Positions 1 to 64,000 of a stretch of 64,000 nt of DNA are shown here, piece after piece. The DNA lies in contig NZ_JAKVTV010000001.1 of the NCBI RefSeq assembly GCF_022489035.1, positions 930,001 through 994,000 on the forward strand, written 5' to 3'. The notes under the pieces are model-generated. The model saw nothing but the letters and a program-made list of their open reading frames with translations. It did not search any database and was not told the DNA's origin. Both the position numbers and the translations under genes were made by a program. This DNA is from Christiangramia lutea (GTDB taxonomy: Bacteria; Bacteroidota; Bacteroidia; Flavobacteriales; Flavobacteriaceae). Numbering within the stretch: the first letter of the stretch is position 1; the number at the start of each line of letters is the position of its first letter.

Positions 1-17
1 ATAAAACATATTCGTTC

Positions 18-108
18 TATATTCACAATACCATAGCATAAGTAGGTTAAGTTCATGGTAGATTTGGGGCAAAAAAAGGTGGAACTTGTTTCCGCCTTTT
101 TTTATGGA
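18..108 (+). repeat. 91-base repeat, copy 1, ending in terminator-like hairpin
   Basis: This 91-base stretch recurs at 219-309 with no difference that I can see, 201 bases downstream. It holds a TACCAT/ATGGTA inverted repeat (about 29-60) and then an A-run, a GGTGGAA/TTCCGCC stem and a T-run (about 71-103), which looks like an intrinsic terminator on the plus strand. The 17 bases before each copy are also partly alike (about 11 of 17). No protein-coding frame is evident. It may be one of two twin small RNA genes or the 3' end of a duplicated transcript; the window edge hides what lies upstream. Confidence 0.6.
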
Positions 109-218
109 TTAAAGAAAAAAAGTCAGGATAAAAAACCATACAATTTTCTGTTTTTCAGTGTTTTACCTATTTTTTTTGCCTTTTGTCTAAAAAATTAATT
201 CATATGAAATTTTCGTGT

Positions 219-309
219 TATATTCACAATACCATAGCATAAGTAGGTTAAGTTCATGGTAGATTTGGGGCAAAAAAAGGTGGAACTTGTTTCCGCCTTT
301 TTTTATGGA
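219..309 (+). repeat. 91-base repeat, copy 2
   Basis: Second copy of the element at 18-108, with the same small inverted repeat and the same terminator-like hairpin. The 110 bases between the copies (109-218) are AT-rich and show no gene. The next feature, the sod terminator at 330-357, serves the opposite strand. Confidence 0.6.
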
Positions 310-329
310 ATATCATTAAAATTAGATAT

Positions 330-357
330 AAAAAAAAGGCCACCAATTGGTGGCCTT
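330..357 (-). terminator. Intrinsic terminator of sod
   Basis: A near-perfect palindrome (AAGGCCACC, AATT, GGTGGCCTT) lies about 25 bases after the superoxide dismutase stop. Read on the minus strand it is followed by a run of eight T. Confidence 0.8.
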
Positions 358-379
358 AAAAATTTTATCTGGATCGAGA

Positions 380-988
380 TTATTTTGCTTTTGCATATCT
401 GCTAGAGACTTCTTTCCAATTAATCACATTAAAGAATGCGTCTATATATTCCGGACGCTTATTTTGGTAGTTCAAATAATATGCATGCTCCCAAACATCC
501 AGTCCAAGAATAGGAGTACCACCACAACCAACACCAGGCATTATTGGATTATCCTGGTTAGGAGTAGAGCAGATCTCCACTTTTCCACCTTCATGAACAC
601 ACAACCATGCCCATCCAGATCCAAACTGACCCGCTGCTGCTTTAGAAAATTCTTCCTTAAATGCTTCGAAAGACCCATAGGCGCTATCAATTGCACTGGC
701 AAGCTCTCCTTCAGGTTTTCCTCCTCCCTCTGGAGACATGATCTCCCAGAACAAACTGTGGTTATAGAAACCACCTCCGTTATTACGAACTGCAGAATTA
801 GACTTATCAAGATTTTTTAAAATATTCTCAATATTCTTACCCTCAAGTTCAGTACCTTCTATCGCGTTGTTCAATTTACTTGTGTAACCCGCGTGATGTT
901 TTCCATGGTGAATTTCCATAGTTTTTGCATCTATATGTGGTTCCAATGCATCAAAAGCATATTTTAATTTTGGTAACTCAAAAGCCAT
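380..988 (-). CDS. sodA: Superoxide dismutase (Fe/Mn family)
   Basis: Converts superoxide to oxygen and hydrogen peroxide in the cytoplasm. The 202-residue length is normal for the iron/manganese family. The N-terminal helical hairpin carries the first metal histidine and the HHGKHHAGY motif, a second histidine is in [13 protein letters not shown], and the C-terminal [18 protein letters not shown] segment has the Asp and His that complete the metal site. Sequence alone does not tell iron from manganese. It is a single gene with its own terminator, and a TAAATTTG element lies about 42 bases before the ATG. Confidence 0.95.
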
Positions 989-1029
989 AATTATCTTATT
1001 TTTTTAAGTGATTAGTATTTAAACTCACC

Positions 1030-1037
1030 CAAATTTA
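1030..1037 (-). promoter_or_regulatory. Candidate -7 element for sod
   Basis: On the minus strand this reads TAAATTTG, matching the Bacteroidetes TAnnTTTG -7 consensus, about 42 bases upstream of the sod start. No clear TTG -33 element sits at the expected distance, so this is a moderate call. Confidence 0.45.
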
Positions 1038-1165
1038 GCTATTAGCCTATGTAATGGAAATTTTTTAGTGTTATAAAATACTTAAAAGCAATGCCTATTA
1101 AAAATCCATTTTTATTTTACTTTTAATTTTTAATATTTTTTCAAAACCCAATCATAACAAGCTAT

Positions 1166-4100
1166 TTGAAAAATTCCTTTAATATTTACAACGCCTCTGC
1201 TGGTTCGGGGAAGACCTTTACCCTGGTTAAAGAATACCTTTGCCTTCTCTTCAGGTCTAATAGAAAAGACAGGTACAAAAACATCCTGGCAATTACATTT
1301 ACCAATAAGGCCGTAGGGGAAATGAAAAAAAGGATCATTGAAAGCCTGGTAGAGTTTTCGCGAATTGATGAACTTTCGAACAACAGTGCCCTCCTATATG
1401 CAATTTCAGAGGAGACCGGCCTTTCCGCGAAAGAAATAAAAAGCAGGTCTACTGAAATTCTTAAAAGCATCATCCATAATTATGCGGCTTTTGAAATTTC
1501 CACTATAGATGGGTTTACTCATCGTGTGTTGAGGACTTTTGCCCGGGACCTGGGTATTCCCATGAATTTCGAAGTTGAACTCAGCACAGATGATATTCTT
1601 ATGGAAGCTGTGGAGAGTTTAATAAATCGGGCCGGAACCGATAAAAAACTTACCAAGGTTTTGATCGATTATACCTTGTCTAAAACAGATGATGACAAGA
1701 GCTGGGATATTAGCAGGGATCTTTTTAGCATCTCAAAACTTCTCATCAATGAGAATCACCAGAAGGCTATTCAGATTCTAAAGGATAAAACCCTAGAAGA
1801 TTTTGAAAAATTCAGTAAAAAACTAAGATCTGATATCAAGATTGCTGAAGAAACCTTAAAACTTTCAGCAGAATCTTTTTTCGACCTTATACAGTCAAAT
1901 GGAATTCAGGAATCTGATTTCAGCGGAAAATATGTCCCAAAGCATTTCGATAAGTTAAGGTCTGGCGCATCTGTAAATTTCAGTACCAAATGGGCTGAAA
2001 ATATTGCTGAACAACCTCTTTACCCAAAAAAGGCAAAAGAAGTTGCAAAGGTTGCTCTCGATGGTATTCAGGATGAAATTGTTGAAATTTTTAATACCTC
2101 CAAAAAAGCCTATTTTCAGATAGAGTTTCTAACAGAAATACGAAAAAATCTCGTCCAACTGTCCCTTTTGAATGAAATTAACCGGGAAGTTGAAGAAATT
2201 AAGAAGGAAAGAAATCTGGTCTTGATCTCTGAATTCAACCCAAAAATTAGCGAGCAAGTTAAAGATCAGCCTGTTCCATTTATATACGAACGACTTGGGG
2301 AAAGGTACCAACATTATTTCATAGATGAATTCCAGGATACCTCCAGGATGCAATGGGAAAATTTGATTCCCCTGGTAGGTAATAATCTGGATTCTGCTGA
2401 ACCAGCCGGATTAACTATTGTTGGCGATGCAAAACAAAGTATTTACAGGTGGCGTGGTGGCAGGGCAGAACAGCTTATAGACCTGAGTAACCTAAAATCT
2501 GCTCCTTTTCAAACTGAACAGAATGTGGTTAATCTACCAGATAATTACAGAAGCGGCTCTGAAGTGGTCAATTTCAACAATAGCTTTTTCACCTATGCTT
2601 CATCTCTACTTAACTATCCAGAATATTCTGAATTATTCAAAAACTCATCCCAGAATCCAAAAAAAGGTGATTATGGTTATGTGAAGATCGAATTCGTAGA
2701 GGCTTCCAATCGTGAAGAAGAATACCAGATATATCCACAAAAGATCCTGGAAATAATTAAAGATCTTGATTCGAAAGAATTTCAGCGCAAGGATATTTGC
2801 ATACTTACCAGAACTCGAAACGAAGGTGTGGCCATAGCTGAATTCCTTAGCGAATATAGTATTCCCGTGATCTCATCGGAAACCTTACTTCTTGATCAAT
2901 CTCCTGAAGTTAGATTTATAGTGAATCTGCTTCGTTTTTCCATGAATCCTGAGGAAGACCAAATAAAGCTTAGGATATTCGACTATCTTCTGGAAAGATA
3001 TACTTCGGAAGAACATTTTCACAAGGTTATAATTGAGAATTTGCCTGAAAATGGCTCAAATTTCTTTAAATGGCTTAAAGATTTTCAACTGGAATTTGAT
3101 TTAAATCAGCTTAAAAAATTTTCTTTATATGAATCTGTAGAATATATAATAAGGTCTTTCTCCCTAATAAAGGACTCTAATGCATATATCCAGTTCTTCC
3201 TGGATTTCGTATTCGAGACAACCCAAAAAACGGCGAATAGTTTGAATGACTTCCTGGAAAAATGGGAACAGAAAAAAGACAAATTAAGCATCGTTGTTCC
3301 AGAAAGCGATAATGCAGTACAGATCATGACCATCCATAAATCTAAAGGACTGGAATTCCCTGTAGTTATCTATCCTTTTGCAAATTCAGATCTTCAGGAT
3401 ACCAGGAATGATAATCTCTGGCTGGATATACACGATGAAAATATTCCTGTTGCCTATGTGAGCGCTTCCTCAAAAATGTTGAATTGGAATGAGGCTGCTT
3501 CCCAGAAATACCAGGATCTGGTTCATAAAAATGAATTGGATACGTTGAATGTCCTTTATGTTGCCTGTACCAGGGCCGCACAACAGCTTTACCTACTATC
3601 AAATTATAATGAAAGGCCGAAAAAGAATACTAATGTTTCAGATATGCTGGCAGATTTCATTAAAACTACCGGTATGTGGAACGACGGATTTATTTATGAA
3701 TTTGGCGATTCGGGACAAGCTATAAATTCAAAAAAGACAGGCAATCAAAGTATTGAACCTGCAAAATATTATTCCTCTTCCACCCAAAACCAGGCCGTTA
3801 ATATAGTGACCAGGTCTGGATCCCTTTGGGATTCAAAACAGCAGGATGCCATTGAAAAAGGAGAGATCACCCATGAGATCTTGGCCAGGATCAATAAAGC
3901 TGAAGACCTTACTAAAGCTATGGAATGGGCAGTTAATACGGGGATGATTAAGAAATCTTCTCAAGAGCCAATTTCAGAATTGATTTTAAAAATCATGGAA
4001 CATCCAGATCTAAAACAGTTCTATTCCCCGAATTCGGAAAACCTGAATGAAAAAGAACTAATTACTATAAACGGAAAGAGACTAAGGCCGGATAGATTGA

Positions 4101-4270
4101 ATTTCCACGACGGAAAAGTAACCGTTATTGATTATAAGACCGGGGGATTTGTAGATTCTCATAAAATGCAGGTTTCAGAATATGCCAGTTCCCTTATGGA
4201 AATGGGATATGAGATAGAGAAATGCCTGCTAATTTATACGAATAACCCTATAATCATTAAGAATGTATAA
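1166..4270 (+). CDS. AddA/RecB-like UvrD helicase with C-terminal PD-(D/E)XK nuclease
   Basis: Large (1034 residues) superfamily 1 helicase-nuclease, probably part of the AddAB-type machinery that processes double-strand DNA ends for recombination. Walker A ASAGSGKT is at 10-17, the Walker B segment FIDEFQDTS near 388-396, the GDAKQSIYRWRGG motif near 425-437 and the IHKSKGLEFP motif near 721. The C-terminal nuclease core ends with IDYKTGG near 988-994. The start used is TTG, forced because the P-loop begins only nine residues in. Its likely partner, the AddB-like protein, is encoded at 7241-9997 with kbl and ompA in between. Confidence 0.85.
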   Translation: MKNSFNIYNASAGSGKTFTLVKEYLCLLFRSNRKDRYKNILAITFTNKAVGEMKKRIIESLVEFSRIDELSNNSALLYAISEETGLSAKEIKSRSTEILKSIIHNYAAFEISTIDGFTHRVLRTFARDLGIPMNFEVELSTDDILMEAVESLINRAGTDKKLTKVLIDYTLSKTDDDKSWDISRDLFSISKLLINENHQKAIQILKDKTLEDFEKFSKKLRSDIKIAEETLKLSAESFFDLIQSNGIQESDFSGKYVPKHFDKLRSGASVNFSTKWAENIAEQPLYPKKAKEVAKVALDGIQDEIVEIFNTSKKAYFQIEFLTEIRKNLVQLSLLNEINREVEEIKKERNLVLISEFNPKISEQVKDQPVPFIYERLGERYQHYFIDEFQDTSRMQWENLIPLVGNNLDSAEPAGLTIVGDAKQSIYRWRGGRAEQLIDLSNLKSAPFQTEQNVVNLPDNYRSGSEVVNFNNSFFTYASSLLNYPEYSELFKNSSQNPKKGDYGYVKIEFVEASNREEEYQIYPQKILEIIKDLDSKEFQRKDICILTRTRNEGVAIAEFLSEYSIPVISSETLLLDQSPEVRFIVNLLRFSMNPEEDQIKLRIFDYLLERYTSEEHFHKVIIENLPENGSNFFKWLKDFQLEFDLNQLKKFSLYESVEYIIRSFSLIKDSNAYIQFFLDFVFETTQKTANSLNDFLEKWEQKKDKLSIVVPESDNAVQIMTIHKSKGLEFPVVIYPFANSDLQDTRNDNLWLDIHDENIPVAYVSASSKMLNWNEAASQKYQDLVHKNELDTLNVLYVACTRAAQQLYLLSNYNERPKKNTNVSDMLADFIKTTGMWNDGFIYEFGDSGQAINSKKTGNQSIEPAKYYSSSTQNQAVNIVTRSGSLWDSKQQDAIEKGEITHEILARINKAEDLTKAMEWAVNTGMIKKSSQEPISELILKIMEHPDLKQFYSPNSENLNEKELITINGKRLRPDRLNFHDGKVTVIDYKTGGFVDSHKMQVSEYASSLMEMGYEIEKCLLIYTNNPIIIKNV

Positions 4271-4278
4271 AAGAAGCT

Positions 4279-4286
4279 TAAATTTG
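4279..4286 (+). promoter_or_regulatory. Candidate -7 element for kbl
   Basis: TAAATTTG, a match to TAnnTTTG, about 90 bases before the kbl ATG in the 105-base gap after the helicase gene. A good -33 partner was not found. Confidence 0.35.
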
Positions 4287-4375
4287 TTGATCTGGTCTAT
4301 AAATACAGCCTGAAGTCTGGACAATTAAGATGAGGGCTGATTAAAATAAATTACTAAAAGAAAAACTATTCAAAC

Positions 4376-5569
4376 ATGTACGGAGCTATAAAAGAAAATT
4401 TACAAAAGGAGATTGAAGAAATTAAAGAAGCAGGGCTTTATAAAAGGGAAAGGATCATAACCGGGCCTCAGGATGCGGTAATTAAGATCGCCTCTGGCCA
4501 GGAAGTAATCAACTTTTGTGCGAACAATTATCTTGGGTTATCATCTCACCCGGAAGTGATCCAGGCCGCTAAGGATACTTTAGACACTCATGGATTTGGT
4601 ATGTCCAGCGTACGATTCATCTGCGGAACTCAGGATATTCATAAAGAGCTGGAACAAAAGATCTCAGATTTCTACGGAACCGAGGACACTATTCTTTATG
4701 CAGCCTGTTTCGATGCCAATGGAGGAATTTTCGAACCACTTTTAACTAAAGAAGATGCAATCATTTCAGATTCATTAAATCATGCATCCATCATTGACGG
4801 GGTTAGATTATGTAAAGCTGGAAGATATCGTTACCAAAATGGCGATATGCAAGACCTGGAAGATAAACTAAAGGAAGCAAATGAAAACGGTGCCAGATAC
4901 AAGCTGATTGTGACCGATGGCGTATTTTCTATGGATGGTCTGGTTGCACCACTTGATGAAATTTGTGACCTGGCCGACAAATATGATGCTATGGTTATGA
5001 TTGATGAATGTCATGCCACCGGGTTCATTGGTGAAAATGGTATAGGAACCCTGGAAGAGAAAAATGTCCTTGGAAGAATAGATATTATCACTGGAACCCT
5101 TGGTAAGGCTCTAGGAGGTGCCATGGGCGGTTATACTACTGCAAAAAAGGAGATCATTGAAATCTTAAGACAGAGATCAAGACCTTATTTATTCTCGAAC
5201 TCTTTAGCGCCAGCCATTGTAGGAGCATCCATTAAGGTTTTCGATATGTTGAAAACAGATGATAGCCTTAGAAAGAAACTAAAGGATAATACTGCCTATT
5301 TTAAGAAAGGAATTAAAGATGCAGGTTTTGAAATTATAGATGGAGAAGCGGCAATCGTTCCGGTTATGCTACATGACGCAAAACTTTCCCAGGATATGGC
5401 AGATAAATTACTTGAGGAAGGAATTTATGTAATAGGCTTCTTTTACCCGGTTGTACCTAAAGGAAAAGCACGAATTAGGGTGCAATTATCTGCAGCTCAC
5501 GAAAGAGAACATTTAGACAAGGCAATTAATGCTTTTAAAAATGTTGGAAAGGAATTAGGCATAATTTAG
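4376..5569 (+). CDS. kbl: Glycine C-acetyltransferase (2-amino-3-ketobutyrate CoA ligase)
   Basis: PLP-dependent enzyme of the alpha-oxoamine synthase family. It cleaves 2-amino-3-ketobutyrate with CoA to glycine and acetyl-CoA in threonine breakdown. The 397-residue length is typical. Visible signatures are [10 protein letters not shown] near the N-terminus, the PLP aspartate region MIDECHATG, and the Schiff-base lysine in [10 protein letters not shown]. No threonine dehydrogenase gene is adjacent, so the substrate is inferred from overall resemblance to Kbl rather than BioF or HemA. It has its own intergenic gap on each side. Confidence 0.9.
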
Positions 5570-5690
5570 AGTTAAAAAAAGGTTTAAAATTTCATTAATA
5601 TATTATCAAAATTATTGATATTCAGATATTAAAATGTTTAGAAAAGCCTTGGAAAGGCTCTGCAATTAAGAAAACTTTATTATTTTTACC

Positions 5691-5721
5691 TTTGTTAATA
5701 TACATTAAGCGTATACTTTTG
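5691..5721 (+). promoter_or_regulatory. Consensus promoter of the OmpA porin gene
   Basis: TTTG at 5691-5694, exactly 19 bases, then TACTTTTG at 5714-5721: a full match to the Bacteroidetes -33/-7 consensus. The -7 ends 34 bases before the ATG. Strong expression would suit an abundant outer-membrane protein. Confidence 0.8.
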
Positions 5722-5755
5722 TTCACAATTAACACTTAAAACTAAACTATTAAAT

Positions 5756-7174
5756 ATGAAACATCTTAGCAAAATTGTACTGGCCTCATTACTGATATTT
5801 GGCTTTACTTCGGTTAAGGCACAAGATGCTGACAACCCATGGGCAATTGGTATTGGTACCAATGCAGTTGATTTCTATCCGGTAGGAGAGGATGCTCCTC
5901 GAGGTGACTATTTCGACGAATATTTCAACACAGGTGATCACTGGAATATTCTTCCTGCGGTCTCTAAACTAACTGTATCCAGATACATTGGAGCAGGTTT
6001 TGTTGGTGAATTAAGTGGTACCATCAACCAGATCGAAAATTACGGTGATAGATCTGTAGGTGATTTAGCCTATTATGGTTTAGACCTTAGTGCAGATTAC
6101 AGCCTAAGAGCTATGCTAAATGATGGATGGTTCGATCCAGTAATTGGTATTGGTGGTGGTTACACTTGGATAGGTGATCAAGACGACGCTGATATTGAAA
6201 ACGCTGATGCATTTACCTTGAACGGTAAAGTAGGTTTCAATTTCTGGTTCTCAGATCATATCGCTCTTTCGCTTGAATCTAAGTACAAGCATGCTTTTGA
6301 GCCGGAAAGTGCAAAACATTTCCAACACTCAGCAGGTATTAAATTTATCTTTGGTGGAAAAGATACTGACGGTGACGGAATCTATGATAAATATGACGAA
6401 TGTCCTGAAGAACCAGGTCTAGAAGAATTTAACGGATGTCCTGATACTGACGGTGACGGAATCGAAGATCGTCAGGATGCATGTCCAAACGAAGCTGGTT
6501 TAGCTGAATTTGATGGATGTCCTGATACTGACGGTGACGGAATCGCCGATCCAGATGATGACTGTCCGGAAGAAGCTGGTCTAGCTGAATTGAATGGTTG
6601 TCCAGATGCTGACGGTGACGGAGTAAGAGATGGTGACGATAACTGTCCAGACGAAGCTGGTCCTGCTGAAAACGACGGATGCCCATGGCCTGATACTGAC
6701 GGTGACGGAATCCTAGATAAGGATGATGACTGTCCTAACGAAGCTGGTCCTGCTGCATCTAACGGATGTCCAGAGCCAACTGCTGAAGTTATTTCAGAAT
6801 TGAATGAATACTCTAAAACTGTATTGTTCGACTTGAACAAAGCTACTATCAGAACAGAGTCTGAAGATGCGCTACAGTCTATTGTTGATATTATGAATGA
6901 GTATCCACAAACTATCTTCCACGTGGAAGGACACACAGATAGTTCTGGTGCTGAGTCTTATAACATGAAGCTTTCAAAAGAGCGTGCTGCATCTGTAGCT
7001 ACTTGGTTAGAAGAAAACGGTGTACCTGCAAACAGATTAACTTCTGATGGTTACGGTGAAACTCAACCAATTGCAACTAACAGTACTGCTGAAGGAAGAC
7101 AGGAAAACAGACGTGTTGAGATCTCTCTTGATAAAGAAAGAGAGATGAAGGACACTTCTGGAGATAATGAATAA
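5756..7174 (+). CDS. OmpA-family outer-membrane protein with thrombospondin type-3 repeats
   Basis: A 472-residue envelope protein. An N-terminal signal peptide ends near SVKAQ (residue 23); a beta-barrel-like domain runs to about residue 200; then about five calcium-binding thrombospondin type-3 repeats of the form DTDGDGI...D.CP (about 203-340); and a C-terminal OmpA domain (about 350-465) with the peptidoglycan-binding GHTDSSG and ENRRVEI motifs. It probably ties the outer membrane to the cell wall. The repeats are also similar at DNA level (the base string CTGACGGTGACGGA recurs), so recombination could change their number. A strong promoter and a terminator flank it as a single gene. Confidence 0.92.
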
Positions 7175-7201
7175 TTAGATTTTAAATAATCTCAATGAGA
7201 A

Positions 7202-7229
7202 AACGCTCCGCATTGCGGGGCGTTTTTTT
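7202..7229 (+). terminator. Intrinsic terminator of the OmpA porin gene
   Basis: An AACGC-CCGC stem with a three-base loop and one mismatch, followed by seven T, 27 bases after the ompA stop. Confidence 0.85.
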
Positions 7230-7240
7230 ATTTTAGGCGT

Positions 7241-9997
7241 ATGAAATCATTTATACGCGAGGTATTGCTTAAACTCCAGAAAAGCGATACTCCCCTTTCT
7301 GAAATTATCTTTGTCCTTCCAAGTAAAAGAGCAGGTTCGTACCTTCTGAAAGAACTAGCTTCTATCTCAGAAAGAACCTTTTTCGCACCTGTTGTTTATA
7401 GCGTTGAGGAATTCACCGAAGAGATCTCCGGTTTACAGTCTATAGATAACACAATTAGTCTATTTGAGTTTTACGACATATATAAAGGTTTAACTCCTAA
7501 GGAGGATTTAGAAGATTTTGAAACCTTTATAACATGGGCACAAAGTCTTATTCAGGATTTTAATGAGATAGACCGTTATTTGATAGATCACAAGCCTTTC
7601 TTTGATTACCTTTCAGGAATTCAGGATTTAAAGCACTGGTATTTACAGGAGGAGAAGACTGAACTGGTGAAACGATATTTGAAATTCTGGAAAAACCTCC
7701 CGGCCTACTACGAAGCTTTGTCTGCCAGCCTTATTGCCAAGGGAGAAGGATACCAGGGCCTGATTTACCGAAGAGCTTCAGAGAAGGTCCTTGATTACCT
7801 GGAAGAAAATACTAAAAGACATGTTTTTATAGGATTCAACGCCCTTAATACGGCGGAACAAACCATTATACAGGAATTACTGGCGAAGGAACAGGCAGAG
7901 ATATTCTGGGATATGGATAAGACCTTCTTTAATGATCCTTTCCACGCAGCTTCTATTTTTATTAGAGATTATATAAATAACTGGGATTATTATAAGGATA
8001 TAAACTACGAGGGCTTTTCAGAAAATTATTCGGAGGAAAAGAATATTGAGATCATTGGTGCTCCTAAAAATATTGGACAGGCAAAGTATCTCGGGGAAAT
8101 TCTAACCCAGTTAGATGAAGAGCAACTGCAAAATACCGCCATTGTACTAGGAGAAGAAGAGCTTTTATTACCGGTTCTGAATTCATTACCAGATGAAATA
8201 GGCGAACTCAACATCACCATGGGCTTTCCAATAAAGAACGCTCCCTTCAATTCACTTTTTGAGAATCTATTTCAGTTACACATAAAGCATACAGGAAATT
8301 ATTATTACAAAGATGTGATTTCACTTATAAATCATCCGGCTTTAAATCCCCTATTGAATCCATATGCTCAAAGCCTCATAACCAGCATTAATTCTGAAAA
8401 TCGTGTTTATTTAGATTTTGAAGAGATCCTTAATTTCTTCCCAGAAGACCGGAAAAAGATCATTAAAGCCTGCCTTCAACCAAAAAAGGATTCTGTTGGA
8501 AGCCTGATCGAAGACTTCCAGACCCTAATACATATTCTAAAAGATCATCTGAAGAGAAATGAAGATAAAATAGGGCTGGAGTTTTTATATCATTTTCATA
8601 TCCTTTTCAATAAACTGCAAACCCTGAATGAGAAATATCCACATCTTAAAACAATTAAATCTCTTTATAATTTCTATAAAGAGTTATTAAGTACTGAAAC
8701 CCTCGATTTTCAGGGAAAGCCTTTCAATGGATTACAACTTATGGGAATGCTGGAGTCAAGGGCGCTTGATTTTGAGAACGTTATTATAACTTCATTAAAC
8801 GAAGGTGTCTTACCAGCGGGAAAATCAGATAATTCCTTTATTCCCTATGACCTGAAAAAAGAATACAAATTACCCACCTACCGTGAAAAGGATGCGGTGT
8901 ATACCTACCATTTTTACAGGTTACTACAAAGAGCTAAAAATGTCTACCTACTTTATAACACGGAGGCAGAAGGATTAAATTCCGGGGAGAAAAGCAGGTT
9001 TTTAACTCAGCTTGAAATAGAAAAGCAACCAGCTCATACCATAGGAAAGGCCCTTGTAAGCCCAAAAGTTCCACAGGTGAAGAACGATTTAAAGGAAGTA
9101 AAAAAGACTCCTGAAATGCTGGAACGAATTAGATCTCTGGCATTATCCGGATTTTCACCTTCGGCATTGACCACATACATCAGGAATCCCCTCGATTTTT
9201 ACCATCAGTATGTTTTAGGCGTGAGAGACCAGGAGGAAGTGGAAGAAACTGTAGCGTTCAATACCCTGGGAACCGTTGTACATAACGCGCTTGAAAACTT
9301 ATACAAAGAACATGAGGGTGAAGTTATTTCTGAAGGTTTCATACAGAAATTCATAAAATTAGCAGATAAACAGATTATCGATGAATTCTCGGAAGCCTAT
9401 AGCAAACTCCCACTGGAAAAAGGTAAGAATCTACTGATTTTCGAAGTTGCCAAGCGTTACCTGCATAACTTCCTTAGGTTTGAACTAACGCGAATCAAGG
9501 CAGGGGAAGAGATACAAATAGTGCAGATCGAAAAAGACTTAAAAGTGGAGCTTCCTATACCAAATTTATCTTTTTCAGTTTATCTTCGCGGGAAGGTAGA
9601 CCGGGTGGAAAAATCGAACGGGATACACCGGATAATAGATTATAAAACCGGAAAGGTAGAGTCAAGAAATCTGAACGTTGTGAACTGGGAGGATATAACA
9701 AAAGATTATGATAATTACTCCAAAAGTTTTCAGGTTTTAACTTACGCAAGCTTGATTGCACTTCAGAAAGACCTTAAATTTCCGGCCGAAGCCGGGATCG
9801 TTTCGTTCAAAAATCTGAAATCAGGTTTTTTAAAGTTTGAGAAGAAAGAAGCAGGAAGCAACAAAAAGGATTCGATGATTACTGAAGAAACTTTAGAGCT
9901 CTTCCAAACGGAACTAAAAAAATTAATTATGGAGATCTGTGACCCGGAGATTCCATTTATAGAAAAGGAAATCAAAAAGAATTATGGAAGTTTCTAA
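7241..9997 (+). CDS. AddB-like PD-(D/E)XK nuclease/inactive-helicase protein
   Basis: A 918-residue protein with the layout of AddB-type subunits: an N-terminal helicase-like half (FVLPSKRAGSYLLKEL near 25-40) and a C-terminal PD-(D/E)XK nuclease (FSPSALTTYIRNPLDFYHQY near 643-662, then GTVVHNALE and IIDYKTGK near 796-804). I see no intact Walker A motif, in keeping with an AddB role. It likely pairs with the helicase-nuclease at 1166-4270 for DNA end resection. Its last 14 bases overlap the start of the alpha/beta hydrolase gene, which implies co-transcription. The cysteine ligands of an AddB iron-sulfur cluster are not obvious. Confidence 0.8.
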   Translation: MKSFIREVLLKLQKSDTPLSEIIFVLPSKRAGSYLLKELASISERTFFAPVVYSVEEFTEEISGLQSIDNTISLFEFYDIYKGLTPKEDLEDFETFITWAQSLIQDFNEIDRYLIDHKPFFDYLSGIQDLKHWYLQEEKTELVKRYLKFWKNLPAYYEALSASLIAKGEGYQGLIYRRASEKVLDYLEENTKRHVFIGFNALNTAEQTIIQELLAKEQAEIFWDMDKTFFNDPFHAASIFIRDYINNWDYYKDINYEGFSENYSEEKNIEIIGAPKNIGQAKYLGEILTQLDEEQLQNTAIVLGEEELLLPVLNSLPDEIGELNITMGFPIKNAPFNSLFENLFQLHIKHTGNYYYKDVISLINHPALNPLLNPYAQSLITSINSENRVYLDFEEILNFFPEDRKKIIKACLQPKKDSVGSLIEDFQTLIHILKDHLKRNEDKIGLEFLYHFHILFNKLQTLNEKYPHLKTIKSLYNFYKELLSTETLDFQGKPFNGLQLMGMLESRALDFENVIITSLNEGVLPAGKSDNSFIPYDLKKEYKLPTYREKDAVYTYHFYRLLQRAKNVYLLYNTEAEGLNSGEKSRFLTQLEIEKQPAHTIGKALVSPKVPQVKNDLKEVKKTPEMLERIRSLALSGFSPSALTTYIRNPLDFYHQYVLGVRDQEEVEETVAFNTLGTVVHNALENLYKEHEGEVISEGFIQKFIKLADKQIIDEFSEAYSKLPLEKGKNLLIFEVAKRYLHNFLRFELTRIKAGEEIQIVQIEKDLKVELPIPNLSFSVYLRGKVDRVEKSNGIHRIIDYKTGKVESRNLNVVNWEDITKDYDNYSKSFQVLTYASLIALQKDLKFPAEAGIVSFKNLKSGFLKFEKKEAGSNKKDSMITEETLELFQTELKKLIMEICDPEIPFIEKEIKKNYGSF

Positions 9998-10880
9998 AGA
10001 ATTAAACATCATCATAGAAGGCAAACATGATAAGCCTATAGTTATAGACCTGATTTTTAAAGACGATGGAAAACCAAAACCTGTGGTGATCTTTTGTCAT
10101 GGTTATAAGGGTTTTAAAGATTGGGGAGCCTGGGAAGAGATGGGGATTAAATTTGCTAAAGAGGATTTCTTTTTCGTGAAATTTAATTTCAGTCATAATG
10201 GAACAGATCCCGAAAACCTTACCAAATTCCTTAACATCGAGGCTTTTGGAGATAATAATTACATTAAAGAATTAGACGATCTACAATCGGTTCTGGACTG
10301 GATGTTATTACCAGATTTCAAATTCATCAAGCAATTAAAACCAGATGATATAAACCTGATAGGGCATTCCAGAGGAGGCGGAATTTCTGTTATTAAAGCC
10401 GCTGAAGATAAAAGGATCACCAAGCTTATAACATTGGCTTCTGTTTCAGATTTTGGCTCACGTTTTCCAGAGGGGAAAAAGCTTGAAGCCTGGGAAAAGA
10501 AAGGAGTCCAGTATATCGTTAATTCTAGAACAGGACAGCAACTGCCACATCATTATCAGTTCTATAAAAATTTTAAAGAGAATAAAGAGCGCTTGAATAT
10601 CAAAAAAGCCGCTCAGAAACTTCAAATCCCACACTTGATCGCTCATGGAAGCAGTGACACCAGTGTATCTATTGGAGAGGCAGGAAATCTTTTTGAATGG
10701 AGCCCCGCACCAAAATTACTCTTGGTAGAAAATGCCGATCATGTTTTTGGAACTCAGCATCCATGGAATGGTGAAGAGCTACCGAAAACATTCAACCACG
10801 TGATCGCTAAAAGCATCGATTTTCTAAAAACCGATTCAAAGGAACTCTGGGACGAATATGGAGATTCTGACGACGAATAG
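9984..10880 (+). CDS. Alpha/beta hydrolase
   Basis: A 298-residue cytoplasmic hydrolase with the prolyl oligopeptidase-like fold. The oxyanion segment VIFCHGYKGFKDWG is at about 35-48, the nucleophile elbow GHSRGG at 127-132 (Ser129), and a histidine in ENADHVFG near the C-terminus completes the probable triad. There is no signal peptide. The substrate cannot be read from the sequence. It overlaps the AddB-like gene by 14 bases and ends at a bidirectional terminator. Confidence 0.85.
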   Translation: MEVSKELNIIIEGKHDKPIVIDLIFKDDGKPKPVVIFCHGYKGFKDWGAWEEMGIKFAKEDFFFVKFNFSHNGTDPENLTKFLNIEAFGDNNYIKELDDLQSVLDWMLLPDFKFIKQLKPDDINLIGHSRGGGISVIKAAEDKRITKLITLASVSDFGSRFPEGKKLEAWEKKGVQYIVNSRTGQQLPHHYQFYKNFKENKERLNIKKAAQKLQIPHLIAHGSSDTSVSIGEAGNLFEWSPAPKLLLVENADHVFGTQHPWNGEELPKTFNHVIAKSIDFLKTDSKELWDEYGDSDDE

Positions 10881-10884
10881 AATT

Positions 10885-10915
10885 AAAAAAACCACTGAAA
10901 ATCAGTGGTTTTTTT
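10885..10915 (+). terminator. Bidirectional intrinsic terminator
   Basis: ACCACTG, AAAAT, CAGTGGT with an A-run on the left and a T-run on the right. It can end both the hydrolase transcript on the plus strand and the tRNA-Ala transcript on the minus strand. Confidence 0.85.
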
Positions 10916-10916
10916 G

Positions 10917-10990
10917 TGGAGAATATCGGAGTCGAACCGATGACCTTTTGGCTGCCAGCCAAACGCTCTAGCCAGCTGAGCTAATCCCCC
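10917..10990 (-). tRNA. tRNA-Ala (anticodon GGC)
   Basis: The 74-base cloverleaf folds fully. The acceptor stem is GGGGGAT/ATTCTCC with the G3:U70 wobble pair that marks alanine tRNAs. The anticodon stem TTTGG/CCAAA holds loop CTGGCAG (anticodon GGC), and the T arm is ATCGG-TTCGACT-CCGAT. The discriminator base is A and the CCA end is not encoded. The anticodon GGC reads GCC and GCU alanine codons. Confidence 0.93.
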
Positions 10991-11050
10991 AGATGGGAGC
11001 AAATGTAACAAATTTTCCTAATATAAGAAACGTTTATTTTTTTCTGAAAA

Positions 11051-11551
11051 ATGATTAGAAAAGCCAGGATAGAAGAACTTCAAGAGATTAAATCCTTAAC
11101 CGAATCCTGTGCCAGGGCAATGATTGAGAAGGGCATTTATCAATGGAACGAGCATTATCCATCCCTGGAAAAATTAAAAGCAGATATTCATAAAGGCGAG
11201 TTATATGTTCTGGAAAACCAAAACGGGATCATTGGGATTATTGTGGTCACTTCAGAAAAGGATGAAGAATATATTCCTATAAAATGGTTAAGTAAAACCG
11301 AGAATAATCTCTATATCCACAGACTGGCTACTCATCCAGATCACTGGGGAAACGGTTACGCACAACGATTAATGGCCTTTGCTGAAGAAATGGCTAAAGA
11401 ATCTAATTACGAATCGGTGAGACTGGACACCTTCAGTATGAATAAGCGAAATCAACGGTTTTACGAAGCCCGGGGATACCAAAGACTCGGAAATATTTAT
11501 TTTCCAAAACAGAGCGAGCATCCATTTTATTGCTATGAATTGCTAATTTAA
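11051..11551 (+). CDS. GNAT-family N-acetyltransferase
   Basis: A 166-residue acetyltransferase. The acetyl-CoA binding motif A is visible as LATHPDHWGNGYAQRLM near residues 97-113, followed by the C-terminal RFYEARGYQRLG segment typical of GNAT enzymes. The acceptor substrate (protein, amine or antibiotic) is not evident. It is followed after 39 bases by the MATE transporter gene, so the two may be co-transcribed. Confidence 0.85.
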   Translation: MIRKARIEELQEIKSLTESCARAMIEKGIYQWNEHYPSLEKLKADIHKGELYVLENQNGIIGIIVVTSEKDEEYIPIKWLSKTENNLYIHRLATHPDHWGNGYAQRLMAFAEEMAKESNYESVRLDTFSMNKRNQRFYEARGYQRLGNIYFPKQSEHPFYCYELLI

Positions 11552-11590
11552 TTAAGTCCATTCTATATTTGCCATTCATTATACTGGCCA

Positions 11591-12919
11591 TTGGAGAACT
11601 CAGTTAGTTTTAAAAATATCAACAAGATCGCAATTCCGGCAATTATTGCTGGAATCGCCGAACCCCTTATTTCCTTAACAGATATAGCGGTAATAGGTAA
11701 TGTAGATGATAATTCTATCGAGGCCCTGGCAGCTGCCGGTATCGTTGGCTCTTTTCTTTCAGCCATTATCTGGATCGTAGCTCAAACCAAAACAGCCATT
11801 TCAGCCATTGTTTCCCAACATTTAGGTGCAAATAGGCTGCACGCCGTAAAAACACTTATTCCACAAGCAATTGCCTTCAATTTTTTGTTCAGCCTGGTGA
11901 TCTATGCGACTACCGCCTATTTTGCTCGGGCAATTTTTAGTGCTTATAATGCGGAAGGATTAATCCTGCGGTACTCTGAAGATTATTACCAGATTCGAGC
12001 ATTAGGATATCCACTAACGCTGGTCACTTTCGCTATTTTCGGAATTTTCAGGGGACTTCAAAACACTCTATGGGCCATGAAATGTAGTCTAACCGGTGCT
12101 GCGGTAAATATTGCCCTGGATTATCTACTTGTTTACGGGGTTGAAGGCTATATCCCGGCCATGCATCTTAAAGGTGCAGCTTATGCCAGCCTTGCCGCTC
12201 AGGCCATTATGCTTATTATGGCCTTCTGGTTCTTTTTCAAGAAAACACCATTTCACTTAAAGCTTAGTTTCAATATCAACCCCAGGATGAGGGGTCTGCT
12301 TATAATGGCAGCAAATCTTTTCATAAGGACCGCGGCTTTGAATTTCGCCATTTATCTAGCCAATGCCTACGCTACAGATTACGGAAAGAATTATATCGCG
12401 GCTCAAAGTATCCTTATGAACATCTGGTTATTCTTCAGCTTTTTTATAGACGGCTATGCCAATGCGGGTAATGCCATTGGCGGAAAGCTTCTTGGCGCAA
12501 TGGATTATAAAAACCTTTGGGAGCTAAGTAAGAAGATCAGTAAGTACGCGGTTCTTATCGCATTGATTCTAATGGCAATCTGCGCCTTGTTCTATAACCA
12601 GATCGGGTTGCTATTTAATAAGGAGTTAAGTGTACTCGCTTTATTCTCCTCGGTATTCTGGATCGTACTTTTAATGCAGCCGGTAAATGCCATCGCTTTT
12701 ATGTTCGATGGGATCTTTAAAGGTCTTGGAGAAGCAAAATACCTACGCAATGTTCTTTTGGTCGCTACGTTCCTAGGTTTCACTCCGGTATTGCTGATTT
12801 CAGACTATTTTGGTCTGAAACTTTACGGAATCTGGATAGCTTTCTTCGTCTGGATGCTGATTAGAAGCGGAACCCTGGTAATTTATTTCCGCCGAAAATA
12901 CCTCAGTAAGGAAGTTTAG
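11591..12919 (+). CDS. MATE-family efflux transporter (DinF-like)
   Basis: A 442-residue inner-membrane protein with about twelve hydrophobic segments in two similar halves, as in MATE exporters that expel organic cations or drugs using sodium or proton gradients. The first helix has the IPAIIAGIAEPLISLTDIAV signature. The start taken is TTG; it gives the expected short cytoplasmic N-terminus before helix 1. Substrate unknown. The similarity is closer to the DinF/eukaryotic-like branch than to NorM, by impression only. Confidence 0.85.
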   Translation: MENSVSFKNINKIAIPAIIAGIAEPLISLTDIAVIGNVDDNSIEALAAAGIVGSFLSAIIWIVAQTKTAISAIVSQHLGANRLHAVKTLIPQAIAFNFLFSLVIYATTAYFARAIFSAYNAEGLILRYSEDYYQIRALGYPLTLVTFAIFGIFRGLQNTLWAMKCSLTGAAVNIALDYLLVYGVEGYIPAMHLKGAAYASLAAQAIMLIMAFWFFFKKTPFHLKLSFNINPRMRGLLIMAANLFIRTAALNFAIYLANAYATDYGKNYIAAQSILMNIWLFFSFFIDGYANAGNAIGGKLLGAMDYKNLWELSKKISKYAVLIALILMAICALFYNQIGLLFNKELSVLALFSSVFWIVLLMQPVNAIAFMFDGIFKGLGEAKYLRNVLLVATFLGFTPVLLISDYFGLKLYGIWIAFFVWMLIRSGTLVIYFRRKYLSKEV

Positions 12920-12983
12920 ATTCTGTTAAGTAAAGCTCCAGATTTAACCAATATCCTTAACTTTGGTAAAAACCTGAATTTTT

Positions 12984-13751
12984 ATGACTACCTCTCGCGA
13001 GAACGGAAGTTTATACACCAATATTGAAAATAAAGTCGCTACAGTTGAATTTGGCCACCCGGCCAGTAATTCTTTTCCCTCGGTACTTTTAGACCGACTA
13101 GAAAAAGAGATCAATGAACTGTCAGAAAATGAAGATGTAAGTGTAATCTTATTGAAATCTGAAGGAGAAAAGGCATTTTGCGCCGGCGCATCGTTCAACG
13201 AACTCATTGAGATCGATGACTTTGAATCTGGAAGGCACTTCTTCTCAGGTTTTGCCAATGTGATAAATGCCATGCGAAGTTGTAAAAAACTTATCGTTGG
13301 CCGTGTACAGGGTAAGACCGTAGGCGGAGGGGTTGGCCTGGTTGCCGCCTGTGATTATGCGATGGCCACTGAAGCTGCCTCAATAAAATTATCTGAATTG
13401 AGTATCGGGATAGGACCTTTTGTGATCGCACCGGCAGTGGAAAGAAAAATGGGTGTAGATGCTCTTGCCGAACTTAGTCTGGCGGCGCATGAATGGAAAA
13501 ATGCATACTGGGCGAAGGAAAAGGGACTTTATGCAAAGGTTTTTGAAAACATGAAAGACCTCGATAAAGAGGTAGAGCTATTTACTGAAAAACTGGCTTC
13601 CTACAATCCGGCTGCCTTAACCCAGATGAAAAAGACCCTTTGGAAAGACACAGATCACTGGGCTCATTTACTTTACGAAAATGCGTCTGTTTCCGGGGAG
13701 TTAGTACTTTCAGAATTTACCAAAAAGGCCCTGGCTAAATTCAGGAAATAA
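12984..13751 (+). CDS. Enoyl-CoA hydratase/isomerase family protein
   Basis: A 255-residue crotonase-fold enzyme. The oxyanion-hole segments are FCAGASFNEL (about 63-72) and GKTVGGGVGLVAACDYAMA (about 108-126). The second catalytic glutamate typical of hydratases appears to fall in LSELSIGIGPFVIAP, but the usual GLxPGxGGxQ stretch is altered, so the reaction may be isomerisation or hydrolysis rather than hydration. It probably acts on acyl-CoA in fatty or amino acid catabolism. No operon partners of a clear pathway are adjacent. Confidence 0.8.
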   Translation: MTTSRENGSLYTNIENKVATVEFGHPASNSFPSVLLDRLEKEINELSENEDVSVILLKSEGEKAFCAGASFNELIEIDDFESGRHFFSGFANVINAMRSCKKLIVGRVQGKTVGGGVGLVAACDYAMATEAASIKLSELSIGIGPFVIAPAVERKMGVDALAELSLAAHEWKNAYWAKEKGLYAKVFENMKDLDKEVELFTEKLASYNPAALTQMKKTLWKDTDHWAHLLYENASVSGELVLSEFTKKALAKFRK

Positions 13752-13782
13752 GATATCTTTCAGGAAGCCTTAATATGAATAA

Positions 13783-13965
13783 ATGATGCAGGAACATCTA
13801 CCAAAGGACAAAGACCCGAGTGAAGTCCAGGAATGGGGCTGGACTTTTCAGGAATTCATTTCTGAAAATTTCTCGTATCTACTGGCTATTCTGGTACTTC
13901 TGGCCTTGTTCTTTTATGCCCGGCATCGCTGGAGAGTACGAAATTCCAGAAAATACAAGAACTAA
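13783..13965 (+). CDS. Small single-pass membrane protein (60 aa)
   Basis: I do not recognise a family. The protein has an acidic N-terminal third, one hydrophobic helix (YLLAILVLLALFFYA, about 31-45) and a basic tail (RHRWRVRNSRKYKN), so the C-terminus should face the cytoplasm. A second ATG follows directly. The stop codon overlaps the start of the next tiny gene (TAATG), a sign of translational coupling, which supports both as real genes. Confidence 0.6.
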   Translation: MMQEHLPKDKDPSEVQEWGWTFQEFISENFSYLLAILVLLALFFYARHRWRVRNSRKYKN

Positions 13966-14075
13966 TGGATCAGGATACCTGGGAATTTTTCAGTTTTTTA
14001 AGTGGCATGGGATTTTGGTTGATCCTTGCCCTGGTCTTGATAGGTGTTTTTGTCTACAAACGTTTTAGGAAATAA
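13965..14075 (+). CDS. Tiny membrane protein (36 aa), coupled to the gene before it
   Basis: The ATG shares its A with the stop of the 60-residue gene (TAATG). The product begins MDQDTWEFFSFLSGMGFW, has one hydrophobic helix (GFWLILALVLIGVFVY) and ends in KRFRK. The layout, acidic start, single helix, basic tail, is the same as in its neighbour, so the two may form a pair. It ends one base before the convergent oxygenase gene. Function unknown. Confidence 0.5.
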   Translation: MDQDTWEFFSFLSGMGFWLILALVLIGVFVYKRFRK

Positions 14076-14729
14076 CTATCTCGTCTTAAGCCATCCGGTA
14101 ATGCTATACCGAGGTACTTTTACAGGCTTCACCTCATGCTCCAGCTCCTGACTTTCAAAGATCACTACACGACCGGGATATGGGAAGACATCAACCTGTT
14201 TTTCCACTCCATTCTCTTCAGTATAGATCGCCAGTTCGCCACCATTTTCAGGTTTCCAGTTTTCCGTATTTAAATAGCATACCATAGATAACTTTCTTCT
14301 ACCGTCATTTTGAAAAGTATCCAAATGCCTTTTATAGAAAGTTCCCTCCGGGTATACAGCATAGTGAAATTCCTTCTGCAGAATACCCATAAAACAGGTC
14401 CTGTTAAGGTATTCAACCAGAGAATTGATTTTTCTGAAATAAATCTTTTCGGCTTTTCCCGCTTCTGCTTCATTGATCCAGAGAATAAAATCTCCTCTAA
14501 TAGATTTCGCTACAACTTCGTTGATTTTGTTACCAATTGCAGCCTTCTTGAAATCATCCTCTTCATATTTACCCATTAAGGAAGCCCTTAAAAGACCTAC
14601 TTCTTCAGCACTAAAAAAATCATCTATAACGCTGTATTTATTTTTTAACAGGTCCTGGATAATGGCTTCATACTGCTCATTTTCCTTGAATTCTATCTGT
14701 TCAAAAAGTTCTAATTCTGTATTCACCAT
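14076..14729 (-). CDS. 2-oxoglutarate/Fe(II)-dependent oxygenase (prolyl hydroxylase-like)
   Basis: A 217-residue dioxygenase of the SM-20/prolyl 4-hydroxylase type. The iron ligands are the HxD in YKRHLDTF (about 134-136) and the distal histidine in QELEHEVKPV; the arginine in PRYSITGW should bind 2-oxoglutarate. Bacterial relatives hydroxylate protein residues such as a ribosomal protein or EF-Tu proline; the target here is not known. It converges with the tiny membrane gene and leaves no gap. Confidence 0.82.
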   Translation of the reverse strand: MVNTELELFEQIEFKENEQYEAIIQDLLKNKYSVIDDFFSAEEVGLLRASLMGKYEEDDFKKAAIGNKINEVVAKSIRGDFILWINEAEAGKAEKIYFRKINSLVEYLNRTCFMGILQKEFHYAVYPEGTFYKRHLDTFQNDGRRKLSMVCYLNTENWKPENGGELAIYTEENGVEKQVDVFPYPGRVVIFESQELEHEVKPVKVPRYSITGWLKTR

Positions 14730-14804
14730 GGCGAAAAAAATTTGGTAAATATAATTCAGAAATCAATTTAAAAATGTTAAAAATTCAGGCTCAAAAATTC
14801 CGAT

Positions 14805-14812
14805 TATCTTTG
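14805..14812 (+). promoter_or_regulatory. -7 element that sets the queD start
   Basis: TATCTTTG matches TAnnTTTG and lies 18 bases before the ATG at 14831. It falls inside the longer open frame that begins at 14774, so the shorter start is preferred. Confidence 0.6.
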
Positions 14813-14830
14813 CAGCAAAATCAGGTTGAA

Positions 14831-15283
14831 ATGAGCAACATTAGAATTACCAAACAGTTTTCTTTTGAAACCGGGCACGCCCTTTATGGTTACGACGGGA
14901 AGTGCAGAAATGTGCATGGCCATAGTTATAAACTTAGTGTTACGGTAATAGGACAGCCAATAACAGATAGTGATAATGTGAAATTTGGGATGGTGATAGA
15001 TTTTGGTGATCTTAAAAAGATCGTGAAGACAGAGATCGTTGACCAGTTTGATCATGCTACGGTTTTCAATAAGAACACCCCACATGTAGAACTTGCAGAG
15101 GAGCTTAAAAGCCGCGGCCATCACGTGATCCTGGTGAATTACCAACCAACCAGCGAGAATATGGTGATAGATTTTTCAAAGAAGATCAAAAAACATTTGC
15201 CCTCACATATCAAACTGCATTCTTTAAAACTTCAGGAAACCGAAACTTCTTTCGCCGAGTGGTACGCCAGCGATAATAATTAG
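14831..15283 (+). CDS. queD: 6-pyruvoyl-tetrahydropterin synthase / 6-carboxytetrahydropterin synthase (QueD-like)
   Basis: Zinc enzyme acting on dihydroneopterin triphosphate in queuosine or pterin synthesis. With the start at 14831 it has 150 residues, the family norm. The zinc histidines and the active cysteine are in FETGHALYG and CRNVHGHSY; the catalytic Asp-His is in DQFDHATVFN, and TSENMVIDF and LQETETSFAEW are family signatures. The frame could start 57 bases earlier but that would precede the -7 element. Pterin versus queuosine role cannot be separated here because no other pathway gene is adjacent. Confidence 0.87.
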   Translation: MSNIRITKQFSFETGHALYGYDGKCRNVHGHSYKLSVTVIGQPITDSDNVKFGMVIDFGDLKKIVKTEIVDQFDHATVFNKNTPHVELAEELKSRGHHVILVNYQPTSENMVIDFSKKIKKHLPSHIKLHSLKLQETETSFAEWYASDNN

Positions 15284-15286
15284 GGC

Positions 15287-15360
15287 GCAACCCTAACGGG
15301 TCGGGCTATCCGCTTCTAGTCCCGCAAAAGGCGGGAGCTAATCGCTGCTATCCCTTGCGC
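15287..15360. repeat. Palindromic intergenic repeat
   Basis: Non-coding, GC-richer than its surroundings. It is bounded by GCGCAA and TTGCGC and has an inner TCCCGC/GCGGGA hairpin. The form suggests a dispersed palindromic repeat of the genome, perhaps also acting as a 3' end structure for queD. Copy number cannot be judged from one window. Confidence 0.5.
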
Positions 15361-15371
15361 AAATATATTCC

Positions 15372-15453
15372 GTCAAGCTGAACTTGTTTAACTACGTTGA
15401 ATCTTTGATTTCAGCTTCTAAAAACTTAGATCCTGAAACAAGTTCAGGATGAC
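15372..15453. repeat. Short inverted-repeat element (82 bases)
   Basis: Terminal inverted repeats of 18 bases, about 16 matching, lie at 15372-15389 and 15436-15453 (cores CTGAACTTGTTT and AAACAAGTTCAG). The right repeat contains a small CCTGAA/TTCAGG hairpin. It resembles a MITE-like or REP-like element inserted between queD and lpxH. It overlaps the first bases of the longest open frame of the next gene, which argues for a later start there. Confidence 0.5.
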
Positions 15454-15502
15454 ATTCGAACAAAAACCATATTTCCATATATTTACCCCGAACTATTCAT
15501 TT

Positions 15503-16261
15503 ATGAACATTCCTGAAGGCAAAAAAGTTTATTTCTCCAGTGATAATCACCTTGGTGCTCCAACCATGGAAGAAAGCAGGAAAAGAGAAGCTATTTTCGT
15601 TCAATGGTTGGATCGAATCAAAGAAGATGCAGCTGCGATTTTCTTATTAGGAGATCTTTTCGATTTCTGGTTTGAGTACAAACATGTAGTACCGAAAGGA
15701 TTTGTTAGAACCCTTGGAAAGTTAGCAGAAATCAGGGATAGTGGCATTCCCGTATATTTCTTTGTAGGGAATCACGATCTTTGGATGAACGATTATTTTG
15801 AAGAGGAACTAAATATTCCTGTTTATCATAAGCCTAAAGAATTCCAGTTCAACAATAAAAACTTCTTGATTGGCCATGGTGACGGCCTGGGTCCTGGTGA
15901 CAAAGGCTACAAACGCATGAAAAAGGTGTTCACCAATCCCCTTTCTCAATGGCTTTACCGCTGGTTGCATCCAGACCTGGGAGTTCCCCTGGCCCAGTAT
16001 TTCTCGGTGAAAAATAAAATGATCTCTGGAGATGAAGACCAGGAATTCCTGGGAGAGGATAATGAATGGCTCATTCAGTACTGCCGAAGAAAGTTAGAAT
16101 CAAAACATTATGACTATTTCCTTTTTGGCCACCGTCACTTACCACTGGAAATAGACCTAAATGGCAAATCTATGTACGTGAATACTGGAGACTGGATAAG
16201 TCATTATACTTTCGCAGAATTTGATGGAAAAGAGTTGAAGCTCAAAAAGCTCAATCCTTAA
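15503..16261 (+). CDS. lpxH: UDP-2,3-diacylglucosamine diphosphatase-like metallophosphoesterase (LpxH-like)
   Basis: Calcineurin-like phosphoesterase expected to cleave UDP-diacylglucosamine in lipid A synthesis at the inner membrane. Metal-binding motifs follow in order: SSDNHLGAP (about 11-19), GDLFDFW, GNHDLW, GHGDGLGPGD and FGHRHLP. From the ATG at 15503 it has 252 residues, close to LpxH. The frame is open back to 15449 but those bases belong to the inverted-repeat element. It converges with recJ, overlapping by four bases. Confidence 0.85.
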   Translation: MNIPEGKKVYFSSDNHLGAPTMEESRKREAIFVQWLDRIKEDAAAIFLLGDLFDFWFEYKHVVPKGFVRTLGKLAEIRDSGIPVYFFVGNHDLWMNDYFEEELNIPVYHKPKEFQFNNKNFLIGHGDGLGPGDKGYKRMKKVFTNPLSQWLYRWLHPDLGVPLAQYFSVKNKMISGDEDQEFLGEDNEWLIQYCRRKLESKHYDYFLFGHRHLPLEIDLNGKSMYVNTGDWISHYTFAEFDGKELKLKKLNP

Positions 16262-17952
16262 ACACTTTCCCTGATATCCTTTAATTTCAATTGAATCTTA
16301 GTATTCCCGTTCCAGGTATTTTCATCCAGGCTATAAACCGCATCGAACTTTTTCCCAGATTTGATAAGGTCTAATTTAGACCCAAGATTAAACCCAATAA
16401 CATCAAATTTTGGACCTCCTGCTTCATGCTGTACCTGGCATTTTAAATGCGTTTTATCTTCTCCTACGCATTTACCAAAACCTGTATCGGTTAAACCGCG
16501 ACTTATGAAAACAGGAGACATATTCCCTGGTCCGAACGGGGCAAATTGTTTTAGGATTCTGTAAAACTTAGCGGTGATATCTTTGAGATCCAGGTCGGCA
16601 TCTATATTTATTTCCGGAGTCAATAAATTCCGGTCAATAGTTTCTGAAACCACCTCTTCGAACTTATTCTTGAAATTCAAATATTCCGATTCCAGAAGTG
16701 TTAATCCCGCGGCATATTTATGCCCGCCAAATTGCTCAATATGATCCTTGCATCCTTCCAAAGCTTCATAAACATCAAAGCCCTTTACAGACCTTGCCGA
16801 GGCTGCTAGACGTTCCCCGCTTTTCGTGAAAACAAGAGTTGGTCTGTACCAGGTCTCGGTGAGTCTGGAAGCTACTATACCTATCACCCCTTTATGCCAG
16901 CTTTCATCATAGACCACCGTGGTTAAACGTTCTTCTTCCTTCTGTGCAATTATCTGTTGTTTGGCCTCTTCTGTAATAGATTTGTCTGTGGTACGCCTGT
17001 CTGAATTATAGGCTTCGATCTCTTCAGCATATTTTTGAGAGACTTTTTCATCTTCTTCGGTAAGTAGATTTACCGCATGCAGGCCATGCTTCATTCTTCC
17101 GGCAGCATTGATCCTAGGAGCCACGATAAAAACAACATCGGTAATACTTACATTTTTCCTATCTCCCAGAAGGCTTTTAATTCCTCTTCTGGGTGCGACA
17201 TTTATTACATGCAAACCATGATAGGCCAGTATCCTGTTTTCGCCGGTGATTGGAACAATATCTGCCCCAATAGCGGTCGCAACAAGGTCAAGATACGGTA
17301 ATAAGGTTTCTTCCGGCTCCTTATTCTTTTGAGTGATTGCCTGTATGAGTTTAAATCCAACTCCACAACCGCAAAGTTCATCATAAGGATATGAACAATC
17401 TAATCTTTTAGGATCCAAAACCGCTACCGCATTAGGAATTTCTGAACCAGGGCGATGGTGATCACAGATCACAAAATCTATCCCTTTCTTCCTGGCGTAA
17501 GCTACTTTTTCGATCGCCTTGATCCCACAGTCCAGGGCAATGATCAGGCTAATATCATTATCGGCTGCATAATCTATTCCCTGATAGGAAACTCCGTAAC
17601 CCTCATCATAACGATCTGGGATATAAGTTGTAACGTTTGGATACCTGAATTTTAGAAATGAAGACATCAGGGCTACACTGGTGGTTCCATCTACATCATA
17701 GTCACCGTAAACCATGATATTTTCCTCATTGTCCATCGCCTGTTCAATCCTCTCCACAGCCTTTTCCATATCTTTCATCAGGAATGGGTCATGAAGCTTC
17801 TTAAGGTCTGGACGGAAAAATTCCTTAGCTTCCTCGAAAGAGGATATTCCACGCTGTGCTAAAAGTTTTGCAACCGGAATCCCGACTCCCAATTTGTCTG
17901 CTAAAGTATTTACAATGGTAGGGTCTGGTTTAGGTTTTAAAGTCCAGCGCAT
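16258..17952 (-). CDS. recJ: Single-stranded-DNA-specific exonuclease RecJ
   Basis: Degrades single-stranded DNA 5' to 3' in recombination and mismatch repair. The DHH-family motifs are VYGDYDVDGTTS (about 80-91), DCGIKAIE, ICDHHRPG and the DHHA1 glycines in FGGHKYAAGLTL; an OB-fold follows. From the ATG at 17952 it has 564 residues. The open frame runs 13 codons further up, but a TAATTTTG -7 element sits in that extension, so the later start is preferred. Confidence 0.93.
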   Translation of the reverse strand: MRWTLKPKPDPTIVNTLADKLGVGIPVAKLLAQRGISSFEEAKEFFRPDLKKLHDPFLMKDMEKAVERIEQAMDNEENIMVYGDYDVDGTTSVALMSSFLKFRYPNVTTYIPDRYDEGYGVSYQGIDYAADNDISLIIALDCGIKAIEKVAYARKKGIDFVICDHHRPGSEIPNAVAVLDPKRLDCSYPYDELCGCGVGFKLIQAITQKNKEPEETLLPYLDLVATAIGADIVPITGENRILAYHGLHVINVAPRRGIKSLLGDRKNVSITDVVFIVAPRINAAGRMKHGLHAVNLLTEEDEKVSQKYAEEIEAYNSDRRTTDKSITEEAKQQIIAQKEEERLTTVVYDESWHKGVIGIVASRLTETWYRPTLVFTKSGERLAASARSVKGFDVYEALEGCKDHIEQFGGHKYAAGLTLLESEYLNFKNKFEEVVSETIDRNLLTPEINIDADLDLKDITAKFYRILKQFAPFGPGNMSPVFISRGLTDTGFGKCVGEDKTHLKCQVQHEAGGPKFDVIGFNLGSKLDLIKSGKKFDAVYSLDENTWNGNTKIQLKLKDIRESV

Positions 17953-17988
17953 AGAAATAAAATGAATTGAAATTGATGCCGAAATTAG

Positions 17989-17996
17989 CAAAATTA
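17989..17996 (-). promoter_or_regulatory. -7 element for recJ
   Basis: Reads TAATTTTG on the minus strand, 36 bases before the ATG at 17952, and so within the longer open frame. Confidence 0.5.
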
Positions 17997-18016
17997 AGAT
18001 ACAGCAAAATACTTCT

Positions 18017-18583
18017 TCAACTTAAAATTTCAGCAATTTTATCCTGTAGTTTTGGGACTACATTTTCTTCAAACCATGGGTTTTTCATCCTCCAGAATCG
18101 GTTTACCGGCGATGGATGCGGAAGTGGCCAGAATTCTGGCAGATAATCCGTATAATTCTTAACCTGTTCGGTGAGTTTTAAGTCTTTTCTGAGGTAATAA
18201 TTCCCGGCATAAGAGCCAATTATTATCTTTAATTCCACTTCATCCATTTCAACCCAAACATCCTCATGCCATAAGGGAGCACATTCTTTCCTGGGAGGAA
18301 GATCTCCAGTTTTGGCTTTTCCGGGGTAGCAGAAACCAATAGGCAAAATGGCGAAATTTTCCGGATTATAAAAAGTCTCATCATCTACACCCAGCCATTC
18401 CCTGAGTTTTTTTCCACTCTGGTCTTTCCAGGCTACCCCAGATTGATGTACCACCCTACCCGGCGCCTGACTTATCAATACAATTCTGGAATTTTTAGTA
18501 GCCTCAATAATCGGTCTTGGGCCCAATGGCAGATGATCCTCACAAACTTTACAATCTCTTATTTTACACAGAAGATCTTCCAA
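18017..18583 (-). CDS. Uracil-DNA glycosylase family protein
   Basis: A 188-residue member of the uracil-DNA glycosylase superfamily. The region LISQAPGRVVHQSG holds the water-activating loop in altered form, KKLREWLG follows, and the C-terminal HPSPVNRFW motif supplies the catalytic histidine loop. The N-terminal CKVCEDHLPLG resembles the cysteine pair of iron-sulfur members but only two cysteines are clear. It would excise uracil or a related base. It lies five bases from rsmI and is probably co-transcribed with it. Confidence 0.75.
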   Translation of the reverse strand: MEDLLCKIRDCKVCEDHLPLGPRPIIEATKNSRIVLISQAPGRVVHQSGVAWKDQSGKKLREWLGVDDETFYNPENFAILPIGFCYPGKAKTGDLPPRKECAPLWHEDVWVEMDEVELKIIIGSYAGNYYLRKDLKLTEQVKNYTDYLPEFWPLPHPSPVNRFWRMKNPWFEENVVPKLQDKIAEILS

Positions 18584-18587
18584 AATT

Positions 18588-19259
18588 TTATGACTTCCCT
18601 TCTACTACCATCACGATCTCTCCCTTTGGAGGATGATCGGTATAATATTGTAATACCTCAGTTGCAGTACCTCTAATCGTCTCTTCGTGCATTTTAGTGA
18701 TCTCTCTAGACACAGATACATTTCTATCTTCACCAAAGTATTCTACAAAGTGCCCTAAGGTCTTGATCAACTTATGCGGAGATTCATAAAAGATCATTGT
18801 TCGCGGTTCTTCGGCCAGCAATTTTAACCTGGTTTGTCTTCCTTTTTTCACAGGTAGAAAGCCTTCGAATACAAATTTATCATTTGGAAGTCCGCTGTTC
18901 ACAAGTGCTGGTATAAATGCCGTAGCTCCGGGAAGACAATCTACCTCCACTCCTGCTTGTACACAGGCCCGGGTTAAAAGAAAACCAGGATCTGAGATCG
19001 CCGGTGTACCGGCATCACTTATAAGGGCAACAGTTTCACCAGCCTGAATCCTGGAAACTACCTGATCTACCGTCTTATGCTCGTTATGCATATGATGGCT
19101 TTGCATTGGAGTTCCAATATCAAAATGTTTCAATAATTTTCCGGAATTGCGTGTATCTTCTGCCAGTATAAGATCGGCTTCCTTTAGAACCTTTATGGCT
19201 CTAAAAGTCATATCCTCCAGGTTCCCAATGGGTGTTGGAACCAGAAACAACTTTCCCAT
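18588..19259 (-). CDS. rsmI: 16S rRNA (cytidine-1402-2'-O)-methyltransferase RsmI
   Basis: Methylates the ribose of C1402 in 16S rRNA using S-adenosylmethionine. Signatures of the tetrapyrrole-methylase fold are seen: the N-terminal LFLVPTPIGNLEDMTFRA, AEDTRNSGKLLKHF, ALISDAGTPAISDPG, and EGFLPVKKGRQ. At 223 residues it is slightly shorter than the E. coli protein because the C-terminal extension is missing. It sits between a conserved hypothetical gene and the glycosylase in one minus-strand run. Confidence 0.92.
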   Translation of the reverse strand: MGKLFLVPTPIGNLEDMTFRAIKVLKEADLILAEDTRNSGKLLKHFDIGTPMQSHHMHNEHKTVDQVVSRIQAGETVALISDAGTPAISDPGFLLTRACVQAGVEVDCLPGATAFIPALVNSGLPNDKFVFEGFLPVKKGRQTRLKLLAEEPRTMIFYESPHKLIKTLGHFVEYFGEDRNVSVSREITKMHEETIRGTATEVLQYYTDHPPKGEIVMVVEGKS

Positions 19260-19272
19260 AAATCAGATGCTG

Positions 19273-20031
19273 CTAGTTTGCGAATTTGTTATCGATATGC
19301 GCCATGAAACGCTCCTCATATTCCTCTTTTCCTTCCCAGTGATTATAATCTGGTTTAACGATCTTTTCCACAAACTTCTTAGCCTCGTCCAGACTATTGA
19401 AGGTATTTAATTGTGATAATACTCGATTATAATCGGCAGTGTTACCATCAAAAAGGTGTTTGATATAAGCAAGGCGTTCATTTAACCCAATATTGATTCC
19501 CTTTTTCAGGCGGTCATTCAATGATCTTGGTTTATTGCTTTTCTCAACGTGATTTACCGGCTGAAAATCTGGGAGATTATCATAATCTACACCTATATTC
19601 CTGAAATCCTTTTTAGATTTCTTCGGTGAGGTTTCCCTGGGAGTTTCTGGCACAGAATTAAGATTATTAAGAATATGGTCTACTTTTTCGGTCTCCGGCT
19701 CCATTTGTGCCACGATATCCTTGATCTTTTCGGTATTTGGTTCTGTTATCGCATCTGAATCTTTATTATATTCAGTTCCGTCAGGATAGAATTCATCATA
19801 TAAATTCTTCTGTTTAGTGGGTTCAGGTTTTAGTTGATCCTCTTTTTTCTGCTTAGGCTCAGGCTTAGGTTCAGGTTCCACTTCCAGATGCTTTTCAGTA
19901 AAAGCCAGAATGGTAAGTTTTTCGTAAAGATCTTTCGCCATAGATTTTAATTGACCTGCATCCAAATCTCCTTTTTGTTCAAGGATCTTTTCTGCTATAC
20001 CGATCAAATCTGCTTGGATTTTCTTTTTCAT
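19273..20031 (-). CDS. Hypothetical protein, charged and proline-rich centre
   Basis: A 252-residue protein that I do not recognise. The N-terminal 55 residues look helical; a Pro/Glu/Lys-rich linker with EPEPKPEPKQKK follows; the C-terminal third (about 165-250) is a compact helical region with NEYLAYIKHLF-like and LNTFNSLDEAKKFVEK segments. There is no signal peptide or membrane helix, so it should be cytoplasmic. It lies 13 bases upstream of rsmI on the same strand. Confidence 0.7.
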   Translation of the reverse strand: MKKKIQADLIGIAEKILEQKGDLDAGQLKSMAKDLYEKLTILAFTEKHLEVEPEPKPEPKQKKEDQLKPEPTKQKNLYDEFYPDGTEYNKDSDAITEPNTEKIKDIVAQMEPETEKVDHILNNLNSVPETPRETSPKKSKKDFRNIGVDYDNLPDFQPVNHVEKSNKPRSLNDRLKKGINIGLNERLAYIKHLFDGNTADYNRVLSQLNTFNSLDEAKKFVEKIVKPDYNHWEGKEEYEERFMAHIDNKFAN

Positions 20032-20160
20032 CTGCTAATAATTTTATATCATTTTCTAAGTTAGAAATGGATTTTTATATCATTCAAAAATTGTGAAAAA
20101 ATTGAAATGGATCATTTCATAACTTTAAGGATTCCAACTTTACCAGGGTTGTATTTTTAA

Positions 20161-20168
20161 TAAATTTG
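20161..20168 (+). promoter_or_regulatory. Candidate -7 element for tdk-alr
   Basis: TAAATTTG about 53 bases before the thymidine kinase ATG. The -33 partner is weak. Confidence 0.4.
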
Positions 20169-20221
20169 TTCCACCTTTATGCGAATGAGGTATTTCCCCA
20201 TTTCGATTTGAAAAATACAAA

Positions 20222-20869
20222 ATGTTTCTCGAAAATACAGTAAATCACGAAGAGCAATTTGGCTGGATTGAAGTTATTTGCGGCTCCATGTTTTCCGGTA
20301 AAACCGAAGAACTTATCCGCAGACTAAAGCGGGCAAAATTTGCCAAACAGAACGTAGAGATCTTCAAACCCGCCATAGACACAAGATATGACGAGGAGAT
20401 GGTAGTTTCTCATGATTCGAATGAGATCCGGTCCACTCCTGTTCCATCTGCCTCGAATATCAGAATTCTCGCAGATGGATGCGATGTAGTGGGCATAGAT
20501 GAAGCCCAGTTCTTCGATGATGAGATCGTGACCGTTTGTAACGATCTTGCAAATCGTGGTGTTCGCGTAATTGTTGCCGGTCTCGATATGGATTTTAAGG
20601 GAAATCCCTTTGGCCCGATGCCAAATCTCATGGCTACTGCAGAGTATGTAACAAAAGTGCATGCGGTTTGTACCAGGACAGGAAATTTGGCACAGTTTAG
20701 TTACCGAAAGGCAATTAATGATGATCTTGTTTTCCTGGGTGAAAATGAGGAATATGAGCCTCTAAGTCGTGGAGCCTACTACAAGGCCATGCTAAGCCAG
20801 AAGCTAAAAAAACTGGAAGTAAAGGAGCCTGAAGAACTAAAATCTAAACCGAGGGAAGAAAATGCCTAA
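20222..20869 (+). CDS. tdk: Thymidine kinase
   Basis: Phosphorylates thymidine to dTMP in the salvage pathway. Type II enzyme of 215 residues: Walker [12 protein letters not shown] (about 22-32), the DEAQFF motif that carries the catalytic glutamate, the lasso region with [15 protein letters not shown], and a charged C-terminal tail. The first 16 residues are an extension rich in Glu and Asn. Its last eight bases overlap the alanine racemase gene, so the two are translated from one message. Confidence 0.95.
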
Positions 20870-21971
20870 AGCTGAAGAAACCGTTCTGGAAATAGATTTA
20901 GGCAACCTTGCACACAATTATCGATTTTTAAGATCTAAAATTGATGAGGGTGTAAAATTCATGTCGGTGGTGAAGGCTCATGCCTATGGAAGCGACTCTG
21001 TGGTTATCGCTAAGAAACTAGAAGAACTCGGCACAGATTATTTTGCCGTGGCTTACGTAGAAGAGGGGATCAGGCTTCGAAAACATGGTATTACCAAGCC
21101 CATTCTGGTACTGCATCCGCAGATTATTCATTTTGAAGAGATCATAGAACATTGCCTGGAACCAAACCTCTATAGCAAAAGAACGCTAAGTTCATTTATT
21201 TCAATTGCTGAAAAATTAAATCAGAAAGATTATCCCATACATATAAAGCTGAATACTGGTCTTAACCGGCTTGGATTCGATCAGCCTGAAGTAAATAATG
21301 TCCATAACCTCATTCAGGATTCGAAAGCAGTAAAGATCGCTTCGGTTTTTTCTCACCTGGCAGCCAGTGAAGACTGGAAGGAAAGAGATTTTACGGTGGG
21401 CCAGATAGACCTTTTCAGAAAAATGGCCTGGGAACTTATAGAAAACCTGGATTACGAACCATTACTTCATATTTGCAATACTTCAGGGGTGATCAATTAT
21501 CCGAAAGCAGCTTTTAGTATGGTAAGAACAGGAATTGGTCTTTATGGATATGGAAATGACGAGAACGTAGATCCCGAATTAAAACCTATTGGCACTTTGA
21601 AAACCATCATCTCTCAAATTAGGGAAATAAAACCTGGAGACACCGTAGGTTACAACAGGGTTTTCAAGACAGAAAACATTTCCAGAATAGCAACTCTTCC
21701 CATAGGACACGCTGATGGAATCAACAGGATCTATGGAAAGCAAAAAACTGGAGTATATATAAATAAACAATTCGCCCCTATAGTTGGCAATGTTTGCATG
21801 GACATTATTATGATAGATGTTACAGGGATAGAATGTGAGGAAGGAGATGAAGTGATCGTTTTTGGCGGACCTCAACATCCAGTTCAATTCGCAAAAGCAG
21901 CCGGCACCATTTCTTACGAATTGATTACCGGAATTCAGCGTAGAGTTAGCCGAAAAGTAATTCCGGAATAA
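20862..21971 (+). CDS. alr: Alanine racemase
   Basis: PLP enzyme that makes D-alanine for peptidoglycan. The PLP lysine is in [11 protein letters not shown] (about 34-44), the RLGF segment and GIGLYGYG bind the cofactor, and the catalytic tyrosine is in VGYNRVF of the C-terminal barrel. It has 369 residues and is free-standing, not fused to MurF as in some Bacteroidetes. It overlaps tdk by eight bases. Confidence 0.93.
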
Positions 21972-22034
21972 GTATAAATCCTTATATCAATTTTTTGTAT
22001 AAATTAGAGTCCAGTTAACTAATCAATATCAAAT

Positions 22035-22463
22035 ATGGGCTTTTTCAAAGATTTTAAAGCATTTCTGTTTCAGAAGGATATCGTTATGCTGGCCACTGCT
22101 GTGGTAATAGGCGCAGCCTTCAATAAGATTGTTACCTCTGTGGTAAATGATGTTATCATGCCAATTATCGGCCTTTTAACCGGTGGAATCGATTTCACAC
22201 AAAAATTTATTTCGTTAACCGGAGAAAGTTACCCCAGCCTTGAGGCAGCACAGGAAGCGAATGCCGCAGTGATCACCTACGGAAACCTAATTCAGGCAAT
22301 CATCTATTTTATTATCATTGGCTTTTTTATATTTTTGGTTCTCAGGTCTTATGAAAAGACCAAAAAGAAGGAAAATGTCGAGGAAGCACCTGCACCAAAA
22401 GGTCCTACTCAGGAAGAGATTCTTTTGGAGATCAGGGATGAATTAAAGAAACAGAATACCTAA
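22035..22463 (+). CDS. mscL: Large-conductance mechanosensitive channel MscL
   Basis: Inner-membrane channel that opens under membrane tension and releases solutes on osmotic downshock. The N-terminal amphipathic [16 protein letters not shown]1 with [21 protein letters not shown], a periplasmic loop, TM2 ([15 protein letters not shown]) and a cytoplasmic helix [13 protein letters not shown] are all present. The 142-residue length is typical. It is followed by a terminator. Confidence 0.95.
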
Positions 22464-22504
22464 GAAGTACGCTTACCGCTACACTACTTGTTTTTAATAA
22501 TAAA

Positions 22505-22532
22505 CCCCGATGAGAATCGGGGTCTTTTTTTA
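22505..22532 (+). terminator. Intrinsic terminator of mscL
   Basis: ACCCCGAT, GAGA, ATCGGGGT stem-loop followed by seven T. Confidence 0.88.
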
Positions 22533-22651
22533 ACAAAATGTACAAATGCGTATAAAAACGTAAAAAGAACTAATTTTTCTTTGAGGTAATAATTCTGGTT
22601 TAAATTCAACCAATACCTTTGCAGTCAAATTTTTAAAAATCGCTATATAAT

Positions 22652-23641
22652 ATGAAAGTAGCTGTTGTTGGAGCCACCGGAATGGTAGGAAATGTAATGC
22701 TGAAAGTACTTGAAGAAAGAAACTTTCCGCTAAGTGAATTAATCCCAGTTGCTTCAGAAAGATCTGTAGGGAAAAAGATCAAATTTGGAGAAAAGGAATT
22801 TGAAGTTGTAGGACTGGAAACGGCTGTAGCTATGAAACCGGAGATCGCATTATTCTCTGCCGGGGGAGACACCTCTTTAAAATGGGCGCCAAAGTTTGCA
22901 GAAGTCGGCACCACTGTGATAGATAATTCTTCAGCCTGGAGAATGAACCCGGAGCACAAGCTGGTAATCCCAGAGATCAACGCATCCCTGCTTGATAAAT
23001 CTGATAAGATCATCGCGAACCCTAATTGTTCTACGATACAGCTATTAATGGCTTTAAAGCCTTTGCACGATAATTACGGGATCAAACGAGTAGTAGTTTC
23101 AACCTACCAGTCAATAACTGGTACCGGGGTTAAAGCCGTACAACAACTTGAAAACGAATATTCCGGTGAAAATGGTGAAATGGCGTATCCTTACCCTATT
23201 CACAGGAATGCTTTGCCGCACTGTGATGTTTTCCAGGATAATGGTTATACCAAGGAGGAGATGAAACTTACGAACGAGACTAAAAAGATACTTGGGGATG
23301 ACTCTGTGAACGTCACCGCAACCGCGATAAGAATTCCGGTAGTAGGAGGACATTCTGAATCTGTCAATATCGAATTCAGCAAAGATTTTGAAGAGGCCGA
23401 TGTACGTAAAATATTAAGCGAATTCCCGGGAATTACAGTTCAGGATAATCCTGGTGTAAATACCTATCCTATGCCAATTTATGCGGAAGGCAAGGATGAC
23501 GTATTTGTGGGAAGGATAAGAAGAGATCACTCACAGCCAAATACCCTGAATATGTGGATCGTTGCAGATAATTTAAGAAAAGGAGCAGCGACCAATGCGG
23601 TTCAGATTGCCGAATATCTAATTGAGCATAAGATCGTATAA
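22652..23641 (+). CDS. asd: Aspartate-semialdehyde dehydrogenase
   Basis: Reduces aspartyl phosphate to the semialdehyde for lysine, threonine, methionine and diaminopimelate synthesis. The N-terminal NADP site is VGATGMVG (about 6-13), the catalytic cysteine is in NPNCSTIQ (about 127-134), and the catalytic histidine region is VVGGHSESVNIE. The 329-residue length is normal. It is a single gene between two terminators. Confidence 0.95.
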   Translation: MKVAVVGATGMVGNVMLKVLEERNFPLSELIPVASERSVGKKIKFGEKEFEVVGLETAVAMKPEIALFSAGGDTSLKWAPKFAEVGTTVIDNSSAWRMNPEHKLVIPEINASLLDKSDKIIANPNCSTIQLLMALKPLHDNYGIKRVVVSTYQSITGTGVKAVQQLENEYSGENGEMAYPYPIHRNALPHCDVFQDNGYTKEEMKLTNETKKILGDDSVNVTATAIRIPVVGGHSESVNIEFSKDFEEADVRKILSEFPGITVQDNPGVNTYPMPIYAEGKDDVFVGRIRRDHSQPNTLNMWIVADNLRKGAATNAVQIAEYLIEHKIV

Positions 23642-23666
23642 AAAACATAGATATATCCATAAATAT

Positions 23667-23705
23667 AAAAGCCTTAAAGAATTTAACTTTCAGGCTTTTT
23701 TTATT
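23667..23705 (+). terminator. Intrinsic terminator of asd
   Basis: AAAAGCCT and AGGCTTTT arms with an inner AAAG/CTTT pairing, followed by a T-run. Confidence 0.75.
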
Positions 23706-23733
23706 TTAAATTAGGGGCATCAAAATTCATAAT

Positions 23734-25893
23734 ATGAAAAAAATAACTACCGCTATTTGTGTTTTGAGCTTTTTAGCCTATTCTAACAGCTCAAATAGTC
23801 AAAATCAAAAGGAATTGAAATATCCTGAAACTAAAAAAGTTGATACCGTTACCGATTATTTCGGCACCAAAGTAAAGGATCCATACCGCTGGCTGGAAGA
23901 TGACCGCAGCGAGGAAACTGAAAACTGGGTAAAAGCCCAGAATGAAGTAACTTTTAGATACCTTGAAAATATCCCTTATCGCGACCAGTTAAAGCAACGC
24001 CTAACTAAATTATGGGATTACGAAAAACTGAGCGCCCCCTTTACTGAAGGAGATTATATCTATTTCTTTAAGAACGATGGCCTTCAAAACCAGAGTGTTA
24101 TTTACAGAAAAAAAGGTGAGGATGCTGACGCAAAAGTATTCCTTGATCCAAATAAATTCAGTGAAGACGGGACTACTTCCCTTGGAGGCTTAAGCTTTTC
24201 TAAGGATGGTTCCAAAGTCGCCTATGCCATTTCTGAAGGTGGAAGCGACTGGAGAAAGATCATCGTGATGAATGCTGAAAACAAAGAAATCATGGGTGAC
24301 ACTATTCGCGATGTGAAATTCAGCGGGATGTCATGGAAAGGAAACGAAGGTTTCTTTTATTCCAGCTACGACAAGCCAGATGGAAGTGAACTTTCAGCAA
24401 AAACTGATCAGCATAAACTATATTATCACAAACTTGGAACTGCCCAGTCTGAAGACAAGGTGATCTTTGGAGGGACCGAAGACCAAAAGCACAGATATGT
24501 GGGTGGTGGAGTAACTGAAGATGATCATTATCTCACTATATCTGCAAGGAATTCAACTTCCGGAGGGAAATTATTTCTAATGGATCTTACCAAAGAAAAT
24601 CCGGAACTGATTACCATTCTTGATCATGAAAAGTCTGATTCTTATGTAATTGAGAATGATGATTCCAAATTGTTCATCGTGACCAACCTCAACGCTCCGA
24701 ATAAAAAGATCGTAAGCGTAGATGCTGCAAACCCAACTCCGGAAAACTGGGTTGATTTCATCCCGGAAACAGAACATGTACTAAGTCCATCAACCGGTGG
24801 AGGATATTTCTTCGCAGAATATATGGTAGACGCCATTTCACAGGTGAAACAATATGATTCTGAAGGTGAACTTGTTCGTGAAGTTGAACTTCCTGGAATT
24901 GGTTCAGCTGGTGGTTTTGGAGCGAAAGAAGAAGAGGAAACTCTATATTACTCTTTCACTAATTATGTGACCCCGGGTACTATTTACAAATATGATATTG
25001 AAGAAGGAACTTCTGAAGTATACAACAAGCCTAATATAGATTTCAATCCTGAGAATTACGAAAGCAAGCAGGTTTTCTATGATTCCAAGGATGGAACAAA
25101 AGTTCCTATGATCATCACTTATAAAAAAGGAACTGAATTAGATGGTGAAAATCCTACCATCCTTTATGGATATGGTGGTTTCAACGTTAGTCTAACCCCA
25201 GGATTCAGCACCGCGATGAGTGTATGGCTGGAACAGGGAGGTATTTATGCGGTTCCAAATCTTCGTGGTGGCGGAGAATATGGCAAGGAATGGCATAATG
25301 CCGGTACAAAGTTGAAAAAGCAAAATGTTTTTGACGACTTTATTGCCGCAGCAGAATACCTTATCGACAATAATTATACCTCGAGGAATAAACTGGCGAT
25401 AAGAGGTGGATCTAACGGTGGACTTCTTGTGGGAGCTACCATGACGCAGCGTCCAGACCTTATGCAGGTAGCTTTACCAGCTGTTGGGGTTATGGATATG
25501 CTTAGATACCACACTTTCACTGCCGGTGCCGGATGGGCCTACGACTACGGTACAGCAGAAGATAACAAAGAAATGTTCGAATACCTTTATGGATACTCTC
25601 CAGTACATAATGTAAAAGAGGGTGTTGAATATCCGGCAACTTTGGTTACAACCGGAGATCATGATGACCGAGTTGTACCTGCGCACTCATTTAAGTTCGC
25701 TGCAGAATTGCAGGACAAACATGCCGGTGAAGCGCCTGTTCTTATCAGGATCGAGACCAAAGCTGGTCATGGTGCAGGGAAACCAACCAGCAAGATCATC
25801 GAAGAATATGCTGATATCTTTGGTTTTACTCTATACAACATGGGTTATGAAAGTCTTCCAACCAGTGTAGGAAATACAATGGATGGGCAGTAA
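23734..25893 (+). CDS. Prolyl oligopeptidase (S9A family), exported
   Basis: Serine peptidase that cuts short peptides after proline. The N-terminal signal peptide (about 1-22, ending near NSSNSQ) suggests a periplasmic location. A beta-propeller runs to about residue 430 and is followed by the catalytic alpha/beta domain: the nucleophile is in [11 protein letters not shown] (about 558), the aspartate in [12 protein letters not shown] and the histidine in KAGHGAGKP. The 719-residue length fits the family. It is flanked by its own terminators and so appears monocistronic. Confidence 0.94.
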
Positions 25894-25914
25894 AAACATA
25901 TTAATTAAAAAGAT

Positions 25915-25944
25915 AAAGCGCGGATTATGTTCCGCGCTTTTTTT
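25915..25944 (+). terminator. Intrinsic terminator of the prolyl oligopeptidase gene
   Basis: A perfect ten-base stem, AAAGCGCGGA and TCCGCGCTTT, with a six-base loop and a T-run. Confidence 0.9.
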
Positions 25945-25975
25945 ATTTTAAATTCGGTCTTACATCTACCATACT

Positions 25976-26944
25976 ATGTTGAAACTTCAGAAAGTATCCT
26001 TTTCATACGACAAAGAACCCGTACTTAAAAACATCAGTTTTAAGATCGAAAAAGGTCAGAATGTATCCGTTATTGGCGAAAGTGGTTGTGGAAAAAGCAC
26101 TCTTCTGAAACTTATTTACGGACTTCTTCATACCGAAGGAAAGATCACCTGGAATGGTAAAGAACTGCTTGGTCCTAATTTCAACCTGGTTCCCGGAGAA
26201 CCCTTTATAAAATACCTGGCTCAGGATTTCGACCTGATGCTTCCCTTAACGGCAGCTGAAAATGTAGGCAAACATCTAAGCAATTTTTACCCAAACAAGA
26301 AGAAAAAGCGAATTAAGGAATTACTGGAAGTGGTAGAAATGGAAGATCTTGCCGATAAAAAGGCGAAACTGTTGAGTGGTGGTCAGCAACAAAGAATCGC
26401 TCTGGCCCGTGCCCTCGCAAAAGAACCAGAATTGATTCTGCTGGATGAACCATTCAGTCATATAGATCATTTCAGGAAAAATAACCTAAGGCGTCGTCTA
26501 TTCTCCTACCTAAAGGAAAAAAACATTACCTGTATCGTGGCGACTCATGACAGCACAGATGCTCTTTCTTTTGCCGACAGGACCTTCGTACTTAAAAATG
26601 GAAACATCTATGCTGAAGGAAGCCCGGAGGACCTTTATCAAAATCCTCCAAATAAATATGTAGCCTCACTTTTTGGCGATGTAAACCACATCATGCTTAA
26701 GAATCTTATTGCAGATGAAAAAAGCCGTAAACGGGTTGTATTATACCCACATGATATTAGTATCAAAAATAGTTCACCGATAAAAGCAGAAGTGAAAAAA
26801 ACATATTTCAAAGGAGAGAACTTTCTAATTCATGCCAGTTTGAATGGAGAGGAAATCCTTGTTGAAAGTAAAAAAGATATAAAGCCGGGCAGGAAAGTGG
26901 GTATAAGTGTTGCCCAAAAACTGATCGATCAAAGACTTAAATAA
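25976..26944 (+). CDS. ABC transporter ATP-binding protein with C-terminal TOBE-like domain
   Basis: A 322-residue ATPase of the PotA/FbpC type. Walker A is GESGCGKST (about 38-46), the signature LSGGQQQRIALARAL (about 129-143), Walker B LILLDEPFSHID, and the H-loop ATHDSTDAL. Residues from about 235 on look like a small beta-rich TOBE domain that would bind substrate or regulator. No permease or binding protein is encoded nearby, so the partner is elsewhere. It converges with and overlaps the GreA-like gene by eight bases. Confidence 0.85.
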   Translation: MLKLQKVSFSYDKEPVLKNISFKIEKGQNVSVIGESGCGKSTLLKLIYGLLHTEGKITWNGKELLGPNFNLVPGEPFIKYLAQDFDLMLPLTAAENVGKHLSNFYPNKKKKRIKELLEVVEMEDLADKKAKLLSGGQQQRIALARALAKEPELILLDEPFSHIDHFRKNNLRRRLFSYLKEKNITCIVATHDSTDALSFADRTFVLKNGNIYAEGSPEDLYQNPPNKYVASLFGDVNHIMLKNLIADEKSRKRVVLYPHDISIKNSSPIKAEVKKTYFKGENFLIHASLNGEEILVESKKDIKPGRKVGISVAQKLIDQRLK

Positions 26945-27389
26945 TCTTATCTATTCTGAATTCCCGATTATTAAAAATTACCTCATCACCTTCCTTTTTT
27001 CCCAACAAAACCTGGGCTACTGGCGCTTTTATCCCAACGGCATAGAAATTTTCTTTATCCAGCTTGATTTCACCAGCAGGAATGGAAATAAAAAAATTTT
27101 CTTTATCGGTTTTAACCACACTTCCTAAAATTGCATTCCCTGTTGGTTTTTGATCCTCAATTCTCTTCAGAATATTTCTCAATTGTTCATACTGATTTAG
27201 CTGAATACTAAGTTTATTCCACTCGATATTGATCATTTCCCGGCCAGTTTCAAACTTATCCCCTGCACTGCTTTTCGATTCGCTTTCCATGTCTTCCTTA
27301 AGTCCGTCCATGGCTTTTTTTACCACGGCTACCTTTATTTGAAGGTAGTCATGGCAAGCCTTTATTAACTTAGATCGCAATTCAGTCAT
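26937..27389 (-). CDS. GreA/GreB-like C-terminal domain protein
   Basis: A 150-residue protein with a helical, coiled-coil-like first half and a C-terminal half (GNAILGSVVKTDKENFFISI ... KEGDEVIFNNREF) that resembles the RNA polymerase-binding domain of GreA/GreB/Rnk factors. The acidic coiled-coil tip is not clearly conserved, so its role as a transcript-cleavage factor is uncertain. Relatives in flavobacteria are sometimes misnamed 3-oxoacyl-ACP synthase. Its start abuts the mtgA stop, which suggests co-transcription. Confidence 0.65.
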   Translation of the reverse strand: MTELRSKLIKACHDYLQIKVAVVKKAMDGLKEDMESESKSSAGDKFETGREMINIEWNKLSIQLNQYEQLRNILKRIEDQKPTGNAILGSVVKTDKENFFISIPAGEIKLDKENFYAVGIKAPVAQVLLGKKEGDEVIFNNREFRIDKII

Positions 27390-28060
27390 TATTCAAGGAT
27401 AAATTTTCCATAATTCTGCATTTGTCTCACGATCCAGTTCTTTCTTTTCTGAATAAAATTTGATGCCGGATTTGCCCGATATTCTCTGGGATTTGGAAGT
27501 ACAGCGGCAATCGCAGCAGCCTCATAAGGACCCAATTTGCCAGCATCCTTATTAAACCAGTGCTGGGCTGCGGCCTGGGCTCCATATATCCCCTTTCCCA
27601 TTTCTATACTATTCAGATATACTTCCAGGATACGCTCTTTACTCCAGATCATTTCTATCATAAATGTAAAATATGCCTCCAATCCTTTTCTGAACCAGGT
27701 TCGGCTTGGCCACAGAAAGACATTTTTAGCTGTTTGCTGAGAGATGGTAGACGCTCCCCTAATCTTCCTTCCAGACCGATTGTCTTCCATAGCTTCCTGA
27801 ATAGCTTCAAAATCGAATCCGCTATGCTTTTCAAAGTTCTGATCTTCACTGGCAATTACAGCCAATTGAAGATGCCTGGAAATTTCCTCAATAGGAACCC
27901 AGTCATGTTCCAGAGGTTCTTCCGGGTTCTCAAAATATCTAATGGCCATCAAAGGTGTGAATGGCACCGGCACAAATTTATAGATCACTACCATCAGGAT
28001 ACTGAAAAGAAAAAGTCCCAGCAGGACCTTAAAAATGAATCTGAATAATCTTTTTATCAT
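27389..28060 (-). CDS. mtgA: Monofunctional biosynthetic peptidoglycan transglycosylase
   Basis: Glycosyltransferase family 51 enzyme that polymerises lipid II at the inner membrane. The N-terminal helix (about 8-28) anchors it; catalytic motifs EDQNFEKHSGFD (about 81-92), GASTISQQTAKNVFLW and the RILEVYLNSIEMGKGIYGA segment are conserved. The ATG at 28060 overlaps the stop of the upstream FAD oxidoreductase gene (ATGA), which favours it over the longer frame that starts at 28141. It has 223 residues and no transpeptidase domain. Confidence 0.92.
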   Translation of the reverse strand: MIKRLFRFIFKVLLGLFLFSILMVVIYKFVPVPFTPLMAIRYFENPEEPLEHDWVPIEEISRHLQLAVIASEDQNFEKHSGFDFEAIQEAMEDNRSGRKIRGASTISQQTAKNVFLWPSRTWFRKGLEAYFTFMIEMIWSKERILEVYLNSIEMGKGIYGAQAAAQHWFNKDAGKLGPYEAAAIAAVLPNPREYRANPASNFIQKRKNWIVRQMQNYGKFILE

Positions 28061-29178
28061 GATTTCAATGCTAGTTCCGCGATTTCTTTCCCTGCAAGGC
28101 TTCCTATGGCTATACCCATTCCGCCAAGGCGAACACCGCAATATACATTATTGGAAAGCTTTTTAATAACAGGATTTTTTTGTGCACCTACTCCCATAAT
28201 TCCACTCCATGATTGCTGAATTTCGAAATCGGTTTCTGGCAGGATACAGGCTTTTAATAGTTCTTTTAGTTTATTCTGAATTAGGTCTGTTAATCCCATT
28301 TCGTCGGTTTCTTCGGTTTTAAAATCAAGATTTCTTCCACCTCCAAACAAAACTCGGTCACCAATATTACGGAAATAATAATAACCCCTGTCCAGATGAA
28401 AAGTACCTTTAAAAGGTATGTTCTTTATCGGATTCGTAATAAGGACCTGGGCACGGGCAGGTTTTACCTCATCGATTCCCAGCCTGGAAGCAAAACCATT
28501 GATTGCAATGATAAATTTCCTGGATTTCAGACTAAAATTTTTCGTTTTAACCGTTACTCCCTGTTCATGATCAATAAAACCTGTCACTTCTACCCCATTC
28601 AGGATCTTAATGTCTTTACTAATGGCTTTTTTCACCAAAGCACCCATCATCTTCCCGGTATCAATCTGACCTTCAAATTTATTATAGATCAGTTTGGGCT
28701 GAATTTGCCTAAAGCCAAAACTGTTCTCGGCAACTTCAAATATATCTTCCTGGAAAACTTCCCAAAGTAATCTATTGATTTCAGGGAACTTTTCCAGACA
28801 TTCCTCATATAGCTCCTTATCTGATCCTGTAAAGAGTTCGTAACCACCTTGGTTCTGAAAATCAATAATATCATCACCCAGGTTCTTCCGAAGCAGATCA
28901 AGGCCATCCTTGCGCTTTTTAACCAGGTTTAAAACCTCAGGAGCTGAATGTGTCCTGAGATCATCAAGGATCTCTGAAATACTTCCAAAACAGGCAAAAC
29001 CGGCATTCTTAGTGCTGGCGCCTTCGGGCAGCATCCCTTTTTCCAGGATGAGGATCTTAGCCTCAGGTCTGGCTTGCTTTAAATTAATAGCGCAATTTAA
29101 GCCAGTAATTCCGCTTCCGGCAATACAGTAATCAACATCAGAAAACCAGGAGTCGGTTTCCCAAAAGGAAAAATTCAT
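28057..29178 (-). CDS. FAD-dependent oxidoreductase (DAO family)
   Basis: A 373-residue D-amino acid oxidase-type flavoprotein. The dinucleotide motif is CIAGSGITGLNCAI (about 16-29), followed by GASTKNAGFACFGS, which resembles gamma-glutamylputrescine oxidase and related amine oxidases, and a C-terminal FAD segment GVRLGGMGIAIGSLAG. The natural amine or amino acid substrate is not evident. I use the ATG at 29178; the frame continues to a TTG at 29208, but that lies next to a terminator. The stop overlaps mtgA. Confidence 0.82.
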   Translation of the reverse strand: MNFSFWETDSWFSDVDYCIAGSGITGLNCAINLKQARPEAKILILEKGMLPEGASTKNAGFACFGSISEILDDLRTHSAPEVLNLVKKRKDGLDLLRKNLGDDIIDFQNQGGYELFTGSDKELYEECLEKFPEINRLLWEVFQEDIFEVAENSFGFRQIQPKLIYNKFEGQIDTGKMMGALVKKAISKDIKILNGVEVTGFIDHEQGVTVKTKNFSLKSRKFIIAINGFASRLGIDEVKPARAQVLITNPIKNIPFKGTFHLDRGYYYFRNIGDRVLFGGGRNLDFKTEETDEMGLTDLIQNKLKELLKACILPETDFEIQQSWSGIMGVGAQKNPVIKKLSNNVYCGVRLGGMGIAIGSLAGKEIAELALKS

Positions 29179-29205
29179 GGAGTCGTATTTTCTAGGCTGA
29201 AAATA

Positions 29206-29241
29206 CAAAAAAAACCTCCAGGGTAAAGGCTAGCCTGGAGG
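29206..29241 (-). terminator. Second of two tandem terminators behind accC
   Basis: CCTCCAGG/CCTGGAGG stem with an eleven-base loop. On the minus strand it is followed by eight T. It lies directly before the FAD oxidoreductase gene. Confidence 0.8.
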
Positions 29242-29250
29242 TCTACTTTC

Positions 29251-29282
29251 AATAAATAAAAAACCCCGGAAAATCCGGGGTT
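29251..29282 (-). terminator. First of two tandem terminators behind accC
   Basis: AACCCCGGA/TCCGGGGTT stem with a three-base loop, followed on the minus strand by a T-rich run. It starts eight bases after the accC stop. Confidence 0.88.
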
Positions 29283-29289
29283 GATATAT

Positions 29290-30639
29290 TTACTCTTCCA
29301 TGGGTTTCATCTTGAAATCTTCCATGAATTTCGTTGTATAATTTCCTTCAATATAATCTGGATGATCCATCAATTGTCTATGGAATGGAATCGTGGTTTT
29401 AATTCCTTCAATCACAAATTCATCTAGAGCACGCTTCATCTTATTGATCGCCTCTTCTCTGGTTTGAGCTGTAGTGATCAGTTTTGCGATCATAGAGTCA
29501 TAATTTGGTGGAATTATGTATCCACTGTAAACATGAGTATCTATTCGAACCCCATGCCCGCCTGGTGCATGTAGATTTGTGATCTTACCAGGTGAAGGTC
29601 TGAAATTATGATAAGGATCCTCAGCGTTTATTCTACATTCTATGGAATGTAACTGAGGGAAATAATTCTTTCCTGAAATTGGCACTCCCGCCGCTACGAG
29701 GATCTGCTCACGAATAAGATCGTAATCTATCACCTGTTCGGTAATTGGATGCTCTACCTGAATACGTGTATTCATCTCCATGAAATAGAAGTTTCTATGC
29801 TTATCAACAAGAAATTCTACGGTACCGGCGCCTTCATATTTAATGAATTCTGCCGCCTTTACGGCTGCTTCTCCCATTTTCTCCCGAAGCGTATCAGTCA
29901 TAAATGGAGATGGAGTTTCTTCAGTTAACTTCTGGTGGCGACGCTGTACGGAACAGTCTCTTTCTGAAAGGTGACATGCTTTTCCGCTGCTATCTCCTAC
30001 CACCTGGATCTCGATATGGCGAGGCTCTTCAATAAGCTTTTCCATATACATTCCGTCGTTACCAAAAGAGGCTTCGGCTTCTTTTCTGGCCGATTCCCAT
30101 GCCGGCTCAAGATCTTCTTCTTTCCAAACGGCACGCATCCCTTTTCCACCACCACCGGCAGTAGCTTTCAGCATGACTGGAAATCCAATCTCTTTGGCCA
30201 GTTTAAGGCATTCTTTATAATCTTTCAGGATTCCTTCAGATCCAGGAACACAAGGTACTCCGGCAGCTCTCATCGTAGCTTTAGCCGTAGCCTTATCTCC
30301 CATTTTTGAGATCATTTCAGGAGAAGCCCCAATAAATTTGATATCGTGCTCATCGCAGATCTTTGAAAACTTGGCGTTTTCAGAAAGAAATCCGTATCCA
30401 GGGTGAATCGCATCAGCATTTGTGATCTCTGCTGCGGCGATGATATTTGATATTTTCAGATAAGAAAGGTTACTCGGTGCAGGTCCTATACATACGGCCT
30501 CATCAGCAAATCTCACGTGCAGGCTTTCAGCGTCTGCGGTTGAGTAAACTGCCACCGTCTTTATACCCATTTCCTTACAGGTACGGATAACGCGTAAAGC
30601 GATCTCCCCTCTGTTTGCAATCAATATTTTCTTAAACAT
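29290..30639 (-). CDS. accC: Acetyl-CoA carboxylase, biotin carboxylase subunit
   Basis: Carboxylates the biotin of AccB with bicarbonate and ATP in the first step of fatty acid synthesis. The biotin-carboxylase N-terminal domain ([19 protein letters not shown]), ATP-grasp glycine loop [12 protein letters not shown] (about 159-170), [22 protein letters not shown] and the C-terminal domain are intact. The length is 449 residues. It is the last gene of the pdxA-yceD-rpmF-fabH-accB-accC run and is followed by two terminators. Confidence 0.97.
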
Positions 30640-30703
30640 ACCTAGTTGCTTTTAAAGTTCTGAAGCCATAATCTGGCTTGCAGTTGTTAAAACGGGCAGT
30701 AAT

Positions 30704-31216
30704 TTATGACGGATCAACTAAAAATAATGGCTGATCGAACTCCACAGGGGAAGAATCTTCTACCAGTACTTTCACGATCTTTCCGGAAACTTCACTTTCA
30801 ATCTCATTGAAAAGCTTCATAGCCTCGATGATACAAAGCACATCTCCTTCTTTCACTGTATCTCCAACCTCGGCAAAGGTAGGTTTGTCTGGAGAAGGTT
30901 TTCTGTAGAAAGTACCAATAATTGGTGATTTCACAGTGATATATTTTGAATCGTCTTCGGCAGATTCCTTCGACTCTTTTTGCGGAGCTTCGGTTTCCTG
31001 CTGTGGTGCCGGAGACTGTTGCTGAGCTGGCTGTTGAGCCGGCATTTGCGGCATCTGTTGTTGTCCGCCCACAGGTACCTGCTGTACTATGGTAGTTTCT
31101 TTTTCGTCTGAACCTGTTCTAATGGTAATTTTTACGTCACCAGTTTCCAGCTTCACCTCGCTTGCGCCAGACTTGGCTACAAATTTAATCAGGTTCTGAA
31201 TTTCCTTTAAATCCAT
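30704..31216 (-). CDS. accB: Acetyl-CoA carboxylase biotin carboxyl carrier protein
   Basis: Carries biotin between the carboxylase and transferase subunits. The N-terminal [17 protein letters not shown] segment, a Gln/Pro-rich flexible linker (about 45-85) and the C-terminal biotinyl domain with the biotinylated lysine in [10 protein letters not shown] (about 135-144) are clear. It has 170 residues. It lies 64 bases before accC and 21 bases after fabH. Confidence 0.96.
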
Positions 31217-31237
31217 AATAATTGGTGTTGGTTTTTT

Positions 31238-32236
31238 TTACGAGTTATAAGCCCATTTCAGATACGTGGCTCCCCAAGTGAAACCACCTCCAAAAGAGGC
31301 AAATATTATATTATCTCCTTTTTTAAAATTCTTTTCGAAATCACTAAGCAAAAGTGGCAACGTGGCAGAAGTTGTATTTCCGTAACGTTGAATGTTCATA
31401 AGAACCTTACTTTCATCGTTAAGCCCCATCCTGTTTGCGGTAGCATCTATGATACGTTTATTCGCCTGGTGGGCCACTAGCCAGTTTACATCCTCATTAG
31501 AAAGATTGTTCCTTTTCATGATCTGCTCACTTACACCGGCCATATTTGAAACTGCAAACTTAAATACCGTTTTACCATCCTGTCTTACGAAATGAAGCTT
31601 TTTAGCTACGGTTTCTTCAGTAGGAGGGGTTATAGATCCACCTGCTTCTATTTTTAAAGATTCACGACCTATGGAATCACTTCTTAAGATCTCGTCCTGC
31701 AGACCTAGACCTTCGTTATTCGGCTCCATAAGAACTGCTCCCGCACCATCTCCAAAGATGATACAGGTTGTCCTGTCTGTATAATCGATGATCGAAGACA
31801 TTTTATCTGCTCCAATCACAACCACCTTTTTATATCTTCCTGATTCTATATATGCCGCGGCGGTTGACATTCCATATAAAAAGCTGGAACATGCCGCCTG
31901 CAGGTCATAGGAAAATGCATTGGTTGCACCTATCTGGGTAGCCACATGAACACCTGTAGAGGCCACAGGCATATCTGGAGTGGCAGTAGCCATGATAATA
32001 AGATCTATTTCTTTGGGGTCCAGGTTTGATTTTTGAAGTAATTCTTTTGCTGCCTGGATTGCGAGATATGAAGTTCCTTTTTTCGGATCTTTTAGAATTC
32101 GTCTTTCTTTAATTCCGGTTCTGGTGGTAATCCATTCATCATTTGTATCCACCATTTCTTCCAACATCTTGTTGGTTAATACATCCTCAGGTACGTAAGC
32201 ACCTACAGCCGTAATTGCTGCCGTGATTTTACTCAT
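31238..32236 (-). CDS. fabH: 3-oxoacyl-ACP synthase III
   Basis: Condenses acetyl-CoA (or another primer) with malonyl-ACP to start fatty acid synthesis. The catalytic cysteine is in QAACSSFLYGM (about 115), the histidine in VAHQANKRI (about 257) and the asparagine in RYGNTTSATLP. It has 332 residues. In many bacteria plsX precedes fabH after rpmF; here plsX is absent. The gap to rpmF holds a terminator, so fabH may have its own promoter. Confidence 0.95.
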   Translation of the reverse strand: MSKITAAITAVGAYVPEDVLTNKMLEEMVDTNDEWITTRTGIKERRILKDPKKGTSYLAIQAAKELLQKSNLDPKEIDLIIMATATPDMPVASTGVHVATQIGATNAFSYDLQAACSSFLYGMSTAAAYIESGRYKKVVVIGADKMSSIIDYTDRTTCIIFGDGAGAVLMEPNNEGLGLQDEILRSDSIGRESLKIEAGGSITPPTEETVAKKLHFVRQDGKTVFKFAVSNMAGVSEQIMKRNNLSNEDVNWLVAHQANKRIIDATANRMGLNDESKVLMNIQRYGNTTSATLPLLLSDFEKNFKKGDNIIFASFGGGFTWGATYLKWAYNS

Positions 32237-32357
32237 ATATTTGGATTTAATTCACCTGTCACCGGCCCTCTCTTTTTCTAAAGTGTAACAAGAAAATTAC
32301 TAAATTATATTATAACCGGCGTGCAAATTAAGGTCTTTTTAGGACTTAATCAACTAA

Positions 32358-32387
32358 AAACAAAAAACTCCCACTATGTGAGAGTTT
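32358..32387 (-). terminator. Intrinsic terminator behind rpmF
   Basis: AAACTCTCAC/GTGGGAGTTT-type stem (one wobble pair) with a short loop and a T-run on the minus strand, 30 bases after the rpmF stop. The rest of the 180-base gap up to fabH shows nothing else clear. Confidence 0.75.
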
Positions 32388-32416
32388 CTGTAATTATTTG
32401 AAGCTCTAAAGCTAAA

Positions 32417-32614
32417 CTATGCTTCTACTTCCTCGGTATTATCGATTAATACCTGACCACGGTAATAAAGTTTACCTTCGTGCCAGTGAGCTCTGTGGTA
32501 AAGGTGTGCTTCACCTGTTACAGAATCTACAGCCACTTTTGGAGCTGAAGCTTTATAATGTGTTCTTCTCTTATCTCTTCTGGTTTTAGAGATTTTTCTC
32601 TTTGGATGTGCCAT
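32417..32614 (-). CDS. rpmF: Ribosomal protein L32
   Basis: Large-subunit protein of 65 residues. The N-terminal [19 protein letters not shown] is the bL32 signature. The zinc cysteines of some L32 proteins are not present. It follows the DUF177 gene by 13 bases, an arrangement found across bacteria. Confidence 0.96.
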
Positions 32615-32627
32615 GGCTTCCTATTAA

Positions 32628-33161
32628 TTATTCGTTTAGTAAATTTTTTAATTTGTCCCAGCGAGGATCTATATCATCCTCATTTTTCTTTTTCTGATTT
32701 TTCAAACTAAGTTCTTCCAGTTTGTCGAGTACTTCAGATTTCAAGGTTCCGTCTTCTACTCCCGGATGTATCCTCTTTTGAGGCACCGAAAGTACGACCA
32801 ATTCATATATATATTGCTGAATATTTACCTCATATTCTCCATGTGGCAGAATTAGTAAATCTTCATCTTCATTATTGAATTCGTCTCCAAACTTGATCAC
32901 CAGAAACAATTGACTGTCTATTGGCTGATCGTAAGGCTCGTTGGTTAGATCACAGTTAACATTAACTGTTCCTGTTGCCCTGAAAGTTAACTCCATCATG
33001 GTTGTTTTCTTCTCGAACAACAAGTCGATCTTTACATCGGCTTTATTGAATTCTTCATACTCAAAATACTCAAAGAACGCGTTATCTAATTCATACTCAA
33101 ACTGGTGCTTTCCAAGCTTTAATCCCTTAAAAGGAATTGTAAACTCTGCTAAATCCCTCAT
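32628..33161 (-). CDS. DUF177/YceD family protein
   Basis: A 177-residue cytoplasmic protein of the YceD family, linked in other bacteria to 23S rRNA levels and always found next to rpmF. The N-terminal EFTIPFKGLKLGKHQFEYEL and the C-terminal DDIDPRWDKLKNLL are family signatures; the cysteine in VNVNCDLTNEP sits in the conserved centre. The ATG at 33161 is preferred to an upstream GTG at 33185. Confidence 0.87.
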   Translation of the reverse strand: MRDLAEFTIPFKGLKLGKHQFEYELDNAFFEYFEYEEFNKADVKIDLLFEKKTTMMELTFRATGTVNVNCDLTNEPYDQPIDSQLFLVIKFGDEFNNEDEDLLILPHGEYEVNIQQYIYELVVLSVPQKRIHPGVEDGTLKSEVLDKLEELSLKNQKKKNEDDIDPRWDKLKNLLNE

Positions 33162-33204
33162 TTCTCCACAGTTTTGAGTGCCCACGTTTCCGTTAAGGCG
33201 GGTG

Positions 33205-33212
33205 CAAAGATA
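33205..33212 (-). promoter_or_regulatory. -7 element for yceD-rpmF
   Basis: TATCTTTG on the minus strand, a full match to TAnnTTTG, 43 bases before the ATG at 33161. Confidence 0.5.
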
Positions 33213-33255
33213 TAAAAATTAATCAATTATGCTCTTTTTATAAACAATTTTTTGT

Positions 33256-34302
33256 TTATATCTTCCTTCCTTGTTTCTGCAATTGATTTTCAGTCAAAAC
33301 CTTATACTCTTCCCTTGCTTTGTAGATCTCGATGCCTTTAAAAACAGCCTCCTTAAAAGAATTAATATTCGCTTCATTCTTTCCGGCAATTTCAAAAGCA
33401 GTCCCGTGATCTGGAGAGGTACGAACCTTATTTAGCCCAGCAGTGAAATTCACGCCTCTTCCAAAAGATAAGGTTTTGAAAGGAACCAATCCCTGATCGT
33501 GATAAGATGCAATTACAGCATCAAAGTTTTTATAATTTTTAGTGCCGAAGAAACTATCGGCCGCATAAGGTCCAAATATCAGATCTCCTTTATCTCTTAG
33601 TTTTTTAATGGTAGGCTTCAAGACTTCTTCATCTTCTTTACCAATCAAACCATTATCACCACTATGCGGATTAATTCCCAGAACCGCGATCTTAGGTTTT
33701 CTAACCCTAAAATCACTTTTTAATGTTTGCTGAATGGTTTTGATCTTTTTCTCGATAAGTTCCGGAGTTATAACAGATGCAATGTCTTTTAAAGCAACAT
33801 GATCTGTTAACAATCCAACTTTTAAATTATCTGTGATCATAAACATAAGGCTTTCTCCTCCCAGTTCCCTGGCCAGGAAATCTGTATGTCCCGGAAATTT
33901 AAATTTATCAGACTGAATGGTCGCCTTATTTATGGGAGCAGTAACCAATACATCTATTTCATCATTTTTTAAGGAGGTCGTAGCCGCTTCTAAAGATTTA
34001 AAAGCATACTCCCCAATTTTTGGATCTTCCTCACCAAAATTGATATTTACGTTTTCCTTCCAGACATTTATAACATTCACCTTCCCGTCTATGGCCTTCG
34101 AAGGATGATCTATCCCCTGAAGATGAAGAGAAAGCTTATATTGTTTTTTTATAAAATTGAGGATCTTGGAATTCGCGAAAATTATCGGGGTACAAAAATC
34201 CAGCATTCTGGAATCATCAAAGGTTTTAAGCACTATCTCACTCCCTATTCCATTAAGATCACCAATACTAATTCCTAATTTGATCATTTCGGTTTGTTTC
34301 AT
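33256..34302 (-). CDS. pdxA: 4-hydroxythreonine-4-phosphate dehydrogenase
   Basis: Oxidises 4-phosphohydroxythreonine in pyridoxal phosphate synthesis. The N-terminal GISIGDLNGIGSEIVLK, the APINKATI substrate segment, PGHTDFLA with a metal histidine, NPHSGDNGLIGKE and the metal-binding SYHDQGLVPFK are all intact. It has 348 residues; an internal ATG five codons in is also possible. It is divergent from riboflavin synthase. Confidence 0.95.
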   Translation of the reverse strand: MKQTEMIKLGISIGDLNGIGSEIVLKTFDDSRMLDFCTPIIFANSKILNFIKKQYKLSLHLQGIDHPSKAIDGKVNVINVWKENVNINFGEEDPKIGEYAFKSLEAATTSLKNDEIDVLVTAPINKATIQSDKFKFPGHTDFLARELGGESLMFMITDNLKVGLLTDHVALKDIASVITPELIEKKIKTIQQTLKSDFRVRKPKIAVLGINPHSGDNGLIGKEDEEVLKPTIKKLRDKGDLIFGPYAADSFFGTKNYKNFDAVIASYHDQGLVPFKTLSFGRGVNFTAGLNKVRTSPDHGTAFEIAGKNEANINSFKEAVFKGIEIYKAREEYKVLTENQLQKQGRKI

Positions 34303-34336
34303 AAAGTTTCCCGATATAATATTTTAATTTTACACA

Positions 34337-34344
34337 CAAATGTA
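34337..34344 (-). promoter_or_regulatory. -7 element for pdxA
   Basis: TACATTTG on the minus strand, 34 bases before the pdxA ATG, in the 61-base divergent gap shared with ribE. Confidence 0.5.
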
Positions 34345-34363
34345 ACCATTATTATAGAAAAGA

Positions 34364-34951
34364 ATGTTCACAGGGATAGTAGAGGAGATTGGTAAAATCA
34401 CGAATTTGAAAAAATCGGGTAATAATTTAGACATTACCGTAAGGGCAAAAATGACTCCTGAGCTAAAAATAGATCAGAGTGTTTCGCATAATGGAACCTG
34501 TTTAACAGTAGTTGAAATTCAAGATGAGGAATATAAAGTTACTGCTGTAAAGGAAACACTTGAAAAGACCAATTTGGGGAATCTTGAAGTTGGATCGCCC
34601 GTAAACCTGGAAAGAGGTATGAAAATGGGTGACAGGCTTGACGGTCACATTGTACAGGGTCATGTAGACCAGACAGCCATCTGCAAAAAAATTAAAGAGG
34701 CAGATGGTAGCTGGGAATTTACTTTTAAATATGATAAGGAAGTAGGAAATGTAACTATTGAAAAAGGGTCAATAACCATTAATGGGGTAAGTCTTACCGT
34801 TGTTAATTCAAAAATAGACGAATTCAGCGTCGCCATCATTCCTTACACCTATAATCATACTACGTTTAAAAACCTGAAAGAAGAAGATACCGTAAACCTG
34901 GAATTTGATGTGATCGGGAAATATGTAAAAAGGATTACTGAACTGTCTTAG
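34364..34951 (+). CDS. ribE: Riboflavin synthase alpha chain
   Basis: Converts two 6,7-dimethyl-8-ribityllumazines to riboflavin. Two repeated lumazine-binding domains are visible: MFTGIVEEIGKI ... HNGTCLTV (about 1-90) and HIVQGHVDQTA ... INGVSLTVV (about 95-190). It has 195 residues. Its 3' end overlaps the convergent PID-CTERM gene by 17 bases. Confidence 0.95.
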   Translation: MFTGIVEEIGKITNLKKSGNNLDITVRAKMTPELKIDQSVSHNGTCLTVVEIQDEEYKVTAVKETLEKTNLGNLEVGSPVNLERGMKMGDRLDGHIVQGHVDQTAICKKIKEADGSWEFTFKYDKEVGNVTIEKGSITINGVSLTVVNSKIDEFSVAIIPYTYNHTTFKNLKEEDTVNLEFDVIGKYVKRITELS

Positions 34952-35255
34952 TATTCTCAAAGTCCCGTAGCTTGTAACAACCATACATAGCACCAACAGC
35001 CATTAGAATATAAACATAATCATCTATTGGCAGACACAGTCCTACCGGTGGTGGTACACCCTGGCCATTTCCGTTTCCACCACCATTTCCACCGCCATTT
35101 CCATTACCATTCCCAGGATCACAAGGCGGACCTCTACGACCTCCCTGCTGTTTATTAGGTTCAGGTGGGCCTTTTCCATCCTTCTGGGAATAAGCAAATT
35201 CGCTCACCCCAAGAGAAAAGATCAAAATCAGAAATATTACTCTAATTCGGGCCAT
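34935..35255 (-). CDS. Small exported protein with Gly/Asn-rich tract and PID-CTERM-like sorting tail
   Basis: From the ATG at 35255 the product has 106 residues. A signal peptide (ARIRVIFLILIFSLGVSEFAYSQ) is followed by a charged stretch, then a low-complexity Gly/Asn tract (about 50-68), then VPPPVGLCLPIDDY and a hydrophobic helix with a short basic end. This tail fits the Pro-Ile-Asp C-terminal sorting signal seen in many small Bacteroidetes proteins. The mature function is unknown. The frame is open further up to 35348. It overlaps the end of ribE by 17 bases. Confidence 0.65.
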   Translation of the reverse strand: MARIRVIFLILIFSLGVSEFAYSQKDGKGPPEPNKQQGGRRGPPCDPGNGNGNGGGNGGGNGNGQGVPPPVGLCLPIDDYVYILMAVGAMYGCYKLRDFENTKTVQ

Positions 35256-35448
35256 TGATAAAATGGTTAGTATTGTCGGTAAAAGCCTTAAATTTAGCGT
35301 TATAGGAAATAAAACCTGGTCTAAGGTAAGAATTTTCCACAATAACAATTAATAATAACTCATATTAAAATATTGCATTCTCAAGCATACCTAAATTATG
35401 TACGAAATATATCGATTTTTAGTTTTTCAAAAAATATTTAGGATAAGA

Positions 35449-35501
35449 AAAATTGGGGTGAAAATAAGTATAATTAACTAACTACCAATCACCTCAATTT
35501 T
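35449..35501. repeat. Inverted repeat in the 35,349-36,045 gap
   Basis: Arms of 13 bases (AAAATTGGGGTGA and TCACCTCAATTTT, one mismatch) are separated by 27 bases. There is no T-run. Apart from this and a possible 34-codon frame at 35759-35863, I see nothing in the roughly 700-base gap. Confidence 0.35.
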
Positions 35502-35758
35502 CAATAATTATTAAGCGATCCCTCCGTGATCATTTTTTTCAAAGGTTCCTCATGCTACAGAACTTACAAACCAGGATATTCAGCCGAAATCTTAAAATTT
35601 TTAAGAATTTAATTCTGAATAAAAATCAAATGTATCTAATTTAAAATCAAAAACTTAAATACCTGAAAAGTCTATTTTGCTTCCTAAAAATAGTAAAACA
35701 TTTTTGTAAAACGTTAATATTTTTAACATTTTATATATAATTTGTGTTCTCTTTTTAG

Positions 35759-35863
35759 ATGGTAGTGATAAGGAATAAAAATGAAATAAAGATCTTAACG
35801 TTTTCAATCAGCTTAAGCTTATTGGGAATATTTGTATTTATATATTACGTATTTTTTGTTTAA
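35759..35863 (+). CDS. Possible tiny membrane protein (34 aa)
   Basis: An ATG-started frame of 34 codons. It begins MVVIRNKNEIKILTF, then forms a single hydrophobic helix rich in Ile, Phe, Val and Tyr up to the stop. A near-consensus -7 (TATAATTTG) lies about 25 bases upstream. There is no recognised family, and in AT-rich DNA such frames arise by chance, so this is tentative. Confidence 0.25.
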   Translation: MVVIRNKNEIKILTFSISLSLLGIFVFIYYVFFV

Positions 35864-36045
35864 ACAATTTTGATCTAATTGTAATACGCCTCGCAGAATT
35901 TTTAAGACTAATCTTCTTTACTTTTTTGCCTGTTCAAATTAAAATCTATTTTTCATAATAAAATACCCTTTCCTCAGGTTGGTTTCTTGTAGTATTTGCA
36001 ATCAGAATCGAACCAAGTAGATCTAATACTGAATAAGTGTACCGG

Positions 36046-37083
36046 TTAACGATTGTATTTGATAAAGGATTTAATTCTCTCGATTTCAATATCTTTTGAC
36101 CTTGCTCCTTTTAGGGTAACCAATGTAGAAATTAATTCTACATTAGTAGGAGCGTGACCCAGATTAGCAACATATGTGTTTCTTATAGTCACTAACCGCC
36201 TGGGAATTGCGATTTTCATTAAATCCCCTATAGATCTGATATCCCGGCTAAAGAGGATCTTTAATATTGGATTTAGCTCTATTAAGGAGCACTGTATTCC
36301 TATTTCTTTTAGAACTTTAGGTGCATTTTCAAAATTAAGAATGTCGGAATCTTTGTAGGCAGCAAATTGCTGATTATGAATAAGATCTTCATATAAAAGA
36401 TTGAAATGTTCGTCTATTACTCCCACCTCTCTGCTTAGAATTTGTAAACGATTTTTTGCAGAAAGACTCGGCCTATGTTCGGGTTTATAGCAAAGTACAT
36501 GTTCAAGCTCACACCAAAGTTCCTGGGCGAGAGTACGAACCTGGATTTCAAAAAAAGGTCTTTCCTCCTTTTTTAATGCGCTAGATTTTAATTGAAGAGT
36601 ATAATGTATAGAGGAATAACCACTTTCCTTTGACTCGCTTTCAAAATGAGCCAAACCCAGTCTCTTGAGAGTGTCGGCATTCATAAATGCTTCCGGCCGA
36701 TGCTCTTCTGAAATTTCAAAAACTCCTGAACTACGAATCTCTTTATCCACTAGCGGTAATTGCGAAGTAAAATATACGATCACTCTAACTCCGATAGTAT
36801 CATGCATGTTTTGAATACTCTCCAGGCAAAGTCCCCCTGGAAATTGCTCAGATTTCCGGTAGATCTTATCCACCACTTTATCAGAATGTTTAATTCTAGT
36901 CATTACGATCCTTATAGGCGTAGGTGCCGCGACTCCATTACCTGCCGTATATTTTTTCCAGTAACCTGGCTCCTCCCAGGTTTTCAGGATGGTATTTAAT
37001 TCCTGATGAGTTGGATTTAGAGTGTTTACCTTGTATTTCTCATACAGCTCAAGAAACTCTTTTAACTCTAATGAGTATCTCAT
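36046..37083 (-). CDS. Stand-alone RelA/SpoT-domain (p)ppGpp synthetase
   Basis: A 345-residue protein with an RSH synthetase domain (about 50-225): RVIVYF in the N-terminal part, ESGYSSIHYTLQL as the G-loop-like motif and FEIQVRTLAQELWCELEHVL as the catalytic EIQ(V/I)RT segment. The hydrolase HD domain and the TGS/ACT regulatory domains of long RelA/SpoT are absent, so it is a small alarmone synthetase-type enzyme with an unassigned C-terminal helical part (about 230-345). It stands alone with a large upstream gap. Confidence 0.82.
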   Translation of the reverse strand: MRYSLELKEFLELYEKYKVNTLNPTHQELNTILKTWEEPGYWKKYTAGNGVAAPTPIRIVMTRIKHSDKVVDKIYRKSEQFPGGLCLESIQNMHDTIGVRVIVYFTSQLPLVDKEIRSSGVFEISEEHRPEAFMNADTLKRLGLAHFESESKESGYSSIHYTLQLKSSALKKEERPFFEIQVRTLAQELWCELEHVLCYKPEHRPSLSAKNRLQILSREVGVIDEHFNLLYEDLIHNQQFAAYKDSDILNFENAPKVLKEIGIQCSLIELNPILKILFSRDIRSIGDLMKIAIPRRLVTIRNTYVANLGHAPTNVELISTLVTLKGARSKDIEIERIKSFIKYNR

Positions 37084-37293
37084 AGTTAAGGAATGATATT
37101 ATAGATAAGACTTATCAGCATTGAAAATACGGATTTAAATGTAGGCAAATAACATTTTCCTGAAAAAACGAATTTTTTTCTCCTTGCTAAGATAGTTCTC
37201 TGTTTTTAAGGATAATCAAAACCTAAAATTTCAATAAAACGTTTTCCTTGTACCCGGTAAAATTCTATTTATCATATCTTTAAACAAAAAGCT

Positions 37294-37476
37294 ATGTTCG
37301 GATTATTCAAAAAAAAATCGGAGATCGAAAAACTTGAGATCAAGTACAGGAAATTACTTGAGGAAGCTCACCGTTTGTCTACGAGTAATAGAAGTCTAAG
37401 TGATGAAAAATCCTATGAGGCAAATGAGGTCTTAAAGGAGATCGACAAACTAAAAGCGGAAAAGGGAGGCAAATAA
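37294..37476 (+). CDS. Lacal_2735 family small protein
   Basis: A 60-residue charged protein starting MFGLFKKKSEIEKLE, with a helical, coiled-coil-like body (KYRKLLEEAHRLS ... EVLKEIDKLKAEK). It matches the small flavobacterial family named Lacal_2735, of unknown function. It is followed 14 bases later by the YitT gene and may share its message. Confidence 0.75.
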   Translation: MFGLFKKKSEIEKLEIKYRKLLEEAHRLSTSNRSLSDEKSYEANEVLKEIDKLKAEKGGK

Positions 37477-37490
37477 GAATTCGATAAAAC

Positions 37491-38402
37491 ATGAGATTTA
37501 AACCAATACTTTTCTGGGAAATTCTTCAATTATCTTTAGCCATATTTCTAGCCAGCATCGGTTTGAAAGCTTTTTTGCTGCCCAATGGATTTTTGGATGG
37601 TGGGGTCACCGGAATTTCAATTTTGCTAAACAAAACTACGGGTATTGAAATTTCATTAATTCTGCCAATTATAAGCATCCCTTTTTTTATTATAGGTTGG
37701 TTCACCGTTTCCAAAAGGATCGTAATTAGATCGGTTATTTCTGTACTTATCTTATCCCTGGTTATTCATTTCGAGAACTTCCAGTCTATAACCGATGATA
37801 AACTGTTGATCTCCATATTCGGCGGACTCTTTCTGGGAGCAGGAATAGGACTTGCCATTAAGACCGGAGCAGTACTTGACGGATCTGAGATCCTGGGAAT
37901 ATTTGTGAACGAACGTTCAGGGATTTCCATTGGCTTGGTTATTTTCTGGTTCAACGTTGTGTTATTTCTACTTGCCGGTATCTTGTTTTCCATGGAAGTT
38001 GTAATGTATTCGGTACTTACCTATATAATTACAGCCAAAACAGTAGATCTTATCTTAGAAGGTTTTGAAGATTATGTAGGACTTATGGTAGTAACTTCAA
38101 GATCTAAGGAAATGCAGAAAGCCCTTTTAAAAGACATTGGCCAGGGCATGACTATTTACCAGGGTTCCCGGGGTTATGGAAGTCAGGGTGAAAAACAAGA
38201 TCTTGAAATCATTCATACAGTAGTGAACAGGATTGATACTAAAAAAGTATATAGAGTCCTGAAAACTGTTGATAAAGATGCTTTTATTATCGAATTCGAC
38301 GTGAATAAGGTTTCTGGTGGGGTGTTGCGCAAATATCTTACAAGGCGGAAGCAACGCCAGTTATCACCAAGCCTTTTCCATGAGAATGGAATTGAGGTCT
38401 AA
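37491..38402 (+). CDS. YitT family membrane protein
   Basis: A 303-residue inner-membrane protein. Five or six hydrophobic segments (about 10-200) include the GLKAFLLPNGFLDGGVTGIS signature of the YitT/DUF161 family, and the C-terminal soluble domain (about 225-285) has the DUF2179 form (GMTIYQGSRGYGSQGEK). The function is not established. It is preceded by the Lacal_2735 gene and converges with carbonic anhydrase. Confidence 0.85.
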   Translation: MRFKPILFWEILQLSLAIFLASIGLKAFLLPNGFLDGGVTGISILLNKTTGIEISLILPIISIPFFIIGWFTVSKRIVIRSVISVLILSLVIHFENFQSITDDKLLISIFGGLFLGAGIGLAIKTGAVLDGSEILGIFVNERSGISIGLVIFWFNVVLFLLAGILFSMEVVMYSVLTYIITAKTVDLILEGFEDYVGLMVVTSRSKEMQKALLKDIGQGMTIYQGSRGYGSQGEKQDLEIIHTVVNRIDTKKVYRVLKTVDKDAFIIEFDVNKVSGGVLRKYLTRRKQRQLSPSLFHENGIEV

Positions 38403-38457
38403 GAATTAAGACCGGGACAAAAATACTCTTAAACTGAAGCTGAATTTAAAATAATTG

Positions 38458-38500
38458 CAAAAAAATAGCAGAAGAGTCTAGTTGTAGGGCTCTTCTGCTA
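38458..38500 (-). terminator. Intrinsic terminator of the carbonic anhydrase gene
   Basis: TAGCAGAAGAG/CTCTTCTGCTA, an eleven-base perfect stem with a 13-base loop, followed on the minus strand by seven T. Confidence 0.85.
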
Positions 38501-38549
38501 TCTTTAATTCAGGGGCAAAAAGTATTTCTGCTGTTTAATGCAGGAATAT

Positions 38550-39317
38550 TTAATCGTTATTGAATTCTACCTCACCGGTTTCCATATTATAAACTGCTGA
38601 AACGATCATGATCTTGCCATCGTCTTCCATCTGAGCCATGGTTGGTGAAGCTTCCCGGATATTCGCTACCGTACGCATAGCATTAGTATTGATCACATTA
38701 TTAGTGAATTCAGTGTTTTTTGAACTGCGTTCTCCGTTCGGTTCGGTTTCTTCTACCGCGGGTTCGATCTCATCCAGTAGATCAGCCAGGGAATTCATGT
38801 TCATAGATTTTGCATCTACCTGGTCTATCGCTGATTTTAAAGCGCCACAGGCGGTATGTCCCATCACGATCACCACTTTGGAACCGGCCACGGCAGTAGC
38901 GAATTCCATGGAGCTAACAATGTCGGCATTTTCAATATTTCCGGCTACCCTGGCTACAAAGATATCCCCAATTCCAAGGTCGAATACATCCTCAACCGGC
39001 ACACGGCTATCTACACAGGATAGTACGATCGCTTTGGGATACTGCCCGATCATCGCTCTTCTGCGCTGGGCGGAATGATCACGTTGTGTAAGATTGTTAT
39101 TTACGAAATTCTCATTTCCTTTTTTCAACCTTCCAATGATCTCCTGTGGCGTCATATCTGCCTGCTCTTCGGCTGTAAGAATACTTTTTACAACACCTTC
39201 TTCAACTATTTCGGTTTGCTCCTGCACCTCTGCAGTTTCCGTCTTTTTCTCATCCTGGCAGGAGGTCAAAAATCCTGTTGCCAACATCATTAATAATGGT
39301 AATCCTAGCTTTTTCAT
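38550..39317 (-). CDS. Beta-class carbonic anhydrase, lipoprotein
   Basis: Interconverts carbon dioxide and bicarbonate. The signal peptide ends in the lipobox LTSC (cysteine 20), so it should be lipid-anchored in the envelope rather than cytoplasmic. Zinc ligands are in SCVDSRVP (Cys, Asp) and GHTACGALK (His, Cys); FDLGIGDIFVARVAGN is also conserved. An acidic linker (about 23-45) separates the anchor from the catalytic domain. It has 255 residues. The frameshifted DUF2490 gene lies just upstream on the same strand. Confidence 0.9.
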   Translation of the reverse strand: MKKLGLPLLMMLATGFLTSCQDEKKTETAEVQEQTEIVEEGVVKSILTAEEQADMTPQEIIGRLKKGNENFVNNNLTQRDHSAQRRRAMIGQYPKAIVLSCVDSRVPVEDVFDLGIGDIFVARVAGNIENADIVSSMEFATAVAGSKVVIVMGHTACGALKSAIDQVDAKSMNMNSLADLLDEIEPAVEETEPNGERSSKNTEFTNNVINTNAMRTVANIREASPTMAQMEDDGKIMIVSAVYNMETGEVEFNND

Positions 39318-39340
39318 CTTTTTTTCAATTTAAGTTAGTA

Positions 39341-40038
39341 TTAAAAGGTATGATGGAGACTAACTTGTAATTGACCTTTCTGCCAATTTACGGTTGTTTG
39401 TTCCATCCAACCCAGCTGCATTCTTAATTTATCGTTCAGGGCATAGCCAAGCCCCAGGTAAGTACGGTTACGGTCAAAAAATTGAACTTCACGCCCATTG
39501 CCTATTTTTGGTTCCCCGTTTATAAATATCTCGTTATAAAAAGCAAAATATGGAGTTCCTTTATCAAGAGTAGTTCCTTCAAAAGGAATGTTTATGAACA
39601 GGTTATAGCGGTATCTTGTTCTGAAATCCTGGTCTTCCACCCATCGCTGTTCGTAACGAATTCTATGAGTAAGAAGAAGCCTTTTCCATATGGTTTGTCC
39701 AAAAAGTGCTTCCTGGTAGATCCTGTTCTCTGATACTGGAGCATCGATATCCCGACCATATCGTCCAGTAGTTATATTTGCGTATCCCAGTGTAAATTTA
39801 ATTCCCGAATTGGTTGGTGTAAAGGTTAATCCTGTTCGTAGTAATAGTTGTTCCCTGTCTCCAAGACCTCGCCAGTCACGATATTGATAATCTCCCTGCA
39901 GCCCCCATTGGATTCACCAAAATTGGTATTCCAGAAATACATATACCAAGCTCCAAGTTGATCCTCATCTGGAGACTGGGCTCTAGCCTGGAATAAAGTA
40001 AGGCAAACTACTACAAATAGAAAAATAGATCTATTCAT
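39341..40038 (-). pseudogene. DUF2490 family outer-membrane protein gene, broken by one frameshift
   Basis: The N-terminal part (40038 to about 39905) encodes a signal peptide ending QARAQ and then LGAWYMYFWNTNFGES. The C-terminal part, in another frame, continues as WGLQGDYQYRDWRGLGDREQ and runs to the stop at 39341 with LLLRTGLTF, KLRMQLGWMEQT and a final beta-strand. Restoring one base near 39902-39908, beside a run of five G, would join them into one beta-barrel protein of about 232 residues. Either a real mutation or a sequencing error explains it. Confidence 0.8.
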
Positions 40039-40187
40039 TTTGTTTGATTTTTATTGTTTTTCATTAAACAAAAAGCATACCCATTTTATTCAACTTCAAA
40101 TTTTTAACATATTCAAAGACATTTTTTTACAATTTTAATATTCCTGACAAAAAAAACTTTCAGTTTCCTGAATGGCTTTCTATTACC

Positions 40188-40261
40188 ACTGTGGTGACAC
40201 CTGTTCTCGAACCAGGGACCTGATTATGAGAATTCGCTTTGGACAATTAAACCAGTTACGA
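40188..40261 (-). pseudogene. Decayed tRNA-Met-like sequence
   Basis: On the minus strand the 3' half of a tRNA with anticodon CAT is legible: loop CTCATAA, 3' anticodon strand TCAGG, T arm CCTGG-TTCGAGA-ACAGG with a broken G53:C61 pair, and GTCACCA resembling the 3' acceptor strand. The 5' half is degraded, the anticodon stem no longer pairs and the variable loop is too short. It lies between housekeeping genes and the alginate locus. The rest of the 317-base gap (40039-40355) shows nothing else. Confidence 0.55.
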
Positions 40262-40355
40262 TGAGCGTATTCGGCTGGAAATAGAATTTTAATAATCCAA
40301 AATGGAATTTAATCGTATAAAGATTGTTTATAAAGATATTTCTTGGGTCTCCTTA

Positions 40356-41330
40356 TCATTCTTCAGTGACAGGTTCTAACTCGAATTCGATAGGCTCAGC
40401 TGGCATTATTCCTTCTATCCTGTCTATCAATGTGTCTATAGCTGTAATGCCCTGTTCAGTTCCATTTAGAGAAAAATATTTTATTTGTGGTGATGGTGGA
40501 AAATATTCCGTTTTTTCCAAACAAAATATCTCAATTTCTCGTACTACCTCAAACTTCTTGAAGACTTCTATGATCTTGGCTAGCAGGCAGGCATAAGGGA
40601 CTATTATCGCATCTATTTTCCCTTCCTGCACAAATTTTGCAATCGAATCTAATTCGTAGTTCGAAATTTGAAATATTATTTTTTGAAGCGATTTGGCTTT
40701 TAAGGCATTTAGATATCCTGCTTTTCTTTTCTGCAATTTACATTCCTCATCATCTCGAGAAACAAAGCCAATTTTTGAATATCCTTCAGAATAGAGTTGG
40801 AGAGTAAGTTTTTCTACCAAATAAGATTGATTAATGGTTACCTTATCTGAAGATAAATCGTCTAGAACCCGATCAAATTGTACAAGAGGCGTATTGAAAT
40901 TTTTAAGCTGTCTTAAATGAGATAATTTCCTAAAGTGATAGGTTTCTATAGAGGGGGAAATAATTATTCCATCTACCTGTGATTGAATCAACCTTTGGAT
41001 ACATTGCACTTCCTTCTTATAAGATTCATTACTTATACATAAGACCAGGCGATAATTTTTGGAGTTCATCCGCTCCTCTATTGCCTTTAACGCATCAGAA
41101 TAAATTTTAGCATCAAGTGAAGGCAAAACTACGCCTATACTTCTAGTTCTCTGGCCCTTTAAATTTCGAGCTGAAATATTAGGCATGTAATGGTTTAACC
41201 TGGCAACCTCCTGAACTCTTTCCTTTGTTCTTTCAGAAATTTCAGAACTATTATTGAGAGCTTTAGAAACAGTGCCTACAGATAAATTAAGAGATTCAGC
41301 AATGTCGCGGAGCCTGGTTGATTTTCTCAT
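40356..41330 (-). CDS. LacI-family transcriptional regulator
   Basis: A 324-residue DNA-binding repressor. The N-terminal helix-turn-helix and hinge are TRLRDIAESLNLSVGTVSKA (about 4-23) through NISARNLKG (about 51-59), followed by a periplasmic-binding-protein-like effector domain (RSIGVVLPSLDAKIYSDA). It lies 39 bases after fbp as the last gene of the uronate catabolism run, so it probably responds to a sugar or sugar acid intermediate. No operator for it is proven. Confidence 0.88.
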   Translation of the reverse strand: MRKSTRLRDIAESLNLSVGTVSKALNNSSEISERTKERVQEVARLNHYMPNISARNLKGQRTRSIGVVLPSLDAKIYSDALKAIEERMNSKNYRLVLCISNESYKKEVQCIQRLIQSQVDGIIISPSIETYHFRKLSHLRQLKNFNTPLVQFDRVLDDLSSDKVTINQSYLVEKLTLQLYSEGYSKIGFVSRDDEECKLQKRKAGYLNALKAKSLQKIIFQISNYELDSIAKFVQEGKIDAIIVPYACLLAKIIEVFKKFEVVREIEIFCLEKTEYFPPSPQIKYFSLNGTEQGITAIDTLIDRIEGIMPAEPIEFELEPVTEE

Positions 41331-41369
41331 TGCTCTATAAATTAATCCTTGGTTTGCAATCCTATCATC

Positions 41370-42374
41370 CTAGCCTTCTTTCAAAAACTTTTCTGCCTTC
41401 TCAACCATTTCACGGTTTCCACAAATTAAAGGCACTCTTTGGTGCAACTCTTTTGGTGTGATATCGAGAATACGTTTAGATCCATCCGTTGCTTTTCCAC
41501 CGGCCTGTTCAGTTAAAAAGGCCATGGGATTACTTTCATATAATAAACGTAGTTTCCCGTGAGGAGAGGTTGTACCTTCAGGATAAAGGTAAATTCCACC
41601 CAGAAGCATATTTCTATGAAAATCGGCTACTAATGAACCCGTATACCTTGAGGTAAATGGCCTGTTCTCATTTTCATCAAGTTCCTGAACCCATTTAATA
41701 TATTTCTTGATTCCCTTTGGAAAGTGTATATAATTGCCCTCGTTTATAGAATAGGTATTCCCTTTCTTTGGAAATTTAATATTTGGATGAGACAGAAAGA
41801 ATGAACCAATTCCGGGATCAAAAGTAAAACCGTTTACTCCATTTCCGCTTGTGTAAACAAGAATAGTAGAAGTCCCATAAATTATATACCCTGCGGCGAC
41901 CTGGTTGCGGCCTGGTTGAAGAAAATCTTCTGAAGTTACCGGAGATCCTTCCTTTGAAATCCTCCTATAAATACTAAAAATAGTTCCTACGGTAATATCT
42001 ACATCTATATTACTCGATCCATCCAGAGGGTCAATGAGAACTATATATTTTGCTTCACGATGTATGTCGTCATCGAAAACGATGAAATCTTCTAACTCCT
42101 CAGAACCCAGGCCACATACCTCACCCCGGTTCCTGAAGGTATCAATAAAAATATCATTAGCAATTAAATCCAGTTTTGCCTGGTTCTCTCCCTGAATATT
42201 CTGTTTCCCGATTTTGCCGAGTATCTCGGCCAGACCAGCTTTATTTATCTGTTGGTTTACCAGCTTTCCGGCTAGTTTGATGGAACTCAATAATGCACTA
42301 AGTTCTCCCTTGGCGTATGGAAAATCTTTCTGGTTCTCAATAATGAATTCTCCTAATGTAACATGTCTTTCCAT
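41370..42374 (-). CDS. fbp: Class 1 fructose-1,6-bisphosphatase
   Basis: Removes the 1-phosphate of fructose 1,6-bisphosphate in gluconeogenesis. The metal site is [12 protein letters not shown] (about 112-123), followed by the substrate segment [13 protein letters not shown] and [17 protein letters not shown]. It has 334 residues. Alginate breakdown gives only pyruvate and triose phosphate, so its place in this operon suggests it feeds hexose synthesis during growth on alginate; that link is inference. Confidence 0.94.
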
Positions 42375-42412
42375 AAACCTGATTTATTAATCTACCATAG
42401 AATATTTAAATC

Positions 42413-43084
42413 TTAAGCTGCATTCAACTGCTTGATGATTTTAAGACACTCTTTTGTGGAATTTTCAATTTTATCATAATCAAAATCTCCCGAAGCATCT
42501 TGCTTTATTAATTGAGAGCCCATTCCCACACAAATACAACCTGCCTCAAACCATTTTTTAAGGCTTTCCTTTGTTGGAGAGACTCCTCCAGTAGGCATTA
42601 TACTTGTCCAGGGCTGTGGACCTTTGATCGCTTTAATAAATTCTGGACCATATACGGCTCCAGGAAATAGTTTTACGATCTCGCAACCATATTCTTCAGC
42701 CTTTGCGATTTCCGTAAGAGATCCACACCCTGGGAAAAATGCGACCTTCCTCCGGTTACAAACGATGGCGATATCCTCCCTAAACACAGGTGTTACTATA
42801 AAATCGGCTCCTAGTTGGATATACGTCGAAGCAGAAGCCGCATCAGTAATAGAGCCTATTCCTATAGCCATTTCAGGATATTTATTTCTTATGTAATCTG
42901 ACATTTCCTGAAAAACCATATGTGCATTATACTCGCGGGCCGTAAATTCAATAACTCTTGCACCACCCCGATGGCACGCATCAATTATTTTTTTGGAAAC
43001 ACCAGTATCTGAATGACTAAATAGCGGAACTAAACCGGTAGCTCCCATAAGGTTATATACTTCTAATCGTGATAGTTTGGCCAT
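42413..43084 (-). CDS. eda: 2-dehydro-3-deoxy-phosphogluconate aldolase
   Basis: Splits KDPG to pyruvate and glyceraldehyde 3-phosphate. The Schiff-base lysine is in EIVKLFPGAVYGP (about 134-146) and the catalytic glutamate in ARVIEFTARE. SIMPTGGVSPTKES binds phosphate. It has 223 residues. The gene lies eight bases after kdgK, so both are translated from one message, forming the last two steps of the uronate route. Confidence 0.94.
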   Translation of the reverse strand: MAKLSRLEVYNLMGATGLVPLFSHSDTGVSKKIIDACHRGGARVIEFTAREYNAHMVFQEMSDYIRNKYPEMAIGIGSITDAASASTYIQLGADFIVTPVFREDIAIVCNRRKVAFFPGCGSLTEIAKAEEYGCEIVKLFPGAVYGPEFIKAIKGPQPWTSIMPTGGVSPTKESLKKWFEAGCICVGMGSQLIKQDASGDFDYDKIENSTKECLKIIKQLNAA

Positions 43085-43091
43085 AGTTGAA

Positions 43092-44111
43092 TTATCTTTT
43101 GATTAAGGCTGAAAGATCACCTTTCATGATCGCATAAATTTCTTCTAATGAGGCAATATTAATGTCCCCGGTCATGGTATGCTTATAGGCACTGGTCGCC
43201 ACAGAAAAATCAAGTATTTCCGGGTAATCCAGATTTTTATGCAATCCATAAATAATACCTGCCATAAATGCATCTCCGGTGCCCAGGCGATCTACTACTG
43301 GTAAAATTTCTTTTACTTCAGATGTGATCAATTTTCCAGAGGCATACATTATCCCCCCAATTTTCTGGTGAGAAGCACTTTCTGAATAACGCAGCGTTGT
43401 TGGCAGAAACTCCAGATGTGGACAGCTGTTGAGGATTTCATCATAAAAAACTTTTAAAGTCTCAGGCTTTTTATAATCCGGTTTAATTTCCTTTTTACCT
43501 AACATTTTAAATAAAGTGGCCAGGTCACCCAGTATCACATTCGTAATTCCAAGAATTTCGGGGAGAACCTCATTAGGCTGTTTACCCCATTTCCATAAAG
43601 TAGACCTGTAATTAAGGTCACAGGATATTTTGAGACCCATTTTTCTAGCAATTTTACATGCTTTCAAGCATTCTCGAGCTGCTTCCGCAGATATTCCAGG
43701 AGTTATACCAGACCAGTGAAACCAGCTTGCATTGCTAAACACTTTTGTCCAATCTATATCATCTTTTTCAATTTGAGCCACGGCACTTTCAGCACGATCA
43801 TAGATAACCTTACTATGACGTATTGCACTACCCTTTTCAAGAAAATAAATCCCAAGACGATTTCCTCCCTGTACAATATGATCACTACCTACCTGATACC
43901 TGGAAATTTCAGAAATAGCTTTATTTCCAAAGTCATTATCCGGTAATTTTGTAACGAATTGCGTTGAAAGTCCCCACCTTTGCAAAGACGCAAGCGTATT
44001 AAACTCGGCACCGCTATAAGACACCTCAAATTCATTTGCCTGAAAAAACCGCAAATGTCCAGGTGGCGACAACCTCATCATCATTTCTCCAAAAGCTACA
44101 ATACTTTTCAT
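43092..44111 (-). CDS. kdgK: 2-dehydro-3-deoxygluconokinase (PfkB family)
   Basis: Phosphorylates KDG to KDPG. The PfkB fold is shown by SIVAFGEMMMRLSPPGH at the N-terminus, the SYSGAEFNTLASL sugar-binding segment and the C-terminal DRLGTGDAFMAGIIYGL anion hole with the catalytic aspartate (about 276). It has 339 residues. KDG as substrate is inferred from the neighbours eda and the SDR reductase. Confidence 0.92.
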   Translation of the reverse strand: MKSIVAFGEMMMRLSPPGHLRFFQANEFEVSYSGAEFNTLASLQRWGLSTQFVTKLPDNDFGNKAISEISRYQVGSDHIVQGGNRLGIYFLEKGSAIRHSKVIYDRAESAVAQIEKDDIDWTKVFSNASWFHWSGITPGISAEAARECLKACKIARKMGLKISCDLNYRSTLWKWGKQPNEVLPEILGITNVILGDLATLFKMLGKKEIKPDYKKPETLKVFYDEILNSCPHLEFLPTTLRYSESASHQKIGGIMYASGKLITSEVKEILPVVDRLGTGDAFMAGIIYGLHKNLDYPEILDFSVATSAYKHTMTGDINIASLEEIYAIMKGDLSALIKR

Positions 44112-44177
44112 ATGATCTTAATTTGAAAAAAGAAGATAGTTAATCTTCATATTTTTCAGAAATACAGCATTCCCTTT

Positions 44178-44942
44178 TTAAATTCCAAGAGCCTGGCCTC
44201 CACCAACCTGAATGGTTTCAGCCGTTAAGAATGCAGCATCGTCACTTACTAAAAATGATACTACTGAAGCTACATCTTCTGGTTGACCCAGCCTACCCAA
44301 CATGATATTGTTTTTCCAGGAGGCAAAAACTTCCGGTTTAGTAGATTTAATTTGTGAATGAAACGGGGTATCTATAGTTCCCGGAGAAACTGCATTAACC
44401 CTAATACCATACTCAGCAAGATCTTTTGCCAGTGCCCTGGTTAAAGTGTGAACAGCTGCTTTGGAGGTCCCATAAATTCCCGCTCCGGGTCCACCAGCAT
44501 TCCAACCGGCATTAGAAGTATAATTGATAATCGAGGGATGCTCTCCTTTTTTGAGGTAAGGAATAGCTGCTCTTGAAACAAAAAATGCTGAATCTAAATT
44601 TAAAGCCATTACCGACCGATAAAATTCTGTGGTCATTTCTTCAAATCTTGACCTACCGCCAAGCCCCCCGGCATTATTGATCACAGCATCTATTTTACCA
44701 TATTTCTCTCCGATCTGTTTGATATTTGAAGATACTTCTTCTTCGTTGGTAACATCAAAACCATAATATTCTGCTTTGATCCCCTCTTTTTCCAGCTCTT
44801 TTACTCTTTGGGCTCCTTTATCATCTTCAATTCCGTTTAGGATCACATGATAGCCATCCTTACCAAGTCTTTTGGCTACAGCAAATCCAATACCTCCAGT
44901 GGCACCGGTAATTACTGCTATTTTTTTCTTTGAATCATTCAT
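44178..44942 (-). CDS. SDR-family oxidoreductase, probable DEH reductase
   Basis: A 254-residue short-chain dehydrogenase. The cofactor motif is TGATGGIG (about 13-20), followed by NNAGG, the catalytic serine in NYTSNAGW and YGTSKAA for Tyr/Lys. Its place between the transporter and kdgK suggests that it reduces 4-deoxy-L-erythro-5-hexoseulose uronate (DEH) to KDG. The cofactor preference (NADH or NADPH) is not certain. A second SDR at 55211 could share or take over this step. Confidence 0.82.
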   Translation of the reverse strand: MNDSKKKIAVITGATGGIGFAVAKRLGKDGYHVILNGIEDDKGAQRVKELEKEGIKAEYYGFDVTNEEEVSSNIKQIGEKYGKIDAVINNAGGLGGRSRFEEMTTEFYRSVMALNLDSAFFVSRAAIPYLKKGEHPSIINYTSNAGWNAGGPGAGIYGTSKAAVHTLTRALAKDLAEYGIRVNAVSPGTIDTPFHSQIKSTKPEVFASWKNNIMLGRLGQPEDVASVVSFLVSDDAAFLTAETIQVGGGQALGI

Positions 44943-44978
44943 AGTTATTTAATTTAATAGTTATTAGATATAAAACGT

Positions 44979-46262
44979 TTAATTGGATTCTACTTCAACT
45001 GGCTTGATTCTTCTAATCAAAATATATATAGATAACACAGCTAATGGAGCCAGAATAGAAATAATAATAAAAGCCGGCGTATACGATACTTCAGTAATTT
45101 TTGGGATAAGCCAGTTCATTATGATCACGGAGACAGCCGCAACGGTTCCAGCCAGGCCTGCGAGTGTTCCAACAGACGGACCTTTTAGCAAATCACTTGA
45201 CAATGTTTGAATGTTACCAATGGCAAACTGAAAACCAAATAGGACAATGGAAACGATATAAATGAAGGTCATTGGATTATCTCCCTGGACCAGAAAAATT
45301 ATACCCATAAGGCCTAAAAAGATCAGGCTACCACCAATAAGAATAGAGAGTTTCCTGGAAAAATCTAATGAGTGCTTTTCCATTAATTTACCAGAGAACC
45401 AGCCTCCAGCAATACTTCCAGCCATTCCACCCAAATAAGAGATCCAGATTGTAGAGCCAATTTCTTCAATACTAAAACCGAATTTTGAGTTTAGATAAAG
45501 AGGCATCCAACCAACAAAAAGCCACCAGATGGGTTCTATAAAAAATCGTGAAACTAAAACACCCCAGGATTCTTTATAACTTAAAATCTTCAAAACTGGT
45601 AATCCTTTTTCCTTTTCGGCCGTCTCATCTGGTACTATCCTCCCGGAAAGAATAAGATCTCTTTCTTTCGGGGTTAACCATGGATGTTTTTCAGGTGTGG
45701 TTTTATTGATTATATACCATGGAATTATCCAAACAAAACCTACAATACCTAAAATTATAAAAGTGGTTCTCCAACCAAACTGAGCATATAAAAATGCTAT
45801 TAGTGCCGGTGCAACGACACTTCCAAGTGAAGCTCCTGCATTAAATATTCCTTGGGCAATGGCACGTTCTTTTACCGGGAACCATTCACCATTACTTTTC
45901 ACAGCTCCTGGCCAGTTTCCAGCTTCTCCAAATCCTAAAAATGCTCGTACTATAGATAAGGAAACCAAACCTCTTGCAAAAGCGTGAAGAATAGCGGCCG
46001 TAGACCACAAGGCTATTGAAAAAATAAATCCAAGACGTGTCCCAATTTGATCATATAGCTTACCAGATAAAAACTTACCAAGAGCATAAGTGACCATAAA
46101 AACATTCAGCATCACCGCATAATCAGCCTCATCCATACCCAGGTCCTTGCCCATTTCTGGCCACATGACTCCAAATGCTGTTCTATCTATATAATTTATA
46201 ACGGTGGCAATACAGATCAATACTATTATCCACCACCTAAGTCCTCTTATCTTCATATTCAC
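44979..46262 (-). CDS. MFS transporter, hexuronate/DEH type
   Basis: A 427-residue inner-membrane carrier with about twelve helices. INYIDRTAFGVMWPEM at the N-terminus and the GFGEAGNWPGAVKSNGEWFP segment mark the ACS/ExuT branch of anion:cation symporters. As the first gene of the catabolic operon it probably imports unsaturated uronate monomers or DEH from the periplasm. A near-palindrome 53 bases upstream may be its operator. Confidence 0.86.
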   Translation of the reverse strand: MNMKIRGLRWWIIVLICIATVINYIDRTAFGVMWPEMGKDLGMDEADYAVMLNVFMVTYALGKFLSGKLYDQIGTRLGFIFSIALWSTAAILHAFARGLVSLSIVRAFLGFGEAGNWPGAVKSNGEWFPVKERAIAQGIFNAGASLGSVVAPALIAFLYAQFGWRTTFIILGIVGFVWIIPWYIINKTTPEKHPWLTPKERDLILSGRIVPDETAEKEKGLPVLKILSYKESWGVLVSRFFIEPIWWLFVGWMPLYLNSKFGFSIEEIGSTIWISYLGGMAGSIAGGWFSGKLMEKHSLDFSRKLSILIGGSLIFLGLMGIIFLVQGDNPMTFIYIVSIVLFGFQFAIGNIQTLSSDLLKGPSVGTLAGLAGTVAAVSVIIMNWLIPKITEVSYTPAFIIISILAPLAVLSIYILIRRIKPVEVESN

Positions 46263-46314
46263 AGGTTTTCAGCTTAAAATTTCAGCCTGATTTTCAGACA
46301 ATATTTACCTACAA

Positions 46315-46335
46315 CCAATAGGGGAAACCCTATGG
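46315..46335. promoter_or_regulatory. Near-palindrome before the MFS gene (candidate operator)
   Basis: CCAATAGGG and CCCTATGG arms around GAAA, 53 bases before the MFS start. It is not the TTGGTTTACCAA type of the GntR sites, so it may serve the LacI-type regulator. No full -7 consensus is seen in this 202-base gap. Confidence 0.35.
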
Positions 46336-46464
46336 AGTTTTATATTTTAATAACCTGGAAAAAGATATATTCTTGAAGAAGGGTATATCCAGTAATTCCT
46401 GGTTTAAATAATTCTCTCTATTATTTATTAAACCTTAATTGGGAGCGTGCAATCCCGGGAAAGG

Positions 46465-47175
46465 CTATAAATCTACATTATAACAATACTTATATAAACT
46501 TCTAAAATGTATTTTCATTTGCTTTTTAGCGAGTTTAGGGTCCTTATTCTCAATAGCCTCAAGAATAGATTTATGTTCTTCTATCGCAAGGAAAGCCTGA
46601 TTCTCATCACATACATGATATTTAGCAAAATTTGTAATGATTTCTGGCGTGATAGTGAGCATAAATGTATTTATGGTACTATTTCCACTTGCTTTAGCTA
46701 TTGCTAAATGAAACAATAGATCTTCCTGTACAGCGTCTTCTCCTTTAAGTGCTTTAGCGGTGTACGCCTGTAATGTTTGTTTCATATGCTTAAGTTGACT
46801 TTCTGTACGTCTCATAGCAGCCAACCGAACCGTTTTTAATTCTAATAAAATTCTTGTTTCAACCAGAGACTTAAAATCTGGGTCGTCCAAACTAATTATA
46901 TCTGCCATCATTCCGTCAACAGCTATAGCTCCAATATCGGCTAGGTAAGTACCACTTTGTGGTACGCTCTTTAATATCCCATAAAATTCCAAAGTTTGAA
47001 TCGCTTCCCTGAGATTATTCCTGCTAACCCCAAATTTTTCAGACAACATCCTTTCTGAGGGTAATTTATCACCAGGTTCTAAATTTTTGAAATTTATGTA
47101 TTCACGAATTTTGGTTAAAATTGTATTTCGTGTTTGTTTCTGGAGTTCGATTTTTGCATATCCATCTACTTTCAT
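46465..47175 (-). CDS. GntR/FadR-family transcriptional regulator of the alginate locus
   Basis: A 236-residue repressor. The winged-helix domain (about 10-80) includes EPGDKLPSERMLSEKFGVSR and LREAIQTLEFYGIL, and the C-terminal FCD effector domain has ETRILLELKTVRLAA and metal/ligand residues near DLLFHLAIAKASGNS (about 149-163) and EEHKSILEAI. FadR-branch relatives such as UxuR/ExuR bind TTGGTATACCAA-like sites; matching palindromes lie before this gene, susC, PL17 and PL6. The ligand is probably a uronate intermediate such as DEH or KDG. Confidence 0.88.
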   Translation of the reverse strand: MKVDGYAKIELQKQTRNTILTKIREYINFKNLEPGDKLPSERMLSEKFGVSRNNLREAIQTLEFYGILKSVPQSGTYLADIGAIAVDGMMADIISLDDPDFKSLVETRILLELKTVRLAAMRRTESQLKHMKQTLQAYTAKALKGEDAVQEDLLFHLAIAKASGNSTINTFMLTITPEIITNFAKYHVCDENQAFLAIEEHKSILEAIENKDPKLAKKQMKIHFRSLYKYCYNVDL

Positions 47176-47200
47176 CTATCAATATTTAACTTTAAAAAAA

Positions 47201-47230
47201 TTGGTTAACCAAACTGGTTTTTCAAAATTA
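47201..47230 (-). promoter_or_regulatory. Operator and -7 of gntR (autoregulation)
   Basis: The perfect palindrome TTGGTTAACCAA (47201-47212) is followed 13 bases on by the weaker CTGGTTTTTCAA (47214-47225). The latter overlaps a TAATTTTG -7 element (minus strand, 47223-47230). This fits a repressor blocking its own promoter. Confidence 0.65.
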
Positions 47231-47289
47231 GGAAAATTTTCTTAGTTCAGGATTAAAGTGTTCTGCTAATTCAAAACTCATAAGTTTTA

Positions 47290-47323
47290 TTGATTCCGCC
47301 AATATTAAATTTAGCGGAATCAA
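47290..47323 (-). terminator. Hairpin behind susD
   Basis: A perfect ten-base stem (TTGATTCCGC/GCGGAATCAA) with a 14-base loop, 33 bases after the susD stop. The tail is not T-rich, so it may act as a 3' protective structure as well as, or instead of, a terminator. Confidence 0.6.
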
Positions 47324-47355
47324 TGATGGCTAACTCCATTCAAACCCTTCTAGAA

Positions 47356-48693
47356 TTAACTTCCTTGATAGCCAGGATTTTGGGTAATAACCCCATCACT
47401 GGCCAGGATTTCTGATATTGGAATAGGAAACACAAAATAATTTGGATCTACAGATTCTTCTAATTCCTGGTTAACCGTACCTGTTCTTACCAAGTCAAAC
47501 CATCGTTGCCCTTCAAAAGCTAATTCCAGTCTTCTTTCTTCATAAATAGCTTCCCTTACCGAGGCCTGTGTGTTCAGATTATTATGATCTAACGGGTTCA
47601 AGCCTGCCCTTTCCCTTATGGGATCCAGTAGATCCAGAACTTCTTCTGCAGGGGCACCATTTTCATTTAAAGATTCAGCATATAAAAGAATAACATCGCC
47701 CAATCTTAATTCTATCCAGTCATGATCTGGCCCACCAGTTTGCGGATATTTAGGAGAAGCCATTAATTCTTCGTCTATCACTACACCTCTTCTTAATGTA
47801 TCTTCCACTTCTCCACTTTCTTCAAAAGCAGTTATTAGATCTGGATCCAAAGGCATAAGGGCTTTAGTATCTAAACCTCCGTACCAGGACCAGAATTCTG
47901 ATTCTGGATATTCATCTGTAATTGAACTCGAAATTTGTGTGGCAAAAATAACTTCGGAATTAAGATCATTTTCAAATCCAAAGATATCGCCATAATTTTC
48001 CTGTAAGGATATTCCAGCTCCAGAGGCCCCATTGATAACTTCAGCGAGTAAAGGTTCTGCACTACTAAAATCACCTCTTTGTATATGAGCTTTTGCTAAC
48101 ATCCCCTGGGCAGCAATTTTGGTTGCTCTACCATTTGATAATCCAGAATTATCCAAATTAGCTATTGCATCCAGGAAATCTGGAATGATTATGTTGTCAT
48201 AAATATTTGCTACCGGTTGTCTTTCCAGAATAGATTTATCTGTAGTACTGGGTGAAGCAGATAGATTTACTGGAACATCCCCAAATACCTTGACCAATTT
48301 GAAATAAGATAAGGCTCTTAAAAATTTTGCTTGCCCTATATGACTTGTATTTGTGGAGTTTTCAATTACATTATTGGCGCTTAAGATCGATTTGTATAAA
48401 GCCGAATAAAACGGTCTAAAGAATTGATCTTCCATAACAACGATATCACCGTTAAACCTATCAAAAGAAGGGTAAGGTTCTTCGTCCATCAACGCATTAT
48501 CTGCTCTAAAATCTCCCATGACAGCTAAAGGAGTAACTGAACCATGCTGATAATAATATGCAGCATTTAATACTCCCTCAAAATCTTGCAATGAATTTGA
48601 TTTAGCTATGTTTGGCGGATTTTGATCTAAATCACTTTCACAACCTACAGCTACTAGAATTACCACTAATAATAATTTATATACTGTTTTCAT
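47356..48693 (-). CDS. SusD-like glycan-binding lipoprotein
   Basis: Outer-membrane lipoprotein that binds alginate oligomers and caps the SusC channel. The signal peptide ends at a lipobox (VAVGC, cysteine 18), followed by SDLDQNPPN, the usual start of SusD proteins. TPR-like helices appear around SHIGQAKFLRALSYFKLVKVFGDVP, and the conserved C-terminal REAIYEERRLELAFEGQRWFDLVRTG is intact. It has 445 residues and lies 10 bases downstream of susC. Confidence 0.95.
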   Translation of the reverse strand: MKTVYKLLLVVILVAVGCESDLDQNPPNIAKSNSLQDFEGVLNAAYYYQHGSVTPLAVMGDFRADNALMDEEPYPSFDRFNGDIVVMEDQFFRPFYSALYKSILSANNVIENSTNTSHIGQAKFLRALSYFKLVKVFGDVPVNLSASPSTTDKSILERQPVANIYDNIIIPDFLDAIANLDNSGLSNGRATKIAAQGMLAKAHIQRGDFSSAEPLLAEVINGASGAGISLQENYGDIFGFENDLNSEVIFATQISSSITDEYPESEFWSWYGGLDTKALMPLDPDLITAFEESGEVEDTLRRGVVIDEELMASPKYPQTGGPDHDWIELRLGDVILLYAESLNENGAPAEEVLDLLDPIRERAGLNPLDHNNLNTQASVREAIYEERRLELAFEGQRWFDLVRTGTVNQELEESVDPNYFVFPIPISEILASDGVITQNPGYQGS

Positions 48694-48703
48694 TTTTCAA
48701 TCT

Positions 48704-51700
48704 TTAAAAATTAACATTCAAACCAAATGTAAAACTCCTTACAATCGGACTTGCTCCCACCTGAACACCGTAGGTAGTAGGTCCTAAATAACCATCATTG
48801 GTAATTTCAACACCTTCCGGATTAAAAGAGGTGTAATCATCAGACCATAAGTATAATAAGTTTGATGCCGCAACATATACTCTCACAGTGTTTAACCCCA
48901 CCTGGCTCATGATTTCACGATCTAAGGTATAACCTAAAGTTAGGTTCCTTAAAGCAACATAAGAAGCATCTTGCACCTGCGCATCTAATTGATTTCTAGA
49001 CTGGGTGTAGAATTCACCATTATGATCAGCTATACCATCACCGTTAGCATCAAAACTATCCATTACTCTTCCTCCAAATTCTGAATTGTAATAAATGGGA
49101 TCTACATTAAATATATCTCCTCCCTGAGAACCCTGGAATTGGAAAGACATATCAAATGCTTTAAATCTCATTTGGCTATTAAGACCCCAGTAAAAATCCG
49201 GGGTATTCTGACCAATCTTCACAAGATCTCCACCTTCTTCAACAGTCCTGGTTCTATCGATCACACCGTCACCGTTTTGATCTACCACGTAATATTCTGA
49301 ACTGTTTACACCTATAGCCCTGGTTGGATCTTCTATAAATCTATCTTCTACTATACCGATAGTCTCTAATCCCCACATCTCACCAATCTCTCCGCCTACA
49401 TAATTTCTAAACACAGGACCTCTACCACTCTGGCCGTAAATAACCTGTGGTAATTCGTCCAAGCCACCTAGATCTGTGATTTCAGTCTCTACTGTAGAAA
49501 GATTGGCTCCTAATGTCCAGGTGAAATCATTCTCATAGTCCTGAATAACAGCCCCAGATAATTCAAATTCCAAACCTGAACTCCTAACGTCTCCAGAATT
49601 TAGACGTATGGAAGTGGTACCCAGAACTTCAGAAACACTTTGATTAATTAAAATATCTTCAATATCTGAAGTATAATAATCTGCACTGAATCTTATTCGG
49701 TTATCAAAAAACCCTAGATCTATACCATAGTTGGTTTCTGTATTTGTTTGCCAGGTTAAGTTATCGTTCGCTACATCAGCTGGAATTAAATACGCATTTC
49801 CTAGTACCGAAGCCTGAGGATTTAACAGACTTAATGAATTGTAAGCCCCTAAATCTGAGGTTGTTCCTAATGACCCTGTACTAAACCTTGGCTTCAATGT
49901 ACTCAATAACTCAGAATTCCAGAAAGCTTCATTATGTACATTCCAACCTAAAGAAAGAGCCGGGAATGTCTCAAATTTATTGTTCTTGCCAAATCTCGAG
50001 TCACCATCTCTTCTCACTGAAGCCGAAAACAGGTAGCGATTATCATAGGCATAATTAACCCTACCAAATACACTCCTTCTGGAAATGGTTTCATCCCTTT
50101 CAGTTACCTGAATATCAGCAGGATCCAAAAGGTTGTAGTTTATAATATCTCCAAAAGGTACATTGGTTCCATTAAGGGAGTTTCCTCTGGTATAAAGATT
50201 TTGAAATTCAAGACCAGCAACAGCAGATATATCATGCTTACCTATAACTTTATTAAAGTTTAAGGTAGTCTCACTTAAAATTGAAGACCTTTTTACATCT
50301 GTCTGGTCTAAATTTGTTTGATTTGAACGCGCCCTGGAATCAAATTCAAGTCCTCTCCAGAAATAGTCTTGAGTGTCCCTGATATCTGCCCCCAAGACGG
50401 TTTTAATATTCAAACCTTCCAAAATAGCATATTCTAGATAAGAAGTGATATTTGCGAAATACGTTTTTTGATAACGGTCTGTATTATCAAGTTTCGTTGC
50501 TGGTCCCGCATCACCAGATCCACCAATACCATTACCACTTCTACCATAATGCCATTCCTGTGCCGTATCACCCGGTTCTAAAGTATAAATACTATTATTA
50601 AATGGAGCGTCACCTCCTCTATAACCAGCATCAAACGGATCCAGCCCTAAAGATTGCGCTTGTTGATCTAATTGCTGAACGAATGCTATTGATGCTTCCG
50701 TATGATAAATAGGATGTATATTATAGGCTCTTATAAGGTCCCTCATATCCCATCCTACCATATCTCGTTTAGAGGCAAATCCGTTGAAACTTACTCCGGC
50801 TTTAAATTTATCACCCAATTTTGTATCAACATTCAAACGTGCATTTACTCGTTCAAAGGCCTGATCTAATACGATACCTTCAGTATTCTGGTAACCAACT
50901 GAAGCGAAATAATTAGCATTTTCACTACCACCACTCATGCTAAAGTCATGGTTATTACTATATCCATTTTTGAAAAGCCAGTCTTCTACTGCCACTACAT
51001 CTGGAGCATTAGCATAGGCATTGATCTTATAATCTACAAAGGCTGGGTCTAATTGGGAAACATCATATCTGCCGCTGGCAATACCTTCCTCTAAAGTATT
51101 CGCCCATTCTCCAGCTGTCATATTTATATTATCATTTTTATATCTACTTGATATACTTACGTAACTATTATAGCTGAAAGTAGGCTTTCCTTCTTTTCCT
51201 TTTTTAGTTGTTACCAGTATAACCCCATTAGCTCCCCTTGAACCATAAATAGCAGCAGATGCAGCGTCTTTCAAAACTTCGATACTTTGAATATCATTAG
51301 GGTTTACCGTTGCTAAACTTCCTGAAATGGGATACCCGTCAACTACAATTAAAGGATCTGAGTTTCCATTGATCGAAGATGCTGCTCTAACCTGAATTTT
51401 TGGATCAGCACCCGGAGCTCCATCCTGATTCTGAATTAAGACACCAGATAATTTACCACCGAGGGCTTCATCCACCCTGGTTGCCTGAATTCCCGCTACA
51501 TCATCACCATCTACCTGCGCGATGGCACCAGTTAAATGTGATTTTTTACGGGAACCGTACCCTATTACCACAATATCATCCAACTGCTCTGAACTTGAAA
51601 CAAGTTCTACATTCTGGATTTCTTGTCCATCTACTGGGATCTCTTGGTTTTCAAATCCCAAATAGGAGAATAAAAGAACGTCACCCGGAACTACATCGAT

Positions 51701-51889
51701 TTCGTAATTACCATCAAAATCGGTTACTACGCCCGTATTAGTTCCTTTAATAAATACATTCACACCACCCAGGGGGATATTATCATCCTGCGAAGTTACA
51801 TTTCCGGAAAGCGAATAACTTTCCTGAGCAATTAAAGATAAATGGCATAAAATCGCCATCATAAAAATTGCTGTGGTTTTCCAATTCAT
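48704..51889 (-). CDS. SusC-like TonB-dependent outer-membrane transporter
   Basis: Imports alginate oligomers with energy from TonB. It has 1061 residues: signal peptide ending SLIAQ, a carboxypeptidase-regulatory-like domain (YSLSGNVTSQDD ... VLLFSYLGFENQ, about 25-100), the plug domain with LDDIVVIGYG as the TonB-box region and IEVLKDAASAAIYGSRGANG, then a 22-strand barrel ending in SFTFGLNVNF. It starts a two-gene unit with susD. The leader from the likely promoter to the ATG is about 265 bases. Confidence 0.96.
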   Translation of the reverse strand: MNWKTTAIFMMAILCHLSLIAQESYSLSGNVTSQDDNIPLGGVNVFIKGTNTGVVTDFDGNYEIDVVPGDVLLFSYLGFENQEIPVDGQEIQNVELVSSSEQLDDIVVIGYGSRKKSHLTGAIAQVDGDDVAGIQATRVDEALGGKLSGVLIQNQDGAPGADPKIQVRAASSINGNSDPLIVVDGYPISGSLATVNPNDIQSIEVLKDAASAAIYGSRGANGVILVTTKKGKEGKPTFSYNSYVSISSRYKNDNINMTAGEWANTLEEGIASGRYDVSQLDPAFVDYKINAYANAPDVVAVEDWLFKNGYSNNHDFSMSGGSENANYFASVGYQNTEGIVLDQAFERVNARLNVDTKLGDKFKAGVSFNGFASKRDMVGWDMRDLIRAYNIHPIYHTEASIAFVQQLDQQAQSLGLDPFDAGYRGGDAPFNNSIYTLEPGDTAQEWHYGRSGNGIGGSGDAGPATKLDNTDRYQKTYFANITSYLEYAILEGLNIKTVLGADIRDTQDYFWRGLEFDSRARSNQTNLDQTDVKRSSILSETTLNFNKVIGKHDISAVAGLEFQNLYTRGNSLNGTNVPFGDIINYNLLDPADIQVTERDETISRRSVFGRVNYAYDNRYLFSASVRRDGDSRFGKNNKFETFPALSLGWNVHNEAFWNSELLSTLKPRFSTGSLGTTSDLGAYNSLSLLNPQASVLGNAYLIPADVANDNLTWQTNTETNYGIDLGFFDNRIRFSADYYTSDIEDILINQSVSEVLGTTSIRLNSGDVRSSGLEFELSGAVIQDYENDFTWTLGANLSTVETEITDLGGLDELPQVIYGQSGRGPVFRNYVGGEIGEMWGLETIGIVEDRFIEDPTRAIGVNSSEYYVVDQNGDGVIDRTRTVEEGGDLVKIGQNTPDFYWGLNSQMRFKAFDMSFQFQGSQGGDIFNVDPIYYNSEFGGRVMDSFDANGDGIADHNGEFYTQSRNQLDAQVQDASYVALRNLTLGYTLDREIMSQVGLNTVRVYVAASNLLYLWSDDYTSFNPEGVEITNDGYLGPTTYGVQVGASPIVRSFTFGLNVNF

Positions 51890-52007
51890 AAGATTTCATT
51901 TAATTAAATTAATAATTCAACCTAACCAAGTAGAGTTCATTGCCCAGCCAAGAATTGGCAACCAAAATGCTTTTTTAAATTACTTATGAATTGGTATCTT
52001 TGCAATA

Positions 52008-52103
52008 CTTGTCAATTTTAAGTAATTCGACATTAGTTTAAATAACTTCTCTCTATGAAGTTTGATTTTAAAGGATAGGCGTGCACCTATCCTTTATTTT
52101 TTT
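52008..52103 (+). ncRNA. Predicted small RNA antisense to the susC leader
   Basis: On the plus strand a TATCTTTG -7 element (51995-52002) is followed about 70 bases later by a perfect ten-base hairpin (AAAGGATAGG, 52070-52079, paired with CCTATCCTTT, 52086-52095) and a T-run. No open frame of note lies between. The T-run is only on this strand, so the hairpin ends a plus-strand transcript of about 95 bases. It would be fully complementary to the susC mRNA leader. No good -33 element is seen. Prediction only; no expression data. Confidence 0.45.
52070..52103 (+). terminator. Intrinsic terminator opposite susC leader
   Basis: The stem AAAGGATAGG/CCTATCCTTT with a six-base loop and a T-run (52097-52103) is a strong terminator on the plus strand, although no plus-strand gene is annotated upstream of it. 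Confidence 0.75.
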
Positions 52104-52126
52104 ACCATTCTTAACCACACTTTTAA

Positions 52127-52191
52127 TTGGTTATCCAAATTGGTTTCCCAAACTGGTTTACCAAATATAACCGGTTTTTATTGTTAAACAA
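52127..52191 (-). promoter_or_regulatory. Promoter and triple operator of susC-susD
   Basis: On the minus strand TTTG, 19 bases, TATATTTG (-7 at 52162-52169) is a full consensus promoter. Three 12-base palindromic sites, TTGGTTATCCAA (52127-52138), TTGGTTTCCCAA (52140-52151) and CTGGTTTACCAA (52153-52164), follow at 13-base steps and the first overlaps the -7. This suggests repression by the GntR/FadR-type regulator. Other than this array and the antisense RNA, I see nothing in the 568-base gap 51890-52457. Confidence 0.75.
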
Positions 52192-52457
52192 AACTTAATT
52201 GCTTTTTTTTCGATTTTTAGGCAAAAAATTTAGTGATTATCAGTTTTAAGGCACAAAAAATTAAGAGAATGCAAGAGCCCTGTTAACTCAAGGTTAGTAT
52301 CAGCAAAAAACGTAGCTTGATTTGCAACCAGAGAAATCACTAAAGAAATTATAATTTCAGTTATTACTTCCTTTGGAAAATATTAAAATAGTCTGCTTGA
52401 GAATTAAAAAAGTACAAACTCATGGTTAAGGGGTTTCCTTTTTAACCCTATCGTTTA

Positions 52458-52835
52458 TTAATTGGTTTTATCCCCAAAATAGGATACCCCGCCACCACTT
52501 AAAAAATCCTCCCTAACCGGACTAAAGGTGTCAATCAACATTCCTTCCTCCAGGCAAACTGCACTATGCATTAAATTTGGTTCGATATATACACCGTCTC
52601 CTGCCTCTACAATTTTCTTTTCTCCATCAATTTCAAATTCAAATTTTCCGGAAACACAATAAGTAGCTTGGGTATGAAAATGTTGATGAGGTGAACCCAA
52701 TGCCCCTTTTTCAAATTTCACTTGCACCATCATGATTTGGTTATCGTAACCTAAAAACTTTCTTGATACACCTCCTCCAAGTTCTTCCCATTCCATGTCT
52801 TTTGTGATGATGTACTTTTCGCTAAATCGTTTCAT
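52458..52835 (-). CDS. kdgF: Cupin protein, KdgF-like
   Basis: A 125-residue single-domain cupin. Metal-binding motifs are GSPHQHFHTQATYCVSGKFE (about 47-66) and GDGVYIEPNLMHSAVCLE (about 79-96). In pectin and alginate users KdgF speeds conversion of unsaturated monouronates to their linear keto form (DEH). Its place 20 bases after the exolytic PL17 lyase gene supports that role. Sequence-only calls on cupins are weak, so context carries most of the weight. Confidence 0.8.
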   Translation of the reverse strand: MKRFSEKYIITKDMEWEELGGGVSRKFLGYDNQIMMVQVKFEKGALGSPHQHFHTQATYCVSGKFEFEIDGEKKIVEAGDGVYIEPNLMHSAVCLEEGMLIDTFSPVREDFLSGGGVSYFGDKTN

Positions 52836-52855
52836 AATTTTAAATTTCTTTGTTT

Positions 52856-55114
52856 TTATTTATAATAATATGGACCTGTCCATTTATAGCCAATATCATT
52901 TATGGTTATATTATGTGTTGCATCCTTAGCAGCATTGGTATTTGCTGTAATAAAAAAGGTGGTATTTCCCTTTACATTGGTAATGGAAATACCAGTATAA
53001 TCTTCAGTGTCTAAAACAACTTTTAAGTTCTTAATATTACTTTTTGAATTCCATGCAGACTCAGAAACCGGACTGTAACTACCATGGGATTCTATGGCCG
53101 AAACAAAAGTTGTATTCGTGCAATTTTTCCTTCTCAATATCAAAGCCGGATCTCGTCTTAAATTAAATTCTGGATCGTTGGCCCCAATTCTTGTAAATAA
53201 AAATTCATCGTTACTATTTGTTACTATAGTCAGAATATAAAAAGTGTTGTTATTGAACCATGAGAATTTGGAATAATCAGCATCTCTTTTTGCCGAAGCT
53301 TCAAGATATAAATGTTGGTATCCGTTTTCATTTCCTAAAGGTTTCAAAATTTCCGGTGTTTTGTATTCAAAGCTTGTTTGAAGAATTTGTCCGAAGTAAT
53401 AAAACGGCAAGTCGTATTGATTGGCTGAAGTTGAATTAATCTTCATAATATCCAGCATGAATGGTTTTTCATAATCTTCACCATTTAAAATTGCCATGGT
53501 ACGAAGCATCTCAGTTTCTGGATATGCATTGATTTCCTTTGCGCTTACCACTTTTACATTATCATTTTCCACATAAAAATAATGCAAGTCTGAATGATGT
53601 TTACTTCCCTTCTCATAATCAGCATTAAAATGAGAAATTTCATTTTGAATTACCGTATTATGGGCTATGCTTTGTTTTGCCCAACTAGAGTTTTCTTTTA
53701 GGTAGTTCCCTCCCCCTTTCTGTTCGATATTCACAAATCTAGCAAGACCATAATCCTGGATAATTTCATCACCTTTTTCAAAGAGCGAAAAGGATAATTT
53801 GTCATAATGACCGTGACTTGATCCCTGCGCGGTATACTTAAATACCAGTTCCAGGTCACCCTGCCTAAGAATGGCAACTCCTCCTTGATCTCCTTTTGGT
53901 CCATCAGTTAAATTAATTGATGTTTTCTGGTAAGGCTTTTCCTTTCCCTTTTTGATACTTAATGCAACTGAAAATCCTGAATCATCTAAAAGTACCTGCC
54001 CCTGTTCTTTGGCTATACTCAAAAAGCCGGCTGCATCATCACTATTATGATATGCTATATCCACTGCCGTTACTAATTCCCTCGAATAATAAGACATCCC
54101 TTTCTGAGCGTCATTCAACGGGAAAAATTCCCCATCGGCATCGGTTAGATTTAATAATGTCTGTACTGCTTTAAGTAGCACACCGTTTTTATAATTAAAG
54201 ATTTCTAATTCTGGCTTTTTATTTTGAAGACTTTGTGCAAAAATTAAAAAGGGGTACATAGCATATCGCTGATAATAAGGACCCTCTGTATAATATCCAT
54301 CAGGTGAAAAAGGTTCTTCTATATTCGCCAAAAAACCTGCTTTACCATCCTTGTTAATAAATCCTCCGTCATCATCCTTAGCTGTTTTATCCAGGTTAAT
54401 ATTTTTAATCCCATATAGAGCACGGTGGATCAGGTCATCATCGTTCATAACCAAACCAATCATACCCACAGCTGCATTTCCCCAGGTACTGTGATTATGA
54501 ACCCGATTGAAAAATTGAGGATTACCAATCGAAATATAATCTGCGAAGGGTCTGAAAAGATTTGACTCTAGTTTGTAGCGTTCTTCTTCAGAAAGGTAAT
54601 TGTAAACGCAGTCGTAAGCCTGACTAACATAAACCAGCCAGTTAGCATCGTTTAAACATTGCCAGAATAACTTGCCACGGGCATAGGAGCGTGTTTTAGG
54701 ATGCTGAGGTAATGTTTTATATAATGCTTCATATTGCATCAACATATCCTTTACATACTTGGCATATTTTTCATCATTCAAAATCTGATAAAGGACGCCA
54801 GCCTTTTGAATTACCAGAAAATTTCGTTTATGCCTTTCATGGGTATATCCACCTGAATAATCTTCTGGTACCGGTGTATCAATCCCTTGTGAAATTTCGG
54901 CATCAATTTCTGCTTTTACCTTTTCCAGCGTTTCATCAAAAAGTGGAATACTGCCCAGATGCGCCCTGATTTGTTTTACGCCCTCTTTGGTAAGAATAAG
55001 ATTGGGATGTTCCTGATCACTTGCAGCATCAGAATAATAATCAGAACCCTGACTAAAGCAGACCGCTATAAAAGAAAGATAGAAAAACAGAAAAAAAATA
55101 AATTTTCGCCTCAA
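52856..55114 (-). CDS. PL17 oligoalginate lyase (exolytic), exported
   Basis: Cleaves alginate oligomers to unsaturated monouronates in the periplasm. A signal peptide (LRRKFIFFLFFYLSF...FSQ) leads into a helical toroid with NRVHNHSTWGNA (Asn/His, about 207-211) and YTEGPYYQRY (tyrosines, about 275-284), then a beta-sheet heparinase II/III-like domain with GSSHGHYDKLSF. The start is uncertain: TTG at 55114 is preferred by its spacing to the operator, which equals that of the PL6 gene; TTG at 55132 lies inside the operator. Cupin and PL17 form one unit. Confidence 0.9.
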   Translation of the reverse strand: MRRKFIFFLFFYLSFIAVCFSQGSDYYSDAASDQEHPNLILTKEGVKQIRAHLGSIPLFDETLEKVKAEIDAEISQGIDTPVPEDYSGGYTHERHKRNFLVIQKAGVLYQILNDEKYAKYVKDMLMQYEALYKTLPQHPKTRSYARGKLFWQCLNDANWLVYVSQAYDCVYNYLSEEERYKLESNLFRPFADYISIGNPQFFNRVHNHSTWGNAAVGMIGLVMNDDDLIHRALYGIKNINLDKTAKDDDGGFINKDGKAGFLANIEEPFSPDGYYTEGPYYQRYAMYPFLIFAQSLQNKKPELEIFNYKNGVLLKAVQTLLNLTDADGEFFPLNDAQKGMSYYSRELVTAVDIAYHNSDDAAGFLSIAKEQGQVLLDDSGFSVALSIKKGKEKPYQKTSINLTDGPKGDQGGVAILRQGDLELVFKYTAQGSSHGHYDKLSFSLFEKGDEIIQDYGLARFVNIEQKGGGNYLKENSSWAKQSIAHNTVIQNEISHFNADYEKGSKHHSDLHYFYVENDNVKVVSAKEINAYPETEMLRTMAILNGEDYEKPFMLDIMKINSTSANQYDLPFYYFGQILQTSFEYKTPEILKPLGNENGYQHLYLEASAKRDADYSKFSWFNNNTFYILTIVTNSNDEFLFTRIGANDPEFNLRRDPALILRRKNCTNTTFVSAIESHGSYSPVSESAWNSKSNIKNLKVVLDTEDYTGISITNVKGNTTFFITANTNAAKDATHNITINDIGYKWTGPYYYK

Positions 55115-55120
55115 AATTAA

Positions 55121-55149
55121 TTGGTTTACCAAATTGGTTTACCAATATA
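55121..55149 (-). promoter_or_regulatory. Double operator and -7 of the PL17-kdgF unit
   Basis: Two identical TTGGTTTACCAA palindromes (55121-55132 and 55134-55145) at a 13-base step overlap a TATATTGG -7-like element (minus strand, 55142-55149), one base off consensus. The lyase start follows within 20 bases. Confidence 0.7.
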
Positions 55150-55210
55150 CAATAATTTTATACTTAACACCATTTCCTTTTCTTAAAATTTATCCCAGGT
55201 TAAGTGGGCA

Positions 55211-55981
55211 CTACATATTGTATACTCCACCATTAATGTCTAGTGTGGCACCAGTGATAAAGCCGTCATATTCAGAAGCTAAAAATAAAACTGCACGGGC
55301 AACATCATCTGCATTCCCGGCGCGCTCAATAGGTATTCCTTCTATGGTTGCGGCAGCAGATTCTTTCGTGGTATGTGTATCATGGAATGAAGTTCCCAGA
55401 ATAAGTCCCGGTGCAACCGCATTTACACGTACACCTTGTGTGCCAATTTCTGTAGAAAGCGCCCTGGTAAAAGTTAAGATTGCGCCTTTACTCGTTGCAT
55501 ATGCCAGGGAACCCGGATGCCCACCTTTTCTACCTGCAAGTGATGCTAAATTTACAATACTACTATTGCTATTCCTGACCAAATAAGGTACCGCAGCTCT
55601 GGTTACCAGCATCATCGATGTAAGATTAATATCCATCACTTTATCCCAGAAATCTGTTTGTATTTCGGCTAACATTTTACGCTCTACGAGTGAACCTGCA
55701 TTATTTATAAGAATATCTATTCCACCTAAAGCCCTTACAGTTTCTTCAATTAATTTTTTGGCATCAGCTTCTTTTGTAAGATCTCCAGAAATAGCAACAG
55801 AATTTACCTTTTTAGCCGCAGCATAGGAAGCTAATTGGTTTGCGGTATCTGCACTGGAAAAATAGTGTATTGCTACATTTGCCCCGCTATCTATAAAGTG
55901 TTTCGTTATAGCCTCCCCAATTCCCTGCGCACCTGCGGTAATAAGTACATTCTTACCTGATAGTTTTGTTTTTTCTTTCAT
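55211..55981 (-). CDS. SDR-family oxidoreductase
   Basis: A 256-residue short-chain dehydrogenase. The cofactor loop is TAGAQGIGEA (about 15-24), the active site YATSKGA with Ser in NLASLAGRKGG. Its ATG overlaps the stop of the PL7 gene (ATGA), so it is translated with that lyase. Like the SDR at 44178 it may reduce DEH to KDG, or act on another uronate-derived compound; with two SDRs in the locus the two may differ in cofactor or substrate. No firm assignment. Confidence 0.78.
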   Translation of the reverse strand: MKEKTKLSGKNVLITAGAQGIGEAITKHFIDSGANVAIHYFSSADTANQLASYAAAKKVNSVAISGDLTKEADAKKLIEETVRALGGIDILINNAGSLVERKMLAEIQTDFWDKVMDINLTSMMLVTRAAVPYLVRNSNSSIVNLASLAGRKGGHPGSLAYATSKGAILTFTRALSTEIGTQGVRVNAVAPGLILGTSFHDTHTTKESAAATIEGIPIERAGNADDVARAVLFLASEYDGFITGATLDINGGVYNM

Positions 55982-57093
55982 GATTTATCATTTTTTGTGA
56001 AATACTCTTCATTAGAAACGGCCTTATCACTCACAGTTATACGAGCATCCCTAAACCATACTTCAGCATAGTTTCCGTCTGCATATTGTTTTTCCAGATC
56101 TCCGTCATGGGTTTCTGCTCCAGAACACCAGTTTCTATTCTCCGAGGGTGATTTCCCATTAGTTTGATTGTAAGAACCTAACTTAAAGAAACACCCTTCT
56201 CCCGCGTATGCATTTTTACGTTCCACACCATCCTGACCAATGGGAACGAATAGTTCCTTAGTTTGTTCTGGAATATCAGTAGATTTTGAAAATTCAGATT
56301 CAATCAGGTTTTTGGTAAATGTCTTGGTTTCATGGCCTTCACTTGTGAATTTTAAATTCATAATCCCGTTCTTCACTTCAATTTCGTAACTGAATTCTTC
56401 ACCTAATTCAATACCATTCTCTGGTTCTTCAGGATATGTATTTTCACTTGAGCCAATCACTGAAAAGTCATGTCCCCAAACTGGTGTAGAAAAATCCCAT
56501 CTTTTGGAGTTATCATCACCTGCGGTATTGATCTCGTAATGCCAGAATACCGATCCTTTAGAGTGTCCAGGAAATTTTTTGTAAAAAATTTTCAGTGGTT
56601 CATTCTCATGGCCATCGGCACTATGAATCTGGCCAACCACTACCGAGTATGATGCTGCTACACGGGCATCGCCGGTAGAGGAGACATTCATAACCTTAAG
56701 AGTTGCCTCCAGTTTATCATCTGCGGTAGCGGGATACCATTTTTTAATCTGAGCCAGTTCTGTCCGGGTATTATTAGAAGTACCATGAGTATCTCCGGCA
56801 TTTGGAGTCTTAAAAACTACCCAATCCCCAGAATCATCTGTAGCAGTATAAAAGAAGTTCTCGTCTTCAAAATTATTTGCGATACCAGCATTTGAACCAT
56901 CTCCCAATATTAATTTCCAATGATCGAAAAATGGAATAACCTCACTGGGGTAAACAGTTTTATTAGATTCCTCTTCATCTTTACTAACTTCAGTGGAAGT
57001 AGTATTTGCATTTTTGATTTTATCATTACAACTACTACCACTTAAAATTAGTAGAGCCCCAAAAATTATTGATTTGATTTTATGATTTTTCAT
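55978..57093 (-). CDS. PL7 alginate lyase, lipoprotein (first copy)
   Basis: Endolytic alginate lyase, likely anchored at the outer membrane. The lipobox is SGSSC (cysteine 22), then an acidic linker (30-47) and the PL7 jelly-roll with RTEL (110-113), QIH (155-157) and FFKLGSYNQ (302-310), the three motifs that build the PL7 active site. It has 371 residues. The protein at 60368 shares these motifs and long blocks such as NEPLKIFYKKFPGH, so the two are paralogs. Its gene is coupled to the SDR by ATGA. Confidence 0.92.
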   Translation of the reverse strand: MKNHKIKSIIFGALLILSGSSCNDKIKNANTTSTEVSKDEEESNKTVYPSEVIPFFDHWKLILGDGSNAGIANNFEDENFFYTATDDSGDWVVFKTPNAGDTHGTSNNTRTELAQIKKWYPATADDKLEATLKVMNVSSTGDARVAASYSVVVGQIHSADGHENEPLKIFYKKFPGHSKGSVFWHYEINTAGDDNSKRWDFSTPVWGHDFSVIGSSENTYPEEPENGIELGEEFSYEIEVKNGIMNLKFTSEGHETKTFTKNLIESEFSKSTDIPEQTKELFVPIGQDGVERKNAYAGEGCFFKLGSYNQTNGKSPSENRNWCSGAETHDGDLEKQYADGNYAEVWFRDARITVSDKAVSNEEYFTKNDKS

Positions 57094-57193
57094 AATATTT
57101 CATTTAAATTTTTTTTGAAATTGATTCAAATATTCGATCATCTAGAATGAAGCATAAAACTTAAACCACACAGCTTTTCATATCATTTAAGTA

Positions 57194-58468
57194 TTAAAAA
57201 TACTCCATTAAAGCCAGGATCCCATTGTACGAAATTACACAGGCAAAGAGCAATGAGGCGAAAAGCCCTATATTCACAAATAAGCCAGTCTTATATTCTT
57301 TCATTACTTTTTTACTGTTCACTAATATTATAATTCCGAGTATTACTAAGGGTAATACGAAGACATTAAAAACCTGGGATAGAATCTGAATCTCAATAGG
57401 GTTTGCACCGAAGACGGGTCCAATTAAAGCGACCAAGCAGGCAATAAATGTTATTATTCTGAATTGTTTGGAACTCGTATCTAATTCTCCGGACTGATAA
57501 TCTGCAATTAATAAGGGAGCAATCAATAAACAGGGAAAAATGGAAGATAGACCGGCACTCAGTGCTCCAAAAAAGAAGATGGTCACTGCCCATCTTCCAG
57601 CTACTGGCTCCAGAGTATTTGCCATATCCAGTACTTTAGTCACTTCTTTCCCTTCATAGAATAACGCGCCGGCAGCAACAGCCATAATAATACCGCTGAT
57701 CACAAATATTAAAATAGCGGCGGTTATGGAATCCTTTTTCTGTTGGTCTAAATTTTTAATTGTCCACCCTTTTCCCTTTACAAAGAGAGGACGCGAAAGA
57801 AAGGTTGCTGAAGCCATGGTGGTCCCTACAAAAGCAGCGACTAACATTTTACCTCCCGGCACATCTGGAATTGTTGGGATCATTCCTTTAACCACATCCA
57901 ATGGTAGAGGTTGTACAAAAAACAGGGATAACATGAAAGATAACCCCATAAGAGTTACAAAAATGACCAGGATCTTTTCAAAAAAAGTGTACTTCCCTAC
58001 TAAAAGGAGCAAATAGAAAACTAAAATTATAACAATAGCTGTAATTAGAACAGTTTCATATTCATAACCTCTTAAACCCGTAAAATTAAGTGCCAGAATT
58101 TCGAAAATAATATTAGAGGATATCCCCAGGATTCCCATAAGAGAGTTCCATTGCCCAAAAGTGACGCCAATTATAATTAATATCCCAAGCGCTTTACCGA
58201 ACTTCAAATGTTTCTTGAATCCAAATAGAGCAGTTTCCCCCGTTATCAAAGCGAAATTACCATAGGCAAACATTAATATTCCTGAAAACAGGCAGCTAAG
58301 CAATAACACCCATAGTAATTCCATATTGAATTTACTACCCGCTACGATCATAGAGGTAACACTACCAGTACCAATAGTATATCCAATTGCAAAAATACCC
58401 GGGCCAAAACCTAAGATGATGGCAATAACTTTTTGTAAAAATGATCTATTATTTGCGGTAGCATCCAT
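57194..58468 (-). CDS. NRAMP-fold membrane transporter lacking metal-binding motifs
   Basis: A 424-residue protein with about eleven helices and the overall NRAMP pattern. The first helix reads GPGIFAIGYTIGTGS (22-36) where metal transporters have the DPGN motif, and the sixth has FVGTTMASATFLSRP (213-227) in place of the methionine-proline-histidine motif. The metal ligands are therefore missing, so metal transport is unlikely. Between the GntK-Gnd fusion and a PL7 lyase, it may carry a sugar acid or another alginate product. That assignment is inference. Confidence 0.8.
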   Translation of the reverse strand: MDATANNRSFLQKVIAIILGFGPGIFAIGYTIGTGSVTSMIVAGSKFNMELLWVLLLSCLFSGILMFAYGNFALITGETALFGFKKHLKFGKALGILIIIGVTFGQWNSLMGILGISSNIIFEILALNFTGLRGYEYETVLITAIVIILVFYLLLLVGKYTFFEKILVIFVTLMGLSFMLSLFFVQPLPLDVVKGMIPTIPDVPGGKMLVAAFVGTTMASATFLSRPLFVKGKGWTIKNLDQQKKDSITAAILIFVISGIIMAVAAGALFYEGKEVTKVLDMANTLEPVAGRWAVTIFFFGALSAGLSSIFPCLLIAPLLIADYQSGELDTSSKQFRIITFIACLVALIGPVFGANPIEIQILSQVFNVFVLPLVILGIIILVNSKKVMKEYKTGLFVNIGLFASLLFACVISYNGILALMEYF

Positions 58469-58488
58469 GATTCTGAATTATTGTTTCT

Positions 58489-60375
58489 CTATTGCTCCCA
58501 GGAGGTATGGTGATTTTTTCCAGATTCGTCGTCGATCCTTTTGTAGGTATGCGCTCCAAAATAATCTCGTTGCGCCTGGATAATATTAGCAGTGGAATAA
58601 GCTGTTGTAATTCCATTAAAAAACTGAACCGATTCGCTAAATGCCGGTGTCGTAATATCTTTGAGCAAACATTCTGAAACTACTTTTTTTACTGATGGTC
58701 TAGCTTTATTTAGCTTTTCAATTAATTGGGGATTGGCCAACAGGTTAGAAGTCTCTTTATGGATTTCAACCAGATCCCGCATTAAATCAGATTTGATAAT
58801 ACAGCCGCCTGTCCAGATCCTTGAAATTTCACTTAGATTTAAATCCCATGAATATGATCTTGAAGCTTCTTCAATAATTTTGAAACCCTGATAATGATTT
58901 ATAATCCTTGCAAATTGGTAGGCTTCCAATATTTCATTTGTACTAATATTCAATTGTGAATCGTTAACCTTTCCAAAGGTTTTATTCAATAAAAGGCGTT
59001 CTTCTTTATAGAACGATATGAATCTTGAAAATAAGGCGGAAGCAATTAATGTGCATGGCACCCCAAGTTCTGCTGAAGCAATAGTCGTCCAGTTGCCTGT
59101 CCCTTTATTGCCGGCTTTGTCTAAAACCTTCTTCACTAACCAATCTTCACCTTCTTTTTTCCTCAAAATTGTTACGGTGATACCTAACAAATAACTATCA
59201 GCTGTCTCTTTCCATCTTTCCAAACTATCAGCAATCTCATCTGGAGTTTTACCTAATCTCTCTAAAATAGCAGATACCTCAGCTAATAATTGCATTTCTA
59301 CATATTCAATCCCATTATGAACCATTTTCACAAAATGACCGCTTCCTTCCGGTCCTATGTAGGTACAACATGGCAAGTCTTTCCAATCTTTAGCCGATAT
59401 ACTTTCAAGGTAAGGTTGTACCAGTTGGTATGCCTCTCTATCTCCTCCAGGCATAATGGATGGCCCAGATAAAGCACCCTCTTCTCCTCCTGAAATTCCT
59501 GTGCCTATAAAGTGAATATTTTTTGTTTTTAAATATTCTATACGTTCTTTAGTCTTTTTATAATTTGAGTTTCCGCCATCAATCAGGATATCATTTTCAG
59601 ATAAATGAGGTAGCAGATCTTCTATCACATGATCAATTGCTTTTCCTGCATTTACCATGAGCATGATTTTTCTTGGTTGTTCCAATGAATTCACAAAAGA
59701 AGAAATATCATCGAAAGCAGATGCATTGGATAATTCCGGAAATTGGGCTTTAAAATCTTTAGCAACATTTTCTTCCACACCATCTACATGCCTGTTAAAG
59801 ATTGAAATTCTGAAACCATTATTTGCCAGGTTTCTGGAAAGACTTTTTCCCATAACACCCAGACCAAACAATCCAAATTCTGAAGTTTCCATAAATTCGC
59901 TTTTTATAATTTGAGTAATTTGAGATGGAGTTAAACTTATATCCAGTTTTAAGGCTTCCTCAGGTTCTTCCAAAATCTCGAATTGGGATTCCAGTAAATT
60001 TGAAGGCATAAAATGATCTGTTCTATTCTTTACCCTTTCGAATATCTGCTCATAGGAACCTGACAAATAAATCCATTTCACCTGGTTTAAAAGGCCCCTT
60101 CTTAAAGTTTCACGATATTTTTGTTTTAAAGCTGAACAAACAATAATGCAACTGGATTCTTTGATTTTTCCCTTAGCGAACTTATTTAAAGCCTCTAACC
60201 ATTCATGCCTATCGTCATCATTCAATGCGCGACCACCAGCCATTTTTTTGATATTAGATTCAGGATGAAAATCATCTCCGTCAAAATATGGGATCTTCAA
60301 GTCCTGCGCTAGCAATTTTCCTATAGTGCTTTTACCACTACCCGAAACACCCATGATATAGATAATCTTATTCAT
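58489..60375 (-). CDS. Fusion of gluconokinase and 6-phosphogluconate dehydrogenase
   Basis: A 628-residue two-domain enzyme. Residues 1-161 are gluconokinase (P-loop GVSGSGKST 9-17, FDGDDFHPESN, LNDDDRHEW). From Met162 a complete decarboxylating 6-phosphogluconate dehydrogenase follows: GLGVMG cofactor loop, LIDGGNSNY, GTGISGGEEGALSGPS, GHFVKMVHNGIEY, WTGGCIIKS and AHTYKRID. The fusion would channel gluconate to ribulose 5-phosphate and carbon dioxide with NADPH. Its gene overlaps the PL7 gene upstream by eight bases. No frameshift or stop lies between the domains. Confidence 0.9.
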   Translation of the reverse strand: MNKIIYIMGVSGSGKSTIGKLLAQDLKIPYFDGDDFHPESNIKKMAGGRALNDDDRHEWLEALNKFAKGKIKESSCIIVCSALKQKYRETLRRGLLNQVKWIYLSGSYEQIFERVKNRTDHFMPSNLLESQFEILEEPEEALKLDISLTPSQITQIIKSEFMETSEFGLFGLGVMGKSLSRNLANNGFRISIFNRHVDGVEENVAKDFKAQFPELSNASAFDDISSFVNSLEQPRKIMLMVNAGKAIDHVIEDLLPHLSENDILIDGGNSNYKKTKERIEYLKTKNIHFIGTGISGGEEGALSGPSIMPGGDREAYQLVQPYLESISAKDWKDLPCCTYIGPEGSGHFVKMVHNGIEYVEMQLLAEVSAILERLGKTPDEIADSLERWKETADSYLLGITVTILRKKEGEDWLVKKVLDKAGNKGTGNWTTIASAELGVPCTLIASALFSRFISFYKEERLLLNKTFGKVNDSQLNISTNEILEAYQFARIINHYQGFKIIEEASRSYSWDLNLSEISRIWTGGCIIKSDLMRDLVEIHKETSNLLANPQLIEKLNKARPSVKKVVSECLLKDITTPAFSESVQFFNGITTAYSTANIIQAQRDYFGAHTYKRIDDESGKNHHTSWEQ

Positions 60376-61420
60376 TGTTTTTATTTGGAGGAACTCCAGG
60401 ACCTACGGTTGCTTCCCTAAACCAAACTTCAGCATAGCTTCCTTTCTCGTATTGCTTCGCTATATCTCCTCCATAAATTTCAGATCCTGTGCTCCAAACG
60501 AGGTTGTCTTCCGGACTTTTACCATTGGTTTGATTATAAGCCCCCTGTTTAAAAAATTGTAACTCACCAGAATAAGCTTCTTCTCTTTCCACACCATCAC
60601 GGCCTATGGATCCATATAATATTCTTACCTGTTCAGGCATATCTGCTTTATTGGAATATTCAGATTTCTTTAAATTTTTTGTGAATGTTCTGGTTGGATG
60701 CCCTTCACTGGTAAAGCTTAAATACATAATGCCATCATAGACATTTACTTCATATCTAAATTCCTCCCCCAAGGCAATTCCGTCTTCCGGTTCTTCCGGA
60801 AAAGTATCTGGAGTATTTCCAACTTTAGAAATATCATATCCCCAAACTGCATTTGAATATCCCCATCTACCAGAATTATCACCTTTGGTATTGATCTCAT
60901 AATTCCAGAATACGGAGCCTTTTTCATGACCAGGAAACTTTTTATAAAAAATCTTTAGAGGTTCATTTTCGTGACCTTCATCGCTATGAATCTGTCCAAC
61001 CACTACAGAATATGATGCTGCAACCCTGGCATCTCCAGAAGTTGAAACATGTTGAACTTTGAGTGTACCGGTTAATTTACCTCCTTCTTCCGGCGTCCAG
61101 CGTGATTTTTGACCCAGTTCTGTTCTGGTATTGCTTGAATTTTTTGAGGTAATTCCGGCATTTGGAGTTTTATAGACTACCCAATCAATATCTCCGTCTT
61201 CTTTTACATAAAAGAAATTATCCTTTTTAAAATTAACCAGATCTTCCTTGCGCGTTCCGTCTCCTAAAAGGATGGTCCATTCATCCATAAATGCAATGAC
61301 ATCACTAGGGTATTTAGTTTCCTGTGCCTTAGGTTCGCTATCGCTCGCAATCTTTTCTTCCTGATTTTTACAGCTAGCCAACACAAGTATTGAGATGATG
61401 AATAAAAACTTTATTTTCAT
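60368..61420 (-). CDS. PL7 alginate lyase, lipoprotein (second copy)
   Basis: Endolytic alginate lyase with lipobox LASC (cysteine 17), so probably surface- or outer-membrane-bound. Active-site motifs RTEL (99-102), QIH (about 143-145) and FFKQGAYNQ (about 290-298) are intact. It has 350 residues and starts seven bases after the PL6 stop. It is close to the PL7 at 55978 over the whole catalytic domain; the acidic linker and N-terminus differ. Confidence 0.92.
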   Translation of the reverse strand: MKIKFLFIISILVLASCKNQEEKIASDSEPKAQETKYPSDVIAFMDEWTILLGDGTRKEDLVNFKKDNFFYVKEDGDIDWVVYKTPNAGITSKNSSNTRTELGQKSRWTPEEGGKLTGTLKVQHVSTSGDARVAASYSVVVGQIHSDEGHENEPLKIFYKKFPGHEKGSVFWNYEINTKGDNSGRWGYSNAVWGYDISKVGNTPDTFPEEPEDGIALGEEFRYEVNVYDGIMYLSFTSEGHPTRTFTKNLKKSEYSNKADMPEQVRILYGSIGRDGVEREEAYSGELQFFKQGAYNQTNGKSPEDNLVWSTGSEIYGGDIAKQYEKGSYAEVWFREATVGPGVPPNKNNE

Positions 61421-61426
61421 AACTAT

Positions 61427-63739
61427 TTAGTACATTAATTTTTGTTTCAAGTTTTCCTCTACCTTGATCTCTCCAGAATTTTTAATTGTATTATTCACCG
61501 GTTCCTGCCCCTTGGCACCCCACAATATGGCAATGTATTTCACCGGATTATTGAGAAAGGTATTGTTTGCTAATTCAAGGTTTACAATACCCCGGGTTCT
61601 TAACAGAACTTCCGTTTCTTGAGCAACCCCAGAGTTTTTAACCGTATTACCTTTAAATATTAGCGTCCCTCCTATGGTAGATTCATCATAGCCTCCACGG
61701 TAATAATTTAAAACCTCTGTACTTATATTTTCAAATGAAGAATTTTTGATAATAACGAATTCAGCATTGTACTCTCCTTTATCATCGATTTCCTCTGCTA
61801 GGCTAAGGCCTCCCTTAAGGTTTTTAAACTTTGAATCGGCAATCGAAATCGTATCAGCAAAGGAACCTTTAGAGACCTGAAGCAACTCACTAAAATCAGA
61901 TACCTCAGAGCCTTTGATCCATAGGTTGTAAGCAACAGACATATTATCATCCAGGGTTTGGAAAGCATTCATTCTTGAATTTCCCTGAAGTATAACATCC
62001 TGAATTTTTAGACTGGCTTTTGGTTTCAGTTTAAAAGCTGAAGAAAGGTTGGTTTCGCTAAAATCTAATATTGCTTTATCTGACTTATTTTGAGATCTAA
62101 TGATAATTCCTTTTGAAATACTAATGGAACTTTCAAATTTATAATCCCCTTCGGCTAGTTCCAGGATGTCTCCAGCTTCAGCCTCCTCCAGTTTCCTGAG
62201 AAATTCCGTTGAAGTAGATACCCTTAAAGTTTTTCCTTTTTTACCAATAATTTCAGGCTGAAACCATTTAGGGCCATAATTCTCCTGTTTAAAAAGGTTT
62301 ACTTGTTCCGCTACAGGTAACTTAAACGCTCCCGGACTGTTATTTCCAGTACGATCCCTGCCTAAAAGATCTTTATCGATTTTTTCGAAATCAAAACCAT
62401 GATATGTAACATTAAAATCATGTTCCGGTACATATAAATATTCCGAAATCTTTTTAATCTTAAAGTCCTTCCTAACTATCCCACTGTCTTGAACTGAACC
62501 TTTATTTTCGTAGTTAAGAATGTTATTTTTAAAGGTTACACCGTCAACCGTGTCATAAGCTACGATCGGACTTTCTTGGACCTTCTCATTGTAAACTAGA
62601 TTATTGGCCATTAACACTCTTTCAGGCCTTGCCGATCGAATCTCAGAAGCAGGTAACACTCCAGCCTGGTCGGTATTTGAACCAACACTAAAATGCCAGG
62701 GAGATTTCGTGTCTACAAAAGAATTATAAGCGGCGACAACATCGGTCACCTGATTATACCGATTTAAAGGAGACTTTGGAATTCCATTCATCACCGCGAG
62801 GGGACTTCTAAATTCAGTTCCTTTAAGTTTGTAAAAATAATTGTTGGTAATCCAGTGCCCGGTATTTATAACACGAATTCCACCAATAAATTCAGAATTG
62901 TCATTCCCGATAAAAATGTTTCCATCAATGCTTGCATAATTTCCATGCCTCAGCACTAAAGACCCTTCAGACTCAAAGAATACGTTATTTTTGAAGGTAT
63001 TGAAGTTGGATTTACTAGATATAATCTCTACCTCACCGTTGCACCTGTAAAATAGGTTATCTGCGATATTTACATAAGCAGGAGTCATTGAAGTCTCACT
63101 GGACCCGATTTGAATGGTTTCAGCATGAGGTCCTCCTTTTCTAGGTCGAGGACCGAAGTAATTATGAACTATTTGATGATGGGTATTAATGTTTTCATTG
63201 CCCTTGAGGTAAACTCTCAAAGTTGGGCCGGAGTTTGATTTTCCGGCAATGTAAGAATGGTCCAACTGATTATTTCTACCCCAGAATTCAATCCAACGAT
63301 CCTGAGTTTCCCTGCTTGGCTGAGTAAAACCTTCTATTACACAGTTAGTGACCCTGGAATTATTTGCTATATGGTCGTTATCAACCTTGAAATCTATAAC
63401 AGTATTATTAGGTGTATAACCGTTCTGAAAAATTAATCCCTCCACAACGATAAAATCACCACCAATTTTTAAGAATGATTCGCCTTCGATGAATACCTTT
63501 CCCTTCTCCTCGGCCATGATTACGATAGGCAGGTTTTTTTCTCCATTGGCTATGATTTGAATTCCTACATCTGTCCATTTTCCATTGGCCATAATTATTG
63601 TATCCCCAGGATTCGAATTTCCCAAAGCCTCTTCCAGCTCAGATAAATTCTTGACCCGTATAGATAATGAGTCATTACTATTTTGAGCAGATCCCCCAAG
63701 GGAAAAAAGAAAGATTAAAAATATCGAAAGAATTCTCAT
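61427..63739 (-). CDS. PL6 alginate lyase, exported
   Basis: Parallel beta-helix lyase of the chondroitinase B/PL6 family that cuts alginate, often at MG or G blocks. From the ATG at 63739 it has 770 residues: signal peptide (MRILSIFLIFLFSLGGSAQ), N-terminal helix with GPRPRKGGPHAETIQIGSS, the Brønsted base lysine in EIISSKS (238-244) and the arginine in LRHGN (263-267). A second beta-helix-like region follows from about residue 490. The longer frame to 63757 starts inside the operator and is less likely. It heads the PL6-PL7-gntK/gnd-NRAMP run. Confidence 0.93.
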   Translation of the reverse strand: MRILSIFLIFLFSLGGSAQNSNDSLSIRVKNLSELEEALGNSNPGDTIIMANGKWTDVGIQIIANGEKNLPIVIMAEEKGKVFIEGESFLKIGGDFIVVEGLIFQNGYTPNNTVIDFKVDNDHIANNSRVTNCVIEGFTQPSRETQDRWIEFWGRNNQLDHSYIAGKSNSGPTLRVYLKGNENINTHHQIVHNYFGPRPRKGGPHAETIQIGSSETSMTPAYVNIADNLFYRCNGEVEIISSKSNFNTFKNNVFFESEGSLVLRHGNYASIDGNIFIGNDNSEFIGGIRVINTGHWITNNYFYKLKGTEFRSPLAVMNGIPKSPLNRYNQVTDVVAAYNSFVDTKSPWHFSVGSNTDQAGVLPASEIRSARPERVLMANNLVYNEKVQESPIVAYDTVDGVTFKNNILNYENKGSVQDSGIVRKDFKIKKISEYLYVPEHDFNVTYHGFDFEKIDKDLLGRDRTGNNSPGAFKLPVAEQVNLFKQENYGPKWFQPEIIGKKGKTLRVSTSTEFLRKLEEAEAGDILELAEGDYKFESSISISKGIIIRSQNKSDKAILDFSETNLSSAFKLKPKASLKIQDVILQGNSRMNAFQTLDDNMSVAYNLWIKGSEVSDFSELLQVSKGSFADTISIADSKFKNLKGGLSLAEEIDDKGEYNAEFVIIKNSSFENISTEVLNYYRGGYDESTIGGTLIFKGNTVKNSGVAQETEVLLRTRGIVNLELANNTFLNNPVKYIAILWGAKGQEPVNNTIKNSGEIKVEENLKQKLMY

Positions 63740-63745
63740 ATTAAA

Positions 63746-63799
63746 CTGGTTTACCAATTTGGTTTACCAAATATAGACTTAATTATGAGTTTTCCAAAA
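63746..63799 (-). promoter_or_regulatory. Promoter and double operator of the PL6 operon
   Basis: TTTTG, 19 bases, TATATTTG (-7 at 63768-63775, minus strand) is a full consensus promoter. The palindromes CTGGTTTACCAA (63746-63757) and TTGGTTTACCAA (63759-63770) lie at a 13-base step, the second overlapping the -7. The ATG follows about 22 bases after the expected start site. The 200 bases beyond, up to 63940, show nothing further. Confidence 0.78.
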
Positions 63800-63939
63800 T
63801 TGAATTCAAATATTAATCATTCTCATAATAATTGCCCCAAGATTTTGAGAAGAATGTAATTTATAAATGGTATGATGAATTTTAAAGCCCTTGATTAACT
63901 ACTCGTTTTGACCTTATATAAACTTAATAAAGAAGTAAA

Positions 63940-63971
63940 TTTTGTCATTTCTAAACGATTGGTTAGTTTTG
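63940..63971 (+). promoter_or_regulatory. Consensus promoter at the right edge
   Basis: TTTTG, 19 bases, TAGTTTTG (63964-63971) on the plus strand, 16 bases before an ATG. Confidence 0.7.
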
Positions 63972-63987
63972 TAGTACAATTTTGAAG

Positions 63988-64000
63988 ATGGCTCGAAAAA
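63988..64000 (+). CDS. Start of an unidentified gene, cut by the window edge
   Basis: ATG at 63988 followed by codons for Ala, Arg and Lys, directly behind a consensus promoter. Too short to identify; the MARK start is common among small DNA-binding regulators such as TetR proteins, but that is only a guess. Confidence 0.35.

Follow-up and report, generated by a model that had tools for sequence, protein, structure and literature searches.

Judged from its sequence, the regulator encoded at 46465–47175 in a 64,000-nucleotide stretch of the Christiangramia lutea genome (the window) is probably an AusR-type repressor that switches alginate genes through sites spaced at 13 bases. The AusR repressor system is already known from Zobellia, and the window is a further case of the same kind. 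The fixed 13-base spacing seems to accompany this repressor.

Results

Four promoters of the alginate locus carry TTGGTNNACCAA units, in which palindromy is limited to the outer 5+5 bases and the centre is TT/AA. The tandem units that a first-pass annotation had placed at gntR (here ausR), susC, PL17 and PL6 are all present, and every step is exactly 13 bases. Pattern matching locates, on the minus strand, three units at susC (unit 1, promoter-proximal, 52153–52164; unit 2, 52140–52151; unit 3, 52127–52138), two at PL17 (unit 1, 55134–55145, and unit 2, 55121–55132, both exact) and two at PL6 (unit 1, exact, 63759–63770; unit 2, 63746–63757). The regulator's own promoter, also named earlier as a target, has a strong distal unit (TTGGTTAACCAA, 47201–47212) and a weak one (47214–47225) with a degraded left half-site and three mismatches to TTGGTNNACCAA. 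The Bacteroidota -7 consensus is TANNTTTG, and the claimed overlap with this element was borne out at all four promoters, where the unit nearest the promoter shares bases with a -7-like element read from the minus-strand sequence: TAATTTTG at ausR (47223–47230, overlapping the weak unit), TATATTTG at susC (52162–52169, its TTG common to operator unit 1), TATATTTG at PL6 (63768–63775) and, departing from the canonical TTTG, TATATTGG at PL17 (55142–55149).

The genes concerned lie on the minus strand. Below the triple array, after a leader of about 240 nt, is a SusC-like TonB-dependent transporter (48704–51889; Pfam Plug, CarbopepD_reg_2), accompanied by a SusD-like protein (47356–48693; SusD_RagB). 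The PL17-type oligoalginate lyase (52856–55111; Hepar_II_III_C, Alginate_lyase), which we take to belong to family PL17, probably begins at a TTG near 55111 and scores 660 bits against the NCBIfam model olalg_lyase, below its cut-off of 1400; a cupin (52458–52835; Cupin_2) is called KdgF-like from its context. The PL6-type lyase (61427–63739; Chondroitinas_B, 626 bits), presumably of family PL6, probably begins at an ATG near 63739, and its promoter probably also serves the genes between PL6 and PL17 (55211–61420; by Pfam an SDR, a PL7, an Nramp protein, a gluconokinase-6PGD fusion and another PL7). Genes for an MFS transporter, an SDR, a PfkB kinase and a KDPG aldolase (42413–46262; Pfam) are probably read from the ausR promoter; no array was found at MFS, SDR, KdgK or KdgA starts in 80 related loci and the window. 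The same run of genes also encodes a LacI-type protein (40356–41330).

The regulator (236 aa, minus strand) matches Pfam GntR at 60 bits, from residue 17 and with 16 residues before the match, and FCD at 87 bits. It has the wHTH and all-helical FCD domain of the FadR subfamily of GntR, confirming that a FadR-branch regulator is encoded within the locus. In tblastn its identity is 85% with the locus of Christiangramia portivictoriae and 66–78% with the other 79 loci. Its predicted structure (pLDDT 79, pTM 0.60) has as best Foldseek matches NanR (6on4), GntR-family 6az6, 7u5q and DhdR (9jpj), with FadR (1e2x) at rank 26. NCBIfam models for LldR (120 bits), NanR (114 bits), PdhR and GlcC all score above those for UxuR and ExuR, and the regulator falls below the cut-offs of all six, reaching 65 of the 442 bits of the UxuR equivalog and 57 of the 396 of ExuR; in pairwise BLAST, UxuR (70 bits) is slightly ahead of PdhR (67) and ahead of ExuR (55). 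The label “ExuR/UxuR type” previously given to the site is half right. The operator has a GT-AC distance of 2 nt, which fits the 2 nt listed for UxuR and not the 3 nt listed for ExuR among the distances tabulated in PMC4494728. E. coli sequence agrees with the listed distances for UxuR (2) and PdhR/LldR (3), and the E. coli exu region has no site with one mismatch or fewer at 2 or 3 nt.

Whether the palindromes are equally common elsewhere in the genome, a question raised by the first-pass annotation, has a different answer for single and for tandem units. Across the whole genome, single TTGGTNNACCAA units show no enrichment at up to one mismatch (137 against 170 for a reversed-pattern control), and at up to two mismatches the window shows no clear enrichment (46 against 36.5, with 7 of 100 shuffles reaching 46), so the single palindrome was rejected as a signal. 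Allowing up to three mismatches, the 25-mer TTGGTTTACCAANTTGGTTTACCAA that represents the tandem occurs at four places in the 3.47 Mb genome, all in the alginate locus, against none for the control. Since the tandem is confined to the locus and singles are unenriched, the signal is the 13-step tandem and not the single palindrome. Within the window, TTGGTTTACCAA with up to two mismatches occurs 23 times, against 10.3 ± 3.8 in shuffles, none of 100 reaching 23. Exact units number seven genome-wide (control 3), four of them inside the locus; the three outside were rejected as operators, two being inside ORFs and the third, which is intergenic, having no -7 fusion and adjoining what looks by eye like a terminator hairpin. 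The composite pattern TANNTTTGGTNNACCA at two mismatches was uninformative genome-wide (433 places against 510 for the control), an Rfam scan of 40000–64000 at gathering scores gave no match, and a literature search with the motif letters returned papers whose titles and abstracts deal with wheat, stem cells, vaccines and synaptic vesicles.

The single four-promoter regulon proposed earlier is supported. Tandem sites also follow the regulator across genomes. An AusR orthologue (best E ≤ 1e-60) occurs in 74 of 299 family genomes and in every one of the 42 that bear the tandem (Fisher p 3e-31), while the exact pair is absent from 32 of the 74. Among 395 class genomes, 17 have an AusR-like gene, and these include all 13 that bear the tandem, while four of the 17 have no exact pair; the reversed control for the tandem also matches 2 of the 395. 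One genome (G677) has a one-mismatch tandem match and no AusR-like gene at E ≤ 1e-30, probably by chance.

The arrangement is conserved in the 80 related loci, which were selected by regulator similarity. With the window they gave 267 site groups. The analysis used 160 of them (153 distinct), each no more than 400 bases from a labelled gene and clear of longer ORFs; the groups set aside were 83 singles and 6 doubles that fell inside ORFs, plus 18 more. Extra copies were accepted at up to three mismatches, a threshold that 0.6% of random 12-mers pass. Of 167 close pairs in the 80 loci, 166 are at 13 or 26 bases and none is at another spacing below 71, and in the family sample all 59 forward exact pairs are at 13 or 26 (47 and 12 by our own count). 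Between units the single linker base is invariably an A or a T (53 A and 133 T among 186). A single register joins the first unit to the -7 element in 105 of 129 arrays of at least two copies, against a background of 8 in 6120 positions; this register is kept in 64 of 65 susC arrays, and the ausR -7 matches TANNTTTG in just 21 of 41.

Arrays lie within 420 bp upstream of 74 of 81 susC, 59 of 83 ausR and 2 of 34 Nramp starts, and at none of the starts of SusD (0/48), KdgF (0/59), MFS (0/77), KdgK (0/55), KdgA (0/55), SDR (0/98) or LacI (0/15). At the seed threshold no unit was found at 24 of 83 ausR-type, 9 of 15 PL17, 6 of 11 PL6 and 18 of 29 PL7 starts; some unit-less starts may lie inside operons. 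Copy number is gene-specific: susC mostly has three units and ausR one degraded and one good, with three or more copies at 33 of 46 susC arrays against 3 of 55 for ausR, PL17, PL7 and PL6 together (p 1e-12). The degraded first ausR copy keeps its right half exact in 21 of 26 cases and its left half in 2 of 26.

AusR-like regulators of other families have the same 12-base unit at steps of mostly 14–16 or 22 bases. The 13-step regulators form one clade on one side of a branch with support 100/99, in a tree built without the two E. coli outgroups and six rows that were divergent or on long branches, and none of 500 shuffles gave a value as low; in a first tree with all rows included, the group again fell on one side of a branch (98). 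One genome of another family (G382) encodes two regulators, a 13-clade AusR whose arrays have the 13-base step and another whose step is 14, and one 13-clade member (L187) has single units only. AA/TT is the central dinucleotide of 79 among 96 exact copies from 13-step arrays, and CA/TG that of 14 of 34 units of regulators with other steps; since the groups differ in this respect too, spacing need not be the feature by which two regulators are kept apart.

Discussion

We consider it likely that the arrays are the operators of the AusR-type repressor at 46465–47175 and that stacking, dosage and release act as follows. One dimer would bind each unit, and the dimer on the first unit, fused to the -7 element, would hide that element from the sigma factor. 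Further dimers would stack downstream at 13-base steps, or about 1.24 helical turns, with neighbours touching. Copy number would then set tightness, with three units at susCD and two at PL17 and PL6, and the degraded first unit and single good unit of ausR may give looser autoregulation. By analogy with Zobellia, an intermediate of alginate breakdown would release AusR and turn on all four transcription units. The 13-base step would be read by the regulator, because related regulators with the same unit have other steps and because arrays of both kinds occur in a genome that carries two such regulators. The cooperative repression suggested in the first-pass annotation is better motivated now that the step is seen to track the regulator clade, and we infer that it operates here.

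The same repressor could instead bind each unit independently, extra copies raising occupancy and dimers making no contact, with the 13-base step a frozen accident of descent or a product of shared A/T flanks. The invariable A/T linker, which looks as if longer sites shared their flanks, and the single units at 18 of 59 ausR promoters would fit this reading, which we nevertheless regard as unlikely: no other short spacing was found among the 167 pairs despite varied sequence, gene and copy number, and the step changes with regulator clade on the tree. Less probable still is that the everted junction ACCAA-N-TTGGT (ACCAANTTGGT) serves as the functional unit, or that dimers can bind in either register, so that n palindromes would offer up to 2n-1 overlapping sites. 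This junction occurs 69 times in the 80 loci, and the kept half of the degraded ausR copy faces the strong copy; yet 61 of the 69 sit between full units, lone TTGGTNNACCAA units occur at promoters, and among regulators with other steps the junction is lost while the inverted unit is kept.

Two further readings seem to us very improbable. Another regulator, such as the LacI-type protein of the same gene run, might own the sites, but we rejected this candidate: its relatives occur in 14 of 81 loci (flanks up to 10 kb), against arrays at 74 of 81 susC starts, and the GntR protein is present in every tandem-bearing family genome. Equally remote is the idea that the repeats work as hairpins in the 5' leader RNA. 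Their position is at or just past the expected transcript start, and they fold slightly better than shuffles in all four arrays, but the z-scores (-1.27 to -1.60) are weak and the first unit reaches into the -7 element, a part of the promoter that is not transcribed.

The AusR-type repressor reading agrees with what is described for Zobellia galactanivorans, where AusR is a GntR repressor in the alginate PUL with single, double or triple operators and its binding is prevented by alginate breakdown products (PMC7874173, PMC8073546, PMC8286568, citing the original description of the regulon by Dudek et al. 2020, NAR 48:7786). The window likewise has a wHTH and FCD regulator inside an alginate PUL and, by sequence, operators in multiple copies at PUL promoters, in a different organism; the 80 named loci include no Zobellia record. 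AusR duplication is described in Zobellia (PMC8073546), and one of our genomes (G236) is reminiscent of Zobellia: it has two AusR copies (61–63% identical), its locus contains PL17 and PL6, two PL6 genes form a separate locus, and its arrays have the 13-base step.

E. coli NanR, another FadR-subfamily repressor, is described as binding (GGTATA)3 cooperatively, three dimers lying next to one another at a set distance, with longer spacers weakening binding (PMC8012715). The units here are likewise adjacent at a defined spacing, but they are full palindromes, whereas the sites of NanR are direct repeats that offer each dimer one consensus half-site, and the regulator lacks the 32-residue N-terminal extension to which NanR cooperativity is ascribed (PMC8012715). 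E. coli UxuR shares the half-sites TTGGT/ACCAA and the 2-nt centre, with one-mismatch units between gntP and uxuA and also upstream of uxuR; unlike those here, its units are single and scattered, and protein identity is 30%. Additional half-sites of the FadR subfamily are described as a weaker box 7–12 nt from the site centre in Suvorova et al. 2015 (PMC4494728), whose table has no Bacteroidetes FadR-subfamily proteins; here the centre of the next half-site lies at 9.5 nt and, in contrast to the half-sites described there, the arrangement is developed into whole tandem palindromes.

These findings extend one described AusR regulon to the window and 80 related loci, and they provide reading rules for such loci: the -7/operator fusion, the 13-base step, usually three susC copies and a degraded first ausR copy. 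The link between step and clade is a ready natural experiment on dimer cooperation in GntR/FadR regulators. We put forward tentatively, at somewhat less than even confidence, that operator phase is part of the AusR-type recognition code, with one 12-bp unit shared throughout Bacteroidia, a clade-specific step at which dimers would lock together, and a conserved hierarchy set by copy number. If so, clade steps (13 bases; outside the clade mostly 14–16 or 22) together with the central dinucleotide may separate related repressors in one cell, and promoter copy number would set a hierarchy in which the transporter is held tightest and the regulator loosest.

Results

The window (G000:C1:930001-994000, from a genome of 3.47 Mb assembled into 31 contigs) holds an alginate utilisation locus on the minus strand, which runs from a PL6-type lyase at about 63739 to a KDPG aldolase at 42413 and further. 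It also encodes two PL7 lyases, a PL17 lyase, SusC, SusD, a KdgF-like cupin, SDRs, an MFS transporter and a PfkB kinase; the PL numbers are those we take to correspond to the matched Pfam families. The regulator gene, ausR (46465-47175, minus strand), encodes a protein whose GntR domain begins at residue 17 and which also has an FCD domain. Two further genes lie inside the locus on the same strand: a gluconokinase-6-phosphogluconate dehydrogenase fusion (58489-60375), found in the window only (1 of 81 loci; tblastn >80 bits, flanks ≤10 kb), and an Nramp-type metal transporter (57194-58468), with relatives in 32 of the 81 loci including the window. After the KDPG aldolase, 40356-42374 (minus strand) encodes a fructose-1,6-bisphosphatase and a LacI-type regulator, relatives of which occur in 4 and 14 of these loci, respectively, window counted.

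Candidate operators of the form TTGGTNNACCAA, 12-base palindromic units, head four inferred transcription units at start-to-start steps of exactly 13 bases: susC carries three units, PL17 and PL6 two each, and the regulator gene a good unit together with a weak one. The -7 consensus is TANNTTTG. The first-pass annotation had described such tandem palindromes at four promoters, overlapping or directly following the -7 element; all are present, and the promoter-proximal unit overlaps a -7-like element in 4/4 arrays. Against its reading, lone units (≤1 mismatch) are not enriched genome-wide (137 places versus 170 for the reversed control). Exact units number seven in the genome (control 3), four of them in this locus, and the three outside have no promoter context resembling the four arrays. 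The whole genome holds four matches to the tandem 25-mer (≤3 mismatches), all within this locus, and none to its reversed pattern; the informative signal is thus the tandem arrangement and not the lone palindrome.

The same anatomy recurs in 80 named loci, the best 80 of at least 339 related stretches. Among 167 unit pairs (≤1 mismatch, ≤80 bases apart), the spacing is 13 bases in 127, 26 in 39 and 71 in one; as controls, the reversed motif gave 65 sites and no pairs, and five permuted motifs 0-2 pairs. TTGGT-N2-ACCAA occurs 112 times, versus 1-13 for each other gap of 0-14, and ACCAA-N1-TTGGT 69 times. The -7 element lies at one fixed offset, -5 from the first unit, with TTG common to both, in 64/65 cases at susC, 6/6 at PL6, 10/10 at PL7, 4/7 at PL17 and 21/41 at ausR, against a background of 8/6120 positions elsewhere upstream. 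A unit or array lies within 420 bases upstream of 74/81 susC and 59/83 ausR-type starts, 6/15 at PL17, 5/11 at PL6, 11/29 at PL7 and 2/34 at Nramp (single units). Within that distance none was found for SusD (0/48), KdgF (0/59), MFS (0/77), KdgK (0/55), KdgA (0/55), SDR (0/98; two SDR queries overlap) or LacI (0/15). Across susC promoters of loci L065-L144 and the window, TTAAC precedes the -7 element by exactly 12 bases in 51/71, by 11 in 8 and by 13 in 2; TTTG at 17-26 bases is absent from 57/71 of these promoters and present in 11/11 PL7 promoters.

Copy number is gene-specific. With regulators clustered at 88% identity and each of the 52 clusters represented by a single locus, susC carries three units in 32 cases, four in 1, two in 12 and one in 1, and ausR two in 26, one in 11 and three in 1; PL17 has two in 7, PL7 two in 6, and PL6 is split between two units (2 cases) and three (2 cases). 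Three or more units are thus found in 33/46 cases at susC versus 3/55 for ausR, PL17, PL7 and PL6 combined (p 1e-12). At ausR, the unit overlapping the -7 element is degraded, its left half being exact in 2/26 and its right half, which faces the strong unit, in 21/26; the window array likewise has its weak unit first and strong unit second. This degraded first unit may provide loose autoregulation.

The exact pair, TTGGTNNACCAA-N(0-28)-TTGGTNNACCAA, was found in 42 of 299 genomes of the Flavobacteriaceae, and the reversed control in one. All 42 are among the 74 genomes with a regulator orthologue (best E ≤ 1e-60; Fisher p 2.7e-31), in agreement with the earlier proposal that the regulator encoded within the locus owns these sites. 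The other 32 of the 74 lack the exact pair, so the regulator is no guarantee of a perfect array. In a sample of the class, 13/395 genomes carry the pair (control 0), and all 13 fall within the set of 17 that have an AusR-like gene (E ≤ 1e-30); the family sample, class sample and 80 named loci overlap, so these counts are not independent. One genome, G236 (L168, L169, L170), has two AusR copies, and in a separate locus both PL6 genes are likewise preceded by 13-step arrays; that locus lies about 3.8 Mb off in contig coordinates or, should the 5.07 Mb contig be circular, 1.3 Mb in the opposite direction; the regulon there thus extends beyond the PUL. A genome of the window's own genus, G266, has neither a regulator match nor an exact tandem pair, which may mean that the alginate locus is an accessory feature in this genus.

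The leader between array and susC start (median 279 nt, range 26-321; 71 leaders) contains a hairpin, AAAGGAYRGG-TGCACG-CCYATCCTTT, conserved and oriented in 55/71 by a loose pattern (in a similar pattern test, at least three matches look spurious). The window copy, a pattern match at 52070-52095 (minus strand), is the only one in its genome (≤3 mismatches) and has a folding energy of -16.2 kcal/mol (z -5.6, with -3.0 and -3.3 for two other copies). One copy each occurs in 27/199 family genomes (control 0), and all 27 have an AusR orthologue. In 39 sequences chosen from these genomes, one base pair is formed by A-U in 25 and by G-C in 13, and its neighbour is unpaired in 23. Pairing and covariation score of the alignment exceed all 500 shuffles; pair-type counts do not, and a +2 slide gives an equal covariation score. 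An Rfam scan of 40000-64000 returned no family reaching the cut-off. The hairpin is possibly a leader RNA of alginate susC, or else a second operator, a DNA inverted repeat.

Discussion

The observation in the first-pass annotation is confirmed and its interpretation was mostly right, for a system already known in kind. Zobellia AusR, in the available text of PMC7874173 and PMC8286568, represses most alginate genes and binds operators in single, double or triple copies, and breakdown products keep it from binding. Site anatomy and locus mark the present protein as a putative AusR-type regulator; the 80 named loci include no Zobellia record. Of the ExuR/UxuR type proposed earlier, the 2-nt centre fits UxuR and does not fit ExuR. 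NCBIfam models place the regulator nearer LldR and NanR than UxuR/ExuR, pairwise BLAST against three E. coli proteins puts UxuR slightly ahead of PdhR and ExuR, and the predicted structure (pLDDT 79, pTM 0.60) has NanR 6on4 as its top match, followed by other structures of the GntR family, DhdR among them, with FadR at rank 26.

Layout, register, co-occurrence and clade link are legible in the sequences themselves; the mechanism we propose is that each unit would hold one dimer, that bound regulator would block the -7 element, and that neighbouring dimers would touch. At 10.5 bases per helical turn, 13 bases is 1.24 turns, which would set each dimer at about 86 degrees to the next. Three dimers of E. 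coli NanR bind at a defined spacing, more weakly as spacers lengthen, as described in the available text of PMC8012715; however, adjacent NanR dimers rely on an N-terminal extension, which the window protein lacks. The accessible portion of Suvorova et al. (PMC4494728) describes additional, weaker half-sites at FadR-subfamily sites, at a distance of 7-12 nt from the site centre; in the present arrays the centre of the next half-site lies 9.5 nt away. In print we did not find step and register invariance, gene-specific copy number or the tie between step and clade, the original AusR paper lying outside the search.

AusR-like regulators outside the family are 41-51% identical and use the TTGGTNNACCAA unit; since 11 of 17 loci taken around them contain a PL6, PL7 or PL17 relative, they too are mostly alginate loci. 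Their steps, for 20 listed of 21 forward places, are 15 (10), 30 (1), 14 (2), 16 (2), 22 (3), 27 (1) and 13 (1). On a tree of 56 regulators (12 rows without a step to label), all 32 that come from 13-step loci, with 26 of them counted as 13, form one side of a branch (100/99), with 0/500 shuffles as low, and two step-22 regulators group together on another (100/97). The ten 14-16-step regulators form no single clade, two changes being needed; the central dinucleotide also differs between the 13-step and other-step groups. In G382, an other-family genome, one regulator is nested within the 13-step clade, with two 13-step arrays nearby, upstream of Nramp and susC genes; the adjoining regulator on the tree (L187) has single units only. 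A second G382 regulator has a 14-step array at its own promoter, and 15-step arrays occur elsewhere in that genome. As these different steps share a cell and a polymerase, the step would most simply be read by the regulator itself, via contacts between neighbouring dimers.
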